Positions 1-64,000 of a DNA stretch of 64,000 bases are shown piece by piece. The notes under the pieces were generated by a model that was not told where the DNA came from, ran no database searches, and was given only the letters and a program-made list of their open reading frames with translations. The stretch's first letter is position 1. Each line of letters starts with the position of its first letter. This DNA comes from Xestospongia muta (lineage: Eukaryota; Porifera; Demospongiae; Haplosclerida; Petrosiidae): positions 8,551,461-8,615,460 of the forward strand of contig OY848919.1 in the NCBI GenBank assembly GCA_963693285.1. Reading direction: 5' to 3'. Position numbers and translations under genes: made by a program.

Positions 1-703
1 GGTACTAGTGAGCTAACTCAACCATGACAACAGCTGATTAACTTTACTCATGACACTTATTGTTTGAAATTAAATTTTGCATAACAAATAGTTCATCTAA
101 ATTCAAAAATGACATGTGCAAATCATTCATGTTTAGACTTATCTCCCAAGCAGAAAATCCTCTATGAAACACTGATAACATGTGACAAAGAAAGAACTAG
201 ACATGTCTGTACCCCAAATTAATTCACTGGAATTACTAGATCTGAAATGAAACAAATATTGAAATATTTATTTTGCCACTAATAATTTTATACTCATTAA
301 TAATAATTTTTGAGGCAATCATAATTATAGTAACCATTAAATCACAATTGTTTGCAAATAATTTGAGCACCAGTAGAACTAAATACATTATCACATATTG
401 TTTCTCACTGTTCATTACAGTAGACATCAATGTGTCCTTGATTAGAATACCTACCTCATTGAAGCCATATCAAACCAGGGAAGGATTTCTGTTCTAGATC
501 CAAGTGGCATCTTTCACAAAAATGATAAGTATTAAAGAAATATTTATACACTTACAGCAGTAAACAGTAGCATCATAAAAGTTAGTATTATTACATCTTC
601 TATCAATGAGAGTAGAGAAAGAGATAGTCAGTATTCCACAGTTGAGGTCATCCATTGTCATAGAATGGCTATCAGTGCCATATTACTAGACAGAAAAATT
701 AAA

Positions 704-942
704 CTAACTATTGTTAAGCTTAGATATATCTAACATCACTAATCTAGCTCTAAAGAAACTTGATTCTCCAGTATATTCCAATCGATGACAGACAACATTA
801 TCTTCAGTAGAGCTGTAGTAGGAATCATAACAGATATTATCCCATCCATTATTGTAGTAGACCCTCACAATACCATAGTAATAGGATGATGAGGTATTCC
901 CATTATGATATAGAATAATGGCAGCATTTCTAGCAATGTCAT
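704..942 (-). pseudogene. SRCR exon, best-preserved copy of the minus-strand array
   Basis: The exon begins after a CTAG acceptor at 943 and reads through GIVRVYYNNGWDNICYDSYY, followed by DNVVCHRLEYTGESS. This matches the first half of an SRCR domain: VRV-box, a W-N-I-C block and V-C-xx-L-GYxG. A donor is plausible near 737 (GTGATG). No stop lies inside the SRCR part, but neighbouring exons of the same array are broken. It would be one exon of an extracellular receptor. Confidence 0.6.
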
Positions 943-1090
943 CTAGATGAAAATAAAGCAAAATCCTTTAATACAAGCTAAAGGAACTAACTACAATATT
1001 TTAGTCAATATACATACATGTATTACTATTGTCTGTAAAAACTAATGGATATATTATTTAAGCTAAGTTAGAAAATTCTGGATAAACATC

Positions 1091-1316
1091 TATTATGCCT
1101 GAAATAAGCTACAATGAAGAAAACTTAATTTGCAATATAATTGAACTGTTATGCCTGAAATAAACTAGAGTGAAGAAAACTGTAACTTGCAATATAATTG
1201 AACTGTTATTCCTGAAATAAACTACAGTGAAAAAAAACTGTAATTTCCAATATAATTGAACTGTTATGCCTGAAATAAGCTACAATGAAGAAACTGTAAC
1301 TTGGAATATAATTGAA
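1091..1316. repeat. 57-58 bp tandem repeat, 4 copies
   Basis: The phrase TATGCCTGAAATAA recurs near 1092, 1150, 1208 and 1264. Each copy continues with a TACAATGAAGAAA-like and an AATATAATTGAACTG block. It lies between SRCR exons and is non-coding. Confidence 0.8.
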
Positions 1317-3933
1317 GTCATATATAAGATAGTCATAATTATCTCATGATAACTTAAAATTAATAGTAGTAAGAAGTAGTTTGTTTATTAGAAAGTTTGG
1401 AGTTAGAAGTGTTGTAAGCTAAACGAAGTATTATACATATTTTTACATATTTATTTAGTTTTCTCAATAAAAAAACATAAAAAATAATTATACTATTAGT
1501 CTAAAATTATATATTTAGATGATGTTAAGGAAACAAACACTATGATGTGTCTACAATTGATAATATTATATTATATTGAAATTAAATAAATGTTATAAAT
1601 GCATCAACTGTTTGTACTAATTTTCATGATACTTGAGTAAACAATAGTAGTCAATATTATATTTATAACAATTATATTAATTTTATTAATATTTTTAAAG
1701 AGTCAAAAGATTTCTTTCTATCTTTAAACATTGTAATAATATAAATAAATAGTTGATTGATACTATCACATACTACAAATAAATAGTTGATTGATACTAT
1801 CACATACTACATTCTATAGTAACATCTTCAGAATGAGAACAGTTAGTCACTAAAGTTGGTTAAAAGGAATTTCTAGTACCATAACATCTGTGAAAAGGAA
1901 GTATTGCACATGTATTTACTCCAAATTGGTTGACTGGAACTATCAGATCTCAGTATAGTGAGTGATACAGTGACTCGTAATCATTATTATCATACTCGAT
2001 AGTATTATACATTATTGTCTGAATAATTATTGCTTCTTAAACTTACAGACTAAGTTCAATGTAATTATGTTATTATATCCCAGTTGTTTACAGATAGTTT
2101 GAGCATCAGTAAAACTAAATCCATTATGACATATTGTTCTCCACTGTCCATTACAGTAAAGATCAACATGTCTTTCATTTGAAGATGTATCATAGCTACT
2201 CCAAGAAATAGTGCTATTATTCTATCTTGTAATGGGTATACCTCATCATTGTATAACTATGGTATTGTGAATGTCTATTACAAAAATGGATACATTTAAC
2301 AGTCTGAAAGAATCATTTAAATAATATCCTACTTGTTTACAGATAGTTTGAGCATCATTAGAATCAAATCTAACATGATACAATGTTCCACACTGTCCAT
2401 TACAATAGTTCTCCACATGTCCCTCATTAGGATACTTACCTTCATGAAGACTTATCATACCAGTGAAAGGATTACTGTTCAAGATCTTAGTGGTTTCAGT
2501 ATCAAATCTAACAAATGCTAAGAAAATATTTAATCACTACCAACAGTACATAGTAGCATCACATAAGTTAGTATTAGTACATCCACTATTGATTTATGTA
2601 GAGAATGAACAATATAATATAGTAAGGTAGTTTGTACTAACACAAATGAGGCTATCTATCTCCATAGAGAGAGTGTCAGTACTATAACTAAATAGAGATA
2701 TTTAAAAACTGACTTACATGTATGAACTGACTTTCATGTAAGTTCTAATCTAACTAATCCAGCTCAAGAGTAACTTGATGCTCCTGTATATCCCAATTGA
2801 TGGCAGATAACATTAACTCCAGTATAATTACAGAAGTAATTATCACAGATGTTACCCCATTATTAATGTAATAGACCCTCACAATACCATAGTATTAACA
2901 TGATGTGGTATACCCATAGGATAATTTCATTGTCTTGTATTTTGTTTTGAACATAATCTTTAATATTAGTTTTATGAACTATTATTTCAACAAATATAGT
3001 TGTTTACAATCCTTGTTCCATTGATTGAACTATCTTCTCGATCTTTTTAGCTGTTGACATGTCAATGTATTTATCACCAATATTATCATACTACCAATGA
3101 GAGCAGGATCAGTCTGGGGAGAGAGAGAGAGAGGTCATACACTAGTATGCATTTAGTGTATATACTACACCTGAAAATCCATGTTTAGATTTTACCTTTT
3201 ACTTATAAATTCTTTGAGAGTAGTTTATACTTCTTTATTTTTTTTATCACTCCGTGGCTTTATGAATTGAAAACCCGCATAACATTATATGTACCTAATA
3301 ATTAATATTATTATACGTTAGCAGTAGTGACAAAACAGTTAAGATGCTTGGATTGATAAACAACTAATTCTAACTAATGTTTGTTAAGGAAAATGTATAT
3401 ATATTTTATACATAACCAATTTTATTAAGTTAAGTGTATATTAGATAAAATATACAGAGATAAAATTCAAAGTATCATAAAGAAAATTTTAAATAACAAC
3501 AGAACTAACAAAGGCAGTGAAGAAGCATGAATAAGAGTGTTGAAAATTGATAATAAGTATCCCTCATCTCTGTTCATGGGACAACTGTGAGAACTTATGT
3601 ACCAAGCTTCTAGATAATATGTTTCATACATATGTGAGATTGGTATATAACTTCCATAAGGACAGAAGATAAATACCAGTTATTGAATATTTTTGTTAGA
3701 CAAGGAATTGCCTTATTGCTTAAAAAGAGCTGAGGACAATTAGTATCTTTCTGATTTGAAATGAATAGTACATAACAATCTCAATTGTTCTAGTACTAAC
3801 CACTTAACTATAATTCAGTGTTCTTTTGATACATACATTGATAGTGGATGTGCTAATACTAACTCTTATGATGCTACTGTGTACTGCTTTACATGTATAC
3901 ATATTTCTTTTGCACTTCTTACATTTGTCATAG

Positions 3934-5900
3934 ATACCACTAGGATCTGGAACAGTTCCTTTCTCTGATATGATACGTCTTCAGGGAGGAAATTATTCTA
4001 AAGAAGGATGTGTTGAGGTCTATTGTAATGGAGAGTGGGGAACAATATGTGATAATGAATTTGGTTATCTGATGCTCTAACTATCTGTAAACAACTAGAA
4101 TATAATCATTACCACAGATATGATCACATACGTCTGTAAGTACTATAATTCAAAGTAGCTATCTACAATAATGTTTAAGTACAAAACTGTTAATGCACTG
4201 AAATGAAATTGCTTTTATTTTTTCCAAGTTAGTCCTTTAATTGATTTGGATTGTGATTTATGTTTATATATCCACTTGTATCTCTTTATTCTATTGTCGT
4301 ATGCAACAATATGAAGAAATAAGCCACATACTTCACCAACAATACACAACAATCACTAATTTCACTTAGACATTACTGTATCAAACCACAATGAGTTCCA
4401 GTATTTCTATCTTCAAAACTATTAAAGGATAAGTTTGCATGTTTAAACAAGTGGTCAAATATTTACAATATGACTTTCACAATAGTATATCTAATAACGT
4501 ATCTAGTTATTTGACTATTATTTAGGTCTGGTAATTCCAGTAAATCAATTTGGAGTACATACATGTCTAGTTCTTTCTCTAACAACACATGTTATGGTAC
4601 TAGAAATTCCTGTCCATCAACTTCAATAACTAGATGTAACCATACTGAGGATGTTACAGTCATACGTAGTAAGATGTTATATAAAGAAAAATTTATCTGG
4701 TTATATTAAACCAGATAAATTACACAGTTTTTAAAATAATCTAATATTTTATGATTTACTCATTATCATTATTACATTCTTTAGTATATAGTAGTTCATA
4801 TTTAAACCCCTATAATTTAATGAGTACATGTTCTGAATTAATTGGTGAGTAATTATACATTATTACATTAGATGCTTAAAAATGTATCTAAAATATCTAA
4901 TTTCAGGTACTTGGATTAGATTTTATTAGCTTATTAGTAACATCATAACTATTAATATTATGTCGACATAGCTTCTTCTAGCCATATTGGTTATGGTACT
5001 ACATGTCTTTATTGTAATGGATATATATTATCCTCTTATTTTGATGATATAGTACAGATCTATATGACTATATCAATGGAAAATGAGATAATATCTGTGA
5101 TGATACATACCTACTGCAGTCAATATGAAGCTGATGTCATCTCTCTTCAGTTGGGATATAGTAGAGCTTTAAGTTACCCTAGAGCCAGATTAGGGAGGCT
5201 AGTAACTTGAAACTTGTCTTTAAGAAATGTAAGTACTTATTTCTTAATATTTTAGTTATGGCACGGACTACAGCCCAATTGTACTGGATAATGTGAACTG
5301 TCATAACAATGACTACCCCACTATGCCACAATGTTCCTACTCTGTTATCATTGATAATGGATGTACCAACGCTAATTCTTATGATGGTACTGTGTCCTGT
5401 TGTAGTTTTAATATTTTTGTTATTATAGTATAACATCTACATGTGATTTAGATTCTACAAGGATCTGGAACAGTAATCCTTTCTCTGGTATGATATGTCT
5501 CAAGGAGGAAATTATTCTAATGAAGGACATGTTGAGGTCTATTGTAATGGACAGTGGGAACAATATGTGATGATGGATTTGATTCTAATGATTCACTTGT
5601 TCTTTGTAAACAACTGGGATATTCAAACTATACAAGTTATAATCATCTTTCTTTGTATGTTTAGTACAATAGACTATACTGGAAGTATACTATATTTGTT
5701 ATAGATCTGATAGTTCATTTTAACATATTTGGATGAGTAATTTAGTTTGTAGCAGTAGTTTTTCCTTGTTTATGTAAGAGTTGTCCTACTAATTCTTATC
5801 AAGGATGTAGTCATTCTGAAGATATCACAATTCAATGTAGTAAATTGGAAGTACACGTTGTTAAAACTAGTCAACTCCTTTAATAAAGGTAATCCAAATT
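3934..5900 (+). pseudogene. Decayed SRCR-domain exon array, plus strand
   Basis: Plus-strand SRCR exons with splice sites run divergently from the minus-strand array. Exon 3934-4135 has acceptor TCATAG and donor GTAAGT, and reads VEVYCNGEWGTICDNEFG before a frameshift. About 4540-4680 is a C-terminal SRCR piece. About 5040-5225 is an N-terminal piece. Exon 5256-5403, after a TTTTAG acceptor, reads YGTDYSPIVLDNVNCHNND and ends in a cysteine pair. Exon 5452-5660 carries GHVEVYCNGQW but needs at least two frameshifts. About 5770-5860 has CPTNSYQGCSHSED. The pieces follow the normal SRCR order, so this was a multi-SRCR receptor gene that is now non-functional. Confidence 0.65.
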
Positions 5901-6089
5901 ATGCTATAATCATTTATAAACATAATATGAATGAATACCTCTTACATTAGTTCATTTGTTTAGTTGAAGAATATGTCTACAAAAAACAAAACTTTATGTT
6001 ATCACATTTAGTTTTATGTGATAGGCATAAGATAACATAACATAACTGTACATATTTAATGTTCTAATGAGGTCACATTACATTTGAAA

Positions 6090-6310
6090 GTAATCCAAGG
6101 AGTTTGTCATGAGTATCAACATTAAGGACTACATGTCGCAATATTACTCCTTCATCTTGCCAATTTATATTGATCAAAATATCTGCTGAACCTGGACCTA
6201 ATACAGTCACTACATTAAACTATTCTATATGAATAAATGGAATCAAACTTGATAACATGAAGATACCTATTATACGACCTATTAGTAATATTGATGATAG
6301 TAAGTAGCTA
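6090..6310 (+). pseudogene. Exon fragment paralogous to the 26.7 kb exon
   Basis: The plus strand reads PSSCQFILIKISAEPGPNTV and then a stretch ending NGIKLDNMKIP, with one stop between. The exon at about 26,690-26,830 reads PSSCLLILTTVSARHGPNTV and then GMKLNNRKV. The spacing is the same, so the two are paralogous copies of a domain I cannot name. By analogy with the right-hand locus it would be the C-terminal part of a death-domain/GTPase-type gene. Confidence 0.5.
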
Positions 6311-7019
6311 TGTAAAACATATGAATTTATCATTTTCTTTCAGGTATGTTCAGAACATTAGCTAGCGAGAATATCTTTACTTCAAGATGTATAGGTATTA
6401 ACATTTATACACTTGTTATCATATAATACTATTATATTACACAGTCAGTTGAGTCATTGGAAATATGTTATCTGATATAGACTAACCATCTCATTATATA
6501 TAATTTATTCTCTCTGATATAATTACTAATAACGTCATATTTTATGACATTATATAATCATATTCTGTTGTTTTGAAGTATATCAAGATAAAATAAGAAA
6601 GCCTACTATCTTTTAATAGTAATAGTGAATGTAGTGTGTGTTTCTCTGCTCTTTAAATACAATGTACATACTTACTAGTAGAGTCCTTGTTTTTATGTCT
6701 GTTTGCTTTCTTTCTCTGCTAGTAATAACAATATGTAATAATTGTATTTCTATTGTTCATTAACAATAATTACTATGCTATTATATAATTATAAGTAATA
6801 TTATAATGATTGAAGTATTCCATTCTCTCCAATTATATACTGATATAAACAATGACATGTGTTATTCGTAAAGTCCTTGCTCAGCAACATACTTCATTAC
6901 ATGAATCAAGTAGAAAGAATGTACAGTTACTAGCTAATTAGATGTATGTTGCTGGTCTTATTAGCTCAGCAGTTCCATAATCACTTTCATTTCATGATAT
7001 CTTCGCTGACTTTACAGTA

Positions 7020-7186
7020 GTACTGGGCTTTATGAGTAGTCTCTCTGAAACAGAGTAACAGTGTGCCATGTTCCTGTCAATACTTACTAAAATAGGAGGT
7101 TGTTGTGTTATAGCTAGTCAAACTCTTCAAGAGGACTGGATTAAAGATAGTAAAGCAGACTGTGGAATAGAACTACAATTAGGTAT
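7020..7186 (+). pseudogene. Exon paralogous to the exon before the 22.8 kb GTPase exon
   Basis: It reads GFMSSLSETE, a stop, then CAMFLSILTKIGG and DWIKDSKADCGIELQLG, followed by a GTATGT donor in phase 1. The exon at about 21,140-21,298 reads LSEIEQHFAKFLSILGHMGG and DWIKDSRAKCGVELEIG, with the same donor and the same phase. At the right-hand locus that exon joins a GTPase exon; no GTPase exon follows here. It is probably a truncated duplicate. The domain is not named in families I know. Confidence 0.5.
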
Positions 7187-7499
7187 GTCATTTAATTATA
7201 ATTATGAACAAATGATAATGATAGGGAAAATTATAAATGAAACTATCTAAACAAATCTATTAATTTATTTTTACTAGCTCTTGTAATTTTATTTATTTAT
7301 TGGTATGATGTATCAAGCAGATGGTGGTATTGCCTATGTAAGGATATCATTATGTACAACTACAAAAGTTGAAGCCTTATTGAGAAACTTTTACAGAGAA
7401 TGGTATGTTTTGACACGAGGTATCTGCTTTACTAGTCTTATTTTGAGTGCTTTTGACAACGGAAGTAGTGGTTTGAATTGGCATTTTGTTTGTTAATAT

Positions 7500-8440
7500 C
7501 ATTTCATGAGGAAAAAGAGAGTCATTAACAGATGTTTGTGTTCTTTTCTATCACGAGACCTGTTCTAACTTGCATTCTAATGTCATGAGACCATTCCCTT
7601 TGCTTAAAGAGGAATGCTCTAGTAGTGCATTCCTGTGTAAACCATAGACATTTGAACCTGTGTCTAGAAAAACCACATTATTTTTATAATTGAGTGTGGT
7701 TGTAAACTGTAATATAAGATGTATGAATGAATTATTCTTTGCTGTTTACTTCTGGAATATGGCTTGTTCAGCCATTCTCATTGCATTTGGTTTTGTGTTA
7801 CATTTCCATTTTATTCATGTTCACTAAAAACGTAATGTTTTAGTCACACAGAGAGAGGAAGGGGCTGGATAAGCTCGCAAGATGTTGAGGTCAACACACC
7901 ATAGAATTAAACGCAGTTTATATAAACTTGAATTCCTTTTGAAAACTGTAATATGCATGTGCTATCAGACCCTTCCTTATTAAAAAGGTCTCGCAGAATA
8001 ATATAGAAAAATATATATAACACAGTACTTATTTGAAGTTCAACAAGATAATACATGTACTATAACAGTCTGCATACAACATCTCCAGCTCCCATGTACA
8101 CTATAATGTCCATACTAGTACATAATATATGTTAATAGTAACTATTTGTCCTTAATCCATCCACTCAATTTCAGTTATTAGGTTTTACATCCACTTATAT
8201 CACATGCTCACTCCACAGAGCCTTACAAACTCACCATCTCTTAGTGAGTTAAGACTGACAAAAACAAAATGAAAAGAGAAGATAACCAGTCCTGTGTAGA
8301 AATGAACTTCGTTAACCTGTATACTATATGTTTTTTGGTTGTGTTTTTTCTTCTAATCCTATACCACATCATATATATTATATTGCATCAATGCTGTGAA
8401 AAAAAATGAACACAACATAAATATACTTTTATTAGTATTC
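7500..8440. other. No gene recognised
   Basis: AT-rich sequence without a coherent long reading frame, domain motif or clear tandem repeat on either strand. Confidence 0.6.
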
Positions 8441-8444
8441 TAAG

Positions 8445-8549
8445 AGTAATGGATTTGTATTTTAGTTGTTGTTATTGTAAAGCATACGTAATAATTATTG
8501 CTTTAGTTATTAATTGTTCACAAAAACTCTAAGAATTTTAGTTTTAGTT
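8445..8549. repeat. Dispersed repeat, copy 1 (partner at 63415-63524)
   Basis: About 105 bp starting AGTAATGGATTTGTATTTTA and ending GTTTTAGTT. It matches 63415-63524 at roughly 90% by eye. The match stops where the minisatellite complex begins. Confidence 0.75.
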
Positions 8550-8850
8550 CCCCTTGGACGTTCGTAAGCTGATCACAAGGATCCCTCCATGGCCTATCGC
8601 AAGGGTCCCCCCTAGGCCATTCGCAAGGGTACACCCATGGCCAATCGCAAGGGTACCCCTTTTGACAATCGCAACAGTCCCCCCCCAGTCTATCGCAAGG
8701 GTCTCCCCTAGGCTGTTTGCAAGAACACACTCTTGGCCAATGGCAAGGGTATCCCTTTTGCCAATCGCAATAGTACCTCCTTGGCCATAGCAAGGGTACC
8801 CCCTTGGCCATTTGCAAGGATACCCCCTTGGCCGATTTATTACATGTAGC
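8550..8850. repeat. Minisatellite block, 24-bp class
   Basis: Tandem units of about 24 bp centred on CGCAAGGGTACCCC and TTGGCCAAT-like spacers. Open frames on both strands here (8518-8856 minus, 8554-8790 plus) are low-complexity repeats with a period of 8 residues and are not considered genes. The same class returns at 14,735-15,105 and so brackets the complex. Confidence 0.85.
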
Positions 8851-9775
8851 CTGCACCCACTATTTTATTATGTGTAGCCTGTATCTACTGTTTTATTACT
8901 TGTAGCCTGCACCTACTCTTTTATTTTTTTTTTGACTTTTATTTTTTTTATAGAAATATATATATGTATCCAACCAACAATGATACTCTTTTATATGGTA
9001 TATCGTTGTTTATATGGTAAACAAAGATGATACTCTTTTATTACATGTAGCTTACACTTTTATTATGTGTAGCCTGCATTTACCCTTTTATTATGTGTAG
9101 GTTGCACTTACTCTTTATTATGTGTAGCCTGCTTCTACTCTTCACTACGTGTAGCCTGCTCCTACTTTTTTATTACGTGTAGCCTACTCTTTCATTATGT
9201 GTAGCCTTCACCTACGCTTTTATTTCGTGTAGCCTGCACCTACTCTTTTATTACGTGTAGCCTACTCATTTATTATGTGTAGCCTGCATCTACTCTTTTA
9301 TTATGTGTAGCCTACTCTTTTATTACCTGTAGCCTGCACCTACTTTTTTATTACGTGTAGCCTGCAACTACTCTTTTATCATGTGTAACCTGCACCTACT
9401 CTTTTGTTATGTGTAGCCTGCACCTACTCTGTTATTACATGTAACCTACTTTTATTACGTGTAGCCTGCACCTACTCTTTTATTATATGTAACCTACTCA
9501 TCTATTATGTGTAGCCTGCATCTACTCTTTTAATACGCATAGCCTACTCTTTTATTATGTGTAGCCTGCACCTACTTTTTTATTACGTGTAGCTTGCACC
9601 TACTCTTTTATTACGTGTAGCCTACTCATTTATTATGTGTAGCCTGCATCTACTCTTTTATTATGTGTAGCCTGCACCTCCTTTTTTATTACGTGTAGCC
9701 TGCACCTACTCTATTATAACATGTAGCCTGCTCCTACTCTTTTATTACGTGTAGCCTGCACCTACTCTTCTGTCA
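8850..9775. repeat. Minisatellite block, GTGTAGCCTGCACCTACTC class
   Basis: About 35 imperfect units built from TTTTATTACGTGTAGCCTGC plus ACCTACTC. Periods are about 28 bp (long form) and 21 bp (short form without the CTGCACCTA part). The units vary in ACGTG/ATGTG and long/short form. It contains no coding signal. Confidence 0.9.
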
Positions 9776-9779
9776 CCCT

Positions 9780-12700
9780 AAACCCACGGGTGGATCCTTT
9801 GTAATAGAATAGTCTACCTAAACCAAGGGAGAACCCTTTGTGATGGAAAGGACAGCAAAACCCAAGGGGGGACACTTTGTGACAAAAATGATGGCCAAAT
9901 CAAAAAAAAAGGGACCCTTTGTGACGGAAACGATGGCCAAACAGAAGGGGGAACCTGTTGTGACGGAAACGATGGCCAATCCAAAGGGGGGACCCTTTGT
10001 GATGGAAATGACGCCTAAACCAAAGGGGGGGGAGCCTTTGAGATGGTAACGACAGCTAAACCCAAATGGGGACCCTTTGTGACAAAAGCACGGCCAAATC
10101 AAAAGGGAGACACTTTGTGACAAAAATAACAGCCAACCCAAGGGGGGACCCTTTGTGACGAAACCATGGCCAAACCCAAAGGAGGACCTTTTGTGACAAA
10201 AGGACAGCCAAACTGAAGGGGGGACCCTTTGTGACAGAAACAATGGCCAAACCGAAGGGGGGGACCTGTTGTGACGGAAACGATGGCCAAACCCAAGGGG
10301 GGACCCTTTGTGACGGTAACGACAGCCAAACCCAAATGGGGACCCTTTGTGACGAAAGTATGGCCAAATCAAATGGGGGACACTTTGTGACAGAAACAAC
10401 AGCCAAACCCAAGGGGTGACCCTTTGTGACGGAAAGGAGGGCCAAACACAAAGGGGGACCCTTCGTGACAAAACGACAGCCATACCCAAAGGGGGACTCT
10501 TTGTGACAGAAACGATGGTTAAACACAAGGAGGGACCTGTTGAGACAGAAACAACAGCCAAACCCAAAAGAGGACCCTTGACCTATTGCAACGGTCCCCC
10601 TTTGGCTGTTCACAAGGGTCCCCCTTTGCCCTCCACAAGGTTCCCTCTTGGTCATTCACAAAGGTCCCCCCTTAGTTGGAAAGGACGGCCAAATCCAAAG
10701 GGGGACCCTTTGTGACAATAGGACAGCCAAGCCAAAGGGGGGAACCTTTCTGAAGAAAACGACAGCCAAACCAAAATGGTGACATGTTGTAATAGAAAAG
10801 ATGGCCAAACCCAAGAGGGGACACTTTGTGACCAAACTGATGGCCAAACCAAAGGGGGGGACCCTATGTGACGGTAACGACAGCCAAACCCAAATGGGGA
10901 CCCTTTGTGATGAAAGCACGGCCAAATTATAGAAGGGACACGTTGTGACAGAAACAACAGCCAAACCCAAGGGGGGACCTTTTGTGACGTAAAGGATGGC
11001 CAAACCCAAAGGGGGACCCCTTGTGACGAAATGACAGCCAAACCCAAGGGGGGACCCTTTGTGACAGAAACGACGGCTAAACACAAGGAAGGACCTGTCG
11101 TGACAGAAATGACGGCCAAACCCAAAGGAAGGACCCTTGACCTATTGCAACGGTCCCCCTTTAGCTGTTCACAAGGGTCTCCCTTTAACATCCACAAGGA
11201 TCCCCCTTGGTCATTCACAAGGATCCCCCTTTGGCTATTCACAAGGGTCCCCCTTGGTCAGAAAGGACGGCCAAACCCAAAGGGGAACCCTTTGTAACAA
11301 AAGGACAGCCAAACCAAAAGGGGGAACCTTTGTGAAGGAAACGACAGCCAAATTCAAGGGATGACCCTTGACCTATTGCAACGGTCCTCCTTTGGCTGTT
11401 CACAAGGGTCCCCCTTTGCCGTCCACAAGGTTCCCTCTTGGTCATTCACAAGGGTCCCCCCTTAGTTGGAAAGGACGGCCAAATCCAAAGGGGGACCCTT
11501 TGTGACAATAGGACAGCCAAACCAAAGGGGGGAACCTTTCTGAAGGAAACAACAGCCAAACCGAAAGGGGGACCTGTTGCAATAGAAAAGATGGCCAAAC
11601 CCAAGGGCGGACCCTTTGTGACAGAACTGACGGCCAAACCAAAGGGGGGGACCTTATGTGACAGAAACGACAGCCAAACCCAAGGGGGACCCTTTGTGAC
11701 ATAAAGGATGACCAAACCCAAGGGGGGACCCTTTGTGAGAGAAACGACGGCTAAACACAAGGAAGGATCTGTTGTGACAGAAACAATGGCCAAACCCAAA
11801 GGAAGGACCCTTGACCTATTGCCTTTAGCTGTTCACAAGGGTCTCCCTTTGCTGTCCACAAGGATCCCCCTTTGGCCATTCACAAGGGTCCCCCCTTGGT
11901 CGGAAAGGACAGCCAAACCCAAAGGGGGACCCTTTGTGACAAAAGGACAGCCAAACCAAAGGGGGGACCCTTTGTGACGGAAATGACAGCCAAACCCAAG
12001 GGGGACAATTTGTGACAGAAACAACAGCCAAACCCAAGTGGGACCCTTTGTGACATTAAGGATAGCCAAACCCAAATGGGGACCCTTTGTGACAAAACGA
12101 CAGCCAAACCCAAAGGGGGACCCTTTGTAACAAAACGACAGCTAAACCCAAAGGGGGACCCTTTGTAACAAAACAACAGCTAAACACAAGGAGGGACCTG
12201 TTGTGATGGAAACGACAGCCAAACCCAAGGTAGGGCCCTTGACCTATTGCAACGGTCCCCTTTGGCTGTTCACAAAGGTCTCCCTTTGCCGTCCACAAAG
12301 ATTCCCCTTGGTCATTCACAAGGATCCCCCCTTGGCCATACACAAGGGTCCCCCCTTAGTCGGAAATGGACCCCAAACCCAAAGGGGGACCCTTTGTGAC
12401 AAAAGGACAGCCAAACAAAAAGGGGGGACCCTTTGTGACGGAAATGACAGCCAAACACAAGGGGGACACTTTGTGACAGAAACAACAGCCAAACCTAAGG
12501 GAGGACCCTTTGTGACATAAAGGATGGCCAAACCCAAAGGGGGACCCCTTGTGACGAAATGACAGCCAAACCCAAGGAGGGACCCTTTGTGACAGAAACG
12601 ACGGCTAAACACAAGGAGGGACCTGTTGTGATGGAAACGACGGCCAAACCCAAGGTAGGGCCCTTGACCTATTGCAACGGTCCCCTTTGGCTGTTCACAA

Positions 12701-14735
12701 AGGTCTCCCTTTGCCGTCCACAAGGATCCCCTCTTGGTCATTCACAAGGATCCCCCCTTTGGCCATTCACAAGGGTCCCCCTTTGGTTGGAAAGGACAAC
12801 CAAACCCAAAGGGGGACCCTTTGTGACAAAAGGACAGCCAAACCAAAAGGGGAACCCTTTGTGACAGAAATGACAACCAAACCCAAATGGGGACCCTTTG
12901 TGACGAAAGGACAGCCAAACCAAAGGGGGACCCTTTGTGACAATAGGACAGCCAAACCAAAGGGGGGAATCTTTGTGAAGGAAACGACAGCCAAACCCAA
13001 GGGTTGAATCTCGACCTATTGCAACGGTCCCCCTTTGGCTGTTCACAAGGGTCCCCCTTTGCCCTCCACAAGGTTCACTCTTCGTCGTTCACAAGGGTCC
13101 CCCCTTAGTTAGAAAGGACGGCCAAATCCAAAGGGGGACCCTTTGTGACAATAGGACAGCCAAACCAAAGGGGGGAACCTTTCTGAAGGAAACGACAGCC
13201 AAACTGAAAGGGGGACCTGTTGCAATAGAAAAGATGGCCAAACCTAAGAGGGGACCCTTTGTGACAGAACTGACGGCCAAACCAAAGGGGGGGACCCTCT
13301 GTGATGGTAACAACAGCCAAACCCAAATGGGGACCATTTGTGATGAAAGCACGGCCAAATTAAAGGGGGGACACTTTGTGACAGAAACAACAGCCAAACC
13401 CAAGGGGGACCCTTTGTGACATAAAGGATGGCCAAACCCAAAGGGGGACCCTTTGTGATGAAACGACAGCCAAACCCAAAGGGGGACACTATGTGACAGA
13501 AACGACGGCTAAACACAAGGTGGGACCTGTTGTGACGGAAATGACGGCCAAACCCAAGGGAGGACCCTTGACCAATTGCAATGGTCCCCCTTTAGCTGTT
13601 CACAATTGTCTCCCTTTACCGTCCACAAGGATCCCCCTTGGTCATTCACAAGGATCCCCCCTTGGCCATTCACTAGGGTCCCCCTTTGGTCGGAAAGGAT
13701 GGCCAAACCCAAAGGGGGACCCTTTGTGACAAAAGGACAGCCAAACCAAAGGGGGGACCCTTTGTGACGGAAATGACAGCCAAACCCAAGGGGGACACAT
13801 TGGGACAGAAACAACAGCCAAACCCAAGGGGGGACTTTTGTGACATTAAGGATAGCCAAACCCAAAGGGGGACCCCTTGTGATGAAATGACAGCCAAACC
13901 CAAGAGGGGACCCTTTGTGACAAAAACGATGGCTAAACACAAAGAGGGACCTGTTGTGATGGAAACAACGGCCAAACCCAAGGGAGAACCCTTGACCTAT
14001 TTCAACGGTTCCCCTTTGGGTGTTTTCAAGGGTCCCCCTCTGCCGTCCACAAGGTTCCTCCTTGGTCATTCTCAAGGATCTTCCCTTGGTCGGAAAGGAT
14101 GGCCAAATCCAAAGGGGGGACCCTTTGTGATGAAAGCACGGCCAAATCAAAGGAAGACACTTTGTGACAGAAACAACATCCCAATGCAAGGGGGGACCCG
14201 TTGTGACGATAGGACAGCCAAACCAAAGGGGGGACCCTTTGTGATGGAAATGATGGCCAAACCAAAGGGGGGACCTGTTGTGACGGAAACAATGGCCAAA
14301 CCCAAGGGGGGACCCTTTGTGACAGAAAGGATGGCCAAACCCAAAATGTGACCCTTTGTGATGAAACGACATCCAAACCCGAGGGAGGGACCCTTTGTGA
14401 CAGAAACGACAGCTAACACAAGGAGGGACCTGTTGTGACGAAAACGACGGCCAAACCCAAGAGAGGAACCTTGACCTATTGCAACGGTCCCCCTTTGTCT
14501 GTTCACAAGGGTCCCCCATTGCCATCCACAAGATTCCCCCTTGGTCATTCACAAGGATCCCCCCTTGGCTATTCACTAGGGTCCCCCCTTGGTCAGAAAG
14601 GATGGCCAAACCCAAAGGGGGACCCTTTGTGATGAAACGACGGCCAAACCCAAGAGGAGACCCTTTGTGACGGAAACGATGGCCAAACCAATGGAGAGAC
14701 CCTTTGTGACAGAAACGGCAGCCAAACCGTTGACA
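9780..14735. repeat. Minisatellite with 39-bp unit and higher-order inverted blocks
   Basis: The basic unit is about 39 bp (some 38): CGACAGCCAAACCCAAA, then GGGGGACCCTTTGTGACG, then GAAA. Runs of 5-10 units alternate with blocks of about 100-130 bp. Those blocks begin GACCTATTGCAACGGTCCCC and carry the core reversed, as TTCACAAGGGTCCCCC. Block starts are near 10573, 11140, 11370, 11808, 12238, 12665, 13012, 13570, 13990 and 14470, often 420-480 bp apart. A unit of 39 bp equals 13 codons, so many long frames stay open on both strands (up to 368 codons at 13,509-14,615 minus). These are repeat artefacts, not genes. Confidence 0.95.
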
Positions 14736-15105
14736 AGGGTCCCACCGAGGTCATTCACAAGGGTTCTCTATTGGCATATTGCGACAGTCGCCCCCTGATG
14801 TTCCCGAGGGTCCCCCCCGGCTGTTCACAAGTGTCCCTTTTTGGCATATTGCAATCCCCCTTGGACTTTTAAAAGGGTCCCCGCCTTGGAAGTTCACAAG
14901 GATCCCTCTTGGCTAATTGCAAGGGTCCACACTTTGCTGTTCATAAGTATCCCCCCTCTTCTGTTCACAAGGGTCCCCCCTTAGCCGATCACAAGGGTCC
15001 CCCCTTGGCCAATTGCAAGGGTTCCCTCTTGGCCGATCGCAAAGATCACCCCTTGGCCAATTCCAAGGGCCCCACCTTTTGCTCTTCACAAGGGTCCACC
15101 TGATT
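14735..15105. repeat. Minisatellite block, 24-bp class, right flank
   Basis: Units such as GTTCACAAGGGTCCCCCCTT followed by AGCCGATCA or GGCCAATTG, spaced about 24 bp. It is closely related to the block at 8550-8850 and to the inverted sub-blocks inside the 39-bp array. Confidence 0.85.
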
Positions 15106-15153
15106 TTAACAAAAAGTATAATCACATATTAAAAAAATATGGCTTACCTCATT

Positions 15154-15459
15154 TTAATTTTGAATGACTTTATCAGCTAAGTCTAACTCTTGCCGATGTA
15201 AGTCAACTCTCAAAATATCCACAAATCTCATCACAATACTAGCATCATTCTTGACATGACTCCTAAGATCACTGAGAATGGTAAGACACTCCTCATTTGA
15301 ATCCCTAGAGGTCTTGTCTCTCACTCTATCATAAACATTGTCAGGCATGGTTTCTTTTGCACACAACTTCCTTGCAAGAACGATACCTGATTCAACGATA
15401 ATGTCATTACTTTGAACTAAAACTTTCTTAGCCATATAACAGCTCAAAAGATTAGCATT
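15154..15459 (-). pseudogene. Orphan death-fold (CARD/DED-like) exon
   Basis: An exon follows a TTTTCTGTAG acceptor near 15,460 and reads MAKKVLVQSNDIIVESG, then ARKLCAKETMPDNVYDRVRD, then ASIVMRFVDILR. The pattern is six short helices: xLY.K.L/MPxxVYxxV, then L..L..HVK.D...F.DIL. It resembles the death-fold domain at 59.3 kb and exon 1 of the large helicase gene. A stop sits just before a GTAAGC donor at about 15,147, and downstream sequence is satellite. It is therefore a lone exon or the end of a truncated gene. The function would be homotypic protein interaction in death or immune signalling. Confidence 0.5.
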
Positions 15460-16460
15460 ATCTACAGAAAATAGGATATCAAATTAAAAATGTAATGTTA
15501 ATTATTAAAAATAATTGAAAATGTAATGTAATATGAGAGTTTCATGATGACCAGTGCATTATGTTTAGAGTATTTGAGTTCTTCTTTAAGCAGTACATAA
15601 TAAGTAGAATGACAATCAAAAGGATAAGCCTTGAAACAATTAATGACATATCATCAGCAATATAAGGTGGACACAGAAATATAAGGTGGATTGAAAGTCT
15701 TAGATTCATTAAAGTCATCAATATCTCTCTTGTTAATCTGAGGTATCAACATATAATATATTTTACATAACATTATACTGTCCCCTTAGCACAGAAAGGA
15801 TATGTAAAGGTTGTACTTTCTAATTATTAATCATAACACCATCATCACGCAATCCTGATAGTGTTAATACTGTTTTTTCATTGGGTTTCTCTCAAGTAAA
15901 ATGAAATCTAAAGTTGATAAAATGGATTGATTGAAGTTGTTCTTCAACAAAAACCACCTCCAGGATGGAGCATTAATCCAATGTTTGAACAATGAAAGGA
16001 TTGATATGATAGCCATTTATTTCCCAATATACATATTTACAACATAGTTATGGCAAAGGGATATTGACAAGTTTGAGTCATTTCTTGGTTCCCAACTATC
16101 ATAATGTCAATTTTCTATACATACTGATGATAGTCCAGATACCTTTGAGGATTTAGTATACCCTGCTGAATTAATAGAAAGTCAGTCAAGAGATTAGTGG
16201 ATTATTCGCATTTAATTCATCAACAAATTTATGTATGACACATATAACAAGTTAATGACTAAAGACTAATAACATACGATTAAATTTAGTTTATTATAAT
16301 TCTGTATATGCAAACAATAATTACAAGCTTTTATTAATAATTAATGTAAGTAATGTCAGTTGTAGAGAACTTCAGTTTATAAAGAGAAGTGAATTATAAG
16401 ACTTGTTAAGTTTGTTAGAAGACAAATAACTGGAAACTAAAGCTTTTAATTAACAACTGA
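15460..16460. other. No gene recognised
   Basis: AT-rich spacer between the death-fold exon and the LRR fragment. No convincing frame or repeat on either strand. Confidence 0.55.
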
Positions 16461-16554
16461 CTTATTTCAATTCCAAATAATTAATTTTAAATAAAAAATA
16501 TGACCAATATGAAAAATATGAGTACAAAAGTAAAAAAATTTAAACCAGAGATAA

Positions 16555-17100
16555 TTACCATTAACAAATAATTCACACAAACCATTTTTATAAACTAATA
16601 CATTTGGAATTTGTTGTATACCATATTCAGTAATATTAGGACAGTTAGTGAGGTATAGTACTTTTAATGTTTTATTGTTTATAATAATATCATAAATTTG
16701 AGGAACATCTTTGTCAGTGATGTAATCATCACCATACAAGTACAAGGACTTAATTATATCATTACTACTGAGAGTGGTAGTTAGTAAATGATAAGTATCC
16801 TGTAAGAGAGGGGAGCAGACAAACTGTAGATACTCGATTATTTTGTTAGAAGTTACTACTTATACAACTTCATTGACACAGTCATTATCAAAAGCAGTGT
16901 TTATTATATCAAGTACCCTTGCTAGACATTCATTTGATGTCAGTTAGTACTTTTAACAAAATGTTAGTTTAATACTCCATGTTGCCTGTTGTCGTCTCTT
17001 TAATTGATGTGTCATTTCTTTAAATTCTGCCACAGTAGGTGAAGTAAGTGTAACACTATTGCTAGTCATCCATTTAACACTTTCAGTGTGTACTGCAATA
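16555..17100 (-). pseudogene. Leucine-rich repeat (NLR/RNase-inhibitor type) fragment
   Basis: The minus strand from about 16,960 reads a helix-rich lead, then SLYLYGDDYITDKDVPQIYD, then NNKTLKVLYLTNCPNITEYG and LCELFVNG. These are leucine-rich repeats with the L-x-x-L-x-L-x-x-C/N spacing seen in NLR proteins. One in-frame TAA lies in the segment before the repeats. A preceding short exon (about 17,100-16,990) reads ESVKWMTSNSVTLTSPTVAE. No nucleotide-binding domain is present nearby, so this is the tail of a decayed receptor-type gene. Confidence 0.5.
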
Positions 17101-17392
17101 AAAAATAGATATTTTATATTTTACACATATACAATACCTGTATAACTATAGCTATAAAGGCTTAATGAATAATAAAATGCCATTACTGTGTTAAGTTACT
17201 ATGACTTTGAATACGATAATTACAATTGAAATGGCAGGTTTAATTCCAGTTAATAAACAACTTAGTAATCTGAGCTAGCTAGGATGAGGGACTCAATTCA
17301 GTCAAAGTTATTGAGACTGGCACACAGAGCACTGAGCTGTTAAACAGCTGTCAATAAAGATGTGTTGTAGCTACAAGCAATGTAGACTATCA

Positions 17393-18499
17393 TTATGCAA
17401 TCAAATTTACTAGTCTTGACTTATTTTCTTGTGTCAAATAATGTAGGTCTAGTGTAATTGTATTCCTATATACAACATTAAATAGTTGGGTTACATGATT
17501 CTCCTTCCATTTGCTATAACTATATATAGCATGATAAAGTATAGTTAATAAATCAAACATCAAACCCAGACCAATTCTTCTAAGCATACTTGGAATGCAT
17601 TTATTAAAACATGGATGTATTATCAGTTGATGCAATAGCAGAACAACTAAAACAACTATAAACTCTAAGGAGTTATTTAATATAAAACATGGAATGAACT
17701 GCCATCCATTGTCTAAACTGGAAAGCTATTCCATCTTGTCTCTACTGCACAAAATAAACCGACTATGCTGATGAGTAATGATGTTGATCTTGCAATTGTT
17801 TTAAAATCCTCTACCTGCTCCTCTAAGAAAGATCCTCCATACTTTTCCTTAATTAATTCTAGTCTAGAAAGGTAGTCCTCCTCCCAGTATGTCAAAGTAC
17901 TTCAATTCCTTGGGTACTTGTTCTTTCTGGCATAGTTAGTTGAGTACTTTACCAATCAACTTGATAGGGTTGGTAATCTGAGGTGTTGTATCTAACTGGT
18001 CTTTTAAGAGATAATTAGTGATAAGAACTGTAGACAAAGCAACACCTGATACAACATAACACACAATGATAAACTCCTTGATAAGACATTGTCCACTTTC
18101 TATAAGAACATACACGATTGGCATACTCATAGATTCCCAATAGATTACAGTATTCAGTTTATCAGCTGAAGCTCCAATAGCTTGATCAATATTGAACTGG
18201 ATAATATTGGACTGAAAACTACAGTATCCAATAACTTGTAAAATATAAACAACACCCAACAGAATTAAAATAGACAGTTCTGACATGAAGTATATATTAA
18301 TTAAGCCACCAATAAACCAAGATACAAATGAAATGTGGGCACCAGCAATGATGGATATATATCTACCAGTCTTTATATCGCCAAATAATCCTACAATATA
18401 CTTTAATAAATTAATTTGAGCATACATCAAAGCATTCCATATAATAATAAGCAGTATAATTCCAGAACAAACACACCCAATACTTTTCTTGTGCTTCAT
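17393..18499 (-). pseudogene. POT/PTR (SLC15-like) peptide transporter, broken
   Basis: The first part, 18,499-17,936, starts MKHKKSIG and has about five hydrophobic segments plus SNIIQFNIDQAIGASADKLN, which resembles the POT-family N-x-I-x-F-x-x-DQ motif. The frame then stops, and the family's cytosolic block appears in pieces (17,895-17,713): KEKYGGSFLEEQVEDFKTIA. A later piece at 17,635-17,393 reads IHPCFNKCIPSMLRRIGLGL, which matches the transporter's C-terminal half. POT proteins are proton-coupled oligopeptide carriers with 12 membrane helices. Several stops or frameshifts separate the pieces, and the first helices and the end are missing. This is a pseudogene. Confidence 0.65.
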
Positions 18500-18890
18500 T
18501 ATTTGTAATTAACAGCAATACAAGATTGTGACATCACTAAAGTACAAACTGTGGATAATGAAGTTTGTCGTCTTTGTTCTAAACTGCTGATTCAGTATCT
18601 CAAAAATTATGTAAATGAAAAGAAACATAGAGATAATTATGGCCATTACTCCCAAACAACAAAAAATAATAAACTTTCTTGATTTTTATAAACATTGCAT
18701 AATATTTTAAATGATTTGTAGTGAACTGTAATCTTTATCATCATTATTTAAGCTGATTATTATTCATTAATCATTATAATTTTAATTATGCTACTGGAAG
18801 TGTCCAGAACATTCGTGAACACGTGTTTTGTCACTATATAATCATCTAATTTTAGTTCTATACTCAGTTAGTCACTCTGTAAGTTGGTTT
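18500..18890. other. No gene recognised
   Basis: AT-rich spacer between the transporter relic and the gypsy remnant. No motif or repeat noticed. Confidence 0.5.
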
Positions 18891-18939
18891 AAAAGAAAAG
18901 TTCTATATAAATTTGGCAACAACACTAAATTGGTGACCT

Positions 18940-20325
18940 AGATGCTACTCAGTAGAACACGATCACTGTTCCAGAGCCTAATATTTCCTCAACGCCCTCT
19001 CTAGCTGCTGTCAGCATCAAACTAACACCATACTGGCCTGCTGACCCAGAAGTTTGGTTTGCACAAATTGAGGCGCAGTTTACTATGAGAGGAATCACTG
19101 CTCAAAAGACTTGGTTCGACTATGTTGTCACCTCCCTTAGCCCTGAATTTGCCGTTGAAGTCAGAGACCTTCTCCTTAGACCACTAGCCGAAGCCCTGTA
19201 TGAAACCCTTAAAGCCGAACTCATCAAACGTACTGGTGCCTCTGAGCAACGTCAGCTGCAAGAACTCATCAGTGGCGAAGATCGTAAACAACCTCAACTA
19301 TTGTGTCGAATGCAGCAAATTCTTGGTGACAAACTTGGGACCTTTGCAGATGCCAACTCCTTTCTTCGCGAACTGTTTTTACAACGGTTGCCTCCCAAGC
19401 TCCGTATCGTACTCGTTGGCAGACACATTCTGAAGTTACTCAACTACATGAAGAAGTTGCTCATTTGGCTGACCTAGTCACATTACTGACCCACAACAGA
19501 CCCAGATCCCGACACCAAAGCTCCTCTCCTGCAAAAACCCATTATAGGAGCTGATTTTCTTTGACACTTCGGATTGCTTGAAGACATGAGAAAGCAACAA
19601 TTGACTGATGGTCATACACATCTTTGTTTCCAAGGTATCTCTCCACCGATTCTTCTCCAAGTTCATCTCTCTTCCCTAAGAACCACGATAAGCCATATCT
19701 CGCACTATTATCTGGATTTCCCACCCTTATTCGAGTCTCTTCGCCTGACACCCCTATTAAGCATGACTGTTGGTCCACCTGTATCTGCCCATCCCAGACG
19801 ATTAGGTCCCAATCATCTACTTGCTGCAAAGCAGGAGTTTGAGCACATGCTTAACTTGGGTATCAACAGACTATCGTCAACCCCATGGGTGTCACCCCTA
19901 CACATGGTGCACAAGAAGACTAGTAGTGATTGGCATCCCTGTGGAGATTATCACGCCTTGAACAGATGTACTGATTCCGACCATTATCCAGTACTGCACA
20001 TCCACGATTTCTCTTCAGCATTACAAGGTGCCACCATCTTTTCAAGACTAGACCTTGCTCGTGCATATCATCAAATCCCCGTAGATCCAGCAGATCATCC
20101 AAAAACAGCAATAATGACACCATTCGGCCTATTCAAGTATGTCCACATGCCTTTTTAGCCTATGGAATGCTGCACAGACCTTCCAACGATTTATGGATCA
20201 AGTCCTACGTGGCATCTCCAACACATATGTCTATATTGATGATATACTGATTGCTAGCACTACTCCCAAAGAACATCTACAAGATCTGAAGTCTGTTTTT
20301 AATGTCTTGATTCCCATGGGATTGT
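18940..20325 (+). mobile_element. Ty3/gypsy-type retrotransposon remnant
   Basis: A gag-like stretch (about 18,960-19,477) reads PADPEVWFAQIEAQF and later QLLCRMQQILGDKLG. It is followed after a gap by the end of a protease region (GADFL, near 19,550), then reverse transcriptase (about 19,800-20,325) with [29 protein letters not shown] and YVYIDDIL. Most of the protease is deleted, and a frameshift or stop at about 20,158 splits the reverse transcriptase. No RNase H, integrase or LTR is seen. It belongs to the same general family as the element at 47.9-53.7 kb. Confidence 0.85.
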
Positions 20326-20437
20326 GATTAATCCAAACAAATGTATGTTTGGCATCTTGTTTTTGATAAGGTTAGCTTATTAAAAGGATGGTCTAGCTCG
20401 TTAGCTATTGGTGCATGTGCTGCTGTATAACTTCAAT

Positions 20438-20799
20438 AGAGAAATACCCACTGACTACGACTGAACAAACCATTGATACCTATTTCCAACAGTTTTTGAA
20501 CAGAAGACCAACTGTTTTAGAGTTATTTAGACACATCAGAATTGGTATTAAGTGGTACACTTTTGGTGTACTCCTCAAATTAGATACAGCTGAACTAGAT
20601 ACTTTCGATGAACTAAATAAAGCCTGTGATTTTAAAACTTTCAGGATGTTTGAGTTATGGCTGAATACTAACCCCAATGCTACAAGAAGAGAAGTTATAG
20701 AGACGCTCTAGAAAGGTAATATTGGTGAGAGCACTGTTGCTGAGGAATATATAAAGGCATTGAAAATCATTGAAGAAGCTGAGTGATACATATTAGCAA
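20438..20799 (+). pseudogene. Death-domain exon
   Basis: The exon follows a TTCAATAG acceptor and ends at a GTAAGT donor. It reads PTVLELFRHIRIGIKWYTFG, then LLKLDTAELDTFDEL, then FRMFELWLNTNPNATRREVI. These are hallmark Death-domain positions: KWYxxGxxLxL, L-D and MFxxWL. TAG at 20,709-20,711 and TGA at about 20,783 interrupt the end. It may be an upstream exon of the GTPase gene that follows. Death domains mediate homotypic assembly in apoptosis and immune signalling. Confidence 0.6.
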
Positions 20800-21309
20800 G
20801 TAAGTAGTCTACCATTACATTGTAAGTAGTGTGCATATATCAAATTGATTCTGTAGCACCATATGCTGTGACAGCGAAAGAGTTATAAAAATTAATGGTT
20901 GTTAGTATTCCTAATACTAGTAGTAACTTGCTCTTTTAGATATTAGCCAGTAGTTAAGCTATTCTTTGATTAGTCTAATTTATTGAGCTCCATCTTGCCA
21001 TTTTAAGTGTCACATTATGTTACTATATTTTCAGTCCTATAGCAGAACGACCTCCCATACCCTTCCTTGTCTTTCATTATATCATATGGGGTTGATCTGG
21101 CTTGATTTGATAACATCATTGAAGAATTAACAGCATCACTGAGTTTTATGAGTAATCTCTCTGAAATAGAGCAACACTTTGCAAAGTTCCTGTCAATACT
21201 TGGTCATATGGGAGGTCTCTGTGCTTGAGTTAGTAAAGCCCTTCAACAAGACTGGATTAAAGACAGTAGAGCTAAATGTGGAGTAGAACTAGAAATAGGT
21301 ATGTAATTT

Positions 21310-22800
21310 TATTGCATGAACAAAAGAATAATAGCAGGGAAATTAAAATGTCTTCATATTGTTATAAATTACATGTTCAATAGCCGCTCAATATTTTAAA
21401 CCAACCTGTCATTTTGTATATCAAACAGGCTATAATACTATATATTGAAATGTTCACATTGTTCAACAATAAATAGAACCTCTCTTAAAATCATGAAACC
21501 ATGTTGTCCAAGACAAATATCTGTTATAAGAAATACTTGCACACTCTCTGAAATACAAAACCTTTTTATTTTGTTAGCAAATATTTTATGTTGTTAGAGA
21601 ATTGCCTCTCATAACAGAAAATGTGGGTGTGTCCAATTTTAAAAATGACATTGTTAAGCTAATCCTATACTCCTTTCCTGAACTTAGAGATCAATAAATG
21701 TATTGAATACTGCTGACTTGACTATTATCCTTGCCATTTATGGTTTAACTTTTAATGATGTCGTGAGAATAACATAGTTAATGTTATTGAATATTAAATT
21801 ATAAGAAAGATCAATTTTGTAATCTCAAGAATATCAATATCGTGTATTAACTTGAGACAATCTTTAATAAGACTCATAAGCTATCAAAGTTACTAGAGAT
21901 TCTATTGTTGTATGAGTTTCATAGCCATACATTTTGATTAAAGGCTGTTTCCATATTACACATGTAAAGCTTCCTTTTTTCTGTCTGGGAACTGCTTATA
22001 ATCATTTGGAGAATGTGTTAGCTATATATTTGCGTATCCATTTGCTTCATTTTATTCTTTGTTGTATGTGAAAATTGAAAGTGACAAATATTAATTAAAA
22101 TGTTTCCTTTAACTTTATATGCATATAACAACTAATGAATATTATTAATGCTAACTCTGAGTGCTATGAGGATGGATGGACTGATCATACTTAAAACATT
22201 TTACTATAATTTTTCTCTTCCTATGTTTTACAATGTATACCTATTGGTGTTTAAGTGAGATTGCTACTAGCTATCTGATGTTATAGCTCTAGTCAGTGTT
22301 TGACTATAAAGTCAATAACATTTACATAAATATAAGAGGATTTAATATTATAATTTTGTTTATAAATGGCAGCTTTATATAGATCTTAAGTCAAGTCTGT
22401 CAATGGTGATGGGCACATATGAGCCTACTTACTCAAAGATTTCAAGAACATTGCTTACTAACCATTTGCTATTTAAAATGTTTCCAACATTTGGTTAGTA
22501 GAACAGACACAAAACCTAATTAAGTGCTGATCTGTATTTCTTGTTTCATTTATTGGTAAAGATTTTTGGTTTATGTGAAGCAGATTATTCATTATATCTA
22601 ATAATTTATTGTAATTTAATCATCATCACAACAATTGCAAGACATAGTTTTATAGTTTTTTTGTCTCTTTGAGGATTATAATTTTTCAAACAGTGCAGTG
22701 AAATTTTGTAATATATTGCATTTTTAATACATACTAAAGTTGTGTTATTTTTATGATAGCTTTTATTATGACCTTAAATTATAGGTAATTATGACAACAT
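21310..22800. other. Long intron, no other gene recognised
   Basis: AT-rich sequence between two exons whose phase-1 boundaries match (donor at 21,299, acceptor at 22,814). It is unusually long for this locus. No transposon proteins are readable. Confidence 0.5.
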
Positions 22801-22814
22801 TATATTTAATGCAG

Positions 22815-24863
22815 GTATTCATTATGAGGATCATGTCAAAAATTATTATGGTGTGCTTAAAAGAGCTCTTAAAGAGGGACATGTAAAAGTTAAGTGGACC
22901 AAACAGTCTATCTCTGGCTCTCCAGGAAGTGGAAAATCATCTTTTATGAAATTGCTACTTAATGAAGATCTACCAGACTGTCATCATAGCACTCCAGTAG
23001 CTACTGTACCTGAAATAAGAATGGTAATGACTACATCTGTTATACTTGGTAAAGGTACCCAGTCTTTTATTAAGGTAGATGTTGACTTAATGAAGAAGAT
23101 GCTTGCTAAAATCATCAAGAAAGGAGTCAAAACATGTTCATCGCTATCAGTACAAAGTGATGATAGTAGCAATTCTTTTTCTGCCGAAGCACAAAATCTT
23201 AAACAACAAGAAAACAAAGCATCTATTGAAACTTTTACTCAACCTCAAGAGTTGTTGCAATCTCCAGTTTCTAATGCAACCAAAGAAATCTTGCTTATGT
23301 TACCTGATGTAAAGGAGTCTAGCCCACTCTTGGAGTCACACTGGATATATGTGGTAGACTCTGGAGGTCAAGCTGCTTTTCTGGATATTGCTCCTGTTTT
23401 GTTACGTTATGATTCTGTGAATATTTTTACACACAAACTTAACGAAAAACTTGAGGACAAACCAAAGCTTTACTTCAGTGTTGAAGGTGAAGTAATTGGT
23501 AATCCTGTGGAACGACAAATCACAAACTTACAACTTATTGAAGGATCGTTTCGCTCACTTACATCTCTTAATCCACCTAATTTGCCTGGGATTCCTTGTT
23601 CATTTAAAAAACCAGTCTCTCTAGTACTAGGAACATTTTATGATAAGATAAAAGAGTCTGGTGAGTCTTTAGATAATAAAAACAGTAAACTCTATTCAAT
23701 ATTAAAACAATATGGAGACGCTTTAATTTTACATCGTTTTTGCGGAAAAGAAGTGATATTTCCTGTTAACACAAGTGCTAAAGATATGAACGAACAAACA
23801 ATAGTTGATGAAATTCGTCATGAAATATGTCAGTCTTATATCGAGGCAGAGATTCCTGTTCGATGGTTCTTATTTCAATTAGATTTAGAGGAGCACCAAA
23901 TGACCTCTAATAGCTCTATTGTTAGCAAGTCTGAATGTATCAGTATTGGTAAAGCCATTGAAATGGATGAGGGTGATGTAATTGCTGCCTTACTGTACTA
24001 TCATGATTTAACCATTTACCTTTATTTTCCTGAAGTCCTTCCTAATGTTGTCTTCCTTAATCCAAAGCCACTTCTTGATAAACTATCTCTGTTGATCATA
24101 ATTTCGTTTGCTGATGCTGTTGATCACTTAAAGAGAACACTAGGTATTCATGTTCATCACAGTACTCATGAGAAACTCAAAACTGAAGGAATATTTTCCC
24201 ACAAACTATTCAACGAATCTGTACAACAAGGATTTTCAGAAGAGTTCTCAGCTGATGATTTTTTGAATTTAATGGAACATTTGTTTATCATATCACCTCT
24301 ACCTCATTAACCAGGAGAATATTTTATCCCTTGTGTACTAACTATTACCAATAATTTAGAGTCTTTAATAGAGCCATTCACTAAGAAAATTGATCCTCTT
24401 GTTTTAACATGGAATGAGAAGCCTCTTCCTCAAGGTCTTTTTCCTGCACTAGTTGTTCGCATTCTCTCTCGCAAATCTTCACCCATATTTGTTTTGTCAC
24501 CTCCACAAGTTGACAAACCACAATATCGCAATGCTATTTGCTTATCATGTATTAGTCTTGGAGGAGCAGTTCTGTTAGTAGATGCTATAAACTGGCTTAA
24601 GATATTCAATTCTGGTCCAACTAATGAGTGTTATAATATTCGTCAAGTTATTAAAGAGAGCATTGATGCAGTTGCAGACAAGTTCAATTATATATGTAGT
24701 TTAACATATCCCAAGGAACAACTTCTTTGTTCAATTTGTAAAACAACAGAACACCTTTGTTGCTTGAATGAAAAGAAGAAGAAAGTTACATGTTGTAATA
24801 CCCATATAACTGATGATCCTGACAAGGAACGTCAACTACCATGGTTTACCTCTCAAGTTGAAG
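22815..24863 (+). pseudogene. GTPase-COR-like exon (P-loop NTPase core)
   Basis: This is the main exon of the 21-26 kb gene. It is open from the acceptor to a single TAA at 24,308-24,310, and the same frame then runs on to a GTGAAT donor after 24,863. The P-loop GSPGSGKS lies about 35 codons in. A DxxGQ-like switch (VVDSGGQAAF) lies about 180 codons in. LVLGTFYDKI is a possible base-recognition position, but a canonical NKxD is not seen. The region beyond IPVRWFLFQLDLE has the length and helical look of a COR dimerisation domain. One point mutation would account for the stop, so this may be an allelic nonsense variant, not an old relic. Confidence 0.65.
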
Positions 24864-25969
24864 GTGAATTATTAGCTATACATTATATACTATATATCTT
24901 TAGCTACAACAATGAAAAGGTGACTGGCTTATATAACTTGTATCATTAATGTTATATTGTTACAAGTGTAATGTGTTAATTGATAAATTTAATAGGTAAT
25001 ACGTAAGAGCATCATATCATCATTTTATTTTATTATGATAAGCTGTTAGTGATTTATTAGAGTACTATAAATTTGTCATGTGCCAATGTATAGTTAATGA
25101 TTGTTATTGTGTTTTTAAACAGGTTCTATACTTCACTCAGAACCAGATGTATATGATCTTTTTGACCTATTAGCTGGCATTGAACATAAGTGGTATGAAA
25201 TAGGATTAACATTGAGAGTACCTGATACAATACGTGATGGTCTACAGCAGGAACATCTACCAAACAAAGTTAAGCTGTTTAAAGTACTAAATTGTTGGAT
25301 TAATGAGCGCACTATCGCAGTAATATGGAATAGTATCATTACTGCTGTAAAGACTGTCAAAGAGACTTGAATTGGTAAAATAATTGAAGCATATGTTTTA
25401 CAAGATGACATCAGTGACTATAACACATCAAGTGAACATATTAAGGGACCAGCTAAAGAGACACTATACAATAGAAGAGTATTATTAGAGGATACATCTA
25501 CATCATCAAGAGTATCACTTGAGGAACAGAAATCAGACAACAGTATGTTTTAAAATAGTTGTTTTGTTCTTCACTTATTTCTCATAGGAACTAAAGAAGA
25601 AAAAGGCATCAGTCAGAGGAAATAGACTCTGACCTGTTAGAAGCCCAGACATCATTATCACCATACATCATCTGACAGTGACTCACATGACACCCACTCA
25701 AGCAGATGTAGAAAGAAACAAACAAGGAGATCTCACAAGAAAAAAATCAAACATATTAGAAGACACCACAAGAAACATAAGGTATTATTATATAGATATG
25801 GCTAAAGAGATTTGACTTGTCACAGAACATAAAAGGCGAAGATCAGAAGACAGAGATTCATCTCCAAAACGCAGAGCTCTTTCCAAAAGATCTGACAATG
25901 ATTATTAGTACATGATCATAAGGTAAAGGTAATACTTATCATGTCCTATTGTTAACTAAAGTTATTTTT

Positions 25970-26860
25970 ACTAGACCATTGTGTTTCTGATCAAGAGCTA
26001 CTGGTCAAATTTGTCAGCAAGACTCTCTTGAAAGTCATATAGGTAAGTCAAATCATTATGTATATCAATTTTTATGTACCTTGTTATAATTACATGGACA
26101 TAATGTTTCGTGGCCACTATTAGTTTGAACATGAATATAGTCTTAAAAACTGGTTGGTTATTTCTCTTACATTGTGAATACATATTGTATTTATTGTAGA
26201 TGTTTCTAATATTCTATCAAAGTTCCTACTGGTATTAACTAGTTCATAGTATAGTCCTTAACCATCAATTCTAACAATAGTGATCCATATATTTCTTTCT
26301 AGATGTCTATGTGGTTAACAAACCATTACCTGATGACAAGTATGTGGTTCAGACAGTATATGACGCTAAATGTCATAATACCAAATGGTTAATGCTAAAC
26401 ATCTTGATGTTTTGCTAGAAGTAGGTAAAACACTATATATTATAATAAAATCTATCTATAGTATATAGAGAAATCTCTTCCATTTGATGTTGACAAAGAC
26501 GTTTGCTTATACTTCACATTTGAAGATGATGGTTGCATTGAATTAATTCTTAATGAAAAACAAGAGCATCCTTTTAATGGATGGAATATCTATCTTCACC
26601 ACGAGCCACTGGTAAATGAGATACTACAGATGTACAAGCGTGGATGGGTATACTTTTACAGGTCTTGTATAAAAATGCTGTGGACATGTTTGGGTCTGAA
26701 AATCCTTCATCATGTCTTTTAATACTGACCACTGTGTCTGCTAGACATGGACCTAATACAGTGGCTAAAATAAAGTATGGTATACCAATAAGAGGAATGA
26801 AACTTAATAACAGGAAGGTAAATATTAGATCTCTTAGTTATAGTAGAAATGATAAGTAAA
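25970..26860 (+). pseudogene. Further 3' exons near the GTPase gene
   Basis: Several short spliced-looking pieces follow. One at about 25,978 reads SDQELLVKFVSKTLLKVI after a TACTAG acceptor. One at about 26,303 reads DVYVVNKPLPDDKYVVQTVY. One at about 26,468 reads PFDVDKDVCLYFTFEDDGCI. One at about 26,690-26,830 carries PSSCLLILTTVSARHGPNTV. The last is paralogous to about 6,185-6,290. Whether they belong to the GTPase gene or to a second gene is unclear, because an upstream stop at 25,906-25,908 precedes them. The domain is unnamed. Confidence 0.4.
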
Positions 26861-26869
26861 TCCATTATA

Positions 26870-28690
26870 TTAGACATAATCATCATCTTTTTTAATATGG
26901 AGTATAAGGTATAGCATCAGCTATTGTTAGTACTTCTACTACATGCATGTGATATGTAATAATATGTATTGTTATGTGTGTTATAAGTGTAGTAACTCAA
27001 TTCACAGTATAATAATTCAACTCCCCATAAAATGAATTTAGGACAAAATATTTATTTTGGTTGTCTTCTTTGCATATGGTCATCACTGTAGGTTAACAAT
27101 TTAGTAAGAAACTTGCTATTAAGATTTGTTAAATTACCATAAACACAACAATTTAATTAATCAGAATTACAGGTATATATTAATATATGTAGTTTCTGAT
27201 GTGACTTGAACAACTCTAGTTTGATGTACAGACATTATTGGTGAATCAACTATTGGCCCCTTTTTCTGGCAAGATCAAATTTGTGAATATTTTAAGATAG
27301 AAAGTAAACTGAAATGACATAGCTGATAAATTTATGTCAAAATTAACCTAAGGTATATAATATGTCATACTTGACTGTAATTAGTATCCAACTCCTCTAT
27401 GTTTACATTTTCAATTATAGCAAAAATCTCATTACAAGTGGAATAGCTTATTACTTCAATAAAGATTAATTGAATACATTTTACAATTTATAACTTTTCA
27501 TAATGCTGTTGTATTTTATTTTATCTAATGTAACTTATGATATAAAGTTAATATAGTTCATAGCATTCAATGTTCTTAACTTGTAGATTATACAAATATC
27601 ACACATCAATCCGCCTACACGCTGCTGCACGAAATGTGTTGCTAACTTCGTTAGACTAGAAGGCAAGTGGTCACAACCTTCTTTCCACGTGGCTTCATGA
27701 TCCTACAGCCTACATAATCCTCCAACGCGCTAGCCACACCCTCAATGTACCACCCACAACGTACCACCTAACTACGAAAAGTCACAAGCTTGTACCAGCG
27801 CATTAAAAGTTCATCCCACAGAAAAATCACAACGTCAAACTATGTAAGTAGGCTAACCAGACATTATATCACTATACCTGACATGTAGGCTAATTAAGCC
27901 CAAAATTTTGTGTAACAATTTTCTATAAAGATATTATTCTTGTATTAACATCAACAAGCTAAGCCAGTCCTCATTCATCATAGTCACTATAAAATTATAA
28001 ATGTGCATTTAGCAAAAAAAGTAAACGACACATTGTTTAGATTACTAATGTACTACTGTTCATACAGTTGTATACATCGTAATCACTATACTGTTATAAA
28101 TGTGCACTTAGCAAAATTATTTTGATGTAAAAAGATAAATAACATACTGTTTAGATTACTTAAGTACTACCACAGACTAACAGACTAATGTATATGGTTG
28201 TACGTCTAAACAAACATTTTGCATCAACTCCTTTAGAGGAAGAAATAAGATATGTATATATCCCTACGTTTTATAGAGAGTAGGAAAAAAGGAAGCGGAA
28301 ACTGACAATAGTTATCAGACGTACGTAAAAGTACTTCTCCGTACATCTGGCAACCATGCTGGACTGAAGGAATGAGGAATTATATAGAAACAGACAAAAC
28401 AAATGAAAAAATTTATTGAACGTTCGTTCCATCATGATATATGGCTCTTTCTATTGAGAGTATTGTTGGTTCTCGAGGATGTTACTGCAACGTTCCGTAT
28501 ATAGGTTAAATAAACATCCGAGCTTTTTGTGTTTTTTTAATGTAAGGGTAAAATATTTAACAGCGATATCGTTCGAACGTCATCGACTTTTACTGCTTGT
28601 AAAGACTTCTAGAAGCAACAAAATAGAAGGCAAATTTTGGCGCAAACGTAGCTCCATAATATTTGTCTCAACTTTCACGTTAAATCTGCT
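26870..28690. other. Intergenic; includes a two-copy tandem duplication
   Basis: No gene recognised. Between about 27,600 and 27,860 the sequence is richer in C and CpG than its surroundings. About 27,976-28,175 holds two diverged copies of a roughly 105-bp segment (shared words TATAAATGTGCA and TGTTTAGATTACT). The last 200 bp may hold the promoter and leader of the beta-helix gene, but no element is clear. Confidence 0.5.
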
Positions 28691-28696
28691 GCCATC

Positions 28697-29377
28697 ATGA
28701 GCTGGTGTAATATCTATTATATAACATCAGTTATACTGTGCATCTACAGTGGATATATTACTGCTTCTGAGTATTATGTCACTGCAGATTCTAATCGTGA
28801 ACACTGCGATCATTATGATCTGCCTTGTCACAACTTTTCATATTATGTTACTAAGTTTAAATCTTACTTCACTGATGATACAATCTTCTACTTTCTAGAG
28901 GGAACTCATACTCTACAAGGTACATTGGAGATCAGTGGTGTAAGTAATATAACTCTACAGGGACTGGGAGATGTAGAACAAGGCTTTCATGAGACAGTTA
29001 TGCAATCCACCTCAGTAATAATGTGTAGTGATAACAGAAGAGCTGGCATAAAATTTACTAGTAGTACAGATGTTACAGTGAAATCATTAACAATAACAAA
29101 CTGCGGGTTCTATACTTCTGTCAGTAGTCAAGCAATCCCTCGCTCTAGCCATGTTAGTTTATTTTTTGCTGACATAGATAATGTCACATTAGAATGGGTA
29201 TCAGTCCAGAATAGTTCGGTTTATGGACTCTGTATAGTCAATAGTTTTGATTTGAAAATTTCTACTTCCACATTTGCTAACAATGGAGATTCTAAAAATC
29301 ATGGAGGCAATGCATACTTGGCCTATGATGACCGGCGTAACGGACTGTATCAGCTAAATCTTGTTAATCTAAGTTAA
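28697..29377 (+). CDS. Secreted right-handed beta-helix protein, truncated
   Basis: The frame opens at ATG 28,697 with a signal peptide of about 22 residues (MSWCNIYYITSVILCIYSG). The mature part begins SEYYVTADSNREHCDHYDLP. It contains repeating short strands with NITLQGLG, DVTVKSLTITNCGF, DNVTLEWVSVQNSS and LKISTSTFANNG. These are typical of parallel right-handed beta-helix repeats found in secreted and surface sponge proteins. It has 226 codons; such proteins are normally much longer. The frame ends a few codons after sequence homologous to an antisense death-fold exon begins (about 29,370). The gene was therefore cut by a rearrangement, although a short secreted product is still possible. 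Confidence 0.65.
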   Translation: MSWCNIYYITSVILCIYSGYITASEYYVTADSNREHCDHYDLPCHNFSYYVTKFKSYFTDDTIFYFLEGTHTLQGTLEISGVSNITLQGLGDVEQGFHETVMQSTSVIMCSDNRRAGIKFTSSTDVTVKSLTITNCGFYTSVSSQAIPRSSHVSLFFADIDNVTLEWVSVQNSSVYGLCIVNSFDLKISTSTFANNGDSKNHGGNAYLAYDDRRNGLYQLNLVNLS

Positions 29378-29610
29378 CTCTCAAAATATCTATAAATTTC
29401 ATCACAATGTTAGCATCATACTTGACACAACTCCTAAGATCACTGAAAATAGCTTTAAGACATTCTTCATTTCTATTCCCAGAGGCTTGTCTTTCACTCT
29501 CTCATAAACATTGTCAGACAGATTTTTTTGTACAGACCTTCCTTTTAAGAACAAGATGGTCAACACTCAATAACAATGTCAATTCTTAGACTTAAAAATA
29601 TCTTAGTCAT
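29370..29610 (-). pseudogene. Antisense decayed copy of the 15.2 kb death-fold exon
   Basis: The plus-strand words CTCAAAATATCTATAAATTT, CTCCTAAGATCACTGA and CTCTCATAAACATTGTCAGA line up in order with 15,190-15,350. This is therefore a second copy of that exon on the minus strand, with indels and stops. It directly abuts the truncated beta-helix gene. Confidence 0.8.
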
Positions 29611-29619
29611 GCTACAGCA

Positions 29620-30400
29620 CAAAGGAAAAGAATTATCTATAAACAGGGGATATGGTATTTAAAAGATATAGTGTTTACACCCCAATGAGATGATGACTGA
29701 CTACTATTGTCTTTTACAAAATCATGAAGACATTAGCAAATCTGAAAAATGACAAACTCAACAACTATATTACAAGGCAAGACTATGAATAATATTATCA
29801 TAATTCAGTTCCATACAAATAATATAGTAGTCAATTGTCATGTCAAAACTACTATACATGTCATCTGAAGCCAAGACTTTTAAAAAAATCACACACATGT
29901 AACTTTAAATGCCATGCTTCTAATTTAAATAAATATGTATTTATGCATGAAGTTTAAGTGACAATTTAAATATTGATAGCACACCTATGATTAAAACTGT
30001 CAAATTCACTTAATTTCTTTCCTTGGATATTTCTTACAGCACTGCAGGATATGATTAATATGTGTCGTAGACAAATGCAACAGAATAAATTGACCATATA
30101 GCCTCAAAGAATATAATAAGGGACTTTCATGACACATTTATCTTAAATATGTAATATAACTGTTTAGTATTAAAGTAGATTTATAGTTATAACAATAGTT
30201 ACAACTATCACTTCCTAATTAGTAACACTGTTATAAACAACTTATGCAAGTTGATGCTTTTAAAAGTGCAAAACGTAGGCAAAATGGGAATACTTCAATA
30301 AGCCACACTCAACATAAGTTATTGTTACTTCATCCACAATGTTGGTTGTGACTTTAGTTAGTTATGTCATGCACTACATGTTCAAAAGCAACATAGATGA
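29620..30400. other. No gene recognised
   Basis: AT-rich sequence without readable domains or clear repeats. Confidence 0.5.
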
Positions 30401-30640
30401 GAACTGTTCATTTGTGGTTTTCACCTCTATCATAACATGTGTGAAGCAGTTGTTGTAGAGGTTTTAGAATGTGATAGAGAGCCACAAAACAAAAAGGACA
30501 GACATGCTCTTACTATGAAAAGGATCTATGAAAAGGATCGGAAGAGTCACTGGACACTTACAAAGAAAAATATGATAAGTTGGTATGTTGCAAAGAGGAA
30601 GATGTATCTGTTGTTGAGTTACTGAGATGTGCTGTTGACT
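30400..30640 (+). pseudogene. Possible HIRAN-like fragment
   Basis: An open stretch reads VVEVLECDREPQNKKDRHAL. This recalls the E-V-L-x-C-x-R-E-P-x-N-xx-D-R-x-A signature of HIRAN-like domains in invertebrate transposon-associated proteins. A frameshift is needed for the following G-H-L block. It is short, lacks neighbours, and the call is tentative. Confidence 0.3.
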
Positions 30641-31069
30641 TATCTCAAGGAAGCATTGACCTATTATTTTCTGTACTATTGCATGTTCCTCTTATAATAA
30701 TATTATTATTCATATTTTCTACAATTCATTAATGATTTATATATTGTTAAAATATTTTGTGCAAAATATTTTCTTGATTAGGGGCTACTACAGAAATATT
30801 TTTACTAATAATACAGTTCACAATATACATTCATGTCACCAGCAAATACATCTACAAATAACCATTTAATCCTTTGTTTATGAACCTAATATTCAGTTAA
30901 AAAACTTACTCTATTAAAACCTCAGTACTTAGCATTAGCAAACTAACTAAAATGTTTTCACCACTATGGTCACAATGTACTCACGAAGGAATACTATACT
31001 TACTGGCTGTTCTGACAAAACAATCAAAAACATTGCTAAATAATTTATTATTATTTTGTAGCTCTAAGA

Positions 31070-31228
31070 TATGGAGTGCCATTTGTGTCAAAATTGATTT
31101 ACTTTTAATGCACATTATTTGTTAAATAAATTGTGATTTACTAAATAATGCAAGAACTTTTTAATAAATAATGACTTATTTAATATATCAGCATAATTTT
31201 CCAATTTTGACACAAACGGCGACCCATA
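31070..31228. mobile_element. MITE-like element, copy 1
   Basis: It starts TATGGAGTGCCATTTGTGTC and ends with the inverted form, ACACAAACGGCGACCCATA. Both ends carry TA. The interior is AT-rich with repeated AAATAATG words. There is no coding capacity. It abuts copy 2. Confidence 0.65.
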
Positions 31229-31352
31229 ACCGTTTGTGTCAAAATTGGAAAATTGTCATGATTCATTAAATAATGTATGATTTACTAAATAATGTATAAT
31301 TTATCATATGTCATGATAATTTTCCAGTTTTGACACAAACGGCACCCCATAT
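31227..31352. mobile_element. MITE-like element, copy 2
   Basis: It starts ACCGTTTGTGTCAAAATTGG and ends CACAAACGGCACCCCATA. It joins copy 1 so that the two facing ends form a perfect 25-bp-arm inverted repeat, 31,195-31,219 against 31,230-31,254, with a 10-base loop. Confidence 0.65.
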
Positions 31353-31793
31353 TACCTATCATTCCATAGGATGGATTTCTAACTCCAATGTTATGAAGGT
31401 CATGCATAATATGCATCTAGATTATCAACACGTCACAAAGTAGTATATGATGATTCAAACTTTTAGGACTATATAATGTCAAAAGAACCTTAGCAAATGG
31501 AAAAATTTGATGATGATGAATGTGAGAAAGAAAGAAATTTGATGGAAGAAGACTATTCTACATCTCTTAAAAGACATATATCAAGATTGATGTACAGAAA
31601 TGAAACATGAGGTATAAGGTAACATATACAGCATTAAGTTATCTTGTCTCCGTTTTCAGGTAAGCTGATAGACTACTAAAGAAAGTATTTGAATAAGAAC
31701 AAAAGAACATTTGCAAAATAGGTATATAAACGTTTACATATTTGGCTGAGTTAACTAAAAGTGTTTGATTCACCAATAACTGCCTGTGTTTGG

Positions 31794-32034
31794 TATGGGG
31801 TGCCATTTATATAAAAAATAAATGCATTCAGTTGGTACAATTAACAACTTATGATTTATTGAATGATGCTTGATGTATTAAACAATGTATTATATACTAG
31901 ATAATGCATCATTTTTAGATAAATAATGCATCATTTATTAGATAAATAAGATGTAAATGAAAAGCTATTTAATAATTAATGACTTATTTAATAGATTATG
32001 ATAATTTTCAAACTTGCTACAAACAGCATCCTAT
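31794..32034. mobile_element. MITE-like element, copy 3 (diverged)
   Basis: The left end is TATGGGGTGCCATTTATA and the right end CTACAAACAGCATCCTATA. The interior has AATAATGCATCATTTATTAG-type tandem words. It is the same family as the two copies at 31.1-31.35 kb but more decayed. Confidence 0.55.
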
Positions 32035-32508
32035 AGTTAGGACCAACTTTGGCTGCCAATAATGGTCTGACTTAGGACAAGTTTTAGTAAGGGACCAGAA
32101 GACCTTAATCAGTCAATAACGTTTTTGTTTGGGGGACCATTTTAAACTTGCTCTAAAACAGTCCTTGCCATTATCACTTTTGCTGAATTGAGGTAAAAGA
32201 TGAATGTTCATCTGGCCTTAACCTTAATTAAAAACTATATCGTTCATTTAAAGAATAGTGCCTTATATATAAGTGAAGTTTGTGAATAATGCTAGTGACT
32301 ACTTAATAACAAAATATTCAAAACAGAAAATATATATCATATTCCATTTGCATGTACAATATAAAGGTTACTATTATGCATGAAGGACATTAATTATATT
32401 GGTTTTTAATTATATTATGGGTATTACAATCAATTATATGCATGATATTATTATAATAACAAAAAAAAAAGAAACATGATATTGTATTTGTGCATGGAAT
32501 TAGGAACA

Positions 32509-34920
32509 TTATATCAATGTAGCCAATTTTATGTTTGATAGATCAGCTTCATATTGAATGGAACCATAATCTTCATATAACCTAAGTAGGCTCTCCCATG
32601 TTTTATCATACTTTAACAAAGTTGTGTTTCCTTAAAAATATAAAAATGGTCTTAATAACAGCTACATCATTTATACCAGCTACAGTCACAATAGCATTAT
32701 GTCTATAGATAATCACTTTCTTGTATGTGCATGTATAATGAAATGCCATATCTTTTTTCTATTTTGATGTTTCATATTCTGGCTGCTTATTAAATTTAAC
32801 ATGCAATAAAGTTACTACTTTTAGTTTAACAAATACTAATACTCTTACCTATAACAATTAAACCATGTTTAGCACGTGTAATTGCCACGTTAATTTGATG
32901 TTCATCAGTAACAAACCCAAGATTCTCTGTCATCCACTTGTGATCAGGTTGAACTAACTGACGATCTTTGATATCATTGATTGGCAATGACCGTACTGTT
33001 GTTAATATGACAATGTCATATTCATCACCTATGTATTAAGTGACAACGTTAATCAACATTTTGACAGGCACTGACCTTGGCTATCTGTGATGGTTGCAAC
33101 CTTAGGTTTTGTTTTTTCACTTCTGAGTTTTGAATTTTTCCCCATTAAGTCAATGATTAGCTCTTTCTGGGCCTTATAAGGAGTTAACACAGCCATACTT
33201 TTGTATGATACATTATATTGATTATGTAATTGTTGTATGACTTCCAGCTAAATAAATATATAGCTACAGTAAGTTACATACAAAATACCAACTTACAACT
33301 TTCCAAGCTTCACTGTTGTTTGATTTTGAATGAATATCAACCTTTCCTGTGAACTGTTGACCACTAGCGTTAGAGTCTTCTACAATATCATAAACAATAA
33401 TAGGAGACTTCGATTGCCAAAATTTATCAATATTATCACTCAAAGGACGTCGATCCTTTACAGCTTTATCAGTCCATAGTTTGTTTTTATAGAAAAGTTC
33501 TGAAGGTGGGCGACAAATCATCTCATGCTATATAATAAAAAATTAGCATCTTGTCTTGTTTTTTATATATTTTTATTTTACAGTATTTTAAAATCTTTAA
33601 TTTGCCTTAACTTAAGGTCACATCATCAATATACAAGTTTCTTAGTGGTATAAATGTCAGTCCAACAACTCACCATTCGATACTGTTTATTTAAAGTTAT
33701 CATCATGCCTTGTCTTGATTCTGCATATCTTTCAAAGAGGGAAATTCCCATTCCACACTCTCTAGCCATGTGATATTTGATAATTGGCTGAAGTTGTTTA
33801 TGATCTCCAATAAGTACAACATGATCACATAGACTGGCTGCTGCAATAGTCTCAGGTTCACTAGCCATGCCACACTCATCTATAATGCATTGTGCTATTC
33901 TTCCCATCTCTGCTAACTTGAGTAGTCTTTTGCTACATGTTTCATTACATGTACACAGAATGATATCATGATGATGACTTATCAGCTCTTCATACTCAGC
34001 AACTTTGATAGCGCTTTTGTACCTAGATATATATGTATATACAATCAACATAATTTAGTTTACTTTAAAATACTACCTTTCTTTTTCATATGAAGAGGGA
34101 ATAATATCCATTTTTTCAACAAGTTCTTTATTTTTTAGTCTCATCTCCTCAATTTCTCTGTTGGTTTGTCGTATTTTAAAATGTAATGCATCATCTCTCA
34201 ATTCAGGTAAACAACGACTATCAGTATCTTCTTGCTTGGGGTGATCTTCAATTTCTGTTTGCTGTAATGCATCATGGCATGGATCAGGATGGTCTACTTT
34301 CTCATGAGCACGGCCGTAAAGGCGAATAATTTGAAGCTGTTGACTTTTGGGAAACATAAGATCATTCAATTGTCTTAGTTGCTCTATTTTTAAGATAGTT
34401 GTATAAATAAAGATTTACTAGATACCTGTACTTACTGTGAACAACATCAACTGCTTTATTTGAAGGACAGCAATAAAGAACACAATTTCTTGAGCTAGCA
34501 TTTATTTTTGAAAAAATGTATGCTAAGTGTGCTCCTACAACACTTTTACCAGTTCCTGTATTAAAGGAACATATAATAACAATAATATTACTGTCTTACC
34601 TGGTGGTCCTTGAATTAACTGGAATTTATTTTTAAGTCCAAGATGTATTGCTTGTTTTTGTGCCTCATTTAGAGAAACATTGCTTCCATCCCAAAGTTTT
34701 AGAGCTAAAACATCATGATGAAGGTTTAATTGGTCAGTATTATCTAAAGGATGTTTCAATTGAATTTTATTGTGTAATATGATTAAAGAGCTGACCTACG
34801 ATTGGAGAAAGAATGTGACTTAAACCTATTGCAATTTCATCAGCCAGCATTGACCACCATAGATTTACAGTAGGATCTTGCAATTCACTAGAACGACATT
34901 GCAGACGTTTGAAGACTCGA
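32509..34920 (-). CDS. Exons 16-24: SF1 helicase module C and C terminus
   Basis: Exons are 34,920-34,796, 34,743-34,600, 34,555-34,436, 34,383-34,077, 34,022-33,674, 33,527-33,297, 33,247-33,076, 33,028-32,849 and 32,630-32,509. Motif Q/I is [17 protein letters not shown] then QGPPG, with GTGKS completed across the intron 34,556-34,599. A charged coiled segment follows ([20 protein letters not shown]). Motif II is [14 protein letters not shown] at about residue 3434, with [14 protein letters not shown] after it. LNKQYRM is motif [22 protein letters not shown] is motif V and [15 protein letters not shown] is motif VI. This is closer to UPF1/HELZ2 C-terminal helicases than A and B are, and has a different intron pattern. 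Confidence 0.8.
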
Positions 34921-37900
34921 CTGCAAAAAATCTAAATTTAAGTCATAGTTCAAATTGCTTACCTAAAAGAAACTAGCATTTCAATAATTTGTATTTCACA
35001 TAATGGCTGCAGATCCAAGTATGGCTTTAGCTCTTGTGATATCCAACAATGACTTCCCATTGCCTTCATCTCTAGCAAAACAGTCTTAGTAGTAGCATTC
35101 ATCCTTTCCTGATACTTCTTTCTGGTGACAACAAAATGAAATACTGCTGTGAGGTCCTTGTTCTGATCAGTTATATCATATCGAGCACATACTAAGTCAC
35201 CTGTCTTGATTTTAATGAAGTCAAAAATATGAAGTTTATTTGATGGAATCTCAAGAGTCAACTGGCCATCTGGTTCATAATGTATATCATCTATACAATT
35301 ACTTACAAGAAATAGTTTTGGCCATTTCAAATTAGCGTTTTTGATTAGTGTAATAACTCGAGTGTTAATCCCCACATAGGCAGCTTCAGCAACTAACACC
35401 TTACTCCATAACTCAATGTATTCATAAATAGAATGATAACTTTCACGAGATGCTTGTTGTAAATGAACCTCACAAAAGCACTCCACTGGATTCTGGTTGT
35501 GTTGTATGCAAACTCTAAAAGTTGGTGCTATTTCCAATAGATGTAGTTCAGGAGATGGCAGTGCTTGCTTAAATGATTTCCCTAACCACACATTAATAAC
35601 TTCGTCAGTCTGGAAAGTCCTTGCAATGTTATATATCACTATAGGGCTTCTTGTAAATTCTGAATTTAGTAAATGACTCTGCTTTTGTTTTTTATGAGGT
35701 AAATCAGGAAGCTTCTTTATTAAGCTAGAAATTATTTCACGGGAAGGTGATTTCAGACATTGATGTGCTAAATCCCACAGATCTGAATACACTTCAATTG
35801 TATTACTAATGACAGAAGCATTGTATTTAACACACTTCATTTGCTTTTGTGTATATTCTAATGACTGAGAAATATAGTGAAATACACTTGCTTGAATATG
35901 ACAGTAACTTCTGCCCCTTGTTACTAGTGATTCTTGACTATTAGTAAAGTTAGCCACTCGAGGATCATTAAGTAAGTCATTAGGGCTATTATCTAATGAA
36001 GCTAATACAATGTGCCATTTTGGCTCATTTTCATTATCATATCGGTTTATGTTTAGGTCAGAATATTCAAACTCAGTATTTTCATCAAACATGACATTAT
36101 AACTGGATAAAGGAATATGCAGCTGATAGACTTGATCCTTCACCCTTGGAAAAGGTTGAGATACAAATGCTTCCATTTTGATTAAAGCAGTTTCACAGTC
36201 CCTTGCTAAACGAGCTTTATGCATGCTTTGCTCATATCTATCAGCTAATTTTCCTTTTAAGTTTAGGTGACAACATATATCTTGAAGCTCTTTGTGTGTG
36301 TAGGAGATAACATCTTTATCGAGTAATGCTAAAACTAGTCTTTGCACTAATATGTCAAAATAACATTGGATTGGAGAAGTGAAATGAGTATATACATGAA
36401 CATTTAGGCTATCATGTGCAAAAACACAGATGTTTTCCTCTTTTAGAGTCTCATCAAATTTAGCAGAAACATATTCAGATCGTTGGACAATCTTTTTTAA
36501 TACAACTTCTGCTCTACTCAATTGTGGATACAAATTATTATTCGATAATGCCCAAAGGATACTTTTTTGGTGACAATTTTCATAGGCCTTCTTTATTAAG
36601 TGAATTACAGAACCTGTAACGATCAATGGCCTGGGAAGCATATTTTCCACTACAGAATACTTTTTAAGTGCCAAAGAGTAGTCCAGAGTTTCTTGAAAGA
36701 TGTTTCTAAATTTAGATAAGTTTCCTGCAAGAGGTGGTAGTTGTCTACATAGAAGAGGCATTTGCCTCAGGTTTTGGCTCAAATATTCAGCTATCCTCAA
36801 ATTAGCCCAAATCATAATTTCTGTAACAAGGAAATGGGACTGCCAACAGTCATGGTGGTCCCCAGCTGAGTCTAATACTCCATAGGACTCTATTAGTAAT
36901 CGTTTTTCTCGTAAAAATATTGCAATTTTATAGAGTAATTTTAGTGTATCAGCAATACCCATTCCACCTGTCTTTGCATTAAAGTCAATCAAGTGTTTTA
37001 TAATTTCATCATCTTCAATTGGTTTATCATCTAATACGTCCTGAACTACTTTGTATGTTAAACAAGCTTGTGATGTAACATGTGCCTTTTCAGGATCATT
37101 ACACACTATTTCATTTATCTCTCCATCCTTTAATACTATAGTAGCTGTTACTGCTAATACATCATGAGTTGTATTGTAATTGAGACTGAAGATTTGTGTT
37201 GCTAACTTCTGTGGTAACATATGAATAGCACTGTCACCCCCATAAGCAGATGTTCCTCTTTTTTTGGCTATTTTGTCAAGTTGACAATCTTTGGGAATGT
37301 ACTTGGCTACATTGGTAATAAGTACAGCTAATCTGTAAGTACTACCTTCTTGTAGAGGAACTAAGCTAATAGCATCATCAATAATAGTTTGATTTGGAAA
37401 ATCTATAGTAAATGCCTGATCATAATGTAGACCAACGTGTTCTTCTGGTGATATTTGAAATGGTGTAATGGTAAACTCATTGTCATCACTTTCTTCAATA
37501 TCATGTACAATTCTGAAAAGTCTTTCAGTAAAAAAAAGGCTTGAAGTAAAAGGCAATACTTCAACTACAGCTCCTAGTGGCTTCCAATACTTTGGTGACC
37601 ATCCAAGAATTTGGACAACAAATAAAAGATTTTGTGACACATCAGATGGAATCAATTCTTTAATTTGAGGAAGTTGGTCTGACTGCAAAGATGACATTTT
37701 GAAAATGGTAATGTAATCAGTAGGCATGTAATCTTGATATTGTAATTGCTCTTTTGAAATTTTGGGCAAGTTAACAATAGCAGGAACTGATTTATCCAAG
37801 GGATAAAAGTATATCACGTTATATCGGTCAGCTCTACAAATGTACTTGGTTGGATGCCTTGCTTCTTTTAAAAATACAACTTTTCCACACTCTTTATCAT

Positions 37901-40900
37901 CCTGTGTGGAAAACACATGAATACCAACTATATCCCCATCAAATGCACCCCTTCTGTGATTAAATCCATTAATTATGATTGGCTTAGTACGCTTTGACAT
38001 ATCAAGAGGAATAGCTTCAGCAAGGTGCTGATTTTTAATGGATAATTCACATATGATTCCTTTCTCTTCACAACTAGTATCTTTGTGATGGGTCTCAATT
38101 TCATTAATCTTGACAATTCCCCACCTGCTTTCTTTCTGTACCTGTGAAATCTGAAGTTTACAGTTTTTGTATTGTGGTATTTCCTGGATTGTCTTTTGAT
38201 ATGATTTTAAGATGCTATCTTTTGTTATTAATTGCATGTCACTTTTAAAGTCACTTGGTGTAAAGATATCTCTTTGTAGATCTTTTAAAGACTCACATAG
38301 ATCTTCTAAATTTCTAGACTCTGTGGTTGTTACATAAAATGTTTTAGATAAAACACATCTCCTAATGTATTCCTTCCAACTAAAACAATGCTTGTCTATT
38401 TCTTTTTCTATCTTCATTAAAAGAAAAGGATTACCAGCACACACTACAAGAGATTTAGCACGTGTTAGAGCAGTGTTAAAGACATATCGACTACATGGAG
38501 TCTTAGTACGGTTTGTAGACATCCCATCAGTTGTTAGGGGCTCAGCTGTACTCAAAAATACTGCTTCAAATTCACGACCTGAATATGTGATGTTAAAACT
38601 GACTGCATAAAACTACAAGTATAAATCACCTTGAATATCAAATATTGGCAGTACTTCAACTGATTTTAGTTCTCTGTATTCATTTCTAAGTTTTTTAATG
38701 AAATGAGATTTCTATATAAGATATAACATAGTAGCATATAAATAGAGAGTGTACTTCATTACCTGATAGGCTGTTGATGCCATTATACAGACTTCTTTGA
38801 GAACTGTTTCCCCCCATCCTTGTCTCTGCCGGTATTCATCAAGATGTTTCAAAAGCAAATCAGCTTCATAATGATAACGCTGGTCATCTTTTTCTTTCAA
38901 AACACCTTTGTCTAAGCTTGAACATAAAAAATGAAGTGGATATTCAGCTTCAAGATGTGAACATTTAGCAGCTGTTATCAATGATGAGTCATAAAACAGG
39001 TAGGAAGGTAATGAAAGCAATGCATGACTACATCGATAATTAGTGATAAGTGTAGCAATGTGTGTCATTGAAATGTCTGTGAGACATTCTGTATAGGTTA
39101 AGTGTAATCTTTCAAGAAGTGATATCTTCAGGTCATGTTTCATTGCTAATTCACCCAAAACAAGTACAGAAGGACCAACCTACAGATAAAAAAATTGATT
39201 TATTGGATTAAAGGAAGTACTGCAATTAGCTTACTTGTTTGTGGTCTCCTGCTATTACAATCTTAGTATTCCAATTGGCAAGGCACAATGGAGCTATTGA
39301 TTCTGGTTCCCGAGATTGTGCACCTTCATCAAGTAGAATGTGAGTGAAAAAACCGTTTTGAACACGATCAATGAGGTGAAGGGAGGTTAAAAATGTTGTG
39401 ACAACCAAGTGAGTCCTTTGAAGTTCATGGTTGAAAAGATTCCTAGCTGTACAATAATAAATATTATACTCTGGATTGGCCTTATAATTCTCATTAGGAA
39501 TAAGACGTAGGGGTTTTGGACACCATCCTTTTTCATACATTTTTCCAAAATAACTTTCAATAAATGTGTCAGCAGAGGTTTGATGATGGGCACAGATAAG
39601 CACACGTGAATTACAATCATGTTGGAGAATTTGGTAGGCTGTTCGAGCCAATAGTCGAGTTTTACCAGTTCCAAAAGAACCAATGACTAAAACAGGAGCT
39701 GTACAAGATTTACAATTCATTATGGTCTTTAATGCCTTATTTTGACATTTATCAAGATGTATTAAGTTAGGAAGAGAAGCAATTGGTTTGAGTGGTTTGT
39801 CGATGACAGACATATGTGTAAAGTCTTCCACAGCTACTGGTATAACCCTATTCAAAACCTCTAATGGTAATTTATCAATGGCTTTATGAAGATTTTCAAA
39901 GTAAGACCATTTAAGTGTGAAACTCACAAATATGGAGTTGCCCAGGTCAAGTTGTTCTTCCTTGATTCTAAAATTATGTACAGTTATCTTGGATATTTCT
40001 TCTTCAGTAAATGCTATCAATAACGCATCCACACCCCATTTCTTTGGAATATTTCCAGTCACTATGTCTGCTTTAACTGCTCCAAATGATAAATGCAAAT
40101 TAACACTCCCTCTGTCTGCACTAGATTGCTTAGCATATGATACTTTGTCACTATTAAGTGTATCACCAGAGATGATACCAAATCGTACATGGTCTTTTTC
40201 ATATGGATCTTTAAGCCAATCAATTACAAAGCCAGGTTTTAAGATAGTCACAGTGTATTGGCCATCACATCTAAAAGTAACAGATTATAAATAATACCAA
40301 TGTTGAGTATTTACAGTATTCACAACCTTTTAGAAAGAACACGATCATGTTCTTCTTCTTCTTGACATAACAGCTGATGAAATTTTGCCCTGTAGTTTTC
40401 TCTACTAAGAAGATCTTCCAACAATTCTTTATCTAAAGTTCTGTGTACATGTTTAAATGCCTTCCCTTGTAAAGCATTGATTGATGGTCGTATGAAAATA
40501 TGCTGTTCTGTTTCCTTTTGCACATGCAATGAAGTTGATAGTTTGTCTTCAAGAGTCTGCAAAAAGAGTAAATTCTACAATAAAATTAAAATTGATTTAT
40601 GAATGCCTTTTAAATGCTTTATGTTTAGTTTCATGAAACCTATCAGGCACATGATCTGGCTTGTCTTACAGTGCCTTGTTTTTGCGTAAGGAAAGTTTAT
40701 CAACTATCTAACTTGTGTGTAGTTTTAAAACTTCAATGAAACAAACTTGAAATGAAGAAAATGTTCTTCAAATTCAGTGGTTTCATTTTTATATTGGAAA
40801 AGATATTTTACAGAAACTTTGTAAGAATATGTACTTATTTACTTACAACAGTACGAGCAGTTTGTATTGACTTAAATCTAGAAGGCAATGCTTGTCTTGC

Positions 40901-43900
40901 AGGTATACGGTTTATTGTAACTTCTTTAATCTTTGGCTCTTCCATTACTAACTCTTTCTTTTCTTCACAAAATGGTACAAAGTTCATTGGTGTCGTCTTA
41001 CTCATCTTGTCAGTAAATACATTGTCTGAGTTCAATTTGACTTTTTTACGACTTCTATTTTTTGGTTTACTAGACAGCATGGCTGCTTTTCCTAACATCT
41101 TAGTGTTGGCTGGAGTAGATGGAAAAGGACTAGCAGCATTTTCAGATAATAAATATCCTTCATTTGATGAGTCCATTCTAGAAAGGGGTTGCGTGGCAAG
41201 TGGCTTTGCACCAAGTTTATCATCACCTTGAAATAAAGTCATTATGTCTGTAAAGTAAAATACAATTTAAATATGTAACTGTCAATTAAATATTTACCTG
41301 ATGTCTGTCGGCTCTTTAGCAACTTTTGAAATAGGTTTTCAATTTTGTCCGAGAGACTTTCAAAAGCATGTGGAATGATAAAAGTGTCTTCATTCAGACA
41401 CCTTGTGATGAATTCTCTCCAACACCATTTCGGTTCATTCATTGTACCTTCAGACATCATTAAAACTATTGGATTGCCAACAGCAACAACAAGAGATTTG
41501 GATCTTGTAATAGCTGTGTTAAAAACAGCAGGATGACAGAAACTTTTGACAACATCAAAAGGTCTTCCTGAAGGTTCTAGACCTTCCACAGTACTAATAA
41601 AAAGTAGTGAGTATTCCTGACCTACAAATAAGTCAAAAAAATAAAACTTAATTGCACATACCTTGCATTTGAAAGCTAGTACAAACTTTGACACCTCTCA
41701 AACAAGTGTTTTCACTTGATTTATATATTTCTCTATGTATCACATTTGCCTTTAGTAGGAAAAAATGTCTATCAAAACTTTTAATGTTATATTGTAACCA
41801 TACCTGGTTTAAACTGGCTGTCATGATACAAACATCATTAGTGCACCATTCTTTATATTTCAACAATTCTTTTACTTCATGAAGAATCAATAGTGCTTCG
41901 TTTAAACTTTCTGGAGAAGTAGGAATACTATTATCAAAACTAGAGCAAATAAACATGAGAGGATACTGAATGGAAGAACAACACTTTGTATCACCACAAG
42001 ACTCTAAGGCAGAATCATAGAACAACGTTGAAGGCAGTTCTAATAGTTCAGCTTGGCAACGATAGTTGCAGTTCAATGACACTATGTATTGAACAGCTGG
42101 TTCACCAAAATGTTGGTATTGTTTGTGTAATCTCTGCAGTAGAGACACTCCTAAACCATATCTTTGAGGCTCATCACCTAATACTACAAGTTTGGGACCC
42201 ACCTAAGCAAACAAATTAATAATAAAAGTTAATACTGTACACATACCATACCTGTTGACTGTCACCAGCTATTATAATACGAGTATGTTTATTTGCCATT
42301 ATAAGTGGTGCAATAGTCTCAGGTTCTCTTGTTTGTGCTCCTTCATCAATAAGAATATAGTTGAAATATTCTTTAGCAAATTCAGACATCCACAATGCAA
42401 GACCACATGTAACAACAACAATGACGTGTTTCTTGCTTTGGTAGGAATGAAAAGACTTTTTAAAACTATTGACAGTTATAAAACAAGTGGTATTTTTCAG
42501 AGCAGCTAAGCGTTGCTTAGTGGTTACACGAACAACTTCAACATCTAATGGATTTTGTGGATTTAGAAAATAATCATTCATGAAGATGTCTGCTGAATCT
42601 TGCTGATAACAGCAAATGAGAACATGACTATCATTTTTGTTCTCTTTGCTATAACGGATAATTTCTTGAGCAGCAACAGCTAAAAGACGAGTCTTGCCAG
42701 ATCCAAATGGACCAGGAATTAAAACAGGAGCTGATGATTGACTAAATAGCATTGTCTGCAGACCACGGAATTGGTCTTTATCCAATTTTAGTTGAGGGAA
42801 TCTTGTTTTTGGAATTGGTCTAAGATGCAAGCCTTCATCAAAGTCTTCTCGAATGGGAATTATTCTTCTCAAGGCTTCATCAGATATTTTAAAAATTATG
42901 TCATTCAAATTTTGAAAATAGGAGTGGTCTACTTCAAATTTTACATCAACACTCAATTTATGGGGAAATACGCTAGAGTGACTCACATTCAAACCAATAT
43001 AGAGTGAGTCAATAGATGTGTCACGGTTGCACTTCAATAACGTAGCCTTGTATACGACTTGAGGCTCATCACAAGGTGTGATAATTGCATGATTACTTGC
43101 CTGCAAAGCATATGTTATCTGACTTGCGCTCATTCCCTCAAGATAAGCATATGAACTGTAGTATTCAAAAGTTTTTTTGGATGGAATATGTTGTCGGTGA
43201 ATATAAGCAAGTTTGTATTTGCCATCACACCTATAGTTAATAAAAAGAGCTCAAATAAACAACAATAACTTACTTCCTGTGAAGAACTTGACCATGTTCT
43301 ATTTCTTCATAGTACAGTAATGCTGAAAATTTCCTCCTGTAGTTTTTTAAATTGACAGGTATTGTCATGTCATTTTTGGGTGGAGGTTTTTTATGCTTTT
43401 TCATTGATAAATCCTTTTGTAGAGTTTCTTGAACTTCTTGGCTAGTTTTGGCTTGTGTCTTGTAAGTTTTATCCTATAATAACAAAAATTGAATATACAT
43501 GTAGACAAAACTCTAAGCTTTTAACAAGATATCATATTATTCTTGAGATATTTTAAATTACTACATACCAGTTTTGTTGAAACAGATTTAGGCTCATTAA
43601 CAATTTTAGTGATTTGTACCGGAGGTTTCACTATAAAAAAAAGTATCAATAAATAACTACCTTATTAACAGTAAATTTTAAACTTTTATTGTGATCTAAA
43701 CCTTGTTCAAGACCATGCATTTTAACTTTCTCAATACTATTATGTCAGCCTTAAACATTATAATTTTAATAACAATTTATAAAATTTGTTCTTACTAGAA
43801 CTTCGAGGTTGATATTGAGATGAACTTCCACTTTGTACATCTTTGAGAGCATTTTCAGTTGTAAGATATGTTTCCCTGACATAGTTTTCAGCAACAATAT

Positions 43901-46900
43901 CTAAAAATGGGATAACCCAATCATTTCTCTTTAAACACTCTATACCTTTTTCTCCTAATTTTAGTAACTTAGTGAGGATCAACACTTCTGGTTTCTCAGA
44001 AAATGAGCTATGTAACAATGCATAAAATGAATTTTCTAAATCAAGTAATACTTACAGTACAGTAACTAGATCAACATTAACTTTATAACACTTTCGTGAC
44101 TCTTCCCATTTAATGTATACAAAGAGCTGCGAATTATGAGAACTTTCATTAAGTATTACTGTGGGAAGACTGAATACCAATTCAATACACCCTACATTGT
44201 AATCTTGAAAATGCAAGATGGCTCCATTAGGAAAACCCAACAACTTAGCAAGATTTCGTTGAATAGCTTTGACTTCACTCCCAGTTATGCAGAGATCTTC
44301 AGATATTTTAAAAAGGAGATTAGTACGCTGAGATTGATCCTCAGAAGGATCACATGGTATTTCAAAAATAGAATGTTTTAGATAAGGAATGAGATGTTCA
44401 TTTTCGTATGTCTTTAAATACGTCTTCTCAGAGTCATTTCCTGCAATCTTAACGATAACTTGCATCAACTCATAATTAAACCATGAACAGTGCTTAGATA
44501 ACTCAGAAAACACAGTAGTGATACGGTCATCTTTGCTGAAATCAAAAACTAGAGAACGATGTAAACTTCGTGAGGTGCCAAAACTAGTTGCAAGGGACTG
44601 AATATACATTGGGTCAACATTTCGTTCTTTAAATGAAGGTATAATTTTCCCAACAAAGAAAGTATAAGCTTCACGCACATCTCGATTTTCATCCATCAGT
44701 GTATTTATCACTTTCTCTTTGTCACTCTCTGTGAACTCATCCCAGTTAGGGTAACGATCTTTTGCTTTCTGTGGAGCAAATTTACATGGCATTTGATGTT
44801 TAGCTGAGGTAAATTTAATTGAAAGATACTTCAATATGGATTCTGCGACAAATTTGTCTTCCATTTTCAAGAAAACTTTTACTAGCTCTCCAAAAGTAGC
44901 AGCACTGCCATTTTGCCTCTTCCAGGACCATAATACAGCATTTTTTTTCTCAACATCCCCATTTTTCTTTGTTGAAATATTTGTCAATGTTTCTTTAGAT
45001 AAATCAAGACAATGTCCTAGTTTCATGTAGTCTTCGATTTGCTGTGAAACTTCAATAAAAAGACCATCATCACACTCTTTTTCCAACTGCTCATCCGATA
45101 GACAATACTGCTGCAAGAGATTTGGAAGATCTACAACAAAATATGTATAAAATCAATAACAATAATATTAACTTGCATGGTCAAATATCTACACATTATA
45201 ATCAAAAGTACAGTATCACAGAAAAGGCAGCAAGATTGTAATCATTGCCTTAGCTTATGGTAGAGGTTGCAGGAGACTACTAACAGACATAATGGAGTTG
45301 GCATGACATATTTCTGAATTGTTTGTTTAAATTGGAGGTTAAGTTAGTGTAATAATTTGTGTGTTTAATTACTTATTATTCATTATGTAATGATTATCTA
45401 ATGATTATGTTTTTGTGAGCATGCGCTTAGAGCATGTGTCGAGCTAGTCATTTCTTTCTTGTAAATAAGTTGTTGTCAATCTTCTCTAATTTTGGTTGAT
45501 CGTTAGCGTGGTCTCAGGTTACCTCATTTGGCAATGAGGGTAAAAACCTATTCAATGCCTGTTCACAGGAGAGTTGAGTGTTTTGATCCAGCAACCGACG
45601 ATTGGTCTACTTATGTTGAGAGGTTAGAACATTACTTTATTGTGAATGACATAATAACAGAAGCCAAGCGTCGATCAACCTTGTTAACAGTAGCTGGTCC
45701 AGAGGTATATTTGTTAGCTTGTAATCTGGTAGCACCAGGCAAACCAGGTGATAAATCATATGATGACTTTGTGGCACTTATCAAGAAACATTACTCAACC
45801 ACACCATCCATTATTGTTCAGCGGTACAAGTTTCATACGCAAGTACGAAATCAAGGTAAATCGATAGCGAAATTTGTTGCTGACTTACACAACATAGCCA
45901 AGCATTGTGAGTTTAACGATGCTTTCGACAATATGCTCCATGACTGATTAGTTTGTGGTGTTAATGAGCCAAATATACAAAAAAGACTTCTGGCTGAACC
46001 TAAATTAACTTTGACGTCAGCATTTGATTTAGCACAAGCCTTAAAAACAGTCAGCAAGGACCTTTTAGATATACAACCGTCACAAGCTCAGTCCTTAGTT
46101 GGAGATGTTTCCATTCACCAGATGCAAGATAAAAAGCAAGGAACTACCTGTTATCATTGTGGAGGTCAACATCTTCCTACAGGTTGTCGATTTAAGGACT
46201 ACCAATGCCATTATTGTGGTAAAACAGGACACTTACAGAAGGTGTGTCATAAGAAGAAGAATGGTCATAGGAAGACACAACAAAAGCATTCACAAAAAGA
46301 ACAGCAACGTGATCTAGAGACCAAAACACTTAGTGTTGTATCAGATGATGGTGAGCCGGAAACAGAGTTTCTCACTATGTACCCAGTGAAAACGACATCT
46401 GTGAAGCCAATTCGGGTGTCAATGGTGATTAATGGTCAAAGTAAGGACATGGAACTCGACACTGGTGCATCTGTATTACTTATAAGTGAGTCAACATACT
46501 TCAAATTGTGGAATTCGGATAGCCGACCAACACTCAAGCCATCAAAAGTTCGTTTAAAGACGTATACAGGAAGCGTGGTGGAAGTTGTTGGTGTACTAAA
46601 TGTTAAAGCTAGTTACGACGGTCAAAACAAAGTGGTACAAGTACATGTTGTAAAGGGGGATGGACCTAGTTTATTAGGCAGAGACTGGTTCCAGGTGATC
46701 AAATCGAATTGGGCTCAAATAAATCTAGTATCAAGCCCCTCCCCTGCTTTAGACAAGTTACTGGACAAGCATGCTGCACTATTTCAGGAAGGACTAGGTT
46801 TACTTAAAGATGTCACTGTAAAGTTACATGTTCATCCAGATTGTGTTCCCAAATTCCACAAGCCTTGTCCAGTGCCATTTGAACTTAGAGAAGAAGTTGA

Positions 46901-49900
46901 GAAAGAGTTGGAAAAACTACAGAGTGTGGGAGTAATCAAGACAGTTGCCACATCAGGCTGGGCAGCACCAATAGTGCCTGTGGTTAAAAGAGATCATTTG
47001 ATTAGAGTGTGTGGAGATTACAAACTGACTATTAATCAAACTAGTAACACAGAAACTTACCCTCTACCTCGTATAGAGGAAATATTTGCATCACTTTCAG
47101 GTGGTAAAACTTTTACAAAGTTGGATTTGCAGAATGTGTACCAACAGCTGTAGTTAGAGAAGAGTCAAGAACTGGTAACAATAAACACACACAGGAGGTT
47201 GTTCCAACATACATGGCTACCCTTCGGGATAGCTTCTGCACCGGCAATTTTCCAAAGAACTATGGAAACAGTGTTACAAGGCCTTCCAGGTGTATGTGTA
47301 CACTTGGACGACATTCTAGTTACAGGAGCATCTGAAAAGGAGCACTTGGAGCACCTGAAATTAGTGTTGCAGAGATTGGAGGATGTTTGTTTGTGGCTAA
47401 AGAGAAGTAAATGTCAGTTTATGGTGTCTCACATAGAGTACCTTGGCCATCACATTGACCAAGAAGGATTACATCCAACAGCTGGACGATACAAGTGATC
47501 CAGAAAGCTCCAGCTCCAACTAACAAGACTCAGCTCAAAGCATTTCTCGGTTTGATAAATTATTATTGCAAATTTTTACCTCATTTGTCTTCTAGGTTGT
47601 CACTGCTCTATTTGTTGCTCAGGAAGAACAGTCGGTGGTATTGGACTAAAGCACAAGAGAATGCATTTCAAGCTGTCAAGTCCGGATTGTCTTCAGATCT
47701 TTTGTTAGTTCATTTTGACCCAAACAAGAAGATTGTTTTGATCTGTGATGCCTTACCATATGGGGTGGGGGCGGTCCTATCTCATCTCATGAATGATGGC
47801 ACAGAACATCCAATTTCTTTTGTCTCTAGGACATTGTCACAGGCAAAGTGTAACTATGCTCCTATAGAGAAGGAAGGATTATGGTAGCTGTCATCCCCAA
47901 AAAACTAAATTTGAACATATCATCACCCCACTGGCACCTGAATTTGCACAGGAATTTTAAGACTACATCCTATCTCCACCAACCGATTCGTACTATGATG
48001 TCCTAAAAAATCAAATTGTACAACGTATTGCCACTTTGGAGCAACATCAACTTCAACAGGTATTTAATTCTGAAAAGCTTGGAGATCATAACCCAACACA
48101 GTTACTTAAAAAAGGCAGTGGTACTGATCCCTTATTCTTATGTAAGTTATTTTTACAGTGATTACCTTCTAATGTACGCATGGTACTTGCCTCCACTAAT
48201 GTGACTAATTTCGATGTATTGCACAACTGGCTGATCAAATTATGGAAGTAGCCTAATCTTGAATTTCAAATGTTACTGCTTCCACTGAAGTAGAGCAATT
48301 AAGGGCAAAGAGAGAAGATCTCAAGAGAATAGTACACCCACTGCTCACCCCCAAACTACAACATCAGTACCGATCACCCTCTCGGCAACAATCACAAGGA
48401 TCACTTCGCCATCTATACCAAATAAAGAGATGTGGTGGTATCATTGATTTGGAAGTTCAGCACCCAAATGTCAACCACCTTGCAATATGTCGGGAAACAT
48501 GCAGGCCAGCCACTAGTAGCAGTGAGTGTTACTGGCCAATCTCAAAGTCGTTTATTTTATATTACAGATCATAACAGTGGATTTCACCTGCAAGAAGATA
48601 CTTGTGCAGAAGTAAGTGTAGTTCCATCTAGAAATACTGAACACAAACACCAACATGATGGATTTACACTACAAGCAGTTAATTACACTCCAATCAAGAC
48701 TTATGACATTCGGCTTATCACACTCAATTTCAACCTCCGTTGAACATTTTGATGGCCCTTCATTTCAGCAGATGTCCATAAGCCAGTCATTGGTGCTGAC
48801 CTTCGCAGGCACTTCAATCTGCTAGTAGATATGCATCACAAAAGATTAGTAGATGCTGTCATACAACTCAAAGTGCAGGGTATTTCTTCTTAGTACACAT
48901 CTATGAAATTAGTTTGGCAATTAACTAAACCCAAGACTGAATTTGAAACTGGACTCACTGAGTTCCCTTCTATTACTCAGCTGAACACACATGACCATCC
49001 AATTAAACATGATGTGACTCAACACATCAAAACCAATGGCCCACCAGTACACTCAGAAGCACGTCGATTTTCCCCTGAGAAACCTAAAATTGCTCATCAA
49101 GAGTTTGAACATATGCTACAACTGGGTAATCATCCAACATTCATCTAGCAACTGATCCTCATATCTTTATATGGTTCCCAAAAAAACACCGGGGGATCGG
49201 ACCCCTTGTGGAGGTTACAGAGATCTCAATAATGTAACAATTCTCGACCGTTATCCCATCCCTCACATTCACAATTTTTCTCTGCTAACTTACATGGATC
49301 TACTATATTTTCTTAAATTGATCTTGTCAAAGCTTACTACCAAATACCAGTACACCCAGATGATACACCCAAAACTGCAATTACCACCCCCTTTGGTCTA
49401 TTTGAATTTACTCATATGACCTTTGGCCTCGAAAACGCAGCATAAACGTTTCAAAGGTTCTTTGATCAGGTCTTTCAAGGACTTCACTTTACATATGCTT
49501 ATATTGATGATGAACTTATACCTAGCCACTCTTGTGAAGAACTTTTACCATTACGTTGAAGGACGTACCTTTTACATTGCCACTGATCATAAACCCCTAA
49601 CCTTCTCTTTACCAATGAACACAAACAAATGCTTGCCACGACAAATCTGACAACTCAATTTCATCTCAAAATTTACTTATGATATTAAACATATCAGTGG
49701 TAGTAACTAGCCAGTAGCTGATGTACTCTTTCGACTACAGATACAAGCAATCCAGCAAAGTCCTTCAATGATAGACTTTGCAGCAATGGCAATCTCCCAA
49801 CAACCTGATCATGAAGTCCAAGCAATACAGTCATCATGCTCTTCATCCCTCAAATTTGCTGATATCTCTATTGAAGGCACAGAGACTACTTTAGTTTGTG

Positions 49901-52900
49901 ATACTTCAACTGGTATACTCTGATCATATGTACCTAAAGGTTTCTGATAACAAGCTTTTGAGTTATTACATTTACTTTCTCATTCGGGTATACGTGCAAC
50001 ACAATATCTGGTTAATTCATCTTACATTTGGCCAAATATGAATATAGATGTCAGGAAATGGACACGTTCCTGTGTACAGTGTCAAAGAGCTAAAGTGCAA
50101 CAACACACAGTATCTCCTCATTTTACATTCACTATTCCAGATGCTTGATTTGATTACATTCATATTGATACACTTGGACCATTACCCCCTTCTAATGGTT
50201 ATTTATAAATACTTACTTGTATTGACAGGTTCACACATTGGATACAGGCCCTGTCCTTAGTCGATATTACAGGTGCAACAATCCCCAGAACATTCATAAA
50301 TGGATGGATTTCAAGTTTTGGAACATCTTCCACTATCACAATTAACCATGGTCAACAATTTGAGTCCATCCTTTAAAAACATCTCATGGTACTATTGGGT
50401 TCTGGTTGGATATGTACTACAGCTTACCATCCTATTTCAAATGATATGGTTGAACGTTTCCACAGACAGTTCAAAACAATGTTTAAACATAGGCATATCT
50501 AGGTCTCTAAAAGTACTAGTGCTCATTAATTATTCATCATTATTAGTTAGTAGTTATTAATAGTTATTGTCAATATTTAACCTTTACTCAACCAAAAACA
50601 AGTTCATTTAAAAAGAAGGGTTATCTTAGAATTGTTGTGTTTACAAGCAAACTTTATGATGAGCTCATCCAGACAATCACATAGATGAGATGACAGGCTT
50701 CTTTCTATTGACAGTAATGCTAAACTATCCAACCTTTCCTGAGACATAGTGGAACACAAGTACATCTTAATGCGACGAAAAGATGAAAAACTGCATTCAG
50801 TTGCAGTAGAGGTACCAAAAGTCATTGCTACCATTAAGCACTCTCTCAGAAGTGGAAATGCTTCCTTTTCAAGGTCTATGTGCTCCAAAGGGTAACCAGT
50901 GTCCTTTTTGTCCTCAGGAATTGGGTTTCTTACAAGAAAATTTCGGAAAGTCATAATTTCATTCTGTAAATTGCCAGTGGGAAGACTTTCGTGGTATTGA
51001 TCAAGAAGTGGAATAAAGGAGTCAGCTTTAAGATAATTCTTTGACTTGGGATTCACACAATTGATTGATTTTATCAAAGATGTGTTGATGTCACTAAATC
51101 TGTCCCTCATTTCTGTGAGAATCACATCAATAGTGGGGAAGTATACATCTACTTTGTAGCTATCACTTGATGCTGAATTTGAAGTAGTGCTACTGCCTTA
51201 TTGTCTTAGTTGTCATTACATAGTCATTCATTGCAGCAGTAGGTTGCCTCTGTTGTCTTCTTCTAGGAGTAACTATCTTTATTTCATGGTGTCTAGCAAA
51301 GGCAATAGCTTCTTCCCGGAGCAGATTCCATACATCATCAGTACGCAAGCTATCAAAGGTGTCAATTGTTGCTTGGATAAGGCTAGCAACACTCCCAAGG
51401 TCTAGTGAATCCTTTTGGAGTGAATCTGAAAGATTAGCAGATATCCCCATTACCTTTTTAAAGATTGTAAGGCTGACTACAAACCTGAACGTCTTTACCC
51501 CAGACAGAATTCCACTGGCTTCAACAGTCCTGTTTCTGTCCGAACCATTGACTGTTTCTTTAAGAGTTTCAAGAATTGATGAATAGATTGCCATGAATGC
51601 CACAATTGAATCATAGCAACAAGACCATCTGTTATCAGACAGTTTCTTCAATCTAATCTCCCTACCACCACTAGCCTTCTGAATTGAAAGGAAGCGTTCA
51701 TGACATTTAGATGCAGTGAATAACACATATAATGCTTGCAAAAGAGTGAAAAAGTCAGAAGCCTCTCTAACATGTTTTGCCACATCTACTAACACAAGAT
51801 TCAGTCTATGAGCAGAGCAGTGGACATAAATGGCTTGAGGACACTTTTTCTTCAACAAGATTTGAACTCCTGAGTTACAGCCACTGATGACAGAGGCACT
51901 GTCATAACTCTGTGAAACCAGATAATTAAGGTCAAGACTAAAGTCAGATATTTTCTGAAGGATATAATCAGCAAGTGCTCTAGCTGCTAGTTCAGAAGCT
52001 AAGATGTAACCACTGAACCTCTCTACAATTTTAAAACCATGGACACACCTGAAGGTAATAGACAACCATTCCCTTTTGCTTGTATCTTTTGTTTCGTCAG
52101 CTAAGACTGTGAAATAGTTAGCTTCATGGATCTCTTTTTGATGTATTCTTGAACTTCATTTGCAAGGAAGTGGACAATTTCATTTTGAAGACTTGGTAAA
52201 GCCATGTAGCACTTTTGCTGTGGTGTTTAAACGATCTCTGACTTGTTGGCAATGTCGAGAGATGAGCATCATCAGTGACTTCAAGTTTCCTGGATTTAGT
52301 GCATTGTTACCTTCATCCTGTCCACGAAAGGCTATTCCATGTTGTGAACAGTACAGAATACAACACTCCATCAACGCAACTGTATACTTTCTGTTTTGAC
52401 AGATGACTTCTGTACCCATTTGATCCAGCTGTTCACCAATTGATTGTCCTGTCACCACTTTCTTCTGGTATTCCTTCCAAGCTGTCATGGGATTAATTAC
52501 TAAGTGTGAAGTTATACATGTGGACTGGGATGTGTTAGTGGTTAATCTTTGTGTAATAAACAGATTATGAATTTCATTTTGGTTAAAGTACAAAACCAAT
52601 GAATTTACTTTTGAAAAAAAAATAATTAATTTTTGTCTGGGTAAGTTTACCTAGGCAAAGCCCATACTGCCCCTGGTCTAAATACGCCTATGCATTTAAA
52701 GTATACCCTAATTCAAATCAGTGGACTGAAGGTCTACCAATTATTAACCTTGCTATGTGTGGGTTCATAGCAAGGGTACTGTAGTCTGTGTGTGTGTGTC
52801 TGCATTGCCTGTTACTGGGGATTGTTTTTGAATTGCTATAACTTGGCAAGCAAAGTGTTAGCAGCTACCAATGTTAAGCAACGAATATAAAAAATTGTTG

Positions 52901-55900
52901 TCTTTACAACAGTAGTAGTGGGTTTCTCGAAAGTAAAAAACTTAATGTGGAAATTTTAAAGTGTGTTCAAACAATCTTAGAGGAATATGCATCAGCAAGA
53001 CAGAAGGCCATTGGGCGAAGCAATCGTCATAAAAGTTCTGAAAAGTGTTTTCAAGACTGTATATGGACTTGGAGTGTAGTAACACATTCAGAAAATGTCT
53101 CAAAGCACTGAAAATCTGCTACTAATATAATATATTGATTTATATTTTTACTACGAGACGTTTATAAAGAACTTTTCATCTTCAAGTTACAATAAATTTT
53201 GTATATGAAATATTGATAAATGTGACCACGCCTTCTAGAATGTTAATAAATTTTCTTGCAATGCTACCTAGCAATATCATAGCTGGGCCTAAGCTGGCAT
53301 AGCATTTATAAATAACTTAGAAACTGCAGCGAGGCTCAGCACTGTAGTGCTTTTTTATTCTACTTGGCATCAGAGGTGCTGCTAAGAAGGACTTAGCCAG
53401 TTCTGCAGCCAAAATGGTTTATGGTACTACTCTTTGTCTACCAGGAGCATTTTTCAACCCACAAGCAAATGAAAACCTTGATTTAATTAATTATATACCA
53501 AATCTAAAAAAACTTATTAAAAACCTCCAAACAGTTCCTCCTCGCTCCAATCAACATCAACCGGTACATTTTCCTTCTTATCTCCTTGTTTTAGTTTGTC
53601 ATGATGACGTACAGAAACCGTTACAACCCCCATATGACAGCCCATATAGAATCTTTTAGTTGTACAAACAAACATTTTGCAAACTCAGTATCCACTATGT
53701 TACTAATTATTATTCAATACTAATTTTTGGTATCACATGATATAATAAAAAGTATAAGTTATCAGTTTGTCTAGGGGAAAATGAAGCATGTCTTTGTAGT
53801 TAATTTGCACCTCTTCAGACTGTGCAGTTGCAGTAGTAGTGAGTCATAATATTAGCTACAATAGCACAGAACTAACTACACTATGAAAGCATTTATTGTG
53901 AGGATTTAGACTTTAAATCATTATAGGTGCATGTGGGTGCAGTTTCTAGCTGTTTTGTGGATGTGTGCCCATTTAATAACTTTATTAATTCTCATATGAA
54001 ATGTTGTTGTCTGGGTTGATCTTGTTAAAGCTTATTTGACTTTGTAGATTTAATCTGAGTTTTATTAGAGACCATGAGTAAGTAGGGAAATTCCTTTCAA
54101 AAGGCCACTACATTAAATTTTAGTGGTATTGTAAGCTGAACGTAATTCCATTAATAACTACACAAATGTGTAACAATAACTCAGTCCATCTTGTGGATAC
54201 CTGATGTCCTCATAATATTTCTTTGTAATGGCACCCTATTTTTTCTATCTTAGTGATGTCTGTCAACTTTGTCATTTGTTATAAGAAAGAAGTAAAAAAT
54301 ATTTTTATGTCAGAAATTTGATATAAATTCTTTGTTTTTATTATTAACATATATTTTACCACATGCATTTAGGTGATTAGGTAACAAGATATAACTAGAA
54401 TTTATAGAATCTATTTGTACAACTTGGGTATTGTGTTGCCTCCAGACCCTTTGTTCCTATAACGAGGAGGTTGGGTATAAATAGCCCCTGGCCAGGGCAA
54501 GTTAATTATTTATTTTTCTTCTTCACGTGTGAAAGTTACTCTTCACTATAGCACTTGTAAGTCCTAAATAGTAGATCTGTGTGCTTATAAAAGTATTTAT
54601 CAGGTGTAAAGGATGTCAAATTTGTGTCTTTTCATTTGAAAAACTAAAATTGCCATTTCTGGTGAGACTTGTCCTCCCAAGAAGAAGCATGTGAGACATA
54701 AAGTTCACTACCAAATGCAGCTGAATTTCTTGAGTGAGGCTGACAAAAAGAACTTTCTTTGATAACTAGAATTAGTGAAGTTGTCGTCAAAGGAGTCATG
54801 ACCACTCGATAGTCATGAGCTCCTTGGATTGTTATTGGACTTGGCGGGTGTGGGTGATGATGGTGACAATGAGACAGTCAATGAAAGTAGTGGTGGACTT
54901 CAGAGGGATATTGTTAAGCCAATGTTGGAATATTCAGGTAATATCTAATGACAAGGAATGACTGGCAATATTTAAGACATTATAGGGTATTTTACTGGTG
55001 GTGATGATGAAGACAATCAGTTGTTGTTTGTTTGTGAGCAAAAAAAAATTCATGAACATGAACTTGTAGTAGGACTGACGCAACCATGTGATTGTCGCGT
55101 GGGCGACATCATCTATAGTTCAATTACAATGGCTTCATGTGTATTATAAGATATTTGTGATTTTGTGACTTGTAGATTGGACATATACTACAAGTTGAAT
55201 TTCAATGTCAGACTTGTTGATCTAAGCAATGGTGGGCCAGTTCAAGAGTATTTGGAGGGTGTTACTTGGTCAACCAAAAGTTAGTTCTCATTAAAAAGTT
55301 ATAACAATCAATGTTTTCGTGTACTTTCACATGTGCTGGAATTATACCTAGCCAGTACATTAACTTAAACTGCTTTTCAGGCATTGGAACTGTTGGCAAG
55401 TTGTACATTAGATCATGTATATTACATAATAAACTACAAGTCTAGTGATTGTCTGGATTTAGTTTATAAATCACAAATATATATAGAAGTCGTTAGACGC
55501 TGTGCTGAGCAGTCTATGATGAAAGCAATCAATGAAATTAAAGACCTACCAGAGTATTCAGCAAATGGAGAGGTATTGTTGATATAATGTAATTGTTTTG
55601 ACAACTCTCACAAGTTTGGTTACTGTGTGTCATAACTGATACATTACATGACTCAACAGCTAACTCTTACCACACAACTGTACCTTGCTTTCAGGAAGCT
55701 TATATTAAGCATTGCTGCTATAGCTTTATGATATATTGGTATAGTACTCAGAGGATCATTAGCTGTGTGACTCTGTCAAGGAAGGAGCATGCTGTAGCCC
55801 AAATAAGGGAATTGGAAGCTACAAAAATTGTTGTTCCCGAAGTTAATGAAAAAGGTACTCCTTCAAATTATAACAGCAAACAATTCAATAACTATTCTTT

Positions 55901-57421
55901 AGGACTGAACGTGGTTGAAGTAGCTCATGATAATTGTTTTTCTGTGAAAACATTTATCATTGATGACCTCAACATAGTCAACTCTTTCGATACGTGGCAT
56001 GATGAGATATACTTTACAAGGCCATACACTTTCAACATTCCTCAGGTACTAAAAACGTTGCTAAAGCTATGAAACCAATTGCTTGTGGAGCAGTAAAGAA
56101 AGCAGGACTAACTTGGTTTCCATAATTAGCTGATAAAAGTTAGTTCATATGATAATGTATTTATTGTGTTTATGGATGCTTAGGAAACAGCACAAAGGTT
56201 CATTTGTATTATTGTATGAAGAATTGTGCCCAGTCTGGTGACTTTTCGTCAGAACATCTTCAATATCATACAACATTATCAGGTTACTCTTATTCATATT
56301 TATTTAACATCACATATTGTACAGGATGAACATTCCAAATGCCACGAAGAGTCAGCTTGTAAACGTCCTGGACACTGTCCCAGTAAGATCAAGTTAACAA
56401 CACCAGCTGCAATTATAGTATATGAGATGTTGAAGGGGACAGTAATTTACAGAAAAGTTGACTCTTACTGTAGAGTAAGTACACATATTGTCCTGGTCTC
56501 TATTTATAACTTGCTTTATATAATGTCGTGACACTTACTGGGTAGAGTCCTTTAATCACCATGTACTGACATATATACCAAAGAAAATGCAGATGGAGGG
56601 CTCTATTGATACTCTATATCAACCTAACCTTTTTTTCATGAATGTATGTGTTAAAAAACTAAGTTGCTAACCTTTAATTTTGTTTGGTAGGAACCATTTG
56701 CTACCATGCTTTTTTTTGGTTTATAATGAACACGTGGTGTTAAATATACTGAGCTTGTAAAAAAGGCGTAGTCATGCTGATAAACACAAAAGTCTACTGA
56801 CAGTATTGAAGCCATTTTCATTTTGATTATACCCGCCATTTTGTGCTCTGGGCACACCCCTTTTAAATACTCCTAGAGGAAGCATTCAGAATATTGCAAC
56901 ATGATACACATTTACGGTTTATACCTGACCTTCTCCTTTAAGTAACAGTCAGGTTCACAAGAATAATGGCACACATATTCACATATACATACACACGTGA
57001 TCAAAATGATTGTTAGGACTGTCTGGCTTACAATGCAAAATGAATATGTATTGTATTGAAAGTAATGTCACATACCTGCTTTAGTAGCCTCACGAAATAA
57101 TTTAGCCATCACATCACTACTGACAATTGCTGCTGGTCCACCAAGGTCTTCAAGAATTTCAATAAAACATTTGCAGTGTCTTTTTATCTCAGAAACACTA
57201 GTTCTTAACTCCAATCCAGTTTTAAAATCGTTATAGATACTAGTAAAATTTTTCTCTTTCATGACCTGATTGGATATTAACTTTGCTTCAAACGCTTTTT
57301 CAGCAAGTTGTGTGATACATCCCTCCGTTGCTGAGCTAAGTTTGGCATAGTAGGAGGTAAAAACGTCAACAACAGCCTTCCTATAGTCTCTTAGACTGCT
57401 AGCTTCACAGGTCACGGCCAT
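32509..57421 (-). CDS. Death-fold/Death domain, triple SF1 helicase, RNB protein (HELZ2-like), 24 exons
   Basis: The minus-strand gene starts at ATG 57,421 (in-frame TGA 27 bases upstream) and ends at TAA 32,509-32,511. All 24 exons join with GT-AG sites and matching phases to give 11,217 nt, about 3,738 residues, with no internal stop. Order with approximate residues: death-fold 1-115; Death domain 117-215; conserved unknown region 220-545; helicase A 566-1228; linker 1229-1362; helicase B 1363-2000; RNB 2335-2710; conserved tail to 3155; helicase C 3156-3738. Helicase-RNB-helicase is the HELZ2 arrangement. Extra here are helicase A and the N-terminal death-fold modules. Expected role (inference): cytoplasmic RNA unwinding or degradation coupled to death-fold signalling. 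Main uncertainty: exon 1 is joined across a 12-kb intron on phase and domain logic only. Confidence 0.75.
36250..37420 (-). CDS. RNB (RNase II/R-type) module within exon 15
   Basis: Exon 15 (38,578-34,963, 3,616 bp) holds after helicase B an OB-like region ([18 protein letters not shown]) and then an RNB domain starting [20 protein letters not shown]. It continues with [39 protein letters not shown] and [23 protein letters not shown] enzymes degrade RNA 3' to 5'. In the canonical D-x5-D-x-D-D cluster, the second Asp is Ile here, and the SPIRRY-type motif reads SPIQCY. Other signature residues are kept. Activity may be lost or altered. The rest of exon 15 (to 34,963) is a conserved HELZ2-like tail without a named domain. 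Confidence 0.75.
38400..40556 (-). CDS. Exons 11-15 start: SF1 helicase module B
   Basis: Exons are 40,556-40,327, 40,270-39,235, 39,179-38,763, 38,711-38,630 and the start of the large exon 15 at 38,578 (230, 1,036, 417 and 82 bp, then 3,616 bp). Lead-in is [20 protein letters not shown]. Motif I is [13 protein letters not shown] at about residue 1633. Motif II is [16 protein letters not shown] at about 1747, then [23 protein letters not shown] is motif IV-like. [14 protein letters not shown] is motif V, and [19 protein letters not shown] is motif VI at about 1980. Exon order, phases and lengths mirror module A, so B and A are internal duplicates. Confidence 0.8.
40847..41247 (-). CDS. Exon 10: linker between helicases A and B
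   Basis: One 401-bp exon reads [20 protein letters not shown], then a basic stretch [16 protein letters not shown]. It is low in hydrophobic residues, rich in Ser, Lys and Pro, and probably disordered. The basic cluster could be a nuclear-localisation or RNA-binding patch (inference). Confidence 0.7.
41298..43473 (-). CDS. Exons 5-9: SF1 helicase module A
   Basis: Exons are 43,473-43,274, 43,230-42,252, 42,202-41,804, 41,749-41,662 and 41,621-41,298 (200, 979, 399, 88 and 324 bp). The module opens with [16 protein letters not shown], similar to the lead-in of MOV10/HELZ-type helicases. Motif I is [12 protein letters not shown] at about residue 804. Motif II is [15 protein letters not shown] at about 925, followed by [10 protein letters not shown] (motif III). 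NCNYRC is motif IV-like. Motif V is [14 protein letters not shown]. Motif VI is [19 protein letters not shown] at about 1150. All catalytic motifs of a UPF1-like SF1 helicase appear present, so ATPase activity is plausible. Confidence 0.8.
43569..45130 (-). CDS. Exons 2-4: Death domain and conserved region of the helicase gene
   Basis: Exons are 45,130-44,056, 44,007-43,796 and 43,630-43,569. Exon 2 opens [20 protein letters not shown] and continues [20 protein letters not shown], then [20 protein letters not shown]. This is a Death domain (L-x-L, then LWxW, then TxxxLV). The rest (residues about 220-470) includes [15 protein letters not shown] and [13 protein letters not shown], a block that I associate with sponge Death-domain proteins but cannot name. 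Exon 3 adds [20 protein letters not shown], a helical segment that may be another death-fold remnant. Exon 4 is a 62-bp linker. Confidence 0.75.
45240..45530 (+). other. Possible 5' LTR/leader of gypsy element A
   Basis: Non-coding sequence between exon 2 of the helicase gene and the gag start. It contains GTAAATAAG and a stretch GTGGTCTCAGG that could border a primer-binding site. No second LTR copy exists in the window to confirm the limits. Confidence 0.3.
45534..47886 (+). mobile_element. Ty3/gypsy retrotransposon A, 3'-truncated and mutated
   Basis: Gag starts at ATG 45,534 ([20 protein letters not shown]) and ends in a nucleocapsid with two zinc knuckles, [13 protein letters not shown] and [14 protein letters not shown] (about 46,150-46,255). 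Protease has [10 protein letters not shown] (about 46,450). Reverse transcriptase runs about 46,800-47,500 with [21 protein letters not shown] and [10 protein letters not shown], where the usual first residue of Y-x-D-D is His. The start of RNase H reads [22 protein letters not shown] at 45,945 and TAG at 47,151 interrupt gag and pol, and a frameshift lies near 47,495. The sequence ends abruptly inside RNase H, where element B starts. No integrase remains. Confidence 0.9.
50488..52692 (-). mobile_element. hAT-family DNA transposon (ZMYM-like transposase), inserted in gypsy B
   Basis: The ends are CATAGGCATATCTAGG at 50,488 and, inverted, CATAGGCGTATTTAGA at 52,692 (14 of 18 positions match). 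They are flanked by TGTTTAAA and CATTTAAA, an 8-bp target duplication with two differences. Transposase pieces are on the minus strand. The N-terminal region is 52,599-52,180. The core is 52,065-51,190 ([20 protein letters not shown]). The C-terminal hAT dimerisation block is 51,125-50,604 ([20 protein letters not shown]). Frameshifts near 52,180 and 51,195 inactivate it. It resembles the zinc-finger MYM-type, DUF4371-containing hAT group. Confidence 0.85.
52756..53370. mobile_element. Second interruption of gypsy B integrase, unknown element
   Basis: Integrase similarity stops after LPIINLA (about 52,755) and restarts at [14 protein letters not shown] (about 53,365). The intervening roughly 600 bp contains a (GT)n tract at about 52,787 and no readable protein. 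Clear terminal inverted repeats were not found. A TA sits at each edge, so a TA-target element is possible. Confidence 0.45.
53660..54590. other. No gene recognised (intron 1 sequence)
   Basis: AT-rich; it may include the 3' LTR of element B, but no LTR pair is available to define it. Confidence 0.4.
54600..56620 (+). pseudogene. Decayed multi-exon gene of a transposase-like family
   Basis: Scattered plus-strand pieces share a style with uncharacterised, probably transposon-derived invertebrate proteins. They are about 54,690-54,960 ([20 protein letters not shown] and [20 protein letters not shown]), about 55,720-56,020 ([28 protein letters not shown]), about 56,055-56,130 ([20 protein letters not shown]), about 56,320-56,475 ([20 protein letters not shown]) and about 56,525-56,590 ([20 protein letters not shown]). 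A D-x-W-H-D/H block followed by a cysteine-rich segment suggests a DDE-type nuclease, but the family is not certain. Many stops are present. It lies antisense within intron 1 of the helicase gene. Confidence 0.4.
57076..57421 (-). CDS. Exon 1 of the helicase gene: N-terminal death-fold domain
   Basis: The frame starts ATG with [20 protein letters not shown] and includes [20 protein letters not shown] and [16 protein letters not shown], ending TKA. A GTATGT donor follows at 57,075 in phase 1. The helical pattern resembles CARD/DED-like domains at the start of sponge signalling proteins. The next compatible exon on this strand is at 45,130, which begins in phase 1 after TTTTGTTGTAG and continues directly into a Death domain. 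This is the natural partner, but exon 1 could instead belong to a gene lost to transposon insertion. Confidence 0.6.
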
Positions 57422-57424
57422 TAA

Positions 57425-59275
57425 TAGGACTGTGTTCGATGAACTTCACGTATCACGTGATTTAGTATCATCTTTCTATTGTATCACTTAATAGGTCAAA
57501 ATTGATGATGCAAGTTGTTTCGCTCTTCACTTGTTTGACTGCGTCCTTTTTAATTTTTCTTAAAAAATTTAAGTGAATTATAGATTAAACTATGCTCGAA
57601 ATATATACATGGCAGCGAATAACGTAATAAGTTAAATTATGTGAAGCTGTTATCAATAGTCATAGGTTGACACAGGCTACATTCAGATAGCCTCTGTGAA
57701 CGAGTCTCGCGTAGCCAGCCCTCCCACCTGCGTGAAAGGAGGGCAGAACGAAGGAACCTTCCGAGCTCATTTACATGGAAAAGGTACTAAAAAGCTTGAG
57801 AGAGCTGCTAGACGTATCTGGTATTGTGCCTCAGTTAAGTCAGCAATTTTAAAGTGAGTGTTTACCCTACCTCTTAACATGACCTATCGACTGACTACCT
57901 TATTCTATCTTGTATGCATATACTTCCATATTTTCATTAAATTTAGTATTTTTCGGACCTAGTTATGCATTGCTTTCGGGCTGTTGTATTATTTAATTAA
58001 AAGTTAACTTGGTCTTAAACTAGGGCTTACGTAAAAACTGCAATATATTGAAACTTAACATAGTCGAGATTGTGTTGTGAGATGTCTATATGAATGTCTA
58101 CAAAAGTGGATAGATAGAGCAGATGAAGTTGACAAATATGGTTAATGCTATTAAAAGTATAGGATTAAATGCTATCATTGATTGGATATTTTCTACTAGA
58201 AAAAAAATTGCCTGATAGCAATTGAAAACATCATCTAATACTTTATTTCATACTCAATAAGGTATATATGCATTCATGCAATAGATATGACTGTAACCTT
58301 AATAACACATACATTTCAGACTTTTCATTTGTGAAATAAGGATAAATATTCAAGTTAGATAAACTCTATTAAATTCTGATATTTGTACAAAAGCATATAT
58401 TCTTCAACAATAAAATGTCTACATAGCACTTTATCAGATTTACTTGGGACATTACATGAGAGTTTATTCACCACTACATATCTGACAAATAACATTAATA
58501 GTAATGAATTATTTTTGTTTGAGAACAGGTTCCTCATAACTCAGATTATTCACAGAGTGAGTTTCATTGTGCTGCTGAACAGCATTTAATCTAATTAACC
58601 TTGATAATTCTAATCTTTAGCAAAAATAGAATTAATAGAATTGAGCGTGTGTATTAACACATAGTGAATATTGTTAGTTATGTAAACACTACAGTTAATT
58701 GGTTGTACATATCCTATTGTTTCTAAGGTCCTGTCTCTTATGTTCTAATAACTTCAAAACTTCCTGGTGTTGTAAAGTTGATACTATTAAATATTTCATG
58801 TCACTATATGTGACTATCATATCGGTGCTAAAAGGAACAATTATTAGTCAAGAAAAGATTGGAAATAAGTAACATATAATCTTTTTTTAAAAACACTATA
58901 GCTAAAGTTCCAGCAGAAAGAAGCCATACTTTAATACAAATCAATACAGTTAGGTCTAAGGTATAGTATTAATTTCACAAGGAAGTATTTTGTTTTTACT
59001 GGACTGTAGATACAGAAATTGCAACAGAAACTAAGTGAGGATGTGTATATATGGCTAAGCAATCCATACATACAGTACATCCCTCCCTACCTTTGTTTCT
59101 GTAGTTTTTGGAATTGTTTGCCATTCTTTAGACAAATACTATTAACACAATAGAATTGATTTCTTCTACCAAGCCATCTGACTAGCTAGAATATAATTTT
59201 AAACATTAACTAATCATCATGTTCAAGATAATCTCTTTCTGACATAGTAATAACAACCCATGTCTTGCTTCTACA
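57425..59275. other. Upstream region; includes a dispersed GC-rich repeat
   Basis: About 57,430-57,560 is the presumed leader and promoter of the helicase gene; no core element is certain. About 57,685-57,745 (ACGAGTCTCGCGTAGCCAGC then CTCCCACCTGCGTGAAAGGA) is GC-rich against an AT-rich background and looks like a dispersed repeat. The rest shows nothing recognisable. Confidence 0.45.
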
Positions 59276-59280
59276 TACTA

Positions 59281-59585
59281 GATGGTACTCTGAACAGTGA
59301 TGTAGCTAGATGAGTTTTACTTAAATTTACCAGTGTCATTGCTGAATCAACTATTGAACTCATTAGTCTAGCATGGGCACTGGTTGAAGATGAAGTTATT
59401 TCTGAGGATGTTTACAAAATTGTAAGAGACAAAGAAATAGGACATACTGGTGCACAATATCTTGACCTGATTCTTGGTAATCTAAAGGATCATGTCAAAC
59501 TTGATGCTAATTCTTTTCAGATTTTCCTAGATATATTGAGAGATGATAGTTTAAGTCAACAAGGTTTAACTGACAAATTATGCTA
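59281..59585 (+). pseudogene. Death-fold (CARD/DED-like) exon
   Basis: It follows a CATACTAG acceptor and reads FTSVIAESTIELISLAWALV, then EDEVISEDVYKIVRDKEIG and LKDHVKLDANSFQIFLDILR, ending at a TAA. An in-frame TGA lies about 11 codons in. Spacing and residues match the 15.2 kb exon (PDNVYDRVRD, HVKNDASIVMRFVDILR). It is a free-standing decayed exon with no recognisable partner domain nearby. Confidence 0.55.
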
Positions 59586-59589
59586 AAAT

Positions 59590-61400
59590 AAGGTGTGATA
59601 AATTTTAATGGTTAATTAAGTACTTATTCTTATTTGTTTCAGGATTAGCTACATAATGATATAAAAGGCAATGAGTTCACAACATTTAACAAAAGTTGTA
59701 GTCATCGTCAAGTGTTATGTTATGTTTATTTCTTATTGTTGAGTTAGTAAGTATATTTATGTCTTGTGCAAACAAATCTTTTAATTGTACTGCCTTAAGA
59801 TAATAAAGCTACATGCTACAGTCTATGCTGTGATTGTGATATTTTGTTTTCAGTATTTATAGCTTATGCAAATATCTGTTCAGCATAAATGGATTGTACC
59901 AGTGTGGTTATTTTTATCATTATAGCCTGATATAATTCTTTTACCTAATAAATGATTTCTACACATCTATACCCCTTACTTTATGAAGAGGACCTGGAGC
60001 AGCTTGAGGTCTACTAATTCCAGTTTGTCAACCTCCTTCTCCTCTCTGTTAATGAGACTGTCAGAAAATTGTTTGGAGCACTGGTTTTGTCCTTCTATAC
60101 ATATAATAACCATTAATGTAGAAAGGTACTTTTTATACATTTCGCCACCACTCCAGACTAAGAGTGCTAACCATTCTTTTGCACTTTTAAAAGTGTCAAC
60201 TTGTCTAAAGATGTTTATATTTGTGTTTGTAATGAGTGACAAGTAAGTTAATAGTTGTAATTATAAATGTATTTTAATACTAAAGAGTTATATTACACAT
60301 TTAAAAAAGTGTATCCTGAAAGCTCTTAACAAATTCTTTGAGGCTAAAAGCATTTTCAGTAAATCAATAGAAGAGTTCTATTATTTGCTGTCTTTGGCAG
60401 TGTGTCTACATACTCTTAAAGGTGGATGGGCTCCTGATGCATGTTGACTCAAAAACACAACAATTATCACTTTTATATCACATTTTTTAATAAAAAAGTT
60501 CTTCAAAATGATAAAGCAGGTTAACACATCTTAGGCAAATTGACAAATGTGTAAAAAATAGGCAAAAAAATAGGATTTAGTGAAATGGTTTATTTGAATG
60601 ACACTTCAAAATATTTATAAATTTTAATGATCTTCAGTTCCTGAAAGGCTTGGTTATCATACGTGTGGGCTGGGTACAAATTTTTAAGCTTTCTCTTTGG
60701 ATTATGTATTCGTTTTAGTCTGTTGCTCTAGATTATTAAGAGATTAATTAATCTACATGTACATGTACTAGAGTATTAGTAAGTAGAAGTAACCAGAAGC
60801 ACTAAATACAATATAAGTCATAACTATATTATGTCTTGATGTAAAGCTAGCAAACATAAAGAGAGAATTAATGGTAGTGTGTTGAGAGGTTTCTATAATT
60901 ACACCCACAATGACGCTACACGCATAAATATAACCTAAGCACAAACACTACACCCAAAATTAAGATAAGCCTAATAATTATTATGAGTGTGGCTTACTTT
61001 AACCACACCTCTTATGTAATTAATCGTCTAAGTAGTCTCATTCCCAGTCCAGAAAATCCTTGATTTATAAGAGGGTAACAATGGGACTATTTTTACTTTT
61101 TCATTGGCACTTCCTCAGTTCTCTATATTGATAATATACTTACCTTTGTCCCTACTCTAGAGGGTATATTTGTATAGTATTTTAATTACAATTACTCTCT
61201 ACTCACCTTTGTCTGCTCTTCTAGAATATATAATTGTGTACAATATATTGGAGAATTTACTTACAGTTACACAAAGGTTTACAACAACTATCTAATACTA
61301 CCAAATGTAACACAACTAAATGTCCTACTGTCAAATGTAATATCACCAAATACCAAGTGTTATACTGTCAATCATTACATTACATGCCAAAATTTAAAGC
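59590..61400. other. No gene recognised
   Basis: AT-rich sequence. A minus-strand open frame at 60,242-59,976 (88 codons) has no family resemblance and no splice context, so it is not called. Confidence 0.5.
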
Positions 61401-61409
61401 TGTTACTGT

Positions 61410-61975
61410 GTGCTGTTAACTTACACCCATAATTATGAAATAGATGAATGTCTTGAGTCATTATCCTGATGTCCAATGAGGCTATAGAAATAAAACAAAT
61501 AAAGTATAATGGTGCATTATGAGATATTGTAAACTAGTAATCTATGATGTTAACTCACACTTCAGATTAGGAGATAGATGGATGTCTTAAGCCATGATCC
61601 TGACATCTAATGATATTATAGAAATAAAGCAGAAAAAAAAAGTAATGATGTATAATAATATAGTGTAAACTATAGTGTATGCTCTTAACTTATACCCTCA
61701 GATGGATAGGTGGATATCTTGAGCCCTGATCATGACATCCAACGATGTTACAAACATAAAGCAGAAATAAACAGTAATGATGTATTATGAGATTGTAAAC
61801 TAGTAGTGTATGTTGTTAACTTACACCCGAGATTAAGAGATAGATGAATATCTTTCAAACCCTGATCCTGAGGTCTAATGATGTTATAGAAATAAAGCAG
61901 AAATAAACAGTAATGATGTATTATGAGATATTGTAAACTAGTAGTGTATGTTGTTAACTTACACCCAGATTAAAA
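61410..61975. repeat. 134-bp tandem repeat, about 4 copies
   Basis: GTTAACTTACACCC or a variant recurs near 61,417, 61,550, 61,684, 61,816 and 61,954. Each copy is followed by AGATAGATGGATGTCTTGAG-like, CCTGATGTCCAATGA-like and GAAATAAAGCAGAAATAAA-like blocks. Copies are 80-90% alike by eye. It is non-coding. Confidence 0.85.
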
Positions 61976-61979
61976 AAAT

Positions 61980-63410
61980 GCATAGGAGATTATAGATGTA
62001 TGATTGTGTAACATTTGTTTCAAAATTGTTCAAATATGTTATTGTTTTTTATCCATAAATGGATATAAATACTAACATGAGAGAGTATTCCTATCATATA
62101 TATGAAATTAAGACATACCAAGAAAATTAACATTTGTTAATAGAGATAATATAAAATATGAGAACTAACATTATAGCTGCTAATAACAAAACAAATGTGA
62201 CCACAGACATGAAAATGGTACCTAATGCATAAACAAATTTCAAATGATCACTTGCATATTAGTTTTGCTATGAGACCATCTAGAAAAGGAAGTTGTTAAC
62301 ATTTGGTATGTCAGAAGCTCATTTATTGTCATTTATGATTACAAAATGCTATTGAGATCGTAATAAAGATAGACAACAAAAAAAATTTGCACGCAAGCAT
62401 TTGTTTGAAATTCACTTGTTTGTTAGGTACATTTGTTGTCATAGTTACATCACTCTTACAAAATTAGCTTTCATTTATAAATGACCTGAGAAAATAAAAG
62501 TTGCATGCACACATTATGATTATGTAGTCCAACTGAGCTTTCATTAATCAAAGCTAGAAATCTTTTTAAAAAACTTCTCTAAAAACGTTAAATTGTAGTG
62601 AACACAAATAAGACATTGTCTATGTAATCCATTATGTGTCTCACTATAAAGGGCTATCTTATGCATAAGGTCAAGAGTATGGTCAGTCTGAACAAATTAA
62701 TGATTTCAGGTCATTTAAGCATACATGAACATTGTCATAGCAAAGGTATTAAAAACACTATGGCAAATCTACCTTATATAGACTATTATCTCATTGTCAG
62801 AATGGAATAAGAGTTTATATATTAACCTCTTAGTTTATCATGAAGTTATGCTTACATGAACACAAGGCAGTTACAAAATTGCATTGAATTGTATGCAAGC
62901 AGTTTTAAAAAGTTATTCAATTCATATTTTGAAGGATATGAGACTCTCTTTGGCTTAACGTTGGTTTGTAAGTCTCATATAACTTCAGGGTTTCCAATTA
63001 ATATTAAATTTTTTACTTTATTCAAATTTTAAGCACAACGTTTATATTTATGAGTATTTGACTCATATTAAAATACAAACTTATTACTTTTCAAGAATAA
63101 CAGGCAGTCATTACAATTAAGTTTAAGCTAATGACCTAAAATCAAAATGTTTGCAACTAGATACAGGGAAGCTGTCTTTGTAGAAGACACTTAAGTACTT
63201 TTTCATATATGAATGGTAAAAAGTCTCTATTATTAACAAACGGAGAATCTGTAATTATAATTCAGTGAAATTATGGCTAAAAACTCTTATCTAGAATTAC
63301 CTCTGGTCATAACAACGTGATACTCAAGTGTTTCAAGTGAGTGTGAGTTATCTTGTCACTAACTTTGATGTGGGTATGTCTTTCCTAACCAGCAGTAACA
63401 GCTAGTGTTA
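61980..63410. other. No gene recognised
   Basis: Very AT-rich sequence with no domain, splice chain or repeat noticed. Confidence 0.5.
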
Positions 63411-63414
63411 TAAA

Positions 63415-63524
63415 AGTAATGGATTTGTATTTTAGTTATTGTTATTGTTATTGTAAAGCATTTGTAATAATTATTGTTTTAGTTATTAATTGTTCACAAA
63501 ACTCCAAGAATGTTAGTTTTAGTT
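63415..63524. repeat. Dispersed repeat, copy 2 (partner at 8445-8549)
   Basis: It starts AGTAATGGATTTGTATTTTA and ends GTTAGTTTTAGTT. Compared with copy 1 it has an extra TTATTG unit. Sequence beyond it to the window end is similarly rich in TTTTAGTTATTG words and shows no gene. Confidence 0.75.
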
Positions 63525-64000
63525 ATAGTAATAGGTTTTTAGTTATCGTTATTATAAATCAATAAACCAAAGACGATAATAAATTTACTACATGCTAAAT
63601 ATGCAAGTAATCCTTGTTATTTTTGATTCATACTTCTCTTTCAAGGTTATTGCCACTTGATTGTTATTTTAGTTTGTGTTTAACTGTTTACACATTTGAA
63701 TGGTTAACTGATCTGCTTGTGTGAAATCTGGAAATAAAATGGCTATAATTCACAATTACTTTTTGCAATTTTAGTTTTTGTTATTAATTGTAAATCAATG
63801 GCTGGTTAATTTTAGTTACAGTTTGTTAATGTTAACAATAATGATTTGGCCATTACAAAAATAATTTAAGTTTCAGTTATTGTTAAACAATCACAGCACT
63901 AAGTAATACCATATGTTCATTTTTATGCTATTAATTCATTTAATGTGAACAACAATGTAATGTTCAAGTGTGTGAAGTTAATGCAAATTTATTGTCACTT

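Follow-up and report, generated by a model that had tools for sequence, protein, structure and literature searches.

Death-fold domains signal through self-assembly, and in RIG-I-like receptors, whose helicases belong to superfamily 2 (SF2), a death-fold front is placed on an RNA helicase; HELZ2, as the name of its family tells, carries a CCCH-type zinc finger. Human HELZ2 has the order helicase 1, RNB, helicase 2, is reported to be an RNA-degrading factor stimulated by interferon, and lowers LINE-1 RNA, an effect for which its helicases matter more than its RNase does (PMC9839780). In a sponge transcriptome, two genes annotated as HELZ2 had lower expression in the symbiont treatment (PMC11229196). 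Kaur et al. 2021 reported 357 TRADD-N proteins of the NCOA6 clade in Amphimedon, with most architectures placing TRADD-N after one to three Death-like domains and before a variable end; the C-termini named in the relevant sections of that paper are ankyrin, SH3-LRR, kinase, MATH, SH2, PDZ, caspase, PNPase and HD, with no HELZ2 helicase-RNB body among them (PMC8195603). The same paper describes cnidarian and brachiopod fusions of TRADD-N to Mov10, DDX60 and RLR-like proteins, in which the TRADD-N is of the DEDD2-like clade, and its passage on these other animals mentions neither an RNB nor a third helicase (PMC8195603).

The gene described here lies in a window of 64,000 nucleotides (the whole stretch of Xestospongia muta DNA that was analysed) and resembles each of these systems in part. 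It is like human HELZ2 in having OB_HELZ2 and RNB between SF1 helicases, the D..DD aspartates and a C-terminal AAA_11/AAA_12 helicase (PMC9839780, for the parts of HELZ2 treated there), but it has two helicases before the RNB instead of one, no CCCH string, a CARD-like/Death/TRADD-N-like front and SPIQCY in its RNB, and we do not class it as a HELZ2 member. With the Amphimedon Death-like plus TRADD-N proteins it shares a front of Death-superfamily domains (here with a TRADD-N-like part behind them), the large expansion and the variable C-terminus, and with the cnidarian and brachiopod fusions the joining of an apoptotic adaptor to an RNA helicase. With the RIG-I-like receptors it shares the death-fold front on an RNA helicase and a suggested sensor logic, although its body is SF1 AAA_11/AAA_12 plus RNB rather than SF2 (DEAD was found at only 1.8e-5, under the cut-off, while AAA_11 and AAA_12 were strong). 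Among the papers listed, the supplementary tables of PMC8195603 aside, there is no description of this full domain order or of the cassette on a HELZ2-like body. The original prediction that no protein with this order had been described thus stands for the full order, but the theme was already known, given the Death-like plus TRADD-N units and the dozens of cassettes in this genome; the sections of PMC8195603 considered mention no HELZ2 body that has three helicases and an RNB. To hypothesize, the protein would be an RNA sensor that nucleates death-fold assembly, on a HELZ2-type body with a CARD-like/Death/DED-like/TRADD-N-like front, and we give this reading about an even chance.

The gene runs on the minus strand from 57,421 to 32,509 as one frame of 3,756 codons plus stop (11,271 nt joined) in 23 exons, and the order of domains in the 3,756-residue model is CARD-like, Death, DED-like, TRADD-N-like, SF1 helicase A, helicase B, OB_HELZ2, RNB and helicase C (Table 1). 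All 22 introns are GT-AG, 16 of them 40–56 nt long, and exon 1 is spliced to exon 2 in phase 1; for the start of exon 2, exons 7/8 and exon 21, boundaries were placed manually once the gene finder had run. The prediction of a single joined minus-strand frame with helicases A, B and C was confirmed by these introns and by the consistent frame, and both of its ends were right, while its 24 exons and 3,738 codons are replaced by the counts above. Profile searches, proposed as a check on the domains, found Death (2.2e-9), AAA_11/AAA_12 in A, B and C, and RNB; together with the membership of exon 1 shown below through a paralog, they bear out the proposed HELZ2-like body with a death-fold front. 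Each of the three helicases has strings that we take to be motifs I, II, III, V and VI, in line with the original claim for motifs I, II, V and VI. The OB_HELZ2 match reached 29.0 bits, 0.3 under the curated cut-off of 29.3. Searches of PDB sequences with exon 2 and the helicase A exon as queries gave no match, and neither did Rfam and tRNA scans.

The coding score of the gene body (45,130–32,300, exon 1 left out) was 1631, a value inflated by self-training since the coding model was trained on exons of the same gene; ten block-shuffled copies of the body gave 17–69, the two stretches taken from the plus strand 30 and 8, and each of three further minus-strand stretches 0. Neither the open frame nor the homology of the gene depends on this self-trained score.

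Table 1. Features of the gene; positions are counted from the first letter of the window.
Feature	Position	Strand	Match or motif
Exon 1: start codon and CARD-like six-helix domain (residues 1-115)	57076..57421	-	
Intron 1, 11,945 nt, with two transposon remnants	45131..57075	-	
Exon 2: Death (~143-216), DED-like helical part, TRADD-N-like part (~369-474)	44056..45130	-	
Exons 3-5: linker from cassette to helicase A; junction with the least certainty	43274..44007	-	
Helicase module A, SF1	41298..43344	-	AAA_11 1.8e-15, AAA_12 8e-8, motif places
Exon 9: linker from helicase A to B	40847..41247	-	
Helicase module B, SF1; lower bound approximate	38300..40556	-	AAA_11 3.9e-17, AAA_12 5.7e-15
Exon 14: end of helicase B, OB_HELZ2 fold, RNB, post-RNB region	34963..38578	-	RNB 5.5e-47, OB_HELZ2 9.3e-7
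Motif place in exon 14: 14-residue stretch	37,412-37,371	-	
Motif place in exon 14	within 36,386-36,339	-	SPIQCY
Helicase module C and stop codon	32509..34920	-	AAA_11 2.3e-40, AAA_12 1.3e-46; GPPGTGKS, DECGM, GDHKQ, QYRM, AITRA

Exon 1 sits 12 kb upstream of exon 2, beyond a hAT-type transposase remnant (52,155–50,607, minus strand; DUF4371, Dimer_Tnp_hAT) and a retroelement remnant (45,948–47,884, plus strand; RT_RNaseH_2, with a gag-asp protease match below cut-off). The paralog C3b (in C3:11,566,001-11,596,000) has a homolog of exon 1 (44% identity) that ends 149 bp before its Death match (51%), or 137 bp in the gene model; helicase A (68–74%), helicase B (57–72%), RNB (63%) and helicase C (39–75%) come next, all on that strand. 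Because this independent paralog has both front exons close together before the same body, exon 1 is, by homology, part of the gene, and the idea that it is a separate gene is weakened. In addition, at least 33 of the 53 strong exon-2 copies of the genome have an exon-1 copy at most 3 kb upstream on the same strand (63 of 150 exon-1 rows used), against a mean of 0.11 under random placement; on the same rows, 17 of the 53 have none within 6 kb, including the window gene and its twin (see below), whose gaps of 12–13 kb between the two exons place them outside the 33 paired copies. Extra exons offered by the gene finder within 57,075–45,130 were set aside, as C3b has none there and several fall inside the transposon remnants.

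Further away from the gene, the window holds about 5 kb of degenerate 38–39 bp tandem repeats (9,820–14,730), with G+C of about 52% at 10–14 kb compared with a window mean of 35%; open frames as long as 413 codons run through them on either strand, with no Pfam match in the two that were scanned. A plus-strand open frame at 19,565–20,155 has a reverse transcriptase match (RVT_1 5.6e-7), and another of 510 codons at 22,778–24,307 (plus strand) matches COR-A at 1.2e-6, below the curated cut-off, and is possibly a ROCO-type gene.

The Death domain of exon 2 is called by Pfam as well as by fold, and the CARD-like exon 1 and the DED-like part are weaker calls. The predicted structure of exon 1 has six helices, a mean pLDDT of 88.5 and CARDs as its best VIA-align matches; it gave no significant Foldseek match, and the exon 1 protein had no Pfam match. 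The TRADD-N-like part shows the expected order of strands and helices in a predicted structure of low pLDDT, as well as the turn of a tiny residue and C/S, but matched neither PF13820 in the window, nor Pfam, nor PDB sequences. Elsewhere in the genome the PF13820 profile gave four weak matches to other open reading frames (E 0.4–0.6), one of which aligns with the DED-like part of the window gene (1.8e-5, in a search of four sequences).

The cassette is spread genome-wide (158 Mb of assembly searched), and 2 of its 53 strong exon-2 copies contain a stop. A cassette tree built on 81 rows rejected the window gene and C3b as an exclusive pair (p 0.012), but not a group of these two with P0075 and P0085, named after the tree was seen (p 0.66), so a single fusion of the cassette to the body is possible. 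Death domains above the Pfam cut-off also stand ahead of single MOV10/HELZ-like helicases in three gene-finder models, L045 (whose motif II is DKAAQ), L048 and C3up, the last two also with a CCCH-like string; C3up is the locus upstream of C3b (L023-L024). A Death-like front seen by eye on L049 had no Pfam support. Of at least 98 NACHT matches in the genome (102 of 155 candidates scored) none is inside the window, and none was found in the scanned pieces of the gene. At G000:C1:10,204,002-10,209,140 a NACHT follows 3.6 kb after a Death cassette exon on the same strand, possibly an NLR with a like front.

An RNB search of the genome gave 15 matches, namely 7 HELZ2-like loci (the window gene, its twin, C3b and four on C9), 7 fragments on C6 and C12, and one on C11. 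The last (G000:C11:5,119,628-5,120,611) is a 985-codon open frame with a far stronger match (1.4e-100) than the HELZ2-like copies, and might be a contaminant or an intronless gene of RNase R/Dis3 type. Helicases A and B are both present in all 7 modelled HELZ2-like loci, which means that the extra helicase pointed out in the original prediction is there, but is not special to this gene. In the trees, with the twin omitted, the A modules form one clade (8 rows, including L048 and C3up) and the B modules another (6 rows), both at 100/100, and since the two are separate the three-helicase body is, by these trees, older than the duplications; P0195, a relative known from a partial sequence, shows one helicase ahead of its RNB in that part. 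The window gene and C3b pair in the trees of helicase A (100/98), helicase B (90/88) and RNB (100, with 17 of the 120 listed outside relatives included).

All four C9 models have a CCCH-like string near the front (three pieces scanned gave no Pfam support above cut-off for these strings), and no such string occurs in the 3,756 residues of the window gene, in the twin or in C3b. Judged from these models, the front end is swapped, the C9 paralogs having the same body with a CCCH-like start and the window gene a death-fold start. Pairwise estimates of dN/dS against C3b, made without a significance test, were 0.43 for exon 1 and 0.30 for the Death exon; of 14 HSPs picked by their place, 13 gave 0.13–0.49 and the remaining one had saturated dS.

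The junction between cassette and helicase A is where the model could be wrong, and a rather doubtful alternative is that there are two genes or isoforms, a cassette-only protein made by read-through of exon 3 (stop at about 43,745–43,760) and a three-helicase HELZ2-like protein starting from an ATG in exon 4/5. The split model scores nearly the same (1605.8 against 1631.1 for one gene, a small difference with penalties that were arbitrary), similarity to C3b does not return until about residue 596, close to in-frame ATGs, and the two cassettes sampled downstream, L046 and L047 (by eye, about 4 kb each), enter a coiled-coil-like stretch, with no enzyme recognised in the predicted products. Against such a split, exons 3 and 5 are only 323 nt apart, with a 62-nt exon between them, on one strand and in compatible phases, and C3b has the same order, also joined by the gene finder. 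Moreover, the CCCH-like motif of the four C9 models is absent from the window gene, the twin and C3b, and Death domains precede the helicase in three other models.

The RNB bears on whether the protein degrades RNA. Its SPIRRY motif reads SPIQCY in the window gene and its twin, and likewise in P0120, which at 98.9% identity to the window gene is probably the same gene. In an alignment of 126 RNB rows (120 of 157 homologs plus 6 models, the window gene included and the twin omitted, several homologs being near-identical to models), the first arginine of the pair is present in 117 and the second in 123, and SPIRRY is intact in C3b and the four C9 copies. One of these arginines presumably corresponds to Arg500 of RNase II. 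This residue is important for activity and for RNA orientation (PMC3293843). Because the conserved arginines read QC, RNA degradation by this copy, as originally proposed, is doubtful, and we infer that its exonuclease activity is weakened or lost, unlike that of the C3b and C9 copies, which keep the motif. The third aspartate position, I in the window gene, says little on its own since most rows have N there (N in 93 of 126, D in 17); the other three aspartates are kept, FTID...DDA is present, and the spacing of the aspartates equivalent to D1346/D1354/D1355 matches the human residues named in PMC9839780, as judged from their residue numbers. RNase II pseudonucleases of the Ssd1 type likewise have an RNB fold with altered catalytic residues and may bind RNA, but they are of the fungal Dis3L2 lineage and have lost the active-site signature, whereas the window gene keeps three of four aspartates and loses the arginine pair (PMC8097288, in the part on these proteins).

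These changes weigh on a further explanation, which we consider unlikely, namely that the protein is a HELZ2-like RNA-degrading restriction factor against transposons or viruses, whose death-fold unit only localises or scaffolds it, with no death signalling. In its favour are the lowering of LINE-1 RNA by human HELZ2, which was compared in purified form with an RNase mutant in an exoribonuclease assay (PMC9839780), the motifs kept in all three helicases, and the SPIRRY of C3b and the C9 copies. However, SPIQCY stands where nearly all aligned rows have arginines, and Death fronts on several helicase models of the genome suggest a signalling role.

The twin lies 95.6 kb away and is 98–99% identical, intron 1 included (G000:C3:8,677,001-8,707,090 against window 29,911–58,891), with 33 amino-acid differences in 3,756; the highest dN/dS between the copies is in the exon 9 linker (0.80, on 8 changes). 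It is either a recent segmental duplication or an uncollapsed haplotype. That the gene is non-functional or misassembled, as a decaying duplicate or uncollapsed haplotype, would fit this near-identical copy and the changed RNB active site, but it seems very improbable, as neither copy has a stop in 3,756 codons and dN/dS is 0.31 between them and <1 against C3b.

The sensor reading starts from what the DNA itself gives: the joined frame, the domain order and its recurrence in C3b, dN/dS <1 in the domains measured, and a CCCH-like front on four paralogs. From RNA binding on, we infer each step. The helicases would load onto foreign or aberrant RNA, viral or transposon-derived, and the RNB fold, having lost its arginine pair in this copy, would hold the RNA rather than digest it efficiently. 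ATP-driven clustering on RNA could then bring the death-fold domains together, which would seed a filament or draw in further Death/TRADD-N proteins from the genome's large set, with immune signalling or cell death as the outcome. The working mode would be that of RIG-I with its CARDs, on an SF1 HELZ2 body instead. A bolder version, which we put forward only tentatively and regard as somewhat improbable, is a second, independent invention of a sensor made of death fold and RNA helicase: an SF1 HELZ2 body would have given up its zinc-finger front and gained a CARD-Death-DED-TRADD-N cassette instead, and the RNB of this copy would have become an RNA clamp, giving an inflammasome-like RNA receptor, while the paralogs with a zinc-finger front would stay effectors.

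With a death-domain unit in place of a zinc-finger front, this HELZ2-related gene may link the detection of RNA to immune or cell-death signalling in this sponge. Zinc-finger-like and death-domain fronts on related loci in one genome amount to a natural domain swap, in which the handling of RNA and signalling are separated. With it one can test whether early animals coupled the sensing of RNA to death-fold assembly in proteins other than the RIG-I family, and whether losing the RNB arginines marks the change from effector to sensor.
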